The notes beneath the pieces were generated by a model. It searched no databases. It was not told where the DNA came from and saw only the letters and a program-made list of their open reading frames with translations. The position numbers were made by a program, and so were the translations under genes. This document shows positions 1 through 64,000 of a DNA stretch of 64,000 nucleotides, piece by piece. How positions within the stretch are numbered: position 1 is the first letter of the stretch; each line of letters starts with the position of its first letter. This stretch comes from Cenococcum geophilum 1.58 (taxonomy: Eukaryota > Ascomycota > Dothideomycetes > Gloniales > Gloniaceae), in the NCBI GenBank assembly GCA_001692895.1, contig KV748262.1, positions 372,550 to 436,549 of the forward strand. The letters run 5' to 3'.

Positions 1-1700
1 TTAATATAATATAAATTACCCTTACTATAAACCCTGAACCAATATAATAAAGTTATAACTACTAATCGCGGTAAAGAATGTGAAGATAATATATTAAAAC
101 CCCTTAAAATTTATATAATATAAGCTATACCCTTTTATTTGTTAGCAAGAAAACAAAACTATAAGATCTTTACTATAACACTAGAGGATATTAAGAAGGC
201 GTTAGAACCGAAGTAATATATTAACCCCTAACCTCTTATACCTAAAGAATATCACAATCTAATTAATACGTTTAAGAAACGATTTATAGACTAACTACCC
301 CCATATTAAGACGAGCACGATTTTAAGATAGAACTTAAACCTAGTATAACGCCAAAGTTTGGCCTATTATACGGTATGTTGTGAGAAGAGCTGCTTATAA
401 TATAATAATACCTTAAAAAGCACCTAGAGAAAGGATTTATTCGCCTTAGCCAATTACCATTCGCCTCGCCCGTACTATTTATTAAGAAACTTAAAGGAGG
501 CTTAAGGTTCTATATTAATTATTAAGCCCTAAATATAATTACAATTTAAAACCAATATCCGATTCCTCTGCTTTAAGAAACGCTTAACCGCTTAATAAAA
601 GCATAATACTTTATAAAGCTTAACGTAGTTACTGCCTTTAATTAAATCCGTGTTTATAAAGGAGATAAGAAGTATATAGCTTTCCGTATACAATAGGGAC
701 TTTTTAAATACCTAGTAATGCCTTTTGGTGTAAAAAATGGTCCTAGTACGTTTTAGTAATATATTAATAATACGCTTCGCAAATTCCTTAATATATTTGT
801 TACCGCGTATATTAATAATATTTTAATCTATTTGTCTTTACTTTCTAAATATTGGAAGCATATCTAAATAGTCCTTAAACGCCTATAAGACGCGGGCTTA
901 TAATGCGATATTAAGAAATGCAAGTTTTATACGTCTAAAGTTACGTACTTAGGCCTAATTATATCCCGCAACAGAATTAAAATGGACCCTAAGAAAATCG
1001 CTGCGATTATAAACTAGGAAAGTCCTAGTAGCGTATAAGACATCTAAAGATTTCTAGGATTCGTAAATTTCTATTATTAATTTATTAATTACTTCTTAAA
1101 AATTATTTAGCTATTAGTAAACTTAATAAGGAAGAACGTAAGATTTAAATGGACTACTAAATGCGAATAAGCTTTTAACAACCTAAAATATTGTTTTATA
1201 ACTGCTCTAATTCTCGCCTACTTTAATCTGGACCTTAAATATATTGTTAAAATAGACTTATTAGATTATGCACTAGGAGGAGTGTTATTATAGTACAATA
1301 AGAACGGCGAGCTACGCCTAGTAGCCTTTCTCTCTTAAAAACTTACCCCTACTAAATTAAACTACGAGATATATAATAAGGAACTGCTTATAATTATTAG
1401 ATGCTTTAAATAATAGCGTCTAGAACTTAAAGAATTATTATTCCTAATACGCGTATTAATGGACTATAAAAACCTATAGTACTTTATAACTATAAAGCAA
1501 TTAACGCAGCGCTAAATTCGTTAGGCCGAATACCTCTTATAATTTAACTTTAAGATTACGTACTAACCTAGCAAACTTAATTAGAAGCCTAACTTATTAA
1601 TATAACAATTATAAGACTTACCTATAAACACCTCCGACAAACGGATTACAAATTAATTATAAATTCTACTGCCCCCTAAACGCTTTAAGAAACTACGCCC
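1..1700 (+). pseudogene. gypsy family A pol: reverse transcriptase and RNase H, broken
   Basis: Copies element RNA into DNA. The frame starts at base 1. Recognisable blocks are [19 protein letters not shown] (about 424-481), GLRFYINY (RT motif with 'VDYR' decayed, 502-528), KLNVVTAFN (617-645), PFGVKNGPSTF (721-753) and AYINNILIY (the YxDD box; both Asp now read Asn, about 808-836). IISRNRIKMDPKKI (958-1002) marks the end of RT. RNase H shows KIDLLDYALGGVL (about 1250-1290) and LAYFNLD upstream. More than thirty stops interrupt it, so it cannot be translated. The loss of both catalytic Asp codons fits G-to-A change on the RIP-complementary strand. Confidence 0.93.
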
Positions 1701-1779
1701 TATATTTCTAAATGCGGAGCTTAATAGGAATAAATTAGAAATTAATAAGTGGGATATAAAAATTAATAAATTAATAGAG

Positions 1780-3330
1780 CATAAATATAAGAATAACCCT
1801 TAGATAGTAGATTTAATAAAAGTAATTTAAATAGGGAAACAACAGTATAAGGATATTATACTTACTAAATGCGAAATCCGCAATAATTGGTTATACTATT
1901 AATAGAAGATGGTAATCCTAAATTCCAAACCATTACAATTTAAGATACTTAAATTTATATACAATTCCCCTATAGTAGGGCACCCTAGCCGTATAAAGAC
2001 TTACGAGATTATCCAACAAGCATATTACTAGCCTATAATGTATAACTATATACAAAAATACGTTTAAGCATACAGAATGTATATATATAGGAAGACCTCT
2101 TATATAAAGAAGTAAGGAGTACTTTAACTATTACCAATTCTAATACAAAAATGGCGAGATATCTTAATTAACTTCGTAGTTAATCTACCTAATAGTAATA
2201 GGTTTACGAATATTATAGTAGTTATTAACCGTCTTATAAAAATGCGATATATAATTCCTATAGACTTAATTAATATAATATTAGTAGCTAAATATTTTAT
2301 TAAGTACGTCTTTAAGCTACATAGACTTCCTAATTTAATAATATCTAACCGCGGAAGCTAGTTTATTTTAGACTTCTAGTAAGCCCTATATAAATAATTA
2401 AATATATAAACACAACTCTTAACTATATTTTATCCGGAGATAGATAGCCAAACTAAAATCGCGAACGTAATTATGGAATAATACCTATAAGATAACTAGG
2501 AAAAGTGGCTACCGTTAGCAGAGTTTACTATAAATAATATAAGAAACAAATTAATAGGCGTAACGCCGTTCTACGCAACCTACGGATAAGACCCTTAACT
2601 TAGATTCAAATTATAACCTAAAATTAATATAACAGGACCTATAATTAAGAGGATTTAACTAATTAACGCGTATAACTTTGCTAATTAAATAAAGCAGTTA
2701 ACGGAACTATTATAAAGTAAATTAGCGTACGCTTAGACGGTATAGGAATAGCATATAAATAAAGGACGAGCTCCCGTATGGGACTTTAAAGAAGGTAATA
2801 TAGTTTACCTAAATATATAAAACCTAAAGACTTAATAACCCTTAAAGAAACTAGACTAGAAGTTTACGGGCCCGTACTAAATTAAGAAGAAACTAAGCCC
2901 GTACGCTTATAAGCTTAAACTACTAACTAAGATAAAAATATATCTAACGTTTTACGTAAACTTACTATAACCCTTAAAGGGTAAACCTATAACTTACGAA
3001 GTGCCACTACTATCTCCTATAATTGTTAATAACGGTAACGGTTCTTATTTTATTAACTTAATTAACAATATATAATGGAAAATATAATCTAAATAATTTA
3101 AACTTCTTATTAAATGGGAAGGATATAAAATATAAACTTAGGAAACCTATAACTAGATTAAGACTAATACGCCTTCCCTAATAAAAGAATTTTATAAGGA
3201 CTATCCTTTGCGGCCTACTCTAGCTAAATGGACACGATATAAAAGTAAATAATTACCACCTAATATAAATATATAAAACACAATAGCAGGAAGCTTAAAA
3301 TTAAAAAAGACTTAAAATACGTTATAACGT
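1780..3330 (+). pseudogene. gypsy family A integrase and chromodomain, broken
   Basis: Integrase joins cDNA to host DNA. A degraded His-Cys zinc module lies at about 1980-2100 (GHP-type start, then YRMYIYRKTS where the CxxC cysteines read Tyr). The DDE core follows: LITDRG-like ISNRGS at about 2343-2361 and the ANAIMEQYL-like block (IANVIMEQYL) at about 2458-2487. The C-terminal chromodomain is read at about 3066-3240, with the typical LIKWEGYK followed by a decayed TWE motif and the end FYKDYP. The chromodomain places the element among chromoviruses, which target heterochromatin. Stops occur throughout. Confidence 0.88.
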
Positions 3331-3615
3331 TTATAATACAATTACATAACATATAAGATGTTAAAAAACTTTAACCGCCGGTTAAAGTTGTCTAATTAGT
3401 TAGATTTGCCTTGCTAAGACCTATTATAAAGATATTAGTTCTGCTTACCGCCTTAACTAAGCCAATAGCGATTTTCTATCCTGGGGATGGAAAATCCTAA
3501 TTGGTCCATTTAACAATAGAATTAGCAAAACTCTATACCGCTACCCGACGCGAAAATATAACACGCGATAAGTTATAAGTCTTAACTAAAATTAAATTAT
3601 TTAAACCTTCGGCTA

Positions 3616-3626
3616 AAAAGGGGGGT
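3616..3626 (+). other. Polypurine tract of gypsy A copy 1
   Basis: AAAAAGGGGGG lies directly before the 3' LTR. Such tracts prime plus-strand DNA synthesis in LTR retrotransposons. Its position fixes the element's orientation as +. Confidence 0.8.
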
Positions 3627-3628
3627 AC

Positions 3629-3931
3629 TATAACGGGACTAGCCCAGTTATAGTAGGAATGTCTTGGTAAAACACTCGACAGATAAATTCCAACGCTTTA
3701 ACTAAAATTTACTAGATTAATTAAATTACCAAAGTCCGTTAAAGACTGCGTATATATATACGCACGCATTAACTACCAAGCCCCTAACTATTTAATTATA
3801 TAATTCTCTTATTATTCCTTTCTCTTCTTTACGCAATGTCTTATTCTTAGCGAGAGCTATATACCCTTAGATTTAGATAGAATTTATATCATTTCTTTAA
3901 ATCTTCCCTAAAGTCTCTCCGCGCCCTTATA
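3629..3931 (+). repeat. 3' LTR of gypsy A copy 1 (303 bp)
   Basis: It begins TATAACGGGACTAGCCCAGT (ancestral TG... decayed to TA) and ends GCGCCCTTATA (ancestral ...CA decayed to TA). It aligns along its whole length with 6440-6754. Conserved blocks are AACACTCGACAGATAAATTC, CACGCATT(A/G)ACCACCAAGCCCC and TAATTATATAATTCTCTTATT, which looks like a core promoter. The flank after it (ACCTA) has no partner in the window because the 5' end of the element is outside. Confidence 0.92.
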
Positions 3932-4392
3932 ACCTACACCACAATCTATACTAGTTAATTATATCTAATATAGGAATCTAACGTCCAGACTAGGGTAATA
4001 GGATTACCCTAACTAATAAGACTACTGCAAAAGACATTACCAACTATATTAACTTTAAAATTAATAAGTATACTAAGCGTAACTTTAAGGATAAAAGCTT
4101 ATAGGAATTATACTAAGAAGACTTTAATAATTTTAAGGTATAAACATTTAAGGATACCAATAGGTCTATACTTAAGGCACTTAAATAACTACTCTAATAT
4201 AATAGAGTATAGGTTTTTAATAAGAAGGAGTTAGTACTATAAGTACTATACGACGTCGCTTACGAGGACGACTATATAGAATGGTTAGATAAAGAAATTA
4301 AGCTATATATTAACAACGAAGGACCCTTTAATTTGTATGTTATTAACCGCCGTTTTAAATCACGTTTATTAACTCCCTTAATATTATCTATA

Positions 4393-4760
4393 CCCTAGCA
4401 AGCTCCGTCCATATAAGCTCCGTCTACGCAAGCTTTATCCGCGCAAGCTTTATCCGCATAAGCTTCGCCCACACAAGCCTTAACCGCGCAAGCTCCGTCT
4501 ACGTAAGCCCTATCTACATAAGCTCTACCCGCGCAAGCTCCGCTAGTTTTACCCTCTTCCTTAACTAAAGCTAAGGATCTATAGCAGCTAAGCTTGTACA
4601 AACCTCCGCCTACATAAGCCCCGTCCGCGTAAGCTCCGCCTATAAACATTACGGCTCCGCCTATAAATATTACAGCTCCCTCTGCAAACGTCACGGTTCC
4701 CTCTATAAACGTTACAGCTCCCTCTACAAATACCCCTATAACACCTTAACTACCTATTAT
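4393..4760 (+). repeat. In-frame 15-18 bp tandem repeats, Ala-Pro/Leu-Ser-X-Gln
   Basis: Units such as GCAAGCTCCGTCTAC and TAAGCTCCGCC repeat about twenty times. On + they encode APSTQ/ALSAQ units (decayed TAA for CAA), then (A)PPINIT-type units from 4640. The absence of stops on the minus strand leaves a 99-codon open frame there that is only a by-product of the repeat. Confidence 0.85.
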
Positions 4761-5124
4761 ATCTATACCCTAGTAAGCTGCACTAACTGCTACTTAATAG
4801 TAGCACTACCCTTAAACACCCGTTGCACTTATACCCTAGTAATAGTATAATTTTTAGCAGCCTGTCTAGCAGTGGTAGTATAACCCTTAGCAACCTAATA
4901 AATAGCAGCATACCCTATTATAATTTACCTAACAACAGCAACTAGACCTAGGAGAAGGAACAACCTTATATAATACTTAGTTATCAGCTCTTCCACCTGT
5001 TTTCCCCTATAGTCTGCAATAGCTCTATAACTCTTATACCTTCTAAAGCCGCCACACCTTTGGTTCTAACTTTAACTACACTCTATTATAGGACACCTTA
5101 GTAATACCTTATACGCGCCTACCT

Positions 5125-5230
5125 GTTTACGATATCCATAATATCCGCAATGTTTATAATATCCGCAATATCCGTAACAATATCCGCAACGTCTGCAATA
5201 TCTATAATATTCGCAATACCTAAGACATCT
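5125..5230 (+). repeat. ATATCCGCAAT short tandem repeats
   Basis: About ten degenerate 9-12 bp units of the form (T)ATAATATCCGCA. Read in the + frame of the preceding pseudogene they give an N-I-R-N/V-Y-N-I tail, so they may be its C-terminal repeat. Confidence 0.75.
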
Positions 5231-5339
5231 GCAATTACTACCCTAAGCACCTGTTAACCTATATACTTCTCCTTTATACTTTCTTACCTTCTTTCCTTTT
5301 TATAAATATCGCTAGTGTCTATACGAGTAGAGGTTATAA

Positions 5340-6439
5340 ATATTATTATTAGATAAATGGCGTAGAGCGTATGCAGTAGGGGCTATATGCGTAGCGTAGG
5401 TTACCTAACCACCTACGGCCTAATAGATAGCCTAACCTTTACTACCCCTTTCTTTCTCTTTTAGTAAACAGAAAAGACACAAATAAATTAAGAAACAGTT
5501 ACCTTATATTGCAATTATAGTACCCCCCTAGGTAATACTAATAACTACTAATCCGTTTATATCTCTCCTTAGTAGTGCTAATAGTGCTAATATAAGGTCC
5601 GTAATAGGCGTAGGTAGCTGCTAAAGCCTCTAGGGCGCTTTAGGGATTAAAGAGGGCTTATTATAGGGATGGGCAAGAGAGGGCTTAACTAGGTATATAA
5701 CGCTATAAGAACTGTAAAGAGACTAGGTATAATACCTAAACGTATAAAAAGGATATAGAAGAGTCTTTTAAATCTAACGCGAGCATAATATACGCTAGCT
5801 CTTTATTTAATAGTAATTAATCTAGTATTCTTTAGGATAGGTTAGTCGTGTTAAGAAATTTTACAACACTTAGTAGTTTGCGACACTTGCTAGTAGAATA
5901 CGTTATAAGTATAAAAATTAATTTTTTAATTATATACTATTAAATATATATATAGGTAATATTATAAAAATATAAAAAGCGTTAAAAATAACATATTAAA
6001 GTAATATAAAAACATTAATATATATATTTTTTAAAAATATATTTATATATATAATACTAATTATTTAATAATAATAATAATAATTCATTGCTTAACGTCC
6101 GATTTAGATCCCTATTAGGCCTACGCGAGCTACTCCTTATATATATATAGGGAGAAAACTCCATTTAAGAAAACCCTATAACCTATCTCCCTACCTTTTA
6201 AAACTCGCCTATAAAGCGCCTAAGAGGCGCCTACGAGTTACCTATAGTACTTTACTACCTTACTTTTTAACCTTTTTAGGAACTACTACTGCCGTAACAA
6301 GCCTATGGGCGCGCTAGTATTATAAACTTTACTCTACTACTATAGAGTTATTAGAGGGCGCCAGTTGCTCACCCCTTTACCTTTTATTACCATTTCCCTT
6401 ATAACTTAGAACTAGTCTAGCATATTTTAGCTAATAAGC
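5340..6439. other. AT-rich spacer without recognisable genes
   Basis: 5340-5900 has mixed composition and a TATAAAAAGG box (5742-5751), so it could be a decayed LTR, but no second copy is present to prove it. 5910-6085 is nearly pure A/T and ends with a (TAA)n microsatellite (6065-6083). 6085-6439 is of moderate GC, with small palindromes such as GCGCCTAAGAGGCGC (about 6217-6231). I see no protein family in any frame. Confidence 0.6.
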
Positions 6440-6754
6440 TATAACGGGACTAGCCCAGTTATAGTAAGAATGTCTTAGTAAAACACTCGACAGATAAATT
6501 CCGACGCTTTAATTAACTTCTGCCAAATTCTACCAAATTAATTAAATTCTACTAAAGTCTATTAAAAACCGCATGCGTATATGCGCACGCATTGACCACC
6601 AAGCCCCTAACTATTTAATTATATAATTCTCTTATTATTTCTTTCTCTTCTTTACGCAACGTCTTGTTTTTAGCAAGAGCTATATATCCTTAGATTTAAA
6701 TAGAATTTATATTATTCCTTTAAATCTTCCCTAAAGTCTCTTCGCGCCCTTATA
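6440..6754 (+). repeat. 5' LTR of gypsy A copy 2 (315 bp)
   Basis: It matches 3629-3931 end to end, starting TATAACGGGACTAGCCCAGT and ending GCGCCCTTATA. A gag reading frame begins 31 bp downstream, so this is a 5' LTR. The two copies differ mainly by C/T and G/A changes. The 5 bp to the left (TAAGC) would be the target duplication; the 3' LTR of this element is not in the window. Confidence 0.92.
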
Positions 6755-6785
6755 TTATAGTATATTAATACTAATACCCTTAAAA

Positions 6786-7529
6786 TGGCAAACGAACTTA
6801 AATCCGCCATATTAACTATTATAGCCCTAGTTAGGGAATAAATAACTATAATATAATAGTCCTTTATAGATGCCCTAGCCTAGTAACGAGCTATACTAGA
6901 AGCCCAGTATTAGTAATTAATTAAAGCAATATATAAAGAACTCCATAACGCTAAAGTACTTGCGTTAAAAACCCTAATAGCAATACCTATAAATAAAATT
7001 AAAATAACTATATATAAACCTAACTCGTTAAATATAAACCCTAAACTAGTAATAGTAGCTTAACCTATATCTATAATAAATCTAATAACCGTTATAAAAT
7101 CTAAAAAGCTCCCTAACCCTTCAATATTTAATAGAAATTAAAATAATTTATAACCCTTTATAACCAAGCTCCGCCTTAAACTTTTAATAAACTATAACTA
7201 ATACTTTACTAAAGCTAGCAAGATTAGCTATAGAATGTCTTATTTAAGTAAAAACGCTACACAAACCATAGACCCATTCTTCCGTAATGGTACCTTTATT
7301 AACTTTAAAATCTTTATTTTTCTACTAAAATAAATATATAATAACGCTAGCTATAAATATATAGCTATTATAAAACTTAAGAACCTATAATAACGGAACT
7401 AAGACTTTACTAGCTTCTTTTTAGAATTTTTAGGTCTTATTAGTAAGCTAGATTAAAATAAAGCCGCTAAAGTTACTACTCTTTAATAAGCTATTTTAGA
7501 TAAGATTAGAGCCTAGTTAGTAGGTAAGA
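6786..7529 (+). pseudogene. gypsy A copy 2 gag, first part (capsid), broken and interrupted
   Basis: It encodes the capsid-like protein of the virus-like particle. ATG at 6786 opens MANELKSAILTIIALVRE. A gag-type core follows: FITKLRLKLLINYNxYFTKASKISYRMSYLSKNAT (about 7158-7260; quoted in parts: KLRLKLLINYN and KISYRMSYLSK), then DPFFRNGTF and FLEFLGLI-type sequence up to 7520. RIP-type stops are frequent. Family B element inserted at 7529/7530, and the reading frame resumes at 18029 once one TAAGA copy is removed. Confidence 0.85.
7525..7529 (+). other. Target-site duplication TAAGA, left copy
   Basis: TAAGA immediately precedes the 5' LTR of family B and is repeated exactly at 18024-18028 after its 3' LTR. 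Removing the insert plus one copy restores the family A gag frame (...VG-K-K-LL...). Confidence 0.9.
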
Positions 7530-7713
7530 TATTATAAACGCTTTAAGTACAATGTTATAACTACTAGGAGAGAAGTCGGAAGAAGTTAGTTGGTTAATTT
7601 AGGCACGGTCTAGAATGGAGCCAATAGAACTATATAATAAGGAATAGTAGCTAAGGTTACATAACGTAATCTATATAATCTATATAATCTATAGGATCTG
7701 CGATAAAGTAAAC

Positions 7714-7971
7714 TGTAAGGTAGTATTACTAGGGTATACGGTAGGGAGTAGGTAAGCCGAGCATGAGTTATATAGGGAGTTGATGAAAGAGGACGATATG
7801 GTAATAAGGGTAGGTAATAGCCTCGTACTAAGACGAACTAATGGGGGAGGAAGGAGGCTGTAAGCCTGAGGAGCTTATAAGGGGTGGCCAAGGCCTAGCT
7901 AAAGGCTAGCCTTAATAGCCCCTAAGAGCTCCTAGGATGTAGCCGAGTAAGGGACTAAAAGTACCCTTACA
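7714..7971 (-). repeat. LTR of the non-autonomous element, left copy (258 bp)
   Basis: Full-length match to 10133-10390, including the GGAGCTTATAAGGGG stem and AAGAGCTCCTAGGATGTAGC. This copy keeps more G/C (for example TGAGTTATATAGGG, CAAGGCCTAGC) and its ends are less decayed (TG...CA intact). Confidence 0.92.
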
Positions 7972-8399
7972 TTGCCCCCCCCTTGGTTAGGGCTAGCCCC
8001 TAGCCTATATCCTAATAGATTAATTCTATATATAGAAAGGTAAGTAGTATAAAAGCCTTGCTTATACAGGGGAATAAAGAAATAGGAGAAAAGGACTAGC
8101 TAAGCAGTCTTAATAAAAACCTTAACCTATGGCCAAAACCTAGTAGGAAAAAGGGCCTATTTTAGGTAGGAAAAGAGCGTCTGCTAGGGTAAGACTTAAT
8201 TATATACGATTAGTCTTAGAGATAATCGCCTACGATTAAGTTTTAATAGCTTTATAGCTAATAGCCAGATAGTCTCTACTTGGAGCTAGCTTAATTATAA
8301 AAATATCCCTTATATTCCCCCCCTTCTTATAGTTAGCTCCCTCTATTACCTTATAATAGCGGGAGATTATAAAGGGCTTATCCCGGAAGGGGTTTAGAG

Positions 8400-9560
8400 A
8401 GATATTAGTATTTAACCGTAATAGGGTCTTATAAGCTTTTAAAGCAAGCTGGAGCTCTTAGAGCAACTAAAGCTTTATAAAGAAATAATCGCGTACAATC
8501 TTTATAAGATGTAGCTCTTTTAGAGACTTTGAATTAACGTCTTAATTGCCTTCCCCTAGCCGCGTAATTAGTTTTTGTAAGGAAGTAATAGCTAAATAGC
8601 TATACGCTTGTTTCCTTTCTTCTAAATTACACTATTATTATAGAGTAATATTGGCAATAAGAAGAGATCACGTAGGATCTAAAAGCTGCTGCTATTCTCT
8701 TAGGTAAGCTATAGCTCTTAATATAAGCTGGAGCTCTTAGAGCGACCAAAGCCTTATAATGAGATAATCGCGTACAATCTTTAAGCTGCTGCTATATCTT
8801 TTAGGCGAGCTATAGCTCTTAATATAAGCTGGAGCTCTTAAAGCGACTAAAGCCTTGCAGAGAGATCGCGTACAATCTTTAAGCCGTAGCTCTTAAAGTA
8901 AGTAGTAGCTTACAAGACTACCTACGATCTTAATAAGCCGTAGCTCTTAGATAAGCCGTAGCTCTTAAAGCTGTAGCTATAGCTTAAGGATAGTATTTAA
9001 CCGCAATAGGATCTTATAAGCTGAGCTTATAACTTTAGAAGAGACAATCGCGTACAATTAAGTCTTAGTAGTCCTATAGCTAATATCTAAAGAGTCTTTA
9101 GGTCGGGCCGTAGCCCTTAAGCAATTGTAAACGATCTAAGAGCTATGGCTCTTAAGGTAAGCAGTAGCTTGTAAGACCACCTACGATCTTAATAAGCCGT
9201 AGCTTTTAAAGCAAGTAGTAGCTTACGAGATTATATAGGATCTCTAAGCCGAAGCTCTTAAGGTAAGCCGTAGCTTAATAAGAGATAACCACCTATGGTT
9301 TAGTCTCGGCAGCCCTTAGGCTAACAGCCAAAAAGTCTTTGGGTTGGGCCGTAGCCCTTAAATAAGCCATAGCTCTAAGGCGAGCCTTAGCTCTAAGAGA
9401 CAATCGCCCTACAATTAGGTCTCGGCAGCTCTTTAGCTAATTAGGTAGTAGCCCTTAATTGCATTTAATCTGGAAGAGAGGGTAGTAGCTATAGCTTTAA
9501 AAACTAGCCGTTAGTTCTTTAGATAGCTATTAAATAGCAATCGGATAGCCTCTAGGGTAG
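8400..9560. repeat. Degenerate 'AGCYGTAGCTCTTAA' repeats inside the LARD-like element
   Basis: At least fifteen variants of GCCGTAGCTCTTAA(A/G) or GCTGGAGCTCTTAGAG occur here, interspersed with AATCGCGTACAATCTTTA, recurring every 60-110 bp (for example 8444, 8727, 8827, 8881, 8937, 9183). They contain the palindrome GAGCTC. They look like an old tandem array that expanded inside a non-coding retroelement interior. Confidence 0.75.
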
Positions 9561-10132
9561 CTATATCTCTTTAAGGACGTTTAACCTTCTAATCTTTATT
9601 AGTGGGACCTCTATAGCAAGTAAACCGCGGTTAGCCTATAGAGTGTTTATAAGCTTAATCGCGTAGGATCCTCCTTAATTTCTACTAGAAAGCTTTCGGA
9701 TAGCAATTAAATTGCCTTTAGGTCGCTATTAGGGCAGAGCTATACTGCTACACTGTCGATTATATGCGGGTATACCAATTGCGTTAAAAGATAATCGCGT
9801 ACGATCCGGATAACCCCTAACCCTTGGCTAGGTAGCTACCGTCTTCCTTATTTCCTAATCTGTATCTACTACTATAAGCGGATACAATCTACTAGCGTCT
9901 GTTAGTGTAGCTGCTCTATAGCATACGCGATTATTTTAGGTAAGGTAGAGGACCTAATCTGTATTCTAACACCGTTATATAGATACGATCTTTAGGCGTC
10001 TACTAGTGTACCTACTGTGTTATAGTAAACGCGATTGTCCTAGGTAAAAATAGAGGATCGTGAAATTACTCGAGGGCGAAGCCCTTAGCTTATTATAGGC
10101 TACTACCCACAAGGGTATAGGATTGGTTTAAA

Positions 10133-10390
10133 TATAAGGCAGTATTGCTAGAGTGTATAGTAGGGAGTAGGTAAGCCGAGTATAAGTTATATAGGGAGTT
10201 AATAGAAGAGGACGATATAGTAATAAGGGTAGGTAATAGCCTCGTACTAAGACGAACCAATAGGGGAGGAAGGAAGCTGTAAGCCCGAGGAGCTTATAAG
10301 GGGTAGCTAAGGCCTAGCCGAAGGCTAGCCTTAGTAGCCCCTAAGAGCTCCTAGGATGTAGCTAAGTAAGGGACTAAAAGTACCCTTATA
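10133..10390 (-). repeat. LTR of the non-autonomous element, right copy (258 bp)
   Basis: Matches 7714-7971. It starts TATAAGGCAGTATTGCTAG and ends AAAAGTACCCTTATA, followed by the TAAAC target duplication. It has more TpA than the left copy, so RIP hit the two copies unequally. Confidence 0.92.
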
Positions 10391-10789
10391 TAAACAGAGT
10401 ATACATACCTTATATACTAAGGGGATTTTTTAGGAGTATAGTTATATATTTAAAGGACTATAGTCCCTACTTAAATAGTTCTCTCCTTTATAGTAAATCT
10501 TAAAATATAATTAGAGTTAATTTATTAGGTAACTACTCTACTAGTTATATTTATATTATTAACTATTCTATACCTATATACCTAGCCTATTAATAAGTCC
10601 ACTATAGTATTTCCTATAAGACTTCGTTATATATTTACTACTAAGGTTATAGTAAAAGAAGTTAAATAATATGCTATTAAAAGTAGTAGCTATAACGGCG
10701 TCCATAGCGGCGACTACCTGAAAATTAGGTAATAATATTAGTATAGCAAATACTAACTCGTAATTATTTACTATTAGATAGCTATAGGA

Positions 10790-11730
10790 AATAGTTAATT
10801 AATTAACAGATAATAATAGGATATTTAAAGAAAAAATCGCAGGAATTGGAGTAGTAAAGGTTAAGTTACCCTTAATTAAGTAATTTTTAGGGGAGAAGTT
10901 AAAGCTTAAGGAATTCCTTACGTAAATGCACTTTAAGGTTACTTAAGAAGGAGTAAAACTAGGAATGCTTATAGACTAAGTCGCTTATACAGAATTATTC
11001 TTAATAGGAAGGGCACTTAAGTAGTTTAAGCCTTACCTTATAGAGGTATAAGAGTATAGTATAATAACTACTAACTAGGAGGTATAGTATATATTCTTAA
11101 GTTAAAGCGGGTTTACGGAATAATTAACACAAATGTTTAAAAACCTAGAGGTAACTATTACAGTAGAAAGAAAGCTTTAAAACCTAATATAGAGGACTTT
11201 AGTAATTAAGTATATAACGTAGTTTTAAATACTAGTAATATAAGTTAAATAGAATAATAAGGCGCTAATGGCATAGTATAAGTAGGGACTTAAAGTAAAA
11301 GTCTAGGATGTAATTATCCTAATAGAAGATGCGGATACCCTTAAGGATTTAATTAATTAAGTAATTAAGATTAATAATAGGATCTATTAAAGAGAATAGG
11401 CTAAAAAGGGTTAAAATAGAGTTCTATAGTTATATAAGGCATAAGGCACGTAATTATAAAGTTAAAGTTAAAAACTATAGTATAGCGCAGAGCTAATAAA
11501 CCTAAGTAGTACTAAAGAATTTAAGAAATAAAATAAAAAATTATAGAAACTTAGAGAATAAGGATTAAGTAATTAAAGGTCTAAAAAGTAGAGGCCGAAT
11601 TAGGGATCTCTATAGTAGAAGACGTTTAGGCAGACTTTATAGTAAGAAAAATAGTTTAAAGAAAGAGCTTATATAAATTACGGAAAATAGGGTTATTATA
11701 TTAAAAACTATAAGAGTAGTTAGAATTACT
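10790..11730 (+). pseudogene. gypsy B gag with zinc knuckle, broken
   Basis: Capsid/nucleocapsid protein of family B. Recognisable blocks are FLGEKLKLKEFLT (about 10888-10923), MHFKVT...EGVKLGMLID, RALK.FKPYL and LMA.YK.GLKVKVQDVIILIEDADTLKDLI (about 11265-11350, quoted in parts). The C-terminus has a CCHC knuckle, read as YINYGKxGYYIKNYK at about 11670-11715, with Cys and His changed to Tyr. The pattern is that of Tf1/sushi-type chromovirus gags. Many TAA/TAG stops sit at Gln and Trp sites. Confidence 0.85.
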
Positions 11731-13560
11731 ACGTAGTAAAAGGGATAAAATTAATAGACAATATATATATATAAAGGGATAATAAGATACTACAAAGAAT
11801 AAAAGAATATTTAATTAAGAGTTTTGCGTTTTATTATAATAACATATGCTAAATTTATAAGGACGCTAAGTATAGCGTAAGCTATTAGCTATAAGAGCTA
11901 AAATTACTAAAGTTTAAAGGAACTAATAAACTAGTTTATAAATTAGATATTAAGGACAATAAATTTAATATAGGCAAAATATTTAGTAATAATAAGGCAA
12001 TAAGGGTAGCTTACTAAAAGTATATAAACCTTACAGATATTATAAAAGAGGTAAAAAATAATTCCACTACAAAATAGGGAATATTAGTAGGGATTAAGAC
12101 CCTACTAGATATAATATCTATTGCTTTATAAGATATAAGAGAAGTAAAATAGTAAACTACTTTAGCACTTAATAAAGGCAAAAGGCTAAAGGCTTAAGAC
12201 TCTTAAGATAAAATATAAGATAACTAAAATTCTTAAGACAAGATAAGGTAAGCTTAAGGACCTATAATAAACGATAACCGATAGAGCAGAGTAATGGCTT
12301 AGTTTAGTAATATATAAATAAGCTTAGGATAAAGTTTCCTAAAAATATAAAATTCTTAAGACAAGATAAGTAAAATTTAAGACTTTTAAGATAAAATAAG
12401 AATACTAAGTAAGCCTAGTTAGACTAAGGCTAAAGTAAAGCTTAAAATAGAAGTAAGCTTAGGATTAAGAATCCTATAGGACTAAAATTTCTAGACGTAA
12501 ATAAGGACTATTAAAGAATATAATACTAAGATTAAAAAGCAAGAAGACTTTAAGGATCTACTTATAAGGCGAAAACTAAAAAAACTATAACTAAATTTAG
12601 AGAACGGATTATCGCATAGCAACAGCAGAAACTAGATTAAAGGACTAGTATACTAGGTTGTATAAAGGATAGAGTACCTATATAAAGAATTACTAATAGG
12701 CTTAAAGTAGGTATACTAAGAGCTAAGTGGCTTACTAAACTAGAAAATAAAGAGGATTTAGAAATCCCTACTAGATTTAAAAAACGATATACTAAGGGCT
12801 ATTATAATATAGTAATAAGAAGATACTTCCTTACGGATAAGCTGTATACACTTTAGCAGCTATACTAAAAGTAGTATAGGTAAAGGCACAATAATAAGTA
12901 GGAAGATTTCTATATATAGTTAAATAAGAAAGTTATCTAGAACTATATTATTATAGAAAAGGTAATAAGTTATATTAAGGGAGCTTTAATTATAATATTA
13001 AGAGATCTAGAGGAATAATTAAAGGACTAGAGAAGTAAAAGATAAATCTTAGTACCTATAAATAAAGTTATAACGTTTAGGTTAATATAATAGAGGTTTA
13101 AACTTAAGGATAAAAATAAACTAAGAGTTAACCTAAAGCACTAAGTATACTATATATTATTGTGGATTGTATATATAAATAATGCGTATAATATATATAA
13201 AGCACCTAAAGATAAATATTAGAAGTACCTAGTAAGGATATATTAAGCACTAGATAAATAATAATATAGAAATACTAAGTATATATATAAATAGCATCTA
13301 ACGGAAGTTTAGAAGTTAGGCAACTTAATACTTTAACTAAAAAGATTTCTTATAACAAAATGCTTAGATAAATAATAGTAGTGGGAATACCTAGAGAATA
13401 TATATCTATAGTATATTAAGGATAAAAAGCAAACTAAGTATTAGCTAAAGATGGACTAAGTATAACTAAAATTAAGTAGCTATTAATTAGGAAAAGTAAA
13501 GGCCTATAAAACTAAAGGGGGCTAGTAATAGAGCCTTAGACCCTTAAAGGAATTTAAAAA
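11731..13560 (+). pseudogene. gypsy B gag-pol linker, very degraded
   Basis: Lys/Glu/Asp-rich frames with repeated KAxDSxDKI-type segments (12180-12450) lie between the zinc knuckle and the protease. They belong to the B polyprotein because they are flanked by its domains and share its strand and base composition. No catalytic motif is visible, and decay is too heavy to define domain limits. Confidence 0.5.
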
Positions 13561-13579
13561 CGGTACCTAAATTTAAAAA

Positions 13580-16500
13580 TTAAATAGTAAGATTAAAAGT
13601 TTAAAGCACTAATAGATAGTGGAGTAACGCGGAACTATATCTTACTAATAGTAGTTAAAAAAAATAGGATTACTTTATAGATAGAAGGAGCAATTTTACT
13701 TATTAGTTATAATTTTAGGAGATCTAATAACCTATAGAGGAGGGATTATTTACTTAAAAATAGGACCTATTTAGCTAACCATTAAAAGAAGATAAATTAA
13801 GATATCTTTTAATATCCTACTATTAGGACAAGATAAGGCAGTATTAGAAATGCCTTAGTTATAGGAATATAACCTAAAGATTAATTAGATTATAGAATAG
13901 GTTAATATTAAAGATACTTAATAATATAAGATGCGATAATAAACTAAGTTAGTATAGTACTAAGTTAGAGCGATATATAAAGAGATACTATAAGTATAGT
14001 AAGAAATTATAGTTACTAGAAAGTAAAAAGCTAGTAGATTATATAGTATAGGATTATAAGATAGAGTTAGAACCAAAAATAAGTCTAAGGTTTTTTTTAA
14101 CCTATAAGCTTATATAAGAGGAGTTAAGAGCACTTAAATAGTTTATCTAAGAAAATTTATAAAAGGGATATATTAGACCATCGCAATTATTAGTAGGTTA
14201 TCTAGTACTATTCGTACTAAAGAAGAACGGAAAACTTAGGTTATATATTAACTATAAATAGTTAAATAGTATTACTTAAAAGGATAGGTATCTTTTGCCC
14301 TTAATTAGCGAAATCTAAGATTGGATAGGTAACGCGTAAATCTTTATAAAGATAAATCTAAAATAGGCGTACCACTAGATTAGAATTAAGGAAGGTAATA
14401 AATAAAAGGCAGCCTTTAGGTTAAGAGAAGGACTATACAAACTATTAGTTATATAATTTAGATTAATAAATATACTAGTAATATTTTAAAAACAAATTAA
14501 TAGCGTATTAGGAGAACACCTTAATAAGTTTATTATAGTATACCTTAACAATATTATTATCTACTTAATAACTAAGGAAGAATATAGGAAACACATTAAA
14601 TAAGTTTTAAAGAGACTATAAGAAGAATGGATACTAGTAGTAATTAAGAAATACAAGTTCTTTATAAGGAAGACCAATTTTATTAGATTTATTATTAAAC
14701 TAGGTTATATTAGTATAGACGTAAAGAAAATTAAAGCTATATAGTAAGTTAGCAGAAACTAGAAAATATAATATAGTTAAGGTTATTTTTAGGGTTTTAT
14801 AACTACTATAGGAGGTTTATAGCATAATAGTTAAAGAATATTAAACCCTTTACTAGGCTTATAAAGAAAGAGGAACTATAGGTATAGGGAGATAAGTAAA
14901 AGAGGTTGTTTGCAGAACTTAAGGAGATATTTACCTAAGAGCTAATCCTTAAAATCTATTAACTAGGACTAAACAAGGTTGTGAAAATAGATGCATTAGA
15001 CTATGTACTAGAAGTATACTTACTATAAAAGCATAAGGACGTATAGCACCTAGTAGCATACTATAGTTAGAAGATAACACTATTGAAGTTAAACTACAAC
15101 GTCTATAATAAGGAGTTATTAAGTATAGTTATAGCACTTAAGAAATAGAGAGCATTCTTATAAGGCGTAGAGAAACTATTTATAGTTAAGATAGATTATA
15201 AAAACTTAACGGGGTTCCTAATAATAAAAGAGCTTAACTAGAGATAAGTTAAATGGGTAGAAATACTTATAGAATACTATTTTAAGATTTAGTATACTAA
15301 AGGAACTAAAAATGTAAGAGTAGATACACTTAGCAGAAAAGCTAAACTATAAAATAATAAGAAACTATTAGGAGTAATACTACGCAGAGATAGTAACGGA
15401 TTAATTTAGTATAATTACCCTAAGCTAGTAGTAACTTAAGAGGATAACGAACTAGAAAGAATCTACAAGATACTAAAGAGCTTTTAGGCATAAAGGATCT
15501 TTAAGGCACAACTAGAAGAATAGTTAGAGCACCTAGAGGAAGAAATACTATACAAGTATAGAGAGGTAAAGTACATCCTAAGAAGTATAGTAGAGCATTT
15601 TGTGGAAGACTTTTATAAGGGAATAACTTAAGGACATAATAGGGCTATAGGCTTAGTGTTAAGACTTTAGGAAGAATACATTATTAATAGAATCTGGGGT
15701 ATAGCTAGAAAAGTAATAAGGGAGTATTTAGATTGCTAAAGGAATAAATTAATAAGGTATAAGCTATATAGAGGGCTACAACCTATTAAAATACTAGAAA
15801 GACTATAGGAGGTTATATTATAGGACTTTATTATTAAGTTACTAAAGTTAAGAAACCCTATTACCGGACAAAAGCACGACGCAATCTTAGTAATAGTGGA
15901 TAAGCTTACAAAGTAGGGATACTTTATAGTATGTATAGAAGAAATCTTAGCAGAAGATAGTGCTAGAATCTATGTTAAAGAAGTATTTATAAGATATGGA
16001 GCACTAAGTAAAATTATATCGGATAGAGATTTAAGATTTATAGTAGCATTTTAAAAGGTATTTTTAGCGGAGTAGGGAGTTTAAGTAGTAACTTTTACTG
16101 TATATTATCTATAGACAGACGGTTAAACGGAAAGATTAAATTAGACGCTAGAATAGTATCTAAGATATTATATTAATTATAGATAGAATAATTGGGTATT
16201 GTTATTACTAGTTATATAGTTTGTATATAATGTAATACTATAGGGAGGAATGGGTATATTACTATTTAGGGCGAATTATAGATATTAGCTAAAAAAATTA
16301 TTATTACTATAGTAAGCGAAAAAAACGAGTAGTATAGCTAAAGAAAGAATAAAGACGTTAATAAACCTTTATATAGACCTTATAGAATTAATAAAAAAGG
16401 TATAAAAATAAATAAAAAAGTATTATAATACTAAAAGATCTAAGGGACCAAATCTTAAGGAGGGAGATAAAGTATAGCTACTACACAAAAATTTTAAGAG

Positions 16501-16900
16501 TTAACGACTAAGTAAAAAGTTAGACTATATTAGACTAGGACCTTTTAAAATTATATAAAGAATTTTACTAGTTATATTTAAGTTAAACCTATTAGCTAAA
16601 ATAAAGATTTACCCTATATAGTATATCGCAATGCTAGAACTAGTATATAGGAATATTAAGCCACTAGTTTATAAAGTAGACATATATAAAGGATAGGAGG
16701 AAGATAAATAGTAAGTTTTAAAGATTGTTAGTTATAAGGATATTAATAATAAAATATAGTATAAAGTTAAGTGGATAGGCTATATTAAGACTACCTAAGA
16801 ACTACTAGAAAATTTAAAAAACGCTATAAGAAAGGTAAAGGAGTATTAAAAGAAACTAGGTTGGGCAGCATTAATAAAGAAGGATCGCTAAAAAATAAGT
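13580..16900 (+). pseudogene. gypsy B pol: protease, RT, RNase H, integrase, chromodomain, broken
   Basis: Aspartic protease: KALIDSGVTRNYI at about 13600-13640. RT: SLRFFLTYKLI start (about 14080), KKNGKLRLYINYK (about 14222), YLNNIIIYL (YxDD box decayed, 14552-14580) and EIILGYISIDVKKIKAI-type end. RNase H: VVKIDALDYVL (about 14980-15010). Integrase: HNRAIG (about 15635), a CxxC decayed at 15731, DFIIKL.KLRNPITGQKHDAILVIVDKLTK (about 15825-15910, quoted in parts), ISDRDLRFIVAF (16015-16053) and TERLNxTLExYLR. Chromodomain: KYKVKWIGYI at about 16750-16785, ending KEYxKKLGW. All on +, with stops throughout. Confidence 0.92.
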
Positions 16901-17590
16901 TACCTAAGGGGGACCTAAGAAGAGCAGTTACCAAACTACTTAGATCTATTTCTTTCTTAGTTAGAAGAGGGTCCGTTTTTTTATTACTAAGTTTTTATAA
17001 ACCTTATTTTATAAGTTTCTACTTCTTAAAATAGACCTTTTTATAACCCTTTTTAAGACGGATTAATTAAGCAGATGCTGTAAGACAAGACTTAAGGGCC
17101 TGTTACTAAGCATTAGTAGCCTCCCGCTTAGCGTTACGCGAATAATATAACTTAGCTAAAGTAATAAATAGTTTATTATCTAGCTATATAGCAGCAGATT
17201 AAATATAAGACCCTAAAATAAATTAATTAGGGAACTAGACGACTATTAAGAATAATAGGTTGTATATATTTAGTATTAGAGATAGAGTAAACATTATAGG
17301 ATAAATAAATATTTACTTTAGTATACTTTAAGTAAAAGGACGGTTGTTATAAAGATAGGTTTACTAATATAATATAAACTAACCCCTTTTTTAAACAATA
17401 AGAATATAGAGATAGTATAATCTTACTAAGAGATAATATTGTAGTAATAGTACAAATACAACGAGTAGTTAAAGAAGAAGAAGGAACTTTAGGTATAATA
17501 AGTAATAATATTAACTAAATTAATTAGACGGATATTATACCTCTAGTAAATAACTTAAAGATATTTAGAATCTTTAAGGACAAAGATAAA
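16901..17590 (+). other. gypsy B 3' untranslated region
   Basis: Lies between the chromodomain and the polypurine tract. A stretch of mixed composition (17080-17130) is followed by AT-rich sequence. No independent gene is seen. Confidence 0.6.
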
Positions 17591-17603
17591 AAGGAGGGAG
17601 ATA
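17591..17603 (+). other. Polypurine tract of gypsy B
   Basis: AAGGAGGGAGATA lies directly before the 3' LTR, confirming the + orientation. Confidence 0.8.
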
Positions 17604-17604
17604 G

Positions 17605-18023
17605 TATTACAGACGCTTAAGTACAATATTATAACTATTAGGAGAGGAGTTGGAAGAAGATAGTTAGTTAATTTAGGTATAGTCTAGAATAGAGCTAATA
17701 GAACTATATAGTAAGGAATAGTAGCTAAGGTTATATAACGTAATCTATATAATCTATATAATCTATAGGATCTGTAATAAAGTAGATAGAGTATATATAC
17801 CTTATATACTAAGGGGATTTCTTAGGAGTATAGTTATATATTTAAAGGACCATAGTCCCTACCTAAATAGTTCTCTCCTTTATAGTAAATCTTAGAATAT
17901 AATTAAAGTTAATCTGTTAGGCAACTTCTCCACTAGTTATATTTACGTTGTTAATTATTTTATACCTATATACCTAGCCTATTAATAAGTTTACCGTAGT
18001 ATTTCCTATAAGGCTTCGTTATA
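17605..18023 (+). repeat. 3' LTR of gypsy B (419 bp)
   Basis: Uninterrupted copy that matches the two parts of the split 5' LTR. It starts TATTACAGACGCTTAAGTAC and ends GCTTCGTTATA, followed by the target duplication TAAGA (18024-18028). Confidence 0.94.
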
Positions 18024-18028
18024 TAAGA

Positions 18029-18921
18029 AACTACTAAAAGATTTACCTAAATTTACTATAATATGTTAACAAATTAATAAGGACCTTTAATATAATAAAT
18101 AGACTTATTTCTTAAAGCTAACTATACCTTATATTTAAAACTCTATAAAACTAGTATATACCCTAAAGTGCGATCTATTTCTAAAACTAAAAAGCCCTAT
18201 ATATAACCCTATAGACCTTAATACTACTTAATCTTATATACCCTTAAGAACTAATAAATAAAGAATATAAGCCGTAAATAGAGAATGCTTTAGATATAGG
18301 AAAAGGGAATATATTTAAAGAGATTACTAAACTTACCCTTTTAAAAAGGTCTAACGTAATTCCTCTTAATCCTTAAATTATACTTATTCTATAAATTATA
18401 CTTAGTTGCTATAAAGTATTTTACCTTTAGTTAATTTAGAAAATAAATTATCCTAGGGCTAAGTCGCGCCTTAAGATAAGAAGTAAAAGAGTATAAGTAT
18501 TTAGGCTCTTTTAGCGCTAATATATAACATAACTCCCTTAATATACTTAGCGAAATTTAAATACTTAGAAAATAAAAAAAGTATAAATTCTTATAATAGC
18601 GAAGCTACTAGTATAGGCTTTATTAATATAAACTACGCAAAAACTTAACACTTAAATTTAAAGAAACTTAATAAGCCCTAAAGCCTATAAGACTTTAATA
18701 GTAAGCCTTTAATATACGGCGAATTAATATACTACGCTCTTATAAAAATGTAAATAGTTAAATACCTTAAATACGTTTCCCTATTTATAATACCCTTAAA
18801 GTATTATAAGGTAATACTTAGATATAGATAGCTAAAATAATATAACTCTTTAATTAGCTAGGTTAAAGAAATACTAAAATTCCGTATAACCTACTACTAA
18901 AGTTATTACTACTAGAATCTT
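18029..18921 (+). pseudogene. gypsy A copy 2 gag C-terminus and protease, continued
   Basis: Continues the frame left at 7529. A zinc knuckle reads CFRYRKREYI.RDY at about 18277-18317 (family CxxC...H...C, with Cys/His changed to Tyr). The protease region shows LALIYNITPLIYLAKF (about 18510-18560) and KYVSLFIIPLKYYKVILRY (about 18770-18826, VTPL..Y..VLG type), ending VKEILKFRITYY (18863-18898). The frame stops matching the family at TAGAATCTT (18913-18921), where unrelated GC-richer DNA starts. The next expected segment of this polyprotein reappears at about 56395. Confidence 0.82.
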
Positions 18922-19829
18922 GTTGTTGGGGAAGACGTAGCCGGATTTGGAGGTTCCTACCCCCCGTTTTAGGAGGCTGTTTCTCCTCGCTTAGACCTAT
19001 ATCTATCGCCGCTTTTGCAACATACTAAGCGTGCTAAGGGCGGCAGGGTCTCCCTTACCCACTAAACCTAGAAGCGCGCGTGCAGCCCTATAATACACCT
19101 CTCGAAGCTCCCCAAACGTCCCTTAATAGCTATTTAAGAAGCTATGGATGTCCGCCGCCTACCTGATCTGGTTTCTACCTTTGTCCTTATCCTCCGCTAA
19201 AAGCACTACCCTTACCCGACGAAACCTCTCTTCTATACTACGCTCCTTTAACCCTTTTCCCACAGTAGCTACGTATGTATTTTCCCCTACTATTATATTA
19301 TTTACTTCTAATACTTAATTTCTAGGTTTCTACTCACGGGGTTTTTTGGCCTTATCCCGCTCTTAAGAATACCTATCTCCCGTAAAGCCTTTTTTAGCAT
19401 TCCTATTAACAGCAGTTACTCTTAAGCTAGCTTCTGTATATAGGCAACTAGTAGCTACTAAAGCACTAAAACACCACGCGTTTAACCACTATGCTCTCTT
19501 AAAGTAAGAAATAGTAAAATATAGATTTAGCCTCTAGTTTAGACCTTAAACTAGGCAAGCCGTCTTATTCTAAGCCAGCTTTAGACTTAGATTTAAGCTC
19601 TAACTTTAAAGCTAGGGAAGATACCAAGTCTAAGGGGGAATATTTGCGGTAGAGGATTGCGTATTATAAGGGTTAAGGAAGAGCGAAGTTAAAACGGAAG
19701 CCCTAGTCTACTTCTCTTGTTAAGCATAAGTTTTAGAATTAAGAAAAGTTCGTTTATATTTAGACTAAGATTTACCTTATAATACTAATAATTTATATTT
19801 AGGTTCTGCCTAAAAGTTAAGTCTAACCT
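18922..19829 (+). other. 5' edge of the insertion, upstream of the captain
   Basis: GC-richer than its surroundings to about 19300 (for example GTAGCCGGATTTGGAGGTTC, CGTGCTAAGGGCGGCAGGG), then AT-rich. It shows no clear domain. A + frame from about 19580 (Lys/Arg-rich) may be a decayed first exon of the recombinase. The sharp change of composition at 18922 marks the left junction. Confidence 0.5.
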
Positions 19830-22080
19830 AACTAAGGCCCTTTATTAGTGCGCGGCCAATACGTTTAAAACATACCTTAAATAGCGCGTAAAGAATTCTC
19901 GAATTAAGAAGGAAAGCGCGATTAAGGCGTACTGGAGACGAATTCTGTGCAAATTTATAGATATGGTAGGCCATGGTATAAATAATGGCGCAGAACTTAA
20001 TATACAAAATATAGGGCGATCTTCGACCTTTAAAAAAAAAACTTAGCTAATTTATTATAGTGGATTCTAACCTACTTAACGCTAATATATAAGCTGGATA
20101 TGTTAGAGAAAGAAAAGCATATAATATATGTGTAAGACTTATATATAATTATTAATACCTATTAAATAATAGACGCGAAGTCTCGCTATAGTTGTTTTTA
20201 AGTGTAAATAGGAGCAATCCTCTTTCTCTCTAGTGCTATAGTAATAAGACCCTAAGCTCTTATTAAAAGTTTAAGCGTAAAAGGCTCTAATAAAGCGCTT
20301 TTATATAAATATATCATAATCCTAAAAATTCGCGATGCGAAAAACTTTAATTAAACCACAACTATTGCCCTCGTAAGTCTTATATATATTAAGAATTCTA
20401 AAGGTATAGGCAGATGGTATATAGCGACGCTAATTAAAGACGGCGTAAATGGCGCTAATAGACCTATAGTAAGAGGTTCATTTTCCATCTTAAAAGCATT
20501 CTAGCTTTTTATATTTTATCCTATATTATAAGCCTTGCCATTACAGATAATGTATTTTAACGCTATTATACTTTACTAGAAGAGATTTTTAAACTTAAAA
20601 TCCTAGCAAATAAAGAGAGTCTTAAAGTGAAGTTTAAGAAGCAGATAGAGGAACAACCCATCTTTTAAGATATTAAGATAATAGCTAGTTATAGGGGAGT
20701 GTTAGACACTAAAGTATTCCCTTACTAGAAATGCCGCGATTACTATATATAGTTAGGCCAAGTGGCCGGGTTTAAATAATTACTTAAACTTTACTAGCTA
20801 TAACAAGCGTCCAGAAGGAAATTAAATAGTAAGTATCTAATTTAATATAAGTATATCTATTAACTAAGCTTTCTAGCTACCCTTACTCTAAAAGAGCGAA
20901 ATTAGATAATAGGTTATTATAGTAATACCTACTAATAGTTTTATTTACCTAATTTAATTAAGCGCGATTTCCAGTTAATCTACTTCGGGACTCTATTATA
21001 GGACGACCTTATCTAATATGCCGCACGGATAGGGATTTTAAGGGATAAGCGGGCCCCTATAGGTCTAACTAACGAGTAAAAGCTTAAATTCTAGTTAGAA
21101 CTTAATTAACACCCTAATATTTTACAGCTTTATAAGAAATGAAAGCAATATAAGTAAAAGATCAGGAGCTAAGGATATTACCCTATTAACGCCGTAAAGG
21201 GAATGAAACTATACGACCGTTACAACAAAGCTAGACGTAAACTTTATAGTATTATAAACGTCCTACGTAAATAAAAAGAGGACTAGGTTATTCTTGATTT
21301 TTATAACACTATTAACAATTATAATATTAAAAGACAGCTTAGTAGTAGCGTTAGGACGGACATTCCCACCTATTTAGCTATATAGTATAAATTTTGTAAA
21401 CGTGCTACTATTGCTAAACTGCTGTCTTAGCCGCTAAATAAGCTTAAAGAAGGGCACGCTATAAAACTCTATATGAAGTTTATCCGTAATCTCGTTAAGT
21501 ATTATAATTAATAAGAGAGCCGGTAGAATGAGATCCCAAGTAAGGCTATTAGATTTTAACTTAGGTCTAAAGTAGACTAAAGTATAATAGGCGTAAAAAG
21601 AGGTATAAGTGATACCAATACTAGTACCTATTAATAGGCAAAGCGGCAGAAAGAATATATTAGCTTAGACTCGCCTTTCTAAGAAAACCTAGATAAGACG
21701 TAGAGCGCGGTCCCAATTAAGGAAGAGGGTATTAAGATAATATAGCTGCCGTATCCTATGACGTTTACTAATCTTATTTGCCTTATCTATATTAGTGATA
21801 ACTAACTCTTAACGCTAAGGCAGACCCGCCTATTTATAAAGAAGGATACACTATAGAAGTATCTTAATAATCACGTTATAGAAGGAGTGTTTAGGTAGAG
21901 GTTCCGCTATAAGCATCCTTATTGTTTAGAGTGGATTAAAGGACTTAAGCATTTTAAAAATCATGCAGCCCTTATGCATGGCGTATAGCATCTAATTAAG
22001 AGGCACCGCTAGGTAAGTCGCCTTGCTTATGCGAGAATCCTATACTAACCCTCTGGTACTAATAGAAAGGCATATAACTA
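19830..22080 (+). pseudogene. DUF3435/FluG-type tyrosine recombinase (Starship 'captain' class), broken
   Basis: A site-specific recombinase that would excise and insert its element. The + frame gives an N-terminal SAM-like segment (AANTFKTYLKQRVK, 19855-19896; IKAYWRRILCKFIDM, 19922-19966). The first catalytic Arg box follows (SSAIVIRPxALIKS, 20229-20270), then KALLYKYIIILKIRDAKN (20293-20346). The second box is LYQLQQASRRKLN (about 20795-20830; family RRASGRK). The GHRGDTY box has decayed to ITGYYSNTYQQFYLP (20906-20950), losing its His. The C-terminus has IKRQL...VRTDIPTYLAIQY, KAIRFQLRSKVDQS and a zinc-finger-like HPYCLEWI...HFKNHAALMHGV (about 21913-21990). Length (about 750 codons) is usual. 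Stops and the lost His show it is dead. Introns may account for frame changes near 20480-20640. Confidence 0.85.
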
Positions 22081-22439
22081 GTAAATTTAAAACTATATGT
22101 TCCTTATACATGGGACCTTTTCCTAGTTATTTCTTACTTATCTTATTATTCTTTACCACTTTTTATTTTATTTTAGTCTATTATTATCCAATCCTATTCT
22201 AGTATTTAGTAAAATAGATGCAATAACTAGGATTTTATAATTTATCTAGGGGGCAAGGGGTAATGGGTAAGGGTGAAGGTGAGGGTGAGGTAAAGGATGA
22301 GATAAAGGGTAGGGTAAGGGGTAAGGGGTAAGGGGTAAGGGGTAAGGGGTAAGGGGTAAGGTAAGGGGAGGCTGATGGGAGATGGATAATATAGTTGCTA
22401 TATAATATCTAATAGATCGACTATAGACGAGATATATAT
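22081..22439. other. Spacer after the captain, with G-rich tract
   Basis: AT-rich to 22245, then a purine-rich G/A tract from 22249 to about 22390 with little C. No gene seen. Confidence 0.6.
22312..22370 (+). repeat. (GGGGTAA)n tandem tract
   Basis: Seven near-perfect GGGGTAA units follow degenerate GGGTAA/GGGTGA units from 22258. The 7-mer resembles, but is not, the fungal telomere unit TTAGGG. It is one-stranded in purine bias and could form G-quadruplexes. Confidence 0.9.
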
Positions 22440-22469
22440 TTAAATTTCTTAGATTAACCTAAACAATAT

Positions 22470-23545
22470 AATAACTTTCTACCTAAGCCGATCTCCTAAG
22501 CTATATATCTTTACTTATATATAACGCTCGCACCTTTTACAACAAAGTATATAAGGGTAATTAGGGTCGGATAGATAACTACTATCCTTAATGTAATATA
22601 TAAACTCGGCTTTATAACTAATATTATAATAGGTTTTAGTCATGCAGAGGGTATCAAGACAGTTATTAATGTTTTTGCTTTTGCGCTTAGCCGCGATATA
22701 CCTTACCTTAGCGGATTAAAGTAGTAATTCTGTTTATTATAGCTAAGATTGGACAGCTTAAAGTTTTAGTATAAAATTTTCCTCTATGTCCTTAGATGCG
22801 GTAATCGCTGTCCGTATAATGCCGATGGCGAAATCGCTTATAATGTCTAGCTCTATAAAGTCCCTAAGTTTAATAAGCTCTTTAATATACTTAGCCGCTA
22901 TTAAGGTAATTATATTATATAATGCTAAGTCGCCTATTAGGCTAAAGACATCCTTAATAATATTAGGAAACCCGTCTACGGACCAGCTGGTTCCTAGAAT
23001 GTATTGGATTTTTATATTCGCAAGCTCTTTTAGCTATAGTATATTGTAGTAATCGGTAATTGCATTAATATAAACGTAATAAAGTGTAATATGGGCCGTC
23101 GTCGGCCGTATCGTTGTGTCTTTATTATCGCCACCGCTATTATCTAGTTTAGATGGCGATAAGGCATCGGCGTTGTTAATATTAGATCCTTGCTCCTCCT
23201 TGCCATTTTTATAATCCCTCTTATATATAAATTAGATTATCCTCTTAACAGTACCGGAATTAAACTCGTTAATATTTATAATATTAGTCACCGCCTCCTA
23301 CCCGTTAGTTAGTTAGTTAGGGTTAATTCTACTAGACATTTAGTTAGCTTTTACCTAAAAGCCTCTATTATAGGCAGCTGTAAGTATAGGAGATTAGGTG
23401 CATATAATCGCTTTATAGACTTTAAACTCTAGCCCCTGGCATATAAGTTTTAAGTTACTATATTTCTCGCTGTCTATAAGCTGCGCTAAGCTAAATAGAA
23501 CACTTTTAGATGGTATATTTCTCTAGTTTTAACTACATCTTAAGC
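22470..23545 (-). pseudogene. BTB/POZ domain protein, broken
   Basis: BTB proteins are dimerising adaptors, often for cullin-3 ligases. On minus the N-terminal half has the BTB order: LIDSEKYSNLKLICQGLEFK (23490-23430), VYKAIICT (decayed VHK..VC..S), AAYNRGF, then NEFNSGTVKRIIxFIYKRDY (23264-23205; family ..VERMLQYLYTGDY). A Ser/Asp/Gly linker with NSGGDNKDTT follows. The back half is helical: HITLYYVYINAITDYYNILQ then LKELANIKIQYIL (23085-22990), as in the long fungal BTB proteins. A decayed Cys-rich tail lies at 22660-22540 (CCKRC). RIP-type stops are few in the middle, so this is among the better-preserved cargo genes. The start near 23545 is approximate. Confidence 0.8.
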
Positions 23546-24289
23546 AATATTTAAGGGAGTAATTTAGTATTAAACAGGATGATTAAGAATAAGAACTCTG
23601 CTTTATTAAACATAGCTCTAGAGCCTCTATATATACATTAAGAAGTCGTTATTAGCTTCGTCTAATCTACGACGGATTTAGCTAGTTAGTTAGAGCTTTA
23701 AACGTCAGTTGCTTGATTAAGGACTAGTGTGACTTCTAAAGTTCTAGGAAGGGTAAGTGGCGGGGTATGCGGCGGCCGCAGCGCCTAGAAGCAGTTAGTG
23801 GTCATATAATAGAGGCTTAGTTAAAGGACGTATTCCCGTAGCTTAGGTTAAGGCTCTACACTCCTCCAAGCCATATTAAGTAAAGTTAAATAGTATTATA
23901 TTCCTGTGTACCGGCCCGCTAATTACACTATTCCACTTTTTTCTTAACTATGTACTAATACAACCCGCATAATTACTTAGCTCGTAAGATTAGCCATGCT
24001 TATATAGTTTACAAAAATTAAGCATTAGGTTTTAAAAGACCACTTCTATATAGCCTTTCTATCTTTGTTACAAAAGAAGTATATTTATACTAGGTATTTT
24101 AGCAAGGCCGGGAGAAGAGAGCGTAGAGAGGGGGTTTAATTTTAGTGGGGGTTGTAAGCATAGGCGAACGTGAAGGCATAAGGCGCGAAGGGCTTTAGGC
24201 TTAGTTATAGAATGATAGTAAATCGCTAGACCATTATATAAGCCGCACAAGATCTTGTATTCTTTAAACGAAATTAAGCAATTTAAGCA
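23546..24289. other. Intergenic, no recognisable gene
   Basis: Lies between two divergently or tandemly placed minus-strand genes and would include the BTB promoter. It holds a GC-rich patch (CGGGGTATGCGGCGGCCGCA, 23761-23780). A 60-codon minus open frame at 24068-24250 has no family features and low-complexity neighbours; I do not regard it as a gene. Confidence 0.5.
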
Positions 24290-24839
24290 ACGTAGTTCCT
24301 CTATATAAACTTAACTATTCCCTATACGGAAGTACCAAAGCTATCGTAAGTATTAGGGTAGTAAAGTACGCCAATCTAACTAAAAAGGGAGGCGTAGTAG
24401 CCTAGTTAGCATTATTAAGTTCCTTTACCTCTTTATCTAATTGTTCTAAAGCTTCCTTTCTACCTTTTATAAACTGTACATCGCTGGAAAAGCAATTAGA
24501 CCTCATTAATGTCCTATTATAATTAATTTCCGCTATAACTAATCTGCTACTACGGTAATGTGGCACGACTAAAGTTATTTAAATAATTATATTATATATC
24601 GGACCTATAGCCTAGTGAATATCGGGTTAAGTATACAGAATGCCGATAATCTTATAAATCTTTAAGATATTAGGGACCTGCTACTTATAATATAGGTAAT
24701 TACTTACTTTTGCTTTACGTAAATCGCCTTCTTCCTATCCTATAAAGGTAATATCTCGTTTTTTATCCTCCTTAGAAATCTCTTCTCCTAACTTTAGAAC
24801 CTAATAGGCTGACTTTTAGCTTCTATTAGACGTATCCAT
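24290..24839 (-). pseudogene. Unrecognised small protein, broken
   Basis: A minus frame opens with ATG at 24839 (MDTSNRS) and runs through few stops: LGEEISKEDKKRDITFIG (24800-24740), GDLRKAKVSNYLYYK, VVPHYRSSRLVIAEINYNR (about 24575-24510), VQFIKGRKEALEQLDKEVKE (24485-24420), then a hydrophobic end FLVRLAYFTTLILTIALVLP (24390-24325) that could be a single membrane segment. About 180 codons. I do not recognise the family. Two undetermined bases lie at 24840 and 24845. Confidence 0.4.
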
Positions 24840-24845
24840 NACGAN

Positions 24846-25400
24846 AATAGGTACCTAAGAGTAGCGATTAGATTACTAAAGATATAGAAGGGGTAGGTTA
24901 TATGCTGCTTGCCTTAGTAGGTAAGTTATTGCCGGTCTTTAGAGGTTGTTAAAGGCCTTTAGAGGTCTATGGAGGTCTTAAAGGCCTATTTATATATTAA
25001 TTAGTAAAACCCTAGCAGAGGCAGTATATACGTATTAGCAAGGTTAAATTGCGTGGCAGTTCTTACTAGAGCAACAAGGAAGTGCGTAGATTTAAGTTAG
25101 GCTATCTACGGCATAGAATGTATAAAGGCAGGCCTAAATACGACTTACTAGACGGTATAAATATAAGAAGACGCCTGTTCTAGCCTTGCTATAAGTAGTA
25201 AAAGATTAGTAAAGGGTAAGATTAAGTGTGCTTGTAGAATATAGGAGGCTAACCTATTATAAGTAGAGAAGCCTGGCTCGGCCGGCTATAAGTATAATTA
25301 CGTAGCATAGGGGGAGGTGTAAATTAGTACGCTATAATTATATATAGAAATGCGAACACGTTATATAATAGCCTTCGCTATACTATTTATGGAAGGAATA
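24846..25400. other. Intergenic, no recognisable gene
   Basis: Moderately AT-rich. A short degenerate repeat AGAGGT(C/T)TATGGAGGTCTTAAAGG lies at about 24938-24990. No coding signal in any frame. Confidence 0.5.
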
Positions 25401-26324
25401 GTTGCTAGCGGAGAGATATATTCTTCTTTAAATTAATCCCTAAAGCCTTAATCCCGGCGACTATGTCCTCCCTATATACGTCCTTATACGCATCCCCATC
25501 TTTATCTTAGTCCTCTTCTATACTATACCTTATATTGCGATTTCTATCATCCTATATCTTACGCTCTATCTATTATAGGATTTCTTTTCCACTATTTATC
25601 TTCTTAACTACACCTAAAAATATAAGAACTTTGTAATAATTCCCTTAGTAAATAAATTCCCTAAAAAAGGTTTTCTAACCGTAGTATTAGTAACGGGCTA
25701 AAGTATAGCAGATAGCTAGTAGCACTAATAAGGCGGGGGTATAGTAGACTTTAATTCTAAAAATATAGGGAGTAAGAAGAAAGTAAAATAGGGGAAATTA
25801 ATGCTATTTAAAACGAGAATTAATAATCTAGTAGCTAAATAGCAGGTTTTCCCAGACATGTAATATACACTACAGATATTCTATACGGTTAAACTATATC
25901 TTAAAGCCTAGAGTATATAAACCCTCCTCTACATTGCTCTTTTCTAAGTCGCTAGAAGACCCCTCTAGCAACTTTAACTATTTAACCTTTAATTTTACCG
26001 CGTTTATATCTTCCATAATTTGCTCCCCGCCTTATATTAGCCCTACTACTTCTAACAGAGCATATAACTACTTTTTAATCCTACTAATACAAAAATGTAT
26101 TAGGACTTAAGCGTACTTAAGTTTAGTAGGTAGATTATAGCGGAAACTAATCCATTTTAAAACCTATAAAGCTTAAGATTTATTAAAAATTACCTAGATT
26201 TATAACCTATTTTAATAAATTTAAACTGTTCTTTTCCCTAAGCGTTAGGAAAGACTCTAGCTATTTTATTATAGCTAGTTTCGGACGTTTTAAAGAGCAT
26301 ATAATACTCTTTTATTCTAGGCAT
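25400..26324 (-). pseudogene. Unrecognised protein with coiled-coil-like middle, broken
   Basis: Minus ATG at 26324 starts MPRIKEYYMLFKTSETSYN. After a frame change (intron or indel) the middle reads VKLKVKxLKLLEGSSSDLEK (about 26010-25945), and the C-terminus reads DDRNRNIRYSIEED then DGDAYKDVYREDIVAGIKAL (about 25560-25450), ending KKNISP. The heptad-like leucines and charged C-terminus suggest a structural or nuclear protein, but no family is recognisable. Confidence 0.4.
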
Positions 26325-26985
26325 ATTTAATAAAGATAGGTATTTTCTCGGTGGCAGTGTGATATAAGAGGTCTAGGTTAGTTAGTGAACGTTTTAGTAG
26401 GTAGTAGATTAAGGTACACTTTATCCTTGCTTTTAAGGGCTTAAACAATCTAACTTAAAAAGAAAAAAGCGTTAAATATGGTACTTATTAGTTCTAAAAG
26501 TATAGCTATATAATTGTAGATAGGAGTAGGGGCAGCGATTAATAAAGATCGTTAAGAGGTTATAGTGCGTGCCGTGTGCTATTTATAGGCCTTATTACAG
26601 CTAGGTAAGAAGTCTAGGCCGCTAGATATATTAAAGGGCAGAAAGGGCACTATAAATGCATCTACGTAGGATAAGATGCTGAGTGTTTAATGTATATAGC
26701 GGCCCGCACAGCGGCCATTATGCATATTAATCTTATTTTAGCGGTGTGTTTAAGGTATTAAAAACATTACTATTAAATCCTCGCCAATAAAAATGGTAAA
26801 GCCTAAGCGTTACTAGTGACGCTTATTTAAGCATTAGGGTGTTAAATATTTGAGGCTTATTTAAAATGCTAAGCATTTTAATATCCGTGCGCGTTGGCGA
26901 ATTAGTATACCTAGCGCGCGAAATATAAATAGGCCGATAAGCCTACCCCTCTAAACTGCCCCACCACTTAAATAATTTTACTTGC
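26325..26985. promoter_or_regulatory. Divergent intergenic region with palindromes
   Basis: Separates a minus gene (ending its start at 26324) from a plus gene (from about 26990), so it would hold both promoters. It carries an inverted repeat TAAGCGT-N8-ACGCTTA (26804-26825) and a perfect palindrome TAAAATGCT-A-AGCATTTTA (26862-26880). It also has the GC-rich repeat GCGGCCCGCACAGCGGCC (26700-26717). These could be factor-binding sites; this is inference only. Confidence 0.4.
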
Positions 26986-26989
26986 AGCG

Positions 26990-27750
26990 AGCTTATAAAA
27001 TTGGATATAGTAACGCAAAAAATAAGTAAGCATAAAACTCTAATAAAGGATTACCGGAATAGGATATATATAGTATCCGTAATTAACAAGTCGCACGTAG
27101 ACCTTATATAATCTAGCCTAGAGGAGACGATATAAAAGATCTAGAAGACTACGCCAACTAAAACTGTACCTACTATTGCCTTAACGGACATTACGGAAAG
27201 TAATAAAGCGTATAAGCTTGCAAAAATAGTATATTTAACATAGTTTACTTTAATATAGTAACTCTAACGGCTAATGCAAATAAGGAATTTAAGTTAAAGA
27301 TACTAGAAATACTACTAAAGTTAGGAGTTGGAGTAGTTAATATAAACTCTTTATATATGGGCCCAACAGTCTATTTTATAGGACGACGTATTTTAATGCA
27401 ATATCTAAACAATTTAGTAGTGTATATATTAGCTTTTAGCCCTTATTAGGACTCCTAGGTCCCGCTTAGTTATATTATCCCGTATTTAGAGAGCGGGTGG
27501 GGCTGTTACTAGGCTAGTTTATAATGGGTAGAATGGAACGGGAGTAAAGGTGGCATTAGTATAATAATTACGGTGCCGATTATTAGCTAAGCCTAAACTA
27601 CTGGTTCTACTTAATAAGGGATATTATTAAACCATTATTATACTACGTTAAAAACCTAAAACTGGGGTGTATAACAATATAAGAGTTTTAGAAGAAATTT
27701 ACTAACATTTATAAGTAGAACTTATAGCAACCGCACTATTAAGGGACTTA
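26990..27750 (+). pseudogene. Unrecognised protein with conserved aromatic block, broken
   Basis: The + frame starts ISKHKTLIKDYRNRIYIVS (about 27020-27080) and continues through TVPTIALTDITESNKAYKLA. After a frame change it reads ANANKEFKLKILEILLKLGV (27270-27330), NINSLYMGPTVYFIGRR (27340-27390), VYILAFSPYxDSQVPLSYI (27421-27480) and YLESGWGCYxASLxWVEWNG (about 27484-27545). The long, nearly stop-free run 27260-27560 with Trp and Gly spacing shows a real folded protein. I cannot name the family. Confidence 0.45.
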
Positions 27751-27751
27751 T

Positions 27752-28070
27752 TGTATACCTATTACGCGGAGCCATAGCTTATCTGTTTGCTGTCGCTAAT
27801 CGCCAGTAGCGTATTACTACCGATTTGGTCTCTATATACCTATTACGCCTCATTATAGCCTATTTATTCGCTGTTACTAATTCCTAGTAGCGTATTACCG
27901 TCGATTTAGTCTCTGTATATCCATTGCGCCTTATTATAGCTTATCTGTTCGCTGTTTCTAATTGCTAGTGGCGTATTACCGTCGATTTGGTCTCCGTATA
28001 CCCATTACGCCTTATTATAGCTTATCTGTTCGCTGTTACTACTAACGTCTATAGAACTAGAGCCGCTAGG
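27752..28070 (-). repeat. 81-bp in-frame tandem repeat, nearly four units
   Basis: Units start at about 27758, 27839, 27920 and 28001, an exact 81-bp period. On minus each encodes 27 residues of the form QWVYGDQIDGNTPLAI plus SNSEQISYNKA. The reading frame is kept across units, so the array is the C-terminal repeat domain of the adjacent minus-strand gene. Confidence 0.9.
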
Positions 28071-29109
28071 GTTTCCATTTAAACACGCTATGCTATTTAT
28101 ATTTAGGTATCTTTACGCAAGATTGCCGCGGGTATTAAAAGGGGTGGGGAAATCTTGTAATAAGCGTTCTTGACTAAGGCGTAGTGTAAGGGATTCGCCC
28201 GCCGGCTTAGAGGCTTAAGGATATTGCTTAATAAATTATAGAGAAGATATTCTATGGCCTGTAATAAATTAAAGATACTACTATTTAGAAGCATAACTAC
28301 TCTTATATATCTGCATACTATTTATTAAGGCCATTATTAGTAGCTAAGGAGGGTGCAATATTATTAGATTTGCGTGTTAGTGATTATACGCTAATATAGG
28401 ATCCCTAGGTTTAGCAACTTCTATATAGGGGCGTTTATAAGGGGAAGAAATTCGCTTTTTTGGGCTTAGCTAGGGCGGGTTAGTGGTGCTAAAATATATT
28501 GGTTTAAGAGAAAGCATCTAACTAGAATAAAGCTCTTGACACTATCCCATCCAAACTAAACATTTTTGCGCAATTTTAAATATTATAAAATAAGACCGGT
28601 GCCGTAAAGCTATAAGAAAATCGTCAATATTAGGTAAATTTAATCTCTGGCAGGCGTTATAGGTAAAGGCTAAGAGAACTAATAGCCCTGCCCCTTTAAG
28701 CCTTTATATAATATAAAGCTTAATTCTATATCCAATAGCTAAAGCCGCTTTAGTGACGTCGTGACATCCTATACTTCTTATAAATAATATAATATAGCTA
28801 ACTCCCTTTACAGAAGCGGCTTAACTTTTAACTAAACTTTTAATCCTTAACGCACTTATAGACTTTAATTGCCATTTCTTAAAAGAATCCATAAGCGTCC
28901 ATTGGCTAAGAAGTTTTTAAAAAATAGCGTTATTTAATAAATTACTATTAGTAGTAATAAGATCCTTAACAAGGGGATATTCGTTTAACCACTTTGGTTT
29001 ACTAACAATAGCCTTTAGATTTTCCCCTACAGATATATTAACAAATGTCTTAATCTTAGAGAGGTTTGCCAATAATGCGTTAAGTAGGTTCGCATATCTA
29101 GGTAAAAGG

Positions 29110-29400
29110 GGAGGTAGAGAAGCAACCTTATTCCCTAAAGAAGGCTAGACACTCCCTAGAGAAGGCTAAATAACATTATCCTTATTTCCTAGAAAAGGCT
29201 AGACATCCTTACTCTCTAAAGAAGGCTTAATAATATCCTTATTCCCTAGAGAAGGCTAGATACTCCCTAGAGAAGACTAGACAGCATTATCCTTATTCCC
29301 TAAAAAAGGCTAGACATTCTTACTTCTTAGAGAAGGCTAGACAATATCCTAATTCCCTAGAGAAGGCTAAATATCCTTACTCCCTAAAGGAGCGTGGAGC
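29110..29400 (-). repeat. CCCTAGAGAAGGCTA tandem repeats, coding for QPSLGNKD units
   Basis: About twelve units of CCCTAGAGAAGGCTAGA(C) alternate with a longer form containing TTATCCTTATT. On minus they give (Q)PSLGNKD(N/I)(V) in one frame, continuous with the sequences on both sides. Confidence 0.88.
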
Positions 29401-29520
29401 GAATTATAGTAGCCGCGTTTATTCTCTAAAAGAGGCGGTAAATATTAAAAGGTGTTAATAGGAAGCTTCTAGAGCCTTTAAATAGTATATATAATATTAG
29501 GGAGATAAGGTTAAAGCTGC

Positions 29521-30140
29521 TTATTAGAAGCATTATAGATAAGATTTAGGGCTACTATAATGCTAAAGTCTATAATAGTGGGTTATAAGTTATATAATTT
29601 ATATTAAGATAAAAGAGTAGTTAAGTGCAGTTCCCCTCCGCTCTTAATTCCCTAGTAGGTCGCTAGCGCCCCTAAAACTTAGAAGAGCCTTACGCTAATT
29701 ATATCGCTTTAATTAAGTATCGCGCACTTAATTAAAGCGATATAATTGGCGTAAGGCCCTTATTGGAGCTGCGCTAATATAGTAGCAATTATTAACCTTA
29801 CTTTTACTTATAATGCGTAGTTAAAAATTAGACCTCTTTTTTAGCTAAGATAAGAGGCGATATAAGTCGCAAACTTAATTAGGCGTATAATGTGAAATAT
29901 TTAGTAATACAGCTCGTTCTATTATAGAAGGCCGTAAGCCTTAATACTATTAGAGGATTCCTTTTTCAACTAACACGTAGAATGCATAATTTGTAATAAT
30001 TTCTTCCTTAAAAAGCCAAAGAGTAAGACGCCTTAATAGATCTAAGGATACTATCTAAAGGAAAGGATATAGAAATACCTAATATATAGAGCTAATTTCC
30101 GCCCTATTACACTAGGGATATATAATTACCTTTATTGCCC
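29521..30140. other. Intergenic with a long hairpin
   Basis: Upstream of the minus repeat gene. It contains the 31-bp-arm inverted repeat at 29688-29756 and otherwise AT-rich sequence without coding signal. Confidence 0.5.
29688..29756. repeat. Foldback: 31-bp inverted repeat with 7-bp loop
   Basis: The left arm (29688-29718) begins CCTTACGCTAATTATATCGC. The right arm (29726-29756) is its reverse complement with a single C/T difference, around the loop ATCGCGC. The RIP-type mismatch suggests the arms were once perfect. It could be a miniature foldback element or a cruciform. Confidence 0.9.
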
Positions 30141-32640
30141 GCTCTGCCGGTTACCTTAACGCGTTTTCTATATCTTTTATTTATTACTACCCTACTTTAC
30201 TATTTTTACCGCTCCTTTTAAACCATTCCCTAGCTTATCCTATTTCCGCTAACTATTTACGGCCGCTCTTTACTCTTTAATATAGATGCTTATTTAACTA
30301 TTAACTTACTTATTAAAGCCGTAACTAGCTAGATTACGCCGACTATTAGTTTCTTAAAGCGTTGTATTTGGCTACCTCTTATATCAATCATTAGTACTTT
30401 AACAGCCGCTTATAGTTAGAATCGAGATTCTAGATACGGTGCATTAATTACCAAGCTTTATTAACGAGCGAATACCCTATAATCTATTAAGGTAGATCTA
30501 GAAAAGGCGTCTTTTATTACTGGGATTAGTTGGCCTATAGAGAGCTCGCAAAGCGAGGAAATAATACCTTCTAAGTTGGACAATTCTAAGCGTCCTAGCA
30601 CTAGTCTATCGTCTAATTAAATTACTGCGGGCCTAAGTAACTAGTAAAGGGCATTTAGGGGTCTAGTAGATTCTATATAAATATAATACCAACAAGTACC
30701 CTAAACACTTAATGATATAATATTAAGTGAAATTCTTAGCACTTGCCTAGATAAGACTTTAATAGATAGGACTCTAACTTATAAGAGGACTGTAGATATA
30801 CTCTCTTATAGAATGATTTATTTAATCCCTAAGCCTCTATGGGATTTCCTTAGTATTCTTTATAGAAGAACTAGAGAGTAAAAAGTATAGGATATTATCT
30901 ATATATCTACTTTCTTTAAGTTAATATATAATCGCTCTAACGCATTATAAGTCTAAGTATATTTAATATCTCCTATATAGTATCTATTCTAATTAAATTG
31001 CAGACTATAATCTAGGCGATTCTCTAAGACTTATAGGACTATATTAAAGAGAAAGGTATAGATAGTGCTCTCTTGTAGAAGCTATGTTTACTCGTTAATA
31101 TTATAGACCTTTAATAGTAGTTTTTTATATCTAGCTTAAAGTTAAGATTTCGGCATATAATTAAAATTAATCCTCTAGTCTTTAAATAAATCCGCTTGCA
31201 CTATAATATAAATTTATATATATTTGTCTAAAATTCTTAAAATTGTAGCGCTCGTGCATTAAGGGGGAGTTGTATTAGTGGCGTTATTACATTTATCAGC
31301 CGCCTAGTATTATTAAATAGATGTGTTCCGCTAAATATCCTCCTAATTACTGCTAACGCTCCTACTATACCTCTTACAGTTTTAATACAAGATGTACTTT
31401 AATTAATTACTCTAGCAATGCAATCTATTACCATTATTTTTAATATTAATAAAATCTATTAATCTAGATAATAAAGTTTACTTTATGGATATTCCTAATA
31501 AGTTAAGAGCGACCAGTCCAGCGTCTAGCAAGGGTTTTACTAACAATAGTTAATCTAGAGCTACTAGCGCCGATTACCCGCTCAATATTAATTAACTTAG
31601 CTCTCTAAAAACCACCCAAACTATTAGTTTACACCATTAGCCTTTCCCTAGTAAAACTCCACTAATACTTTATAAAGTGTAACTTAACTAGCCCTTACAT
31701 AAACAACGAGCCCTTAGCATCCGTATATAAGTCTTAGTTAGTTAAGAAATAATTTAAGTTAATAAACACGACCTTTAAGGATAGTAATGGTTAAGGTAGT
31801 ATTTCGTCTAAGCTTAATAGACTAATATTAGGTTATAAGCAGAAATATTATAGCCTTTTTCTTAATGCCGGAGCAAGTAGTAAATAGATAAATAAAGAGA
31901 AAGCCATTATATACTTTTTAAGGCAGGATAGGTTTCTATTCATAAATATTGCTAGATAGGTACCGTATTCGCTAGCTTAAATTTCAGAGATATACCTAAT
32001 CCTATACGTCTTATACCTTATCCTACTAAGGCTATATATCACTTATATTTGCTAGGTTAAGTAACATATAGGATCTCTCACAACCCTATAACCTGGATAT
32101 TGAGTTTTAGCGTATATCGCCGGTTAGTTTCTTTTCTTAAATGTAACTTCTAATAGCTTTACTAATATTTTTAAAGATTGTTATTGTAAATAAAGCCTTA
32201 TAGGAGCCCTAGTCTTAAAATTAAACACCCTATAAAGATTAAATCCTTATAGAGCTAGGTCACTAGGTATCACTTATAGTTTTATTATAGGATAATGTTG
32301 TAAAAGCCCTGTTAGGGAGAACACTGGGTGCATATCAGCGCCATTATAGCTATATTCTTCGCGCTAAAGAGCCGGCATAGATAGTTAAGGAAGTGAATCT
32401 CCTCGTGGAATTGTGTAATAAGAAATTTCTATTATAGGAAGTCATTAAGGGATATTTTCCGAATAGGCACCATCGATTAATTAAGGAATTCTATAAAAAT
32501 AGCGAGCTAGGTAATTGGGCGTAGCGTCCTCTAAACGTGCAGCTAGGATCTTAACAGATTTAGCGGCTATGGCTTCGGTCCTATAAGCTAGGAGGTTATA
32601 GAAGCTGGGGGCTTATAGGAGCTAGGGGATCCTATAAGCT
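30140..32640 (+). pseudogene. Large unrecognised protein, broken
   Basis: Several + frames carry long protein-like runs. They are SLSLYGIFLVFFIEELESKK (about 30823-30880), YNLGDSLRLIGLY (31006-31044), RPLIVVFYI, AIIYFLRQDRFLFINIARQV (31910-31970), YLILYVLYLILLRLYITYIC (31990-32052), GALVLKLNTLxRLNPYRARS (32205-32262), IGQCCKSPVREHWVHISAII (32290-32345) and WNCVIRNFYYRKSLRDIFRI (32408-32468). Hydrophobic runs suggest membrane segments, and frame changes suggest introns. I recognise no family. Stops are of the RIP type. Confidence 0.4.
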
Positions 32641-33000
32641 AGGTAATTGTGTAAGTAGAGTAGTCTAACCTAGCGCCCTCTAATTAATGCCTAGCGTATA
32701 AATAGGGTATTAATGGGTTTAATAACTTCGCGGCTTTAATCGTGCGAGCTAGGTGATTATGCGAGCTAAGTAATTATACAAGCTAGGTAATTGTACCAGC
32801 TAGGTAATCCTGCGAGCTAGATACTCGTAGGAGCTAGGCGATCCTACGAGCTGGGTAATCGTGCGAGCTAGGTAATTGTGCGAGTATAGTACTCCTACGA
32901 GCTAGGCAATCGTGCGAGCTAGGCGATTGTGCAAACTAGGTAATTATGCGAGTAGGGATCTAACCTAGCGCCCTCTATTAACGCCTAGTATATAAATAGG
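32570..33000 (+). repeat. 17-bp minisatellite GAGCTAGGTAATCGTGC, with flanking 43-bp direct repeats
   Basis: About twelve head-to-tail 17-bp units run from 32744 to 32952, with looser units from 32575. The array lies between two copies of TCTAACCTAGCGCCCTCTA... (32664-32706 and 32959-33000), each ending TATAAATAGG. The unit length is not a multiple of three, so it is non-coding. Confidence 0.9.
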
Positions 33001-33480
33001 AAGTAAATATTAGGAAAATACCAGAACTATAAAAAAAGAAATATATAAGCCCTAGATCTAGAAATATTAAAGAAGTTCCTATATAAAGACCCCTTATATA
33101 TACTTAGAGAAGTTCCTATATAAACAGCCCTATAAGCGTAGCTATAAGTCTAAGCCCTTTCGCGTAACCTAACTACCCTTCCCTACTACACCGGAATAGA
33201 TAAATAACCGCTATATACTATAAGTAGAGAAATAATTTAAACAAAAAGAAAACATTATAAAAAAATATATTTATATCCTTAAGATATAAATCTATAAGTA
33301 CTATAGTCTTAAATACAACTAATAGTTGCTAAGGTGGTATACGTCCTAGGTCTATAAGAAATTTAAAAAATCCTAGGTCGTTAGCATAGATTTACCTTTT
33401 ATTATCGCTTTTAAGGTAGTAAATAAATTTATCTAAGTGAAAGCATAGATTATCGCAAATGCTTTATAGCTCGCTATAAG
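33001..33480. other. AT-rich spacer
   Basis: Holds a short direct repeat GAAGTTCCTATATAAA (33073 and 33111) and poly-A/T. No coding signal. Confidence 0.5.
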
Positions 33481-34280
33481 TCAAGCGGGCAGAGACTTTA
33501 GTAGAAATAGTAAAATATTATTTTATTTCGCGATAGGCTAAACAAAAAGTGGCCAAAGTTTTAACCCTTTTACCAGCTTTTATTAGAAATCTTCTTTATA
33601 TTTATATCCTATACTTACAGATTTAAGACTATAAAGCTAAGGCCACCGTATCTAACCGTCGCCTATATAGCCTCGTCGCTTAACATCTCTTTATTACTAT
33701 TTGCCCCTATTTCTTAATCTTTAGTGCTAAAACCATTTTCTCCGTCATATAATGTCTCTACGTCCTATTCTTAATCCTTATTACTAAAGTTACTTTCCCA
33801 ACCAGCTAACACCTCTACGTTGCCGTTATCTCTAAAGTCGGTTTCTCTATCTATAAACGCCTACTCACTAGCTAATAATTTAGGGACGCTGCGCTTATAG
33901 GTACTTGGGGTTACGGATACCACTTAAGGAGAAATTGTGGTTAATGTTATTAGGATATAAAACAAGCCTATAGACCTCTAAGTACCGGCTGCTTAGCGCT
34001 TTAAGTAAAAGATCTCCCCTAACGCAAGGCAGATTAATAGGAGTTAATTACCGCCTATATAAGGCAGAGCGCTTATAAAGGGCTTAGCTAGAATAGCGAT
34101 TAAACTACCCCGGAGGCACTAATAGCTCCTTTACTATAAATAGGGGGTTAATATATAAGATTGACTGGCTAGGATAAGTCTACTACTTAGGCAGTGTCTT
34201 GCCCCAAGAAGGACGGGCGTTAGAAGTAGATTATATAATGCTATTCCTACTAAGAGAGGCGTTATTAGGGGTCATTATTA
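33480..34280 (-). pseudogene. Unrecognised acidic protein, broken
   Basis: The minus frame reads LLKALSSRYLEVYRLVLYPN (about 34010-33955), PSTYKRSVPKLLASE (33912-33868), then an acidic stretch AFIDRETDFRDNGNVEVLAG (33865-33806), ESNFSNKD, DVETLYDGENGFSTKD (about 33760-33715) and ATVRYGGLSF. The Asp/Glu/Gly-rich centre resembles an acidic linker. No family recognised. Confidence 0.4.
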
Positions 34281-34590
34281 ACCTCTAATTCCAGTTTATA
34301 ACTTTATATAAACGCTTCTAAACCCTACTAAGGCATGCGGCGTCTGTTAGGGATTATTAGCCATTTAAGTTTAGCAGCAGCTTAGCCAATAGCTACCCCC
34401 AACAATGCCTCACTTGTAGATCACTTTAGGCACCTATAGTCTTAGGCACAGACGATATATAAGCTAAGAGTAATTATAGCCACTAAATATTGTACCATAG
34501 ACACTATATAAAGTAGAAAGGGGCGGCTAGTATACTCCGCCTTTTCCTTCTACCTTCTATCCTAACTCCGCCTTAGGAGAGAAATAGAAT
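34281..34590. other. Intergenic, no recognisable gene
   Basis: Mixed composition with a CTATATAAAGTAGAAAGGGG block (34503-34522) that could be a TATA-type promoter for the following plus gene. Confidence 0.4.
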
Positions 34591-34599
34591 ATAAACGTC

Positions 34600-35710
34600 A
34601 TACTCCTAGTTCTTATATGCTATTAATTCAACTTACCTTTAAATCTAACCTCTTAACTATATATCCCTTACTATCCTTACAAAAATACCAGATATTATAT
34701 ATATTACCTCAACTAAGCTTAGATATATTGCTAATATAACCTATAGGTCCTCAATTAGTTCTTATAAAAACATTATAATATACTATCGCCCTAAAGATAA
34801 TATACCTAATTATCAACCTATTAGAAACCTTAAATTATCCTAGAATCGTATTAATAATAAAGACACGGTATCTAGTAGCGGGGAGGAGAAACAATCGCAG
34901 CTTTCCGACCCTATGCAGAAATAGATACCTTATACGCCTGCTTAAACACCTAAGGAGGTTAACTCTTATAAAATCGACGATAATACGGAGGGTAACATAT
35001 AAGAGGATATGAAAATATACGCTAATTACCTTAAGAGCCTAGAAGGCCGCAGCGAAACTAAGATAGTCTTACCTAAGCTAATAGAGAGCTATAGCGAGGC
35101 TAAGACAGACTTACCTTAACCAAAAGAGGTTTATATTAAAGGTTTACCGGTGCCTCTAGGTATGTTTATAAAACACCTATATATTATTTAGCAATACTAA
35201 TAATTAAGCAGAGAATAGTTTAGCTAATCCTATAAACTTCCTTAAAGATATACCTCCCCTAGCTAAAGTGTTAACAATTTCTAATGCTACAATTTTAGAC
35301 AGACAACTAAAATATCTCTTATTGTGGTTGCCAACTTACTACATAATAGAGGACTTAAAGCGTCTCCGAAACCCTATATATAGATTAGTTGTATCTATAT
35401 ATAGTCCTATCGCAATAGTATCCTAATATCCTACCTAGGTTTTACCCGCGGGTATACTATATAAGAGACTTATATTATATTATACTAAGAACCCGCGTCA
35501 CCTCTATTATTATGCTAGGATATATAAACCGCTTAAAGATGTTATAATAGAGATAGCTTAGAGGGGTAAACTATATAAGCAAAAAGACCAACTAGGAGAG
35601 GCGCCAGATAATTATTTAGAAGATCTATTAATAAGAGGGACACACAAAAGAAAGGTAGATTGCACTATAGATAGAGCCTCTAAGAAGCTAAAGAAATAAG
35701 AAATTTCTTA
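34600..35710 (+). pseudogene. Unrecognised basic nuclear-type protein, broken
   Basis: Two + frames give protein-like runs. The first half reads IIIYYRPKDNIPNYQPIRN (about 34772-34828), KDTVSSSGEEKQSQLSDPM (34860-34917), IPYTPAxTPKEVNSYKIDDN and LKSLEGRSETKIVLPKLIES (35032-35091). The second half reads LWLPTYYIIEDLKRLRNPIY (35325-35384), GILYKRLILYYTKNPRHLYY (35455-35514) and IYKPLKDVIIEIAQRGKLYK, and ends with a basic KRKVDCTIDRASKKLKK (35650-35700), which looks like a nuclear localisation signal. The frame change at about 35170-35280 is probably an intron. Family unknown. Confidence 0.45.
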
Positions 35711-37080
35711 TAAGAAAAGATTTTCGCAATTACGTTTATATTTTCTGGCGCTAAGAATTAAGGCGCTAATTAGGATTTCCTTAGCTTAGTATTGTTTTTC
35801 TATCTAGTTGCTTCCATGTTAAGAATATCTCATTATCGTTTGCCTGTACGTTAAATTAAAGTTAAGAACTCGCTTACAGTAAGCTTATAAGTCCTCCACC
35901 TTTATATACTGGCAGCGATAAGTTAGCTACCCTATGACTTGCTTAGTCCTCCACAAAGAATTAAAGTTAAGGTGTTATAGTCTCTAGCGTTTTTATAGGT
36001 AACTAGGGTATAGGTTAACTCTGAATTTTATATTAATAAGGTAGGAATGTTAAGGATAAATACAGGATATTTCTCTTAATATTGAAAATGGGATCTTGTT
36101 CTAAGAACTGGATCTAATTCTAAAGACTATATCCTATCCCAATTCTAAGCTAAACGTACTAAACATAGCCAAAAAGGTATAGCGTTAAGCCAAGCAGTTT
36201 AATGGTCTTGGAAGAAAGAAGCTATTTTTAGTTATAGCTTAAGTTATAATTCCGGGAACGGAATCTAATTCTAAAACTAAGATCCTAATTTGGGTTTACA
36301 AAGCAGACCAATTAACTACTATAAAAAGGGCGCGATCCTAAAAAAGGATCCGGTTCTAAGAACTAGATCCTAGTTATAGGAAATAGGTTAATTAAGCGCT
36401 ATAAAATGGGGTTGGCTATATCTATATTTAGTATATTAGGTTTAGCTCGTTTTAGGACTAGCTACGTAATTAATTATAGGTGCTTATACGACCAACCTAA
36501 TAATTAACCCACTGTCGCCAGCTGTACCTTACCTGGCGCCTTTTAGCATCGCTGCATTAGAGCCTCACTCTATTTAAGCCTTACGCGTCGCGGAACAAAC
36601 TAAAAGCCGATAACCACGATTACTAATAAATGCTACCTACAACTTTCCACTTTAGGTTATCGTGGCTTAGCATTTAACTAAGCCCTACGAAGCCTTAGTC
36701 TAAGCCACGTTAGGTTAGCTTGACTTTTCCACACCCAATCTTTAATCCTCGCGTTCGCCCACACCCTGCTTTCTTCCTTATACTTTTCTCCCTAGTTATT
36801 TCCTTATTGTAAGACGCGCTTAATATGTATTTAACCTCCCTACACTTATCTACTATTATACCATCCGTTATATACTAGCCTCTTTAATCTCCCCTCCTCG
36901 TCTACCTACCTACCTGCCACGTTAGCCCTCCTAACGTAGCTCTTAGCGCGTTTACTTACAATAGCGAATTTCTCCTAATTAGAGATAATTAAAACGAAAC
37001 CTATTAAAGAAGGACTAAATAACTTTCGCGATTTATTTATATATATTATTCTTATTTAACGTCTAATGCGGTCCCAATTA
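35711..37080. other. Intergenic with palindromic GGATCC repeats
   Basis: AT-rich, with three to four copies of a palindromic motif between 36091 and 36370. A second inverted pair CCACGAT/ATCGTGG (36617-36623 and 36659-36665) follows. No protein-like frame seen. Confidence 0.5.
36091..36370. repeat. Dispersed palindrome GGATCYGGTTCTAAGAACTRGATCC
   Basis: Copies lie at 36091-36115, 36110-36134, 36260-36285 and 36347-36370; the last is almost a perfect 24-bp palindrome. Spacing is irregular. They could be hairpins or binding sites. Confidence 0.75.
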
Positions 37081-38190
37081 AGGTCTATACAGACTACTGC
37101 CGTGATATAGATACAAAAAACCTCTAAGGCGAACGTGAGTGGTAATACAGAGTGTACCCCTCTAGGTAGCACGCCCGTACTACGTCAACGGGAGGAAAAA
37201 TACCTTTAGGTCGCTGCTCTGAGACCCCCGTACGGGGGTGTCCTAATTGCCTATCTTACTCTATCTACCTTTCGTACCATGCTTCCTAATAGATTTACAA
37301 AGATAATTACTATAAAAATAGTATAATCCTACCCTTTCGCTCCTCTCTAAATACCCTAGCGTATATACGCCTTAGTCCTCCTACTTACAGCGTAATTTCC
37401 ACCCTAAAGGAATAGCGGGACGAATGTAACTAGGTGTCTTGTCCTAGGGCCCTAACCTAGGTCCCCTATATCCTATCGCCTACGCCTAGCTGGTTTTTAA
37501 GACGTAAAGGGAGACAAAATACCGCGTAGGTAAGTCTAGGCTATTAGGTAGAGTGGGGAATAAGAGGCTTATTACAGACTTCCTAGGGCGTATAAGGTTC
37601 GGTCGGTCGCCGTACACGGCTTATTCAGTCGCCGTTCGCGGCTCGTCGGTCGCCGCATGCGGCTTGTTTAGTTGTGTAGGTATTTATATAGGAGGTAGAG
37701 GGGGGACGCCGTTTAAAGCCGTGCTTTAGGTGTACCGGAACGAATACGTAAAGACGTAGTAGAACTTATAGGCTTCCGCTAGGGCTCACCCTCCTAGCAG
37801 AAACTTTTTTGCACTACCATGTCGCAGCGCCAGCGCTGCGCAGCCGTACGCACGTCTCTGCGTTTGCTCTAGTAATCTATTAGCACAATCCAGATGGAAC
37901 GCCAATAGCTGCATACTAGGTTCCTGGGCTCCACCGCGTAGAGGTGCAGAGGTCGGTTTTATGGAGTCGTCTTGCCCGTATTGTTGACTAGGTCTTAGTG
38001 CCAAGACCCACAAAAACTCTACTATTCTGACGGCATCGAGGGCGACGCATTCAAAAGCGCCCTGTAGCCGCGACGTAACGTCGCTGCATTAGTAACAGAC
38101 GAGATCCTCACTCTCAGCTTGACCGTACGGACAAGATGAGACGGAAAAGAGCCCCTATAGGACAGTATGGGTCGGATCTCGATTTTAGTG
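37081..38190. other. GC-richer, RIP-poor island without recognised gene
   Basis: CpA and TpG are retained (for example CACTACCATGTCGCAGCGCC, 37810-37829) and stops are sparser than nearby. A 75-codon minus open frame (37786-38013) exists, but it has no start context or family match that I recognise. A 22-bp tandem repeat lies at 37600-37665. Confidence 0.5.
37600..37665 (+). repeat. Three 22-bp GC-rich units TCGGTCGCCGT-CGGCT
   Basis: Units read TCGGTCGCCGTACACGGCT, TCAGTCGCCGTTCGCGGCT and TCGGTCGCCGCATGCGGCT with 2-3 bp spacers. Each contains an inner palindrome GCCG-N-CGGC. Confidence 0.88.
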
Positions 38191-38389
38191 TTCTTTTTCT
38201 CGCGATTTATTTAACTTAGCTTATTAGAATCTAGATATCTCTAGCTCTTTAGACTTGTTATACCAGATAGGTAATAAAGGTAATTGCTAATATACCTATT
38301 ATAAGTTTCCATCTAACGCTTATAGAACTAAAGAATATTTTACTTAATCTAATACTAGCTCTATAGGGCCTTCCCGCTTCTTATTTATT

Positions 38390-40480
38390 GCTATTTAACG
38401 GCGGCAATAAAAGCCTTCTTATTAATCTATTAAGACTTAATTTAGCAGTTAGTTCCGACGACTTTAACATTAAGCGGTTCCTGCCTCTTTTAAATGCGAT
38501 CCTTCGGATTAAACCTAACAAGGTTATCTAGGAAAAGGCGTACGCCACTATAACAAAGTCCACGCCTCCTCCCCGACCGCTACCATTCTACGTTTAAACC
38601 CTATATCTATATAATATAAGCAGCTTTACCAACTCGTCTAAATATAGGAAATACGTAGATTATGTTCTAAAGGAAGAGCTAGGCCCTCTTTATATAGGGA
38701 TTCCTAGCTTATATAAAGCATTCTTTAGGGAGGTAGAAGGTCTTAAAGAGGTAAGCGCTACTATTTTTAAGAAATGCAAGGAAGGGGACAATCTACTATA
38801 TGCCGAGGGCGGCTAACGTAACTAGCCTAGAAGCGTAGAGCAAGATAATGTCCTAGAGTAGTTTAATAACCTAATTAAATCATTTTTAGGCTTTATAGAG
38901 GAGTATGGGTCCGCCCTAAAGATATAACAAACGCTTATCGTATATACTAAGCAGCCCTTATAAGGGTCTACAGTAAAGCGAAAGCTAAATATCGGTTTTA
39001 TGGATAATCTAATAACCAGCGAAAGTTCTTAATGCTATTAGTTGTATATACTTATACTAGAAGAGATAAAGAGTAATCTAAACACTAATATAGCCTTATA
39101 GGCATAGTTTGATTTAGGAAAATATATAAGAGAAGTTTTTGCCGCTTAGGACACTCGTCGCTTTATCCTAGGCGTTACCCTCTATAGATCTATTATATGG
39201 CTATAGGAGTATAACCAGGTAGGAGGCATTATATTATCACTATTTAATATTAATAAAGACAGATTATAATTTACCTTAGCAATATTAGGGTTTCTCTAGA
39301 TAAATAAGGAGCAGCTTGGGTTTAACCCTACTATTCTAATATCGGACGGCAAGCGATATATTAAGGTTGTATATAATGATTAGACCGAGCGTCTTATCCT
39401 TAATAAACCTATAAAGCGGGCACGCTATATCGCCGGTTAAGCGACTACTTACTAGAAAGCATACCGTAAGGGGGATACCTCTGAGATACCCCTCGTTATT
39501 AAAGACTCGTAGTAATACCTATAGCGCGAGGAAGAAGATAAACTGCTACGTAAGGTAATAGAGAAAGAAGTGGTTAACGTAGCTAGGTACTATTACCACG
39601 AGACAGTTATATAGGCGGTAAAGAAGATAATATTTATAACAACGTCTATAAGGGGCTGGATATTATAAAAGCAACAAACTATAAGCTAGAAGACTTAATA
39701 ATGCCTCTAAGACTAGCTAGAGTAAAAATTAGTATAAAGAAAGGCTGAAGTTCAAGCCAAAGTTTTAGCAGAAAGAGGTTATCTAGCTATACTAACGCCC
39801 CATTACCGCCTAGTAAGCGTATATATTTAGGCTCTCCGCCTAAAGGCAGAAGGCGCCCTATAACCCTAAATTGAATATATTGATGCGTTATTACTAGGGA
39901 CTACAAAAAGCCTCTTTATAAGGTAAGCTCTTAGGCTGCAATACTTACTGCATTAAAGGGTAGTATTAAAGGATATAAGTCTTTATATACGCGGGCCGGC
40001 ATTATCTAATATAACATTTTAATAGGCAACCTTATAATGAACGAGGAAGACAATAATCCTTCTTAGCCGGCATTTTTAATCGACTTTAATCTTGCGATTA
40101 AGGAGTAGTAAGAAGGGCCTTTAGAAGCGCGGGGTAAGACTAGCATAAGAGCGTTTATAGTGATTAGAGTGCTCCTAGGCGAGATATACTTAGCTTAGCA
40201 TGATTTTAAGTCGTTCTTTTAGGTGCTATTCTGGATATACATTTACTATAATAGACCTAATAAAAAAGGTAACGTTATTAATAGGTTTAATAAGTGGAAT
40301 TCTATAGATATAGAAGAGCTAGCTAAAATAAAAAAAGGGGCAGTAGCTAATAAAGAGGATTTTCTTAAGACTGTAGGTAATAACTTTTCACTATACTATC
40401 AGCTACTAATCTCTTAGGTTAATAGATTACGGAAGGTAGTATTTCTAGGCAGTAGGAGGCAAAAGGGAAAGGATAAAAAA
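38390..40480 (+). pseudogene. FunK1-type fungal protein kinase, broken
   Basis: A Ser/Thr-kinase-like protein of the large fungal FunK1 family. + frames in order: an N-terminal helical region (FGSALKI type, 38880-38925), DTRRFILGVTLYRSIIWL-type sequence (39150-39205), NKEQLGFNPTILISDGKRYI (39304-39363) and KPIKRARYIAG (39404-39440). A Glu-rich VVNVARYYHHET (39570-39606) follows. The catalytic loop reads VLKDISLYI (39966-39993; family R-D-I-S..N, catalytic Asp kept) and the metal loop reads PAFLIDFNLAIKE (about 40067-40106). VLFWIYIYYNRPNKK leads NRFNKWNSIDIEELAKIKKG (40277-40336). About 650 codons, near full length. The C-terminal 64 codons (40223-40414) are stop-free. Several frame changes upstream suggest introns or indels. 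Confidence 0.85.
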
Positions 40481-41455
40481 CTTCCTTCTTAAATAAAGGA
40501 GGTGCTTTAGGAAGTAAGGAAGGATCTAAAGGTGCTAGCAGAGTAGATAGAATAATATTTTATTATCTTATGCTCTTCTACTATATAAGTTAAAGTTTTA
40601 TAGAAATTTGGGCGGCTAAGGCTAGGTAACAGCCTTGGTTAAAACGCATATAAAACAGTATAGGGTAAGTCGCCTAGGCTAAATAAACCCAGGGAAGCGG
40701 ATAACCTAATCTTCCGCCAGACCATTAGGTCCCTATACCCTACTATTCTATATAGGCTTTATATTTCCATAAAATACGCAATCCACTCCCTAGCCTATTA
40801 GAAGCCGCCTTATACCGCCTAAATAGAAGCCATAGGAGAATTAATCCCCTACTTTAGCCAATCCCCTACTTAAATAAGTCCTATACTTAAACAAATCCCC
40901 TATAGGAGCTAATGCCTATATATTTTGCCGCCCTATAGGAACTAGTCCCCTACCCTAATAAATCCCCTATAGGATCTAGTCCCCTACTCTAACGAATCCC
41001 CTACGGCAATAAATCCCCTATAGTAACAAATCCCCTACGGCAATAAATCCCCCGCGGCAATAAATCCCCTACGGTAACGAATCCCCCACAGGTGCTAATG
41101 CCTACGTGTTCCACCGCCCTATAGGAACCAATCCCCTACGGCTTGCATTCCCGTACGGCTTTTACTCCCCTACAGAAGCCTACAGCTACGTTTTCCTCTC
41201 CCGTACGGGAACCAATCCCCTATGGCTTCCGTTCTCCTATTCCCAGACCCTCTAGCAATTCGCCTACGCTATAGCCTACTATATAGGCCTTATTATTATA
41301 GGAGTAAATAAATATATAGGCTTATATCCTTACGGGAATAGAAGCTATCTATAATCGCAATTTTAAGAAAGTAATAAATACTAATACTATTAGCTACAAG
41401 ATCTATAAAACGTATTTACCGATGCTGTATATATATAAGCGAATCTATATATACG
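40481..41455. other. Intergenic dominated by a minisatellite
   Basis: Downstream of the kinase and of the convergent AAA gene, so it is a terminator-to-terminator region. From 40840 it is filled by 17-bp repeats. No gene. Confidence 0.6.
40840..41240 (+). repeat. 17-bp minisatellite AATCCCCTACGGCAATA
   Basis: About twenty units of AATCCCCTA(C/T)(A/G)G plus five to six variable bases. A longer module ATGCCTAYRTRTT...CCGCCCTATAGGAAC occurs twice (40911 and 41098), showing that a higher-order unit of about 187 bp was duplicated. Confidence 0.9.
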
Positions 41456-43941
41456 AGTTCAAATTCTTAACTAATCCAGTGCCTTTAAAGTCACTTTTAA
41501 AATCTTGGTTTAACGTAAAAGCTATTAAATGCTTATATATAAGTTTCTCCCCCTTACTTTTAGCTAAGCCGTAATTAATCCGTATAGTGTTCTTAATCTA
41601 ATATAATATATTAGTACTAGCCTCAAAACTTTTACTTAAATATTGCCTTACCTATCTTCTATTTAATTAATAGCCCAAAAGCCGCTCTATATCTTTTCTA
41701 GAGGTATTAGCAGCAGTATTAGCTTACTTTAGAAAGGTCTTCTACACTTACCCTCTTACTAGTCCCTTTAATTTATTATATCTAAGTATAAGATATATTC
41801 TGCTCTGTATAGCTACATTAAATATAGTAATCCTATTTATTATAAGAAACATAATGCCTTAGAAATACTCTATCTATTATAGGAAGACGGATACTAGGCT
41901 GTTACATTAGACATTATTTAAAGTTCTTTCTATAAGAAAGACATCAGCCTCGTCTAAAAGAAGGATAGCGCTTTAGCGGTAAACGTTCTTAACTATTAGA
42001 GCTAGGTTTTGTTCTAAATAGGCTGGATCCATATAAGGTCTCCGGCATAAGCCTTCTTATAGTTAAACTGGTATATAAATGTACTTATAAAGGGGAATAA
42101 ACTATATAAAGGGGTCTCCTCTAAGATTCGGCAAGTGCTTTAGCTATTAATGTCTTTCCCACCTTAGGCGGGCCACTAAAATGGTCAGCCTTTAAAATAG
42201 CCAATGCCTTACTAGAAAACTTACTATAGTAAGAAAACTAGGCCTTTCCCCTTCCCTTTAATTACATTATTAAACTTTAATTTCCTGGACCTAGACTAGT
42301 AGCTCTCTATAAGTCCTTAAAGCACCATTTTCTTATCCTCCTTAATTACGAGTGACTTAAATGCTAAGGCATTCCATTTAATGTCCTTAATATTAGCGAC
42401 GGCAAATTCACCTATTGGTGCTTATATTAGTATATATAATTCGCTAGCTCTAGAAAGAGAGTATATAGAAAGCCTGACCCTATTTTTTGTCTACCAAACT
42501 AAAGGCTAGGGCAGTTAGTAGACAGATTAGGTACTTATTGTCTCCTATCTCCTTAGGAACTAAACCCTAATTCTTTACGTCACCATGCCGATTAGTCCCT
42601 TAATTGTATACGCCGATTCCGTATATATCTGTAGCTATTAGCTGCTTACTATAGTTAGGATTCTAATAATAAAATGCTATCGCGTCTACTATAATGCGGC
42701 CGCTTATAGAAAATCTTAATAGGCTATCTTTGGTCCAGAAAAACGCAATCCCTTTATATTTATGGTGGTTAATGCCTCTTAAAAACACGAACTTCCGGCC
42801 ATTGCTAATAAGATCCTACTTTATCTCGGCTTGTCTCTTATAACGCTCCAGCAGAAATACCTTAAAAGACGTAATTTTTATAGTTAAGCAGAATTCTAGA
42901 ATAGAGAGGGTAATTTTTACCTCGCTAAACGCCTTCCTATTATAGCCGAAATAGTAACAGTTAAGTTTGAAGCTCTTTTCGCTAAAAAGTAAGGTTTTAA
43001 AGTTGCCTAAATTATATATAAGGCATCTTAGTTAATCCAAGCCTTCGCAAATCGTAAGGACGTGCGTATTTGGTTTAAATAAGGCCTAAAGGAGATTAAA
43101 ATTAATTTCGCTATAGTCCAGAAGCGGTAGGAGACTATTAGTTATAGGCGCGAAATGGTCTTTAAGGAATCTTAGTAACCCCTAAAGGTGCTTAGCGCCG
43201 ATTAAGTTAGGAAAAAGACTCTCCTAGTATGTTTTTAACTGGGGTAGGAAATTAAATATAAGGTTTATAGGAATCTAGAAGTTAAATTAGAATAAGCTAT
43301 ATCTGTAAAAAGGTCCACTTACTATAGGCTTGTCTTCTTAAAGGGAGATGGCTTGTACGCCGTTTAGCACCACCTATAAGGCGTCTCTTACTTCTCCTAA
43401 ATTTATGCTTAGGTACGTGCTGCAGTCTTTCTTATCCTTTTCTAGCTTAAAGTTAGTATCTAAGTTAATATATTTAAAGGCACCTAAGAGACAGACTAAA
43501 TTTCTTCCGAAGGACACAAATATACTAATTATATATATTACGCTTACTTAACATATCCGATAAAGTCTCTATGGTCTTATACTGGCAGTTTTGTTTATCC
43601 TAGCTGTAGTAGACGCTATATTAGCGTATTTCTAAGTATATTTTAGGGATTTCGCGAGTATATATCTTATTTAACACCTTAACTTTAATCTTGGAACCTT
43701 TAACTTCGGGTATCTCTTTAACCCCTAAACTTGTAGGAGGTAGAGGAGGTAGAGGAGGTAGAAGTGAAGGAGGTTAGGCCGCTTAGACTATCTTTAACAC
43801 GGCTGTAAGCATTTTAATTATAAGATGCTGTGCTAACTGCCTATAATATAGATGCGTTTAGCTTGGGCTACTAAGGGGGGTGTTCGTGCTATCGCAGGGC
43901 AGTAAAGGCGCTGGCGTAACTGGCTTGGATATAACCGGCAT
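41455..43941 (-). pseudogene. AAA+ ATPase with DUF7025-like N-terminal domain, broken
   Basis: A fungal AAA+ protein of unknown cellular role. ATG at 43941 opens MPVISKPVTPAPLLP. A Pro-rich stretch PPSLLPPLPPLPPTSLGVKE (43765-43705) is followed by KIKVKVLNKIYTREIPKIY. The DUF7025-like region has ALFKPNTHVLTICEGLD (43092-43040), the FNGRKFVFLRGINHHKYKGI-type block (42840-42760; seen as NGRKFVFLRGINHHKYKGIA) and FSISGRIIVDA. The AAA core has Walker A GPPKVGKTLIAKALAES (about 42174-42124) and an intact Walker B AILLLDEADVFLIE (about 41985-41940). Sensor-type EYFxGIMFLIINR follows, and the C-terminus ends DFKGTGLVKNLNSY (about 41500). Frame shifts between Walker A and B suggest an intron or indel. 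Order and length match the family. Confidence 0.85.
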
Positions 43942-44700
43942 TATTACTCTATAAAGCTTTAGTAATATAACACTAATTTAAAGTGCAAAGTTAGAGTAAG
44001 GAACTAAGTATAGATGATATTGTTTCTTTAAAGGATCCGCCCTCTTTTATACCTAGCGATGCGATATATCTTGCGGCTATGCCGTGAATATTCGCTATAT
44101 GCCTCTCTTAGCTATAGTACTTTCCCTTACTAATCCTAAAAGCTGCTAGATAATATATATTTATATTACTCCGATATAGTAAAGAGCTGGCGGAAGTATA
44201 GGGACGTTCCGTCCTTAACTGTTTACCTATTACTAATGGTTTGCATACAGATAATGGGTTAGAGTACTAGCAAAGAGCGCTTTAATTAATATATAGGAGA
44301 TAGATGGTGTCTTAGATCGAATTAAAGATATAAGTATAGAATTAGTGCTAGTAATGCTGGCCTAATTATAATAAGCGATCCGGCTGCGTATAAATGGGAA
44401 TAATAGAGGTAGTGCGCTGTTAAGGCGTATATATAGATAAATATAATTAGTTAGGTCTAGGGTCCTTAGGAGAGCAAAATGTCTTCTTTACCCTTATTAA
44501 GCTTAATCTGTCGCATTCCTTATTAAGCCCAATCTATTACACTACCCTTATTAAGCCTAAATATAGCGTACTGCCCTTGTTGAGGTTTAGTCTGTTATAC
44601 TACCCCACCTAAAAAGCCCCGTACTTAAACTAGATAGGGCCCAAATCTCTTTTAATACCTTAAGCGAATTTTTTATTCAAACTACTTAAGTTTAAAATTT
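43942..44700. other. Intergenic with tandem repeats
   Basis: Upstream of the minus AAA gene and of the next plus gene. Contains the tandem repeat at 44491-44604. No gene. Confidence 0.5.
44491..44604 (+). repeat. Four 26-30 bp units CCCTTATTAAGCCTAATCTGTTACACTAC
   Basis: Units start at about 44491, 44519, 44547 and 44576 and diverge mostly by C/T changes, as expected if RIP acted after the array formed. Confidence 0.85.
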
Positions 44701-44709
44701 TTTACTCTT

Positions 44710-45290
44710 TTACTACCGCTGGGGTGTTAAATTTAAGATAGCGGTCCTTTTATTATAGGAGCTTGGGCGGAACCCGGATAAGGTTAGAGAAGATATCTAG
44801 TGCTATAATAGTCCCGCCTTTATTTTTAACGACGTTCTAGAAAGCTTATTAGAGCTATATATATAGCTAAAAGTCCAAAGAGCGCTTTAGATGACAATGG
44901 AACTACTATAATAATATCTAAGCAATAAGTTGCTTCCAGGCAAGCAGGCCACTAGGGTAAAACACTTTATTAAGTTTGTCTTTAAAAAGGCAATTTATAG
45001 AAACAAAAGGCAAACGCGGTTACGGAAGCTAGATTATAATGCCTTAAAGTTTTACGGACTAGCTTACAAGGTTAGGGATATCCTTAAATTACCGCTAGCG
45101 GAGTTTAACTTCCTTATCGCGAACGCAGCGGACTTTATATATTACTAAAAGCTTTTACAATATTTATATCGCGAGGACATTAATAAGGCCGTTTATGGCG
45201 AGTTTGACCCTAAGGATGACGACTTATTTAAAGAATTCCTAAAGTGTTTGTCCGCCTCTGCCGTTTTAAAATAATGGGTGGGCTAACTAA
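44710..45290 (+). pseudogene. Unrecognised small basic protein, broken
   Basis: The + frame at 44930-45148 is free of stops for 72 codons (KQATRVKHFIKFVFKKAIYR, then LRKLDYNALKFYGLAYKVRD and ILKLPLAEFNFLIANAADFI). It continues past one stop through YLYREDINKAVYGEFDPKDD and LFKEFLKCLSASAVLK. The upstream part (44760-44925) is in other frames. Composition is balanced and helical, so I take it as a real gene piece of about 150-190 codons. No family recognised. Confidence 0.45.
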
Positions 45291-45350
45291 ATTAGTATAT
45301 GTTAAGCTCCAACCTATAAAACGTAAGCGAGATAAAGGTATGCAAACCTC

Positions 45351-45499
45351 TATAAGGTGGTAACATAAACAGGTTAGACGGCCCCCCCTACTAGTATAGT
45401 AATAAAATAACCTGGTCCCGCTATGTCACTTTAGACTCGCTTATTTTATTATTATACTAGTAGGGGGGCTATCTAAGCCGTTTATGTTACCCCCTTATA
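45351..45499. repeat. Foldback/MITE-like element, 60-bp inverted repeats
   Basis: The left arm (45351-45410, TATAAGGTGGTAACATAAAC...) and right arm (45441-45499) are reverse complements except for about five mismatches and one C in a C7/C6 run. The loop is 30 bp. Both ends are TATAAGG-like, so a TATA-containing target duplication may be part of the arms. There is no coding capacity. It lies just after a plus gene end. Confidence 0.9.
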
Positions 45500-46690
45500 T
45501 TCCCTATTTAAGGAGAGAATATAACTAATTATAGCAGCGTCGCTAAATTAATAAGCTAGACCTAATAGAGAAGCTTAGTTAACTAGAGCCTAAGGCCTAG
45601 GCTTAGGTGCGTAATAATTAATTAGTTATATAATCGGTGCTTAGTATTAACTATCACCAGGGTTAGCCTAAGACTCTTAGTTATCGGAGAGGCATTCTAA
45701 AGCTTTAATCCCTTAGGACGCTTATAGAACGCTTAGTATACAAGTCTTAGATACTTATTAATTAGTTACTTATATATCTTAGAGCAAGATTTATCGTAAA
45801 AGGAAAGTACAATCTCGTCTAATAATCCCAAAACCAACGGTTGGACACCTTATTCCCTAAATTTAATGCATTAATACTTATCTAAGATAGACACCTCTTC
45901 TAAGAGTCCTCTAAGCGCTATTATACTAGTATATTATTAAGTTACAGATAAACCATTATTAAAGCGTCCCCGGTTGGAATTATAGCAAACTCTAGGTCTG
46001 TAAAATAACCTTTAATAAGATATCGCATCTATAGTTAACATTAAATAGAAAATCCAGTATTACCAGGGGAGGGCTAGTATTATTCTTTCTTATTTATAAG
46101 GCGCTATATAATTAAAAATCTCCCTAAGCCATTTCGCACCGGGATAAAGACGAGCAATTTATAGAGAAAGGAAAAGGAGAGAGGAGGACTAGCGGTTATA
46201 AATTACCTATCTATATATATACCAGAAAAGAAAAAGAAAAACGCTCTTTTATTAGTTAGGATCGGCTATAAGAATAGATAGAATATCTTTAATTTATTTA
46301 GTTTAGGGGATCTAGATACTTTAGAATATTAGAAAAATACCACAGAAGAAGCTAGATTAACTTTTATCTATAAATAAATAGTATATATCGCTTCGGATTA
46401 CTACTTACTACTACCTCTTCTCTAACTTAATCCGTGCCCTTATTACATAACATTTATACCTAGTAAGAACCTCTCTTATTACTTATCTATCTTCTATACC
46501 TAATTCTTTAACCTAGTTCCCTTCGCCGTCTTTAATATTACATAATCTGCCTTTAAATATTATAGTTATATCCTCCGTTATCTCAAATATATAAGCTCTA
46601 ATCTCCTCCTATTCCCTACTAAGCGCCTTATTCCTAGCCTTAGCGGATATAATCTATATAGCTAGAAGTGCGACCGCGTAAGTTAGTAGG
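45500..46690. other. Intergenic, no recognisable gene
   Basis: AT-rich, with a purine-rich segment (46150-46240, GGAAAAGGAGAGAGGAGG) and a pyrimidine-rich segment after 46420. A weak + frame appears from 46440, but without motifs. Confidence 0.45.
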
Positions 46691-47530
46691 ACTAGTGGCT
46701 ATAAAGGAGAGGTGTTCTGCGGACGTGAAATATTAAGTAAATGCTGTCTTTTATAAAGCGTTCTTAATTATAGATTGCCGTCTAAGGAGGAATAGCGGCC
46801 AATTTAGGAACTTATTTTAGGATAAAAGGCTATAAAGCACATACGCATTAAAGCACAACTATTATAGAAGATGTAAGTAATTAGGCATATACTGCGTGGG
46901 GTAAAATGGCTAAGCTAATATTTACCTTAATAGCAAGAATAGAATTGCTGGATAACTGTAAGAGGCAGAATATAAGAAATATAAAAAGAGGTAGATCGTA
47001 GGCTTAAATAGAGAGCGGCTTTACGGAGCTGCGCTATAAGTAGGGTTAGGAAATTTATAAGGGAAAATAGAGGTGTTACTGCAGCTAATAGGTTTATAGC
47101 TACTTAGAGGTTGGTGCCTAACGGGAAGGCTTATATAAAAGAATTTCTAAGCGGCTACCTCTTGGGCTAAGCTGCGGCCGGATTTGCCCTACCTTACTAT
47201 TAAAGCTTTCTAGCGCAGAATATTATGTATATAATTAGGCCACCAGCTAAATAGTAGAACGGGTAAGACATCTACCATAACGCGTATTTTAGCTGTGTAT
47301 TGGAGTCACTAGATATATATAGCCCCTCCGCTAACTAAAATATTTTATAAGGATTGGGTTCTTGTGGCTCGTTCTTATTTATAAGGCAAATTAACTAATA
47401 ACTAAGTTTCTGCAGCCAGTTTATGCGCCTTTACATCGTATATATAAGTTAATTAATTATTAACGCCTGACTTAATATTATTCGGACTACCGCTCGGTTT
47501 TAGCTGTGTTACGTGATTTGAATTGGCTGG
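46690..47530 (+). pseudogene. Possible P-loop NTPase/helicase fragment, broken
   Basis: The + frame reads ALKHNYYRRCK (46850-46883), AATSWAKLRPDLPYLTIKAF (47150-47205), QRRILCIQLGHQLNSRTGKT (47205-47265) and STITRILAVYW (47265-47300). RTGKTSTITRI looks like a decayed Walker A (GTGKT) as found in SF1-type helicases, but no Walker B or other helicase motif is evident. The assignment is tentative; it may be an unrelated protein. Confidence 0.3.
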
Positions 47531-47666
47531 CTAAGCCGTAAACGTAGTTTTAGCCTTATATTCTCTATTATCTATAGCGTTATAAGTGGTAATAAGTGGC
47601 TCTTACTTACCGCCCTTAAAAAAGTAATGCTCTTACGGACCTTTTTATACAGCCCTTATATGATAG

Positions 47667-47803
47667 AAAATGCGCTATAAATAAATTAAGCTAGAAATAT
47701 AATATATAACAGGAAATAAACCTCTAAGCTAAAAGAAATGCGCTATAAATAGATTAAGCCAGAAATGGAATATATAATAAGAAATAGACCTCTAAGCCAA
47801 AAG
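47667..47803 (+). repeat. 68-bp tandem duplication
   Basis: Two units (TGCGCTATAAATA(A/G)ATTAAG... at 47671 and 47739) differ only at C/T and A/G positions. No coding. Confidence 0.88.
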
Positions 47804-47814
47804 AAGGGCACTAT

Positions 47815-49560
47815 TATTATTGCTATCTCTTCCGCCTAGTAAGCCGGCCCCTTTTCTTCTACATAACAGGCCGGGCCTTTAATTTTAAATAATAATGCGC
47901 CTATAGTGATCTGAGGCTTCTCTTTAGAAAGCTATCTTTAATCTATTCCCATAAAAGATTATATCCCTCCTTTAATTTAATAAGTAGCGCGTCTTCCTCT
48001 TTAGTGAATATTATTCTAGACTTTAGCTCTTAGGGCTTTAGCTCCTAAGGCTACTTAACTAGGTTAAAAGGTAAAGTAAGTCGTTAAGGAAGGATATCTA
48101 GTATATATAACCCGTCTTTCTAGCGCCTAAAAGCTACTTAGATTAAAATTTCTTCTAAATTAGCATTTAAGGCAGCTCTTAATATTACTTTATTAGAGTT
48201 AGAACTAGAGGCGGGGCTTAGCAGCGGTTTTTAGGTACGGAGGCGATTATATATAGGGGATGCAACCCGCTTATAATAATTGCTAGTAAGTGTAGTACTT
48301 TAGTCGGACGCATATATAGATAAAATTAAAGAGGAATAGTGAGACCGCTGGAGATAATGCTTCGCAGCACGCTTTATCTTTAATTAACTAGTAATAGGGG
48401 TTAGTAATCCTTATCACCCTACACACCCGCGGGCCTTATTACCCTTATTACTATTGCTGCTATCACCGTCCCCAAAGTCATTATTATCCGTATCGTCACT
48501 ATTATTACTTCCGTCGCTATAGTTCTCGGCCTTGCCTTTATCTATAACGTTCTCACCGTCTTTATTATTGCTTTCTTTAGCTAAGCCATTAATAAGATCG
48601 TCCGGAATATAATTACGACTATTATTAGCCCTATTTTTTAGTGGTTTAGTATCACGAGGAGATATATAGTGCTAGGGGGAGGAGCTAGTGGGCCGCGCAG
48701 CAGAGACCGCTTACTCCTTAATACCGTTACCGTTATTAAGGCCAAGGGTAGGAGAGCTAAAAGGCGTGGTCCTTTAGGAAGTAGGTAACCTTTATTACTT
48801 CTTAGGTTATACGCTCTTACCGCTCTTACTAACAGAAGTATTAGAGATATAATTAATGCTATTTAGTTAATTAAGCTAATCAGACCTCTACTTTTTTAAC
48901 TTCTTAGCTTTTAAAGACTCTTAACTAGCAGCTATTAATATCCTAAGCTTCTACCTAAACTACAGAGCAGTTCCAATCTAACGCCCCTTAGCTAAATTAT
49001 CCGTTTAATTGCCGTCTAGCGTTAAGGGTGTGGTATAATTATATATAGATACGCGTACCTCCTCTTCTAGCGCTTCTAATAAAGGCAGCTCCTTATTATC
49101 TTCATTATCTTTATCACTACCGTTATTTCCGTTATCTACTAATTGTTAAATAAGGCCATTATAAATTAAAAGGGAAAGCGCATACCTAATCCATAAGGTG
49201 TTAGTTAATTATCGGCTTCGTCAGCTTCATTATTAGCGTTACTAGCTTTATTACCCTTAGCTTCCAAGTCCAGATCGGCTATATTATCTTTAATAACTAT
49301 TAGATTTTCTGCTAGTTATTAGGCGTATATATTCACAACTACTAGGGGAATAGGAAAAGCGTGGTAGGGTAATTATAGGGGATAATTACCTTAACTACTT
49401 CCTCTAGAGACTTAACTGTTATTTCTATCCCTATAGAAATCTTCCTTATTATTCTTATAATACTTATTATAAGCTTTCTTATAATTATATATAGGGTTTA
49501 TAAGCGCTTTATTAGACGGAATCTCTAAACTAAAGCCCTAGGTAAAATAATATGCTATTA
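47815..49560 (-). pseudogene. Myb/SANT-like domain protein, broken
   Basis: A probable DNA-binding protein. On minus, the N-terminus reads IPSNKALINPIYNYKKAYNK (about 49525-49466), followed by an Asn/Ser/Glu-rich linker (KGNKASNANNEADEADN, 49260-49205). A long acidic Ser/Asp/Asn region has NYSDGSNNSDDTDNNDFGDG (48530-48470) and SNSNKGNKARGC. The C-terminal Myb/SANT-like module is IIFTKEEDALLIKLKEGYNL (48015-47957) then LWExIKDSFLKRSLRSL, ending HYYLKLKARP (about 47885). This is the 'W/F-T-x-E-E-D-x-L-L ... F-x-x-R-S' spacing of fungal SANT proteins, with Trp and His/Arg positions decayed. Stops are of RIP type. The start is approximate. Confidence 0.75.
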
Positions 49561-50710
49561 ATTGCCTAAGCTTCTAATACTTCTTTATTTTTTAGGGGGA
49601 AAATAGGTACTCCCCTACTCCTCCTTTTAGTCTTACTACTCGCACTTTTCTTAGGGGCTATAATTATATAGTGCTAAGACAAAGCTATCGATTTTCTAGG
49701 GGGACCGGTGTAGAAATTATTATTATTAAGTAAGATTTTAGGAGGGATACAAAATGAAGATCGATATGGTGCCAACGTTATTATTATTAGAGTTGCCATT
49801 GCTTTGTGGCTTTTAATAGCCTTAAGGGGGGAATTATAGGTCTTTTTAAGTGTACGTTAGCCCTCCCTTGCCGCTAGCTCTCGTCTATCGCCCCTTGCTC
49901 GTTACCCCTTACCTAGGCTTTTTACCAAATTAAAGCACTTAATATATACGCCTCCGGCATAGACTAAAGTAGATTACCGTTTATAGGGTATAAAGGTTTA
50001 TAAGGGCTTGAATTCCTAGCGCCTAATTAATACCCTTAGTAAATTGCGGTTAAACCATATCCGCCCGTCCAAGCTAGCATGTTTAGCTCTAACACAGCCG
50101 TCGCACCTAGCCCCTTATTAGGAGGTTAGTGGCTTAAATTCTCCACCCTTGTTCCTTAGTAAAGGGCAGTGCTAATATATCTATTTACTTCCCAACAATA
50201 CTAATCCAGCTAATCTTCTACACCGCTTATATTAACAGGATATAAAGCCCCGCTTATACGTGCACTTGCAAGCTATCTATAATAAAAGGAGGTAGTGTCT
50301 TTATTAGTGGCGGGGCTCTCTAATACTAACAGCCTAGTAACGGATACGCCTACCACTCGCACGGTAATCGTATATAGATGCATAAATACGCTAGGTGAAG
50401 GACTGTATAGGGTACTACACGAGGTGCTATATAATGCTCGCCCTCCTAACGTAACTGGCTAGTGTTAGAGATTCCTTCGCAGTCGTGCCGCGGTGCCGCT
50501 AATCCACTATGCGCCTAAAAGCTGTAACCTTCTAATTTTAATCTAGGTGGTTCCTACTATAGCCCTAAGCTTAAAAGGCCGGATTGTTAATCCTTTACTG
50601 CTTTACTATTAAGTAGTTAGGCAGAGCTAATAGCCCCTTAACCCTAAACTAGCAGATTAAACGGCGTCTCTAAAACATCCGTAGCAATATAACTATACTA
50701 CTAGGCAGGC
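49561..50710. other. Intergenic, no recognisable gene
   Basis: Upstream of the SANT gene. Contains C-rich and G-rich patches (for example TTAAGGGGGGAATTATAG, 49822-49839) and several hundred bases of moderately GC-rich sequence (49860-50660), without protein-like frames that I recognise. Confidence 0.45.
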
Positions 50711-52200
50711 ATATATGGCCACCCTCTACGTAGCCGAAATAAGTGTCGGTTTGGGGCACGTGCGCACCCACCAAAATCATAGTTCACGATCACAATACCA
50801 TAATACAGCCAAATCAATTCAATATCGAGTCATCTGCCCGTCAGCCCTAATGCACTCATGTAGGCGCTTCGTGTACCAGCTGTACATCTCTGCAATCTTC
50901 TCCTGATCTACTTGGTTCTCCTAAACATCTATAAAACGCTCTAATGCTGTGTCCTCTTCNACGCGCTTTGAATGGAATTTCTTCTTAATAGGATGGGCTA
51001 AGGACTCTATAATTAATAGATCTAGTAATAGACCAGGCAATGTTAGAAGCTTTAAGTCCCATTCCTTTACCCAGGCTAAAGACTCCCTTNATTTATGCGC
51101 TNAATCTNNATCCTNGCATAAAGTAATTCCCTTAATATTAAACTTTAAAAGAAGCTATGGTAACACCTGCTTGGTATAGGCTTTTAAATTTATCTTACCT
51201 ACCTAGTTATCCACCTTATATAAGAANAACTTTTTTTAGGTCCTNCTAATAACAATAAAGANATTAAACAGTTTAAGATGCTTCTTCTCTTAGGCCTTCT
51301 CCTTTTNATCCTTTTTAGTAACCCCCTTCTTNCTATAAATATTCTGTGGTAAATAGCGGTAAAGATTACTACTTCTTCTCTTAATTCTATGGGTTTCTTC
51401 TATACCTAAACTAAAGTGATATTTATTATAAAAAGCAATATTATTCTAGTCTTTGGGATAGGGTCTTTTTTCTAGCTATAAATAGTACCAATTCTTTCTT
51501 CTATCTGCCTGCTCCTAGTTAAGCCACTTCTCTTCTTCTATCTTTACATTAATATACCCTTTATCCTTTTTTATGGCTCTTTAAATTAGCTTATTTCCAA
51601 GAGGTTAGTAACCTGTTCTTTAAGTTAGAACCATTAGAAGATCTTTATAATTTAGGGCCTTTTAAATAATAGTCTACTATAGGGCTGATTTTAAGTCTTA
51701 ATTAAGATTGGGGTCGTCTAAATACACGGCAATAGCGTAGGTATCTTCCTTTGTAAGAGCTCGATTTCTTCCTCTTATTTCTAGCCTAAAATTATATATA
51801 GTTCTGCATTGCTTTAAGGCCACAATACGTTGCTAAGAGTGCTCTATAATTCTAGTAGCCTGCTATATAATAGCCGGAGGAATGGCCTTGCCTAGTAATT
51901 GGCCAAAGATTTTGGCGTAGAGAACTCCTATACGTAAAGGAGTCTTTAGATGCTTATTTTCCCTAGCATTATAGTATAATTCTGGGGGTGGGGTAAAGTG
52001 TTTTGCCCGTATTTTTTAGGATGCAGGCTCCTTGGTAACTTGGGTTATAATTAGTAATTGCAGCGAACGAATTTGGGTGCGAAATGGTGGTGTTGTAAGG
52101 TTTGTTATGATTGTGAGGCATGCTCAGGGGGCTTTGTTTGGGTGGGGCGCGCACGTGCCCCAAACCGACACTTATTTCGGCTACGTAGAGCCACCTAGGC
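50711..52200 (-). mobile_element. Tc1/mariner-type DNA transposon, about 1.5 kb
   Basis: Terminal inverted repeats of about 50 bp share CTCTACGTAGCCGAAATAAG and GTGTCGGTTTGGGGCACGTG at 50725-50766 and, inverted, at about 52148-52190. Outside the shared core the ends have diverged, so the exact tips and TA target site are uncertain. The interior encodes a DDE transposase on minus. The inverted repeats create mirror-image open frames at both ends (LYVAEISVGLGHVR) that are not proteins. Several N positions lie in the interior. Confidence 0.88.
50720..51960 (-). pseudogene. Tc1/mariner transposase, broken
   Basis: Cut-and-paste transposase. On minus: a helical N-terminal region (51900-51560), then KRPYPKDxNNIAFYNKYHFS (about 51466-51410; the first catalytic Asp region 'DE/FH' decayed). 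LPQNIYRKKGVTKKD and EKKHLKLFN follow. Then come ITLCxDxDSAHK (about 51135-51090, second Asp), WDLKLLTLPGLLLDLLIIES (51070-51010; the family has PDLS/N-IE, Glu kept) and YSWYTKRLHECIRADGQMTR (50886-50827). Stops and undetermined bases make it inactive. The DDD/E spacing and closing GQMTR place it with the fungal mariner elements. Confidence 0.85.
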
Positions 52201-52639
52201 AACGCTCTATATAATATCCGTTTAAATAATACCTAACACAGCCCCGTACTGGGTGGTCGCTTAAATTAGCGACGTCTAGCTACTTTTCCGCTAAGTAGCC
52301 TAGTAGGCATACTAGTTATAATGCAGGTAGCTTTAGCTATTAGTAAACGCTAAAGCGGGCCGTTTAACCAATAGCATATCCTAGGAAAGAAAATAGTATA
52401 TAGGTTAGCTAAAACGAGTGCGACGTAAGCTCGCTTAAGCCCTTAAGGGTAGTAATACGGAACGCCTGTCCCTCCCTACCCTAGAAGGAGATATACGGCA
52501 GAGTTAAATAAAATAATAGTGCTGACGCGGCTAGTAACTATGGAATTCCCCTAACCCCCTTCCTATGGGACGGTTTTAGGCTAGCGTTATTTGGGAGGCC
52601 AAAGGAGAAAGAGCGCAAGAGAGAGAATAGGATTGTAAG
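52201..52639. other. RIP-poor spacer between mariner and hAT
   Basis: GC-richer than the surroundings, with CpA retained. Together with 55896-56340 it is the pre-insertion host of the hAT element (joined by GGTATATT). A minus frame can be followed across the joined junction, but it has no recognisable motif. Confidence 0.5.
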
Positions 52640-52647
52640 GGTATATT

Positions 52648-52800
52648 CAGTGTGGCCAACAGTCAGCGTCCAGCGAGCTTCGCTGACTGACTGTACTAAT
52701 TGAATCGCTCGCTGTCCGCTCGCTGGGTATATGTATACGCTGACTGCACCGCTATTAGCGCGCTTATCTAAATCGGGTAATTTGTATAGATCTAATAGAG
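52648..52800. repeat. hAT left terminal and subterminal repeats
   Basis: TIR followed by CAGCGAGCTTCGCTGACTG, GACTGTACTAATT, CGCTCGCTGTCCGCTCGCTG and GTATACGCTGACTGCACCG. The same words recur in inverted order near the right end (55755-55887). Confidence 0.85.
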
Positions 52801-53109
52801 TCATAGAGCTAAAGTTTAGATTTTTGACAGCACTTCTGTATGTACAAATATTAACGTTGCCCGATCTCAAATCTACCCCAATTAACCTTATATAGTATTT
52901 GGACATCGTTAGATTTAGTTGCCGCGCCGCGTAGAAGTTAGTAATGACGTTAGTAGTAGGGATTTGGGTTAGGTGGTTAAGTAGGCTCTATAAGCTCTAT
53001 TTTTAAGTCAGATTCTATTAGGTAGAGAGCTCTAGTAAACATACCTCTCTAATTTAGTGTTTCTACCACTATATCTGGCCTATAGCCAGTAAGATTGGTA
53101 TTTAAATTC

Positions 53110-55560
53110 GTTAACTAGGGTGTAGTTAAGGCTCCATTAAAAAGTTAACACAGTTAATTAAGCTGCTTGGCAGAAGGCCTTTAAGTAGCCACTATTTCTG
53201 ACACTAGTCTGCTTTAACTATATCGGCTAAGAGCCTATTATACTTATTGGTAACAATCTTCTTAGCTTAACTAAAAGCTCGCTTATATATAGAGCTTATT
53301 ACTAGTATAGAGAATAGATTTAAAGCGATCTTGGTAAGAGTTGGATAAAGGATTTAACTAGTAGTAAGCCACTAGTTAAGAGGATCTAGAATAACGTCGC
53401 TTACCTTACTACCGTTTTTATTACGGATCTTAATTAGCTTAAGGCCTGCCTCGTAGTAGCGATTAAGTTTAGTAGTAAGCTTAATTCGCTTTTATAAGCG
53501 TAAGGAAGTAAGCGTCTTGTTAACTAGTAGAGATTATAAATATTTATTGCCCGAATTGTTACTAGATAAAGGAACCTTCCTACGTTATAATTTAACCACC
53601 TTATCTTTCTTACCTACTTGCTTATTAATATAGTTATTAAATACTGTTTCCATGTATCTCTCGGCGTACTTCTACTACTGTGGCTACCGTTTCCACTTAT
53701 CGCGAAAGTAGGCGCGTTTAAGAGAGGGATAGAGGATAACCGCGATAAAGTAGTACGGGCTCTTAGCTTTTATTTTATTAAAATACTTATTAAGCTTCTA
53801 TAGAGCCATATTAACGCTAGATTTAAGGAGGGAGTTGTTTATATTCTTAAGATTTTACTAAGTTTATATAAGGATCTGGCGAAGAAGCTCCATATTTATA
53901 ATTAACTCCTATAAAGCTCTATATAAGCCTTTAACGCCATAGCTATTAGTGTCGCCTTTTATACGTTTAGTGGCTAATATAAAAGGCTTTAGGATTCTAA
54001 TAAGCTGCTTAACTTCCGCCCAATCTTCTTTAGTAAGAAAGTCCTGCGTAAGGTCGTAGCTATTATTAGTAGGCTTCCTCTAAGCCAGCAGATATTTATT
54101 AATCCCCTTCTTAAGAAGTAGCGCCCGCCGAAGTATAAAGTAGGTAGAATTCTACTAAACGCCTCCGTCCTTAATAAGTATAAGTTTAGCTTAATTAAAG
54201 AGCTCATCCTTTATATAGGCCTTAGCTTAATTCTTAGTGAAGTCCTAGCGGTAAGCTATAGATCGTATAATATATTTAATAATATTATAGACCTTTCCGA
54301 CAACACCTTTCTGCCGTATAAGGTTAAATTTAGCTTAATTGCTTGTACTAATTAGTAAGCGTTTAAGCTTGCTAATACCTTTACTATACAGTAAGGCCTT
54401 AACGACGAGGTTTATAATATGGCCAATATACCAGAGTCGTTCCCTTTTTGCCACTAAGAGACTTTGTGAGAGGTATTTATAGAGCTCGTTATTATTAGTG
54501 GCATTATTAGCCATTAAGCAGCCAAGCTTATATTCGAATTAATACTTCTAAATAACCGTTACTAAACCTATTGCCACGTTCTTAGCCGTATGCGATCCTT
54601 ATATGCGTGGAAGTCCTATAAGGATTAATTATAGCTTGCTACCTTTATTAACTAAGTAGGCTACTACACTAAGTAGTGCCATTCTATTTATAGACGTCCA
54701 GATATTACAGCTAAGGTAGATTTTACTTTATAAGGTAAGGAGGAGGTCTTTAATATTAAGGCGTCGGCGCTTAAAGGCAGATTTTATCTAGTCGCTTAGT
54801 AATATATGCGAACTTATAAGACACTCCTATATCTAAGGACGGTTAAATATAAGTAATGCGCGGGTATAAGTACTTATAGCTTGTCGAAATGTAATATCCT
54901 ATAGAATCGTCCAATTAACATAGGTTTGTATATAGCTAGCTACCCAGAACGGCTGGCGTTCGCTACCGCTGGGTATAGGAGAGACTTAAGCGTTTGGTTC
55001 GGACGAGCCTTATAAAGTACTACTATAGCTATTATAATTAAGAATAAGACTATATTTTAATTTTAAATAGCCAACAATGTAATCTGTGCCGTTAATTATA
55101 AGTAACGCAGCTGGTCTTTAAGCTAGATGGCAGATTTTATATAGCTAGAGTCTCTTTCTGCCCTCTAGCCTATCCCAGAACATATCTACTCTATACTTCT
55201 ATATAGTTAATATAGAGGAGTTCTTTAAAAGGGACCGCTTATTAATAATTCGGTATCCGTATTTACTAGTAAGCTTACCGTGCTTACCTAGGTAAAGGTT
55301 GTCCTAGTTAATAGGAAAGATATAGCCATAGTTCTGGCTAATTGGTAAAGGCTCTCGCGATATAGAGTTATTCTGCTTATTTAATTCAGGCGTGTCTTTA
55401 ATTGTAAGGGGGGTAGAAGTAGTAGATCCGCAACGCCTATGGGATATTAAAGAGCTTAATTAACGCGTAGATTATAAACTTAATAAGGAAGAAGCAGAGG
55501 AAGAAGCAGAGGAAGAAGCTCTACTAGTTGGCTGGCGGGTAAAATATAAGGTGCGTTGTA
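53110..55560 (-). pseudogene. hAT transposase with C-terminal dimerisation domain, broken
   Basis: Minus strand. N-terminal Ser/Arg-rich part with TSRASSSASSSASSLLSL (about 55525-55470), then YLGKHGKLTSKYGYRI (55300-55250, BED-finger-like region decayed). The middle has INGTDYIVGYLKLKYS, ANNATNNNELYKYLSQSLLA (about 54510-54450, the D-N-A-x-N-N motif) and RERLWYIGHIINLVVKALLY (54448-54389, R/CxxHxxN motif). The C-terminal hAT dimerisation block reads ILYPTLTKIALNLFSILVIS (53352-53293), SSIYKxAFSxAKKIVTNKYN (family S-E-R-x-FS, 53292-53233) and RLLADIVKADxCQKxWLLKG. About 800 codons, normal length. RIP-type stops. Confidence 0.88.
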
Positions 55561-55754
55561 TTTTCCGTGGCAATAAAAAGGTTAATATTGGTAGGTAAAC
55601 GCGTTTAGAGACGCGATGGGGAATTTAGAGAAAACCATACTATTTTATATGAATATCCCAGGGGTTTCCCGCCCGGATTTTAGCCGAAGATCTTAGATTC
55701 TTAATCTCTACTAAAAGCTTCAAAAACACCACCAAATTGACCTTTCTTACCACC

Positions 55755-55887
55755 TATGCAGCGAGCTGTCAGCTCGCTGCAGTCTTACCGCTGACTGACT
55801 GTTACAACTATCTACGCTGACTGACTGCTTACATAAGCAGCTAGCTGCCAGCGACGCTGCCAGCGACGCTGCCTGTTGGCCACACTG
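55755..55887. repeat. hAT right terminal and subterminal repeats
   Basis: Contains GCAGCGAGCTGTCAGCTCGC (palindromic), three CGCTGACTGACTG(C/T)(A/T) words and GCCAGCGACGCT twice in tandem, then the TIR. It is RIP-poor. Confidence 0.88.
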
Positions 55888-55895
55888 GGTATATT

Positions 55896-56394
55896 CGCGC
55901 TTAGCGGACAGAGGCAGCGCTGAGAGATCTTAATAATAATTAAAGTCACTGGCACCAGAGGCGGTGATTGGGAAAGGAGGCTATAACCATCTATACATCG
56001 CCGTAGAAGAGAGTCGCCCATTGGAAAGGCCGCAATTAACTGCATTAATTATTAGTCTAAGACACGGGTAAATAAAGGAATGAGCGGGCTGGACTTACAT
56101 ACGCATAAGCGCTAAGGGGCGGCAGATATGCCTTAATACGACCGTGCCAGGGACTAGCAGCAAGAAGAGGAGAAGGCGCAGTATTAAGAGAAAGGAAAGA
56201 TAGAGGATAAGAGGAAAAGCGGCAAGAGAAATGGCCTTTTATGGTTAAGGTTAAGAGGCAGTCTTGGCTTGGCCGGGGTTAATAAGCGAGGGCGCCTTGC
56301 CCGTAAAGGAAGCCTCCATTTCCTAATGCAGTTTCCCACATAATAAAATAACTTAAAATACCACTTGCCCTATAAACATGCATACAATTATTTA
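55896..56394. other. Right edge of the 37.5-kb insertion, RIP-poor then AT-rich
   Basis: GC-rich, purine-biased stretch (56140-56230) followed by GCCGGGGTTAATAAGCGAGG, then AT-rich from 56335 up to the return of gypsy A sequence at about 56395. No gene recognised. Confidence 0.5.
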
Positions 56395-56932
56395 AATTTA
56401 ATATAATATAAATTACCCTTACTATAAACCTTAAACTAATATAATAAAGTTATAACTACTAATTATAGTAAAGAATGTAAAGATAATATATTAAAACCCC
56501 TTAAAATTTATATAATATAAGCCGCACCCTTTTATTTATTAGTAAAAAAAATAAGACTATAAAATCTTTACTATAATACTAAAAGATATTAAAAAGGCAT
56601 TAAAACCAAAGTAATATATTAACCCCCGACCTCTTATACCTAAAGAATATTATAATCTAATTAATACGTTTAAGAAACAACTTATAGACTAACTACCCCT
56701 ATATTAAAATAAGTATAATTTTAAGATAGAACTTAAACCTAGTATAATGCTAAAGTTCGGCCCGTTATACGGTATATTGCGAGAAGAGCTACTTATACCT
56801 TAAAGAGTACCTAGAGAAAGGATTTATTTACCCTAATTAATTACTATTTATCTTACTTATACTATTTATTAAGAAACCTAAAAAAGGCTTAAAGTTCTAT
56901 ATTAATTATTAAGCCCTAAATATAATTATAAT
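56395..56932 (+). pseudogene. gypsy A copy 2 pol (start of RT) resumes
   Basis: Matches window bases 1-545 nearly base for base, including AATATAATATAAATTACCC, the GKECKDNIL-type leader, IPKEYYNLINTFKK and FYINYxALN. Differences are mostly C/T, plus a deletion of about 12 bp (after 56793) relative to 390-405. It directly continues the polyprotein whose protease ends at 18921. The match stops at TATAATTATAAT (56932) where the LINE begins. Confidence 0.92.
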
Positions 56933-56989
56933 GAGGGAAAAAAGCCGCTACAGCAGCAGAACACGCCCATTACTTACCCAATAAAGATA

Positions 56990-58480
56990 CAATTACTCCT
57001 AATCGAATCTACGGTATAATATGCCCTAGAATCAATGCACACACTATAGCCGGAAAGCCTGCGCGACCTAGGAGGGTCGCAGCAGACTCAAAGGTGGGTC
57101 GAAATACAAAAAAAACGCAACACCATAATAAACCCAATAGGGGGCGACCCAACCACAACAACCAAAGGACAACAACCAGAAATGGCAGAAACTCGTAGAT
57201 ATCCTAAAAGACATTAAGGAAGACCTAGGGAAGGGAGAAGACGAACACCCACGCGCAGGGGTAGCGCGTGCGGCTCAATAGGCTAGATATATCGCTTGAG
57301 AACTATGGATAAGGCACAATAGGAACCAGAATATAGTAGAGGATAGGCTCGGGCGTATTAAGGACGCTATAAAATTATAGGGAATACCAACAACGTATAT
57401 AACAAAGCCCTTATGGGCTAACATCGCCGCCAGCACCTAACCGGCGCCTCCCTAGCGCCTCCCTAGCGTAGCACCCGTAAGGTTTATAGTTAGGGTCCAA
57501 ACGCTAGAAGTAGTAGTAGTAGAGCTAGAGCAGATTCTTACAGTAATCAGGACATATATACTAAAGGCAGTGGCAGTAAAGGTCCTATATAGCGGCGACG
57601 TAGAGGTTATGCTTCTAAACTAATAGGCAAAGGACCAGGCCATAACCTAGGGAGACATCCCTAAGTATAAGATACTCCGCCAGGACTACCCAGTTAAAGT
57701 ACTTAGAGTACCCATTAATACATAAGTAGAAAGCGGACGAGGCGCTATAAACTTACAACTCATCTAAAGGATTACAGAGGCCACTAAGAAATTGGTCCTA
57801 GGAATTATAATATCTAGAGTTGCATAGCTCTATAAAGTACGCACTATATATATAGGCGTATTACTAGGGTTCCAAAAGGTTAAAACACGCGGCACCTTAA
57901 TTATTAATCTACCGACCTAAAAGATATAGGCGGTAGTTATATGTAAAGGAATAGTTATAGATAGCCTCTAGTATAAAGCCCGGTTATACTACCGCGCAGT
58001 CTAAATACGCTAATGCTTTAAATGCCAGTAGTAGGGCTACACCTAGAGCGTATGCGGGAGATAGGGAAGGTATAGGCTATGCGCCAACACACATAAGACA
58101 AAAAACTGCCCTAAGGTTAAGGGAGTTAGATATATAAACTGCAGTAAAGAATATAAAGCATAGTAGAAGACGGCCTATAAGACCTTCTAGGTATACCTAA
58201 AAGCCACTAGGAAAAGGCAAGCCGAACTATACTAAGCTATAGCCATAGTACAGGGAAATGCATATAAGGAGAAAGAGCTAAGCATAATAGGCAACGGCGG
58301 GTAGATAGTTGCACAAAGAAAGAGATCTAGGGTACCTACCCTAATGAGAGCACCTTCTACCTAACCAGCTGTAAAGCGGAGCGTAGGACGCCTATAAGGC
58401 AGCACTAATGCCTCTAGAGACCTATCCTAGTAAAGAATCCCAATTATAACAGCCCTAGCTAAGACGCCCTAAAGGAGAAT
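56990..58480 (+). pseudogene. LINE ORF1 with zinc knuckles, broken
   Basis: Nucleic-acid-binding protein of Tad1-like LINEs. The N-terminal part is Gln/Thr/Lys-rich (57080-57200). The C-terminal knuckles read CFKC.xxGYTxSVCG (58014-58056) and CANTHKTKNCPKVKGV (58080-58127), then YINCSKEYKA (58132-58161); His and Cys changes to Tyr are visible. In-frame TAG/TAA stops are present. Confidence 0.8.
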
Positions 58481-58489
58481 AGAAGATAC

Positions 58490-60433
58490 CTATAAGTTAC
58501 TAGACCAACCAATACTATAAATAGATTAACAATAGTATAATATAACTGCGGATACTTAAACTACAAAGCAATACAGCTATTATTTGACAGCCTAGACCTA
58601 GAAGAGCACTAGATAATAGCTTTATAAGAACTAGCATATAATAAGCAAACACGTAAAATATACCAACTAAAAGGATACTACCTCCTATACGAACTAAACC
58701 TAGCTACCTATATATGCTTCCTAGTTAGTCAACGTATTAATATATAGGTATAAAGTTACTACAATATTAGCCCTAACATTAATAAGCTATAACTAGCTAC
58801 TAATTAAGGCTAAATTAGTATTATTAACGTCTATAACCTAAGCGATAATAAACCCCAAATTGCTATATGGGGACCACTTTAACAGACGATTAATACAGCG
58901 AAAGGCGAGGTAATTATCTTAGGGGACTTTAATGCATACTATACATCGTAGGGAGGGCAGTAAGCTATAGTTGAAGTATAGGTAACCTATTTACTAAACG
59001 AGCTAGAAACGCGGGGCCTTACCCTTACTACCTTAACTAGTAAACCTACCTGGAAAAGAGGGACCTAAGAGAGTATAATTAACCTTATATTTATTAAAGA
59101 CACACTTATAGACTAACTAGAGTTCTGTAGACTAGAAGATATATAGGCAATTACTGCAGACCATATACCTATACGGATAGCGCTTAATATCGCCGCACTA
59201 GCGCAGTAAACCCGCCAGAGATACGCCACTAAAAAACTTAACCAGGAAAAGTACACCTAGAAAATCACCAATAGGCTAGCAGCCATACCTTAAGCATTGC
59301 TAGAGGACATCTAAAGAATTATAAGTAACTACCTAGAAGAATACTGCCTAAAGGCCCAACCTAGCAAACACGCCCGCCGCGAATAGTCGCTAGAGGTAGC
59401 CTAGCTACTTATAGGCGCCAGAAGGGCGAGGCGATAGTACAGTATAATAGGCGAAGCTTACTACCAATAGAGCTTTAAGGCCCTTAAAAATAGGCTTAAG
59501 AAGATAATTTAGAAAGAGGGCAGAAACAACTAGCGCTAATTCCTCGAAGAAATTACCTTAGACCCTACTAAACCATATAATAAGGGACTATAGCATATAT
59601 TAAAGTGGAGTAGGCAAGCCACTAAAGAGACGCTAGGGGACCTTTACCTACCTACACTACGCCGGTCAGAACAGGATTAGTATATAAATAATAATAAGGA
59701 AAAAATTAAAATACTAGTAGAAAGGTTCTTCCCTAGCATAGGCTAAGCGGACCTATAGAATATTAGCAGCTAATCCCTTCCCGTACCTATTAAAATAAGC
59801 TATATAATATTAGTAAAAGAAATAAAGGACGCTATACAAAAGCTCCCTACTAGTAAAGCGCTAGGGCTAGATAAGATCCTAAACAAGGTAATTAAGGCTG
59901 CGGTAGAAGCGATAGTAATACTACTTACTAATACTGCAACCGCCTATTTTTAGGGAGGCGAACTACCTAAAGGCTTTAAAGCAACAACTATGGTTATCTT
60001 ACAAAAGGTAAAGAAAAAAGACTATTCCCTTCCGGGAAGCTACCGCCCGATTACCCTAGAAAACACCCTAGGAAAGCTTCTAGAAAAGATAGTTATAGAA
60101 CGTATATAAGAAGTAGTAGAAGTATAGGAGCTACTACTATAGATATAAATAGGCGTAAGAAAGAAACGATTAACCCTCTTAGCCCTCTCCCTAATTACCT
60201 CTAGCGTCTAAGCGGTATAGTAAGCTTACCTAGAATGCACTATATCTATACTAAGCCTAGACCTAAGTGGAGCCTTTAATAACGTATTATATAAGAGATT
60301 TTTATAAATCCTAAGAAATAAGGGCCTACTAGACTAAATAATTAAGTTTATCTATACCTTCCTAATAGGGCGCACTATAAAAATTATAATTAAGGGATAC
60401 GAAAGCGAATTAATACTAACACCCATAGGTATC
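58490..60433 (+). pseudogene. LINE ORF2: APE endonuclease and partial reverse transcriptase, broken
   Basis: The endonuclease nicks the target and the RT copies the RNA. Endonuclease motifs: GDFNAYYTS (58921-58947; His changed to Tyr) and ITADHIPIRIAL (59150-59186). RT motifs: LPTSKALGLDKILNKVIKAA-type block (59845-59906), LPGSYRPITLENTLGKLLEK (60029-60088), LSLDLSGAFNNVLYKRF-type sequence (60258-60302; the palm Asp region kept) and FLIGRTIKIIIKGYESE. It ends at TPIGI (60417-60432), just before the expected QGSPLSP, because of the copia insertion. Several stops. Confidence 0.88.
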
Positions 60434-60900
60434 GGGAATAAGGCAATTTGCCGTCACGTACGGCAAACTGCCGTCACGTGATGGCAAGTTGCCATCACGT
60501 GTCGCCGCGGCACTAGCATGGCGAGGAGCCTTAAGCTCCTCGCCCTTCCTTATTCTAATTAAAAAGCTTTATTAACTAATATCACTATAACCCTACTCGA
60601 GTAGTTATTATTAGTGAGTTACCCTATGTAACTAATACTAATTAGTGGTTAAATACATAGTCAACTATAAAGCAGCTAGGTTTTTAAATAGAAGAGATAG
60701 TCTCGTATAGGGGTGCTATATGCGCTTATATGGAATGGATCCCGGCGATACCGTACTACCTTAAACTTACAGAAAACTAATAATAGAAGTGTTACTAAGT
60801 ACTAGGAGATACTAAGTTGCGTCTATTATGTAGAATAACCGCGTTTACGAAGATTTAGTTAAGTACTTTAGGTTAGAAGTATCACTAAACCTAAGGTCCT
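60434..60900 (+). repeat. Putative copia 5' LTR and leader
   Basis: Starts near a three-unit palindromic repeat TTGCCGTCACGT(G/A) (60447-60515), followed by a hairpin GAGGAGCCTTAAGCTCCTCG (60523-60542) and an AT-rich promoter-like stretch. A possible initiation context and primer site lie around 60640, but the LTR end cannot be set because the 3' LTR is outside the window. Confidence 0.55.
60447..60515 (+). repeat. Triple palindromic CACGTG repeat
   Basis: TTGCCGTCACGTACGGCAAA, CTGCCGTCACGTGATGGCAA and TTGCCATCACGTG follow one another at about 21-bp spacing. Each is internally symmetric (TGCCGTCACGT / ACGTGATGGCA). The CACGTG core is an E-box-like bHLH site; regulatory use is inferred. Confidence 0.88.
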
Positions 60901-60904
60901 AAGT

Positions 60905-62850
60905 TAACGTCTAAAACGCGTCAAATAACATCTCAAATTGCCTACCTCTTAACAGTAAACCTACGAGATCCTATAAAACCAAAAATCCTACCTACCTTCG
61001 ACGTATAACACCCCGTCAATTCTATACCTACTATAGTATTAACCTACCCAAAGAAGTATAAGGAAGACATTAACCCAAAGATATAAAATAAAGCCATAAT
61101 TAACTTTATAAACGCTAATAAACAAGACTTAAATGGATTTTTATTACACTATATAGTATATTATAAGGATAGTAAATATAACAATACCGCGCTATAGGAA
61201 TATATAAAGGAGGACTTTGTTAAATAGATAAAGGAAATATAGGCCCCTATAAATAAGGATATTATACAGGACTTCCGTAACTTTCTTTAGGAGAATAGAG
61301 TATTTATCCCTAAGGACGGGGGTACTATTAGAGATAATATTTAGGAGTAGGTTCTTAACGTAAAAGAAGAGCACAAATGGACTGCATAAGAGATTAAGCA
61401 CCAACTACGCACTATAAGGAAGCTTAACTTATAATAGAATCCAAGTAATACACCATAAGAGACGCGTTCTAATTCTATTACTCTAGGCACGAGTTCTTCC
61501 ATTCTATATCCATCGCCTCTACCTCTATCTTCAGTTCCCTAGAATCTACCAATTTAACCTATAACTTTAACTACTGCCTCTTAACACGAGCAAGCATAAG
61601 ATCCCCTTACTTCGCGATCTACTAACCTTTAGACTCCACCGACCAGACCTACATCCCTACTGTAGCCTATAATGCAACTCCTACTTCCTCTATCTTAATC
61701 TTAAATTAGAGGTAGTTTAAAATTGCTTATAGAGCTTACGAAGCTCTATTTAGATTAGGAGAAGAAGTTTAGCAGGGAATTATATAATATTCTTAATTTA
61801 AAACTACGTATCTTCTATAACTGTTACTAGAAGGTAGGAATAGAGTCTAATTAATACCACAACGCCTATTCCGTTATGCTTAAGGGCCGAGCTAGTACCT
61901 TCTATTATAATTGTTTAGTAGGAAAAGGATATAATTTTAACCGCATAATATATAAGTTAAGATGCCACTTTAAAACAGAAGAGAATAAGTAGCAGTATAT
62001 ATTAGAATGGAGAGAGACTACCTTTCTAAGGATCATTGCTATAAACCTAGGTGTCCCTCGGCTTAATTGTCTTTAAAAGCTCTTTAATTAACTTTAGACA
62101 ATTTAGCGTGGTTTATCCGAATTATATTAAGAGGACTTCAGCCTATATAATTAAGTTATTAGCGTATATTAAGGTGTTAAAGAATATAACCTTACTCTCT
62201 TTAATCCTGTAAATACTTATAAAGAAGTGTATGCTTAATTAAAATCTTCTATTAGCACCGCTCTACGCTCTTAAGAAGTATAGCAATTTAACGCCTAACT
62301 TTAACCTACTTTAATTAACCCGCCTAACTAATATGATTATAACTAGACTAATCGAATATATAGTAGCCGGGGTAGGTAATATGGTAGAGGGTATAATTAA
62401 CGACTATAAGGTAAAGGTGGAGGTCCTTATAGAGGTTTATTTTAAAGTGATCACCAGAAGAAGTGCTATGTTTATAAGAAACTAAATTACTAGTTAACTA
62501 GGCATTCTCTTAATAAACGAAAGGAGGTATATAATAAGTTCCGCTAGAGTATAAGAAACGTCAGAAATTATAAGGTTACTGCGGCCTACTTCTAAAGCTT
62601 CCTAGTTTAATATAAAGGCGTAGAAGATCTTAAGGGTAAGGTTAATAAGGCCGAATAGCTCCTTATAGATATGGAAATTAAGGAGTACTTACCTAATTAA
62701 TACTTTACTAAGTATGGTGAGGTAGATGGTATATAAACTGTTACTATTCTTAATAACTAATCTACGCTCTATTTTACCACAAAGTTAGATATCTTTAACG
62801 AGCCAAGGGAGAGTTCCGCGTTTTCCTTTAATAACAGATACTTGGCGAAT
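60905..62850 (+). pseudogene. copia gag with zinc knuckle, broken
   Basis: Capsid protein. Opening part: TSQIAYLLTVNLRDPIKPKI (about 60924-60984), QDLNGFLLHYIVYYKDS, and EYIKEDFVK. The conserved core is ELYNILNLKLRIFYNCYQKV (61773-61832), YHNAYSVMLKGRASTFYYN (61856-61912), FKTEENKQQYILEWRETTFL (about 61971-62030) and LFNQLQTIQRGLSELYQEDF (62078-62137), as in fungal copia gag. A Gly/Arg-rich linker leads to the knuckle KKCYVYKKLNY...LTRH (62458-62505; Cys changed to Tyr). Then NKFRQSVRNYKVTAAYFQSF. Stops are fewer than in gypsy A. Confidence 0.88.
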
Positions 62851-64000
62851 ATCTTCTATAGTATTATGCTAGATACTGGAGCCGCAGGAGTATCTACAGC
62901 AGGAGAACCTTAAGTTTAAGCCCTTTAGCAGCTTAATAGCTCTGTTTAGATTAACTATTTAACGGCAGGCCAACACACGATTCATTTTAGTAAGGGTACT
63001 ATGATCTCTATTAGCACAATTAGGGTCTAAACCCCCTTAGGGTATATCACCTTTCACGTCGTTCCTATAAACACCCCGTTTCTATTTTATATTAGAGATA
63101 TAAATAAATTAGGCGTTAAGCTTAATAACCTTAAGAATATACTTATTTAGGGAAATAATTAGGTGCCCGTTATACGCAAGTAGGGTTACCTCTGGTTACT
63201 CCTTTATTAACTAGAAAAGAGTGTTGCTTAGAGCTATTTAACTAAGTTAGAGTTACGTTAACTATACTATTATTTTAGCCACCTATCCGTTTACTAATTA
63301 CTTAGGGTTCTTTAGCGGGCAGGCCATAAAGTTAAGGTTAAGGCAATTAAGCATCTTATAAAGTACTACTATTAATACTAAATAAACTAGAAGTCCTTTG
63401 GCCGATTTAAGTTCACTTTTAAAGATAACTACGACTTTAACTTCTGTATTATTGTTGACGTTATATATCTTAGCGGCAAGCCAGTACTCTAAGTTGTTAA
63501 CTTTTTAACCTCCTTTTAAGCCACACGATTCTTAAAGAATATGTTAGCTAGGAACGCATAGGATACCCTTTAATTATGCTAAATTAATGTCTACCTAGGA
63601 CCCCCTAATTAAATCGTCCACGACATAGGAAAGAACTTCTTATCTGTAGAGTTTTGATAACAGATAAAGGCAATAGCAATTAAGGTTAAGGAAGTCCCTA
63701 TTAAGGCATATAATAGTATTAGAAAAGTAGAATAATATCACACGCTATTACGCCGCGTATATAAGATTATCTTTTTAGAACTAGAGGACGCTAGCGAAAA
63801 ACTTACCTTGTAAATAGCTGTTAAAGCTATTAATAATTCCGCTAGCCCGGATGGACTCGTACCTATATTGCTAGTCTTTAGCGCCTACCCTTAAATAACT
63901 AACGATTCTCTACTATCTCCCTCCGTTATATAATAAGCTGAGGCTATTTATAAGGTAATAAAGGAGGTATAACATCTCTACGCCACACACTAGGTTAACG
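62851..64000 (+). pseudogene. copia protease and integrase, partial, broken
   Basis: Protease: MLDTGAAGVSTAGEPxVxAL (62866-62925), the DTGA active site intact. GAG-pre-integrase: LRQLYYYFSHLSVYxLLRVL-type block (63249-63310; H..H..C..C partly decayed). Integrase core: FKFTFKDNYDFNFCIIVDV (63409-63465, first Asp), YLGPPNxIVHDIGKNFL (63592-63642, second Asp) and NSIRKVExYH (63712-63741, Glu). LQIAVKAINNSASPDGLVPI follows (63812-63871). Cut by the window edge. Confidence 0.9.

Follow-up and report, generated by a model that had tools for sequence, protein, structure and literature searches.

In Cenococcum geophilum 1.58, a tree-root fungus, the reading of a gypsy retrotransposon breaks off and is resumed beyond about 37.5 kb of other DNA. 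What is this intervening segment, and how did it come to lie there? We analysed the surrounding stretch of 64,000 nucleotides, which is called the window in the following. A sequence-only reading had proposed an extinct Starship-like giant element, carried inside the gypsy, led by a captain recombinase and inactivated by RIP.

Boundaries, captain and contents of the element

The host of the segment, gypsy A, lies on the forward strand. Its 5' LTR, which was assigned from a direct repeat, and the following sequence occupy 6439-7526; after the nested gypsy B (7530-18025, +), gypsy A goes on from 18029 to 18910, with a RIPed zinc knuckle recognised by eye near 18270-18320 and with the putative protease of the sequence-only reading. 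Beyond the segment it continues towards the reverse transcriptase (56354-56932), where it is cut by a LINE at 56932. Gypsy-only copies align with the left query up to 18910 and with the right query from 56348, and three uninterrupted copies (L029, L031, L037) are unbroken over the equivalents of window 6.6-7.5 kb, 18029-18910 and 56348-56932. The two window flanks, when joined, match gypsy DNA at 37 other loci, which represent 36 places as two of them coincide; most of these matches extend over 144 bases without a gap. These empty sites, which are repeats within the same genome, confirm that one gypsy has been interrupted. The element spans 18911-56353 (+; 37,443 bp, including one direct-repeat copy), as determined from both junctions and from ends that recur elsewhere; the edges first assigned, 18922 and 56394, were off by 11 and 41 bp. 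Without three nested inserts, its length is about 31.6 kb.

The direct repeat around the element has 6 bp and one mismatch. Its left copy, ATTACT (18905-18910, +), stems from the gypsy target, the target consensus being TATWACT in 40 aligned left junctions; the right copy, ATAACT (56348-56353, +), is identical in 38 of the 38 right junctions read and is for this reason probably the element's own core. The left terminus (18911-18951, +) consists of two variable bases followed by TAGAATCTTGTTGTTGGGGAAGACG..., and the right terminus (56297-56353, +) closes with YAGTTTYYYNNNNAAYAAAATAACT. A terminal inverted repeat, plausible by eye, was rejected: none was found above chance, the alignment of the consensus termini being equalled by 513 of 2000 shuffles. 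Such repeats are not strictly defining for Starships, being present in 18 of 20 elements according to PMC12153272.

The first recognisable gene is the captain, a DUF3435 tyrosine recombinase gene with introns (19491-22012, +). Its start codon, placed via the starts of the un-RIPed relative C33 (see below) and of Zopfia, lies 580 bp inside the left edge. A Pfam search of 18901-57001 in six frames, with stops read as X, gave a DUF3435 (PF11917) match at 20501-21349 (+, E 3.7e-23) and no other match at E<=1 before the captain, in agreement with the DUF3435/FluG-type recombinase which had been placed at the left, facing the cargo. Its relatives include a 783-aa DUF3435 protein of Zopfia rhizophila and a C. 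geophilum protein; all relatives listed carry PF11917 (4/4 in one search, 50/50 in another). The window captain contains 38 stops across residues 293-782 of the Zopfia relative.

By structure, the element is a Starship. A DUF3435 captain comes first and points inward, the size exceeds about 15 kb with cargo, the boundaries are precise and flanked by a direct repeat, an empty site exists, and the same element occurs at at least two sites. These properties uphold the proposal of a Starship-type giant element which was inserted into an old gypsy and then RIPed. Crypton DNA transposons are also mobilised by a tyrosine recombinase, but are small and without such cargo; a Crypton identity was rejected on account of the 37 kb, the cargo and the DUF3435 domain, as opposed to a small cargo-free element with a Crypton-type recombinase. 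The latter is only very distantly related to the Starship captain, according to PMC12134995.

Among the cargo genes proposed earlier, the FunK1-type fungal kinase is best supported: a pseudogene at 39024-40237 (+) matches FunK1/Pkinase_fungal (PF17667) in two frames with E 2.1e-38 and 5e-28. For the supposed AAA+/DUF7025 gene (42100-43130, -), the DUF7025 domain was found (42846-43130, E 7.4e-13), followed on the same strand by an AAA match which is weak and under the Pfam cut-off (42100-42180, E 0.02). The BTB and Myb/SANT genes are represented solely by weak matches on the reverse strand below the cut-off, namely BTB at 23193-23483 (E 0.0059), within the first cargo segment shared with a second family described below, and Myb-like at 47874-48008 (E 0.0016). 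An ankyrin-like gene found no counterpart at E<=0.1 in the six frames of 18901-57001.

The three later inserts within the element include a hAT transposon. The first (37039-38200, 1.16 kb) has a 13-bp direct repeat, CGCGATTTATTTA, and is missing from the second-family copy C2. An element with terminal inverted repeats (50724-52190, 1,467 bp), whose inverted ends are identical over the 40 bases compared, is flanked by the 5-bp repeat CCACC; neither it nor the hAT (52648-55887, -), with its 8-bp target duplication GGTATATT, occurs in the right ends of the four sister copies that were read. The hAT domain had not been mentioned in the sequence-only reading. Owing to its own ends (52648/55887), its own duplication and its absence from the four sisters, the hAT was rejected as mobiliser of the whole element.

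Copies of the element and their decay

Genome-wide, the right-end pattern was matched 50 times, exactly in 45 cases and with one mismatch in five; a reversed control gave no match. All 40 left ends read begin at one and the same position of the element, and their flanks form 34 clusters, i.e. 34 contexts; the clustering score was reached by 0 of 2000 shuffled pairs. Note that the DNA searches scored the best 40 candidates only, that the left-end motif set comprises 40 of 42 listed ends (C3:863377 and C13:1630487, with approximate coordinates, were left out), and that 38 of 41 listed right junctions were read (without C26, C52 and C21). A right end was paired with 32 of 43 left ends at spans of 27-111 kb; these 32 copies total 1.52 Mb, nested inserts included, and the pairs furthest apart may have other elements between them. 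For ten of the 50 right ends, neither a captain nor a left end is listed in the 130 kb upstream. The 49 captain loci listed exclude further-exon rows and weaker rows from other lineages (34-46% identity: C92, C3:493756, C21, C9). For 39 of the 49 a left end is listed at most 12 kb upstream, in 32 of these 39 cases at 1,518-1,561 bp from the captain match. Except for C33, the captain loci (48/49) are full of stops. The window element, which had been regarded as the rare record of a single inactivated element, is thus one of about 50 copies.

Flanks were joined for 28 of 29 pairs (without C26). The outcome was a full match in eight cases and a partial one in four (C7:1996487, C38:662741, C38:1380830, C111); two joints, C3:863377 and C13:1630487, were misplaced, and 14 pairs had no empty-site match among the few sequences compared, so that a single insertion is not proven for every pair. 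In addition to the window, seven pairs matched a contiguous empty site, in each case over 138 or more of the 144 bases; for C5 and C13, e.g., this is 16135-16278, which makes this part of the window's gypsy B pol an empty site for the Starship family. Since copies occupy several positions in two gypsy families as well as unrecognised flanks, the gypsy did not carry the element, contrary to the initial proposal. With respect to the target motif TATWACT, only 16 of the 40 left ends have TTAC, the canonical core, and fit TTAC(N7)A, as described for the Hephaestus family, 21 have TAAC, and three have neither; the hexamer ATAACT, present in 21 of the 40, is that of all 38 right ends read. One 7-kb gypsy B contains 31 TATWACT-type sites, counted on both strands.

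The element is RIPed throughout. In 64 1-kb bins covering the window, TpA/ApT is 1.40-2.08 and (CpA+TpG)/(ApC+GpT) is 0.16-0.86. Relative to un-RIPed C33, C>T and G>A changes account for 423 of the 694 differences; they affect 64% of CpA, 65% of TpG and about 50% of CpG sites, compared with 11-20% of CpT, CpC, ApG and GpG. Both the indices and this excess substantiate the RIP inferred from the window alone. C33 is an element of 76.8 kb; RIP is absent from its ends and its captain stretch, and its joined flanks correspond to gypsy B. The RIP-free captain stretch extends over about 4 kb, with an apparent frame change near L152:2960; inward from about 5 kb the sequence is RIPed and further on is gypsy B (C33 was read over its first 16 kb and at its right junction). 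We do not claim that C33 is fully intact. Its captain is 78-83% identical to Zopfia, and the next Zopfia relative reaches 58% in a search which omits shorter proteins, including P0001 and P0003, by a length rule; horizontal transfer involving Zopfia is not claimed.

These data bear on two other origins of the segment. It could be chromosomal background or a segmental duplication with independently inserted gypsy pieces, and five copies (window, C26, C13:1630k, C101, C17) do occupy one and the same gypsy site, as read on one or both edges, and C97 and C41 have both flanks in common. However, gypsy copies without the element run on across 18910/56348 without a gap, the ends recur at one base in the 34 left-flank contexts, and several copies lie in two gypsy families at different positions and in both orientations, each of these with a corresponding empty site. 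This origin is therefore extremely improbable for the segment, and for the family as a whole independent gypsy pieces in a chromosomal background are refuted by the contiguous empty sites and recurrent ends; neither of the two contrary outcomes named with the sequence-only reading turned up in these same-genome comparisons. It is also very unlikely that a giant element of non-Starship type was moved by another mobiliser and merely had the DUF3435 captain as a passenger. An origin of this kind would be compatible with the lack of a significant terminal inverted repeat and with a hAT near the right end, but not with the similar spacing of captain and left end at 32 of 39 loci, nor with a hAT that has its own duplication and is missing from the four sister copies read; moreover, short direct repeats that derive from a specific core, such as those at the ends here, are expected of a tyrosine recombinase.

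We are thus highly confident that the window element is a copy of a high-copy C. geophilum Starship family, presumably inserted by its captain and killed by RIP. From the observed anatomy, ends, empty sites, copy number and RIP, we infer a model of strand exchange, with the captain as agent and with RIP, rather than age, as the end of the family. The captain would excise the element at its ends, and the element would be joined to a TATWACT target by strand exchange within the ACT core; the repeat on the left would then be that of the target (either ATTACT or ATAACT), and the ATAACT on the right would come from the element itself. The graveyard of RIPed retrotransposons would act as landing ground, because it holds many TATWACT-type sites. 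Once the copies had risen past the RIP threshold, those sufficiently similar would have been mutated, leaving dead captains.

A second captain family with shared cargo

A second family differs in its captain, which is very divergent, and in its left end, which holds TTACT in 19 of 19 cases, but has part of its cargo in common with the window; its right end was looked for and not found. Similarity to the window starts at 22073-22105, 60-90 bp past the captain stop, in all six second-family copies read, and similarity of the window to C33 stops with the captain just before this point, at 22023. By sequence comparison, the first cargo segment in common is 22086-23746. The main block shared with C2 is 32582-41235, with 82-88% identity over long pieces, the nested insert 37039-38200 excepted. 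Between them, 24314-25161 is reordered in C2, with an identity of only 71%, and the rest of 23746-32582 is missing from this copy.

As judged from these comparisons, the common cargo is most likely due to an exchange of captain modules. Alternatively, though rather doubtfully, the two families may have captured the same repeated segment separately, without any such exchange. The reordered and missing parts of 23746-32582 would agree with separate capture, as the cargo order is not wholly kept, and so would 13 of 40 FunK1 matches without an assigned captain, a number which is partly due to the list of family-1 captains, in which the best 40 of 117 candidates are covered. Separate capture does not readily account for two collinear blocks, for a start of similarity at the same place in 6/6 copies, or for FunK1 lying at a regular spacing from the captain in both families (second-type captains were taken by profile range, 59 matches; the chance control used two approximate contig sizes). 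Captain-module exchange may be part of a more general principle, to which we assign an even chance: Starships would be built of exchangeable parts, and a module of left end and captain would swap as a unit onto an established cargo chassis, with the joint just past the captain stop. Two deeply divergent modules would have driven a shared C. geophilum chassis to dozens of copies each, before RIP killed nearly all of them, and the RIPed graveyard would have supplied TWACT landing sites.

Significance and comparison with known Starships

In most descriptions, Starships carry cargo at low copy number; a family of about 50 copies shows that they can proliferate like ordinary transposons, and that almost an entire lineage of them can be killed by RIP. 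The C. geophilum genome has 177 Mb, a size attributed to retrotransposons; as the 32 paired copies span 1.52 Mb, Starships are a measurable part of it. According to PMC12153272, current tools predict captain genes and require a well-resolved empty site. RIP-killed multicopy Starships are probably missed by them, because their captains are full of stops and their empty sites lie inside repeats. Two captain types with common cargo and a constant joint make captain swapping testable in one genome with replicate copies. A literature search found nothing on FunK1 with multiple copies and nothing joining captain, swap and multiple copies; for Cenococcum and tyrosine recombinase, the sole match appears to concern Copia elements.

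As in the Starships covered by PMC12134995 and PMC12153272, an inward first captain, direct repeats of a few bases, cargo, insertion into an AT-rich transposon and a size within 15-700 kb are found. In contrast to A. fumigatus, whose Starships are, according to PMC12153272, single-copy with few exceptions, although some other species accumulate copies, one Cenococcum genome contains about 50. The core is TWACT and not TTAC alone, Hephaestus having the target TTAC(N7)A; unlike usual Starships, it has no inverted repeat above chance, and nearly all listed copies have been killed by RIP. RIP-degraded Starships resembling it are the Gaeumannomyces GtA elements, Frontier, and Limos in Fusarium (PMC12134995 and PMC12257634). 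Those are single or few elements, whereas here dozens of copies within one family are dead and a single relative is un-RIPed. In Aspergillus, too, Starships with divergent captains have cargo in common, and captain swapping was posed there as an open question. The boundaries of those elements were uncertain; in both Cenococcum families, by comparison, the left end is precise in many copies, and the switch is found at a single place, 60-90 bp past the captain stop.

Edges of the element within gypsy A

The window retrotransposon gypsy A is interrupted three times: by another gypsy, gypsy B (7530-18025), by a 37.4-kb Starship-like element (18911-56353), and by a LINE, which cuts it again from 56933 (about 56933-62000; endonuclease match 58814-59173, reverse transcriptase match 60008-60313). 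The sequence-only reading had proposed a giant segment splitting gypsy A between 18922 and 56394; the interruption holds, while gypsy-only copies place the real edges at 18911 and 56353. For the left-edge query (best 40 of 453 candidates), gypsy-only copies stop matching after 18910, and most element-only copies start at 18903; for the right-edge query (best 40 of 575 candidates), gypsy-only copies mostly start at 56348. The empty site in the gypsy reads GTTATTACTTAAAATACC; the left edge in the window is GTTATTACT followed by ACTAGAATC, the right edge AAAATAACT followed by TAAAATACC. When the window flanks are joined, they align with unbroken gypsy copies at 36 further places (37 loci, two of which are one place); one example is the stretch L046, with 134 of 144 bases matching gap-free. 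Within the 5' LTR of gypsy B lies a 2.7-kb element (7716-10391) with 257-bp direct repeats and a repeat-rich interior.

A family with precise ends and empty sites

The searched genome of Cenococcum geophilum 1.58, an ectomycorrhizal dothideomycete, comprises 177,193,698 bases in 162 contigs, the window being C87:372550-436549; a published account puts the genome at 178 Mb, 81% of it repeats (PMC5023957). Queries made of element sequence alone recovered 40 left ends (best 40 of 54 candidates) and as many right ends (best 40 of 147) of the window element's family (family 1), and 40 left and 38 right junctions were read. The start base was identical in all 40 left ends, and the seven preceding bases follow TATWACT, with A -6, T -5, C -2, and T -1 invariant in 40/40. 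The left hexamer is ATAACT in 21, ATTACT in 16, and another in 3 of the 40, and ATAACT occurs in 38/38 right ends. The first two bases past the ACT core, 18911-18912, vary (AC in 22/40, eight other pairs), and the following bases are nearly invariant. We infer a strand-exchange mechanism, and these variable bases may be coupling bases left by earlier sites.

The 40 left flanks fall into 34 clusters, at a clustering score that none of 2000 shuffled pairs attained. Searching the genome with a right-end pattern that tolerates RIP gave 50 hits, of which 45 are exact and 5 carry one mismatch; the reversed pattern used as control gave none. By order and orientation, 43 left ends yielded 32 left-right pairs of 27.1-111 kb (median 42.9 kb), which sum to 1.52 Mb including later inserts. 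The joined flanks of 28 pairs were compared with a small sequence set: a contiguous empty site matching over at least 138/144 bases was found for eight (window, C1, C3:747242, C5, C12, C13:1351377, C33:81543, and C94, named by contig), a partial match for 4, and none for 14, while for 2 the comparison itself was misplaced. The copies at C5, C13, and C33:1227566 have their empty site in the window's gypsy B.

Captain decay and interior of the element

RIP-like dinucleotide indices in all 64 kilobase bins of the window, together with a RIP signature on both strands of the window captain (the element's DUF3435 recombinase gene) relative to its C33 counterpart, bear out the proposal that the element was RIPed. 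No open frame of 150 residues exists across the window. With stops read as X, Pfam clearly matched DUF3435, FunK1, and DUF7025, weakly BTB, AAA, and Myb, and also a hAT dimerisation domain; the six frames over window 23.7-38.1 kb gave no match at E<=0.1.

A census with the 783-residue Zopfia rhizophila relative (best 57 of 311 candidates scored) lists at least 49 family-1 captain loci, 48 of the 49 with many stops; the C. geophilum 1.58 protein K441DRAFT_188551 is among the matches to the captain search. The exception, C33:1228226-1230760, has 370 stop-free C-terminal residues, 78% identical to Zopfia. Its element (C33:1227566-1304378; L152, L153, L154) begins in gypsy B, ends 76.8 kb further on, and is followed by gypsy B sequence; its joined flanks match the window's gypsy B in 134/157 aligned columns. 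RIP is absent from both of its ends and from the captain stretch, which shows an apparent frame change, and RIPed sequence lies further inside. This is likely the youngest family-1 copy. The Zopfia captain (P0002), from another dothideomycete family, is 78-83% identical to that of C33, the next relative of like length 58%; horizontal transfer is a possible source of this similarity. The genome's best DUF3435 match, C49:752543-753905 (L001, L005), is almost stop-free and of a lineage differing from the window captain (25% to the nearest protein compared).

Three inserts are nested in the window element: 50724-52190, whose inverted ends are identical over 40 bases, a hAT at 52648-55887 with the duplication GGTATATT, both missing from all four sister right ends read (L040-L043), and a 1.16-kb insert at 37039-38200 with a 13-base direct repeat, absent from the C2 element. 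Without them, the element measures 31.6 kb at a GC of 0.356 and is less RIP-like than gypsy A (0.256) and gypsy B (0.264). This milder composition would fit an element that came in once RIP had already mutated the gypsies; a different starting composition could likewise produce it. Inverted self-matches occur at 45351-45499 and 29683-29761 (about 150 bp at 78%, 80 bp at 90%).

Shared cargo and comparison with known Starships

Among 40 FunK1 DNA matches (best 40 of 175 candidates scored), 17 lie downstream of a listed family-1 captain, 10 downstream of another DUF3435 type, and 13 have no assigned captain. Seven of these 10 sit 10.3 or 16.0-16.5 kb from the captain; a second-type captain within 60 kb upstream is expected by chance at 2.6% per random site. 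This second family is exemplified by C2, where the 30 kb read resemble neither the left end nor the captain of the window element, match 22086-23746 at 84-85% and 32582-41235 at 82-88% over most of its length, and miss most of 23746-32582. Its captain region gave no match to the Zopfia relative and is 23-34% identical to a few other relatives. In five further copies the similarity switches at the same place (22073-22105), and the family's left end is precise: 19/19 junctions read begin alike, with a TTACT core and 17 flank clusters. These data suggest an exchange of the captain module. Near this joint, close behind the captain stop, lies a GGGTAAG tandem array (22312-22361). A third DUF3435 type, likewise RIPed (L006, L007), shares about 67% DNA identity with the second family in the pieces that can be aligned; 12 further loci cover the same profile range and are candidate members of this type.

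By the structural features tested, inverted repeats excepted, the window element is a Starship, as the sequence-only reading had supposed of a giant element in a gypsy. In the excerpts covered, Starship and Cenococcum are mentioned only separately, and a search for DUF3435 with Cenococcum had no match; surveys or supplementary files may list this genome's elements. The question of captain swaps is posed in PMC12134995 (section 9) from Aspergillus elements with uncertain boundaries. According to PMC12153272, Starships of A. fumigatus are single-copy with few exceptions, multiple copies accumulate in some other species, and multi-copy Starships can be degraded by RIP. The window element is a new member, high in copy number and killed by RIP.
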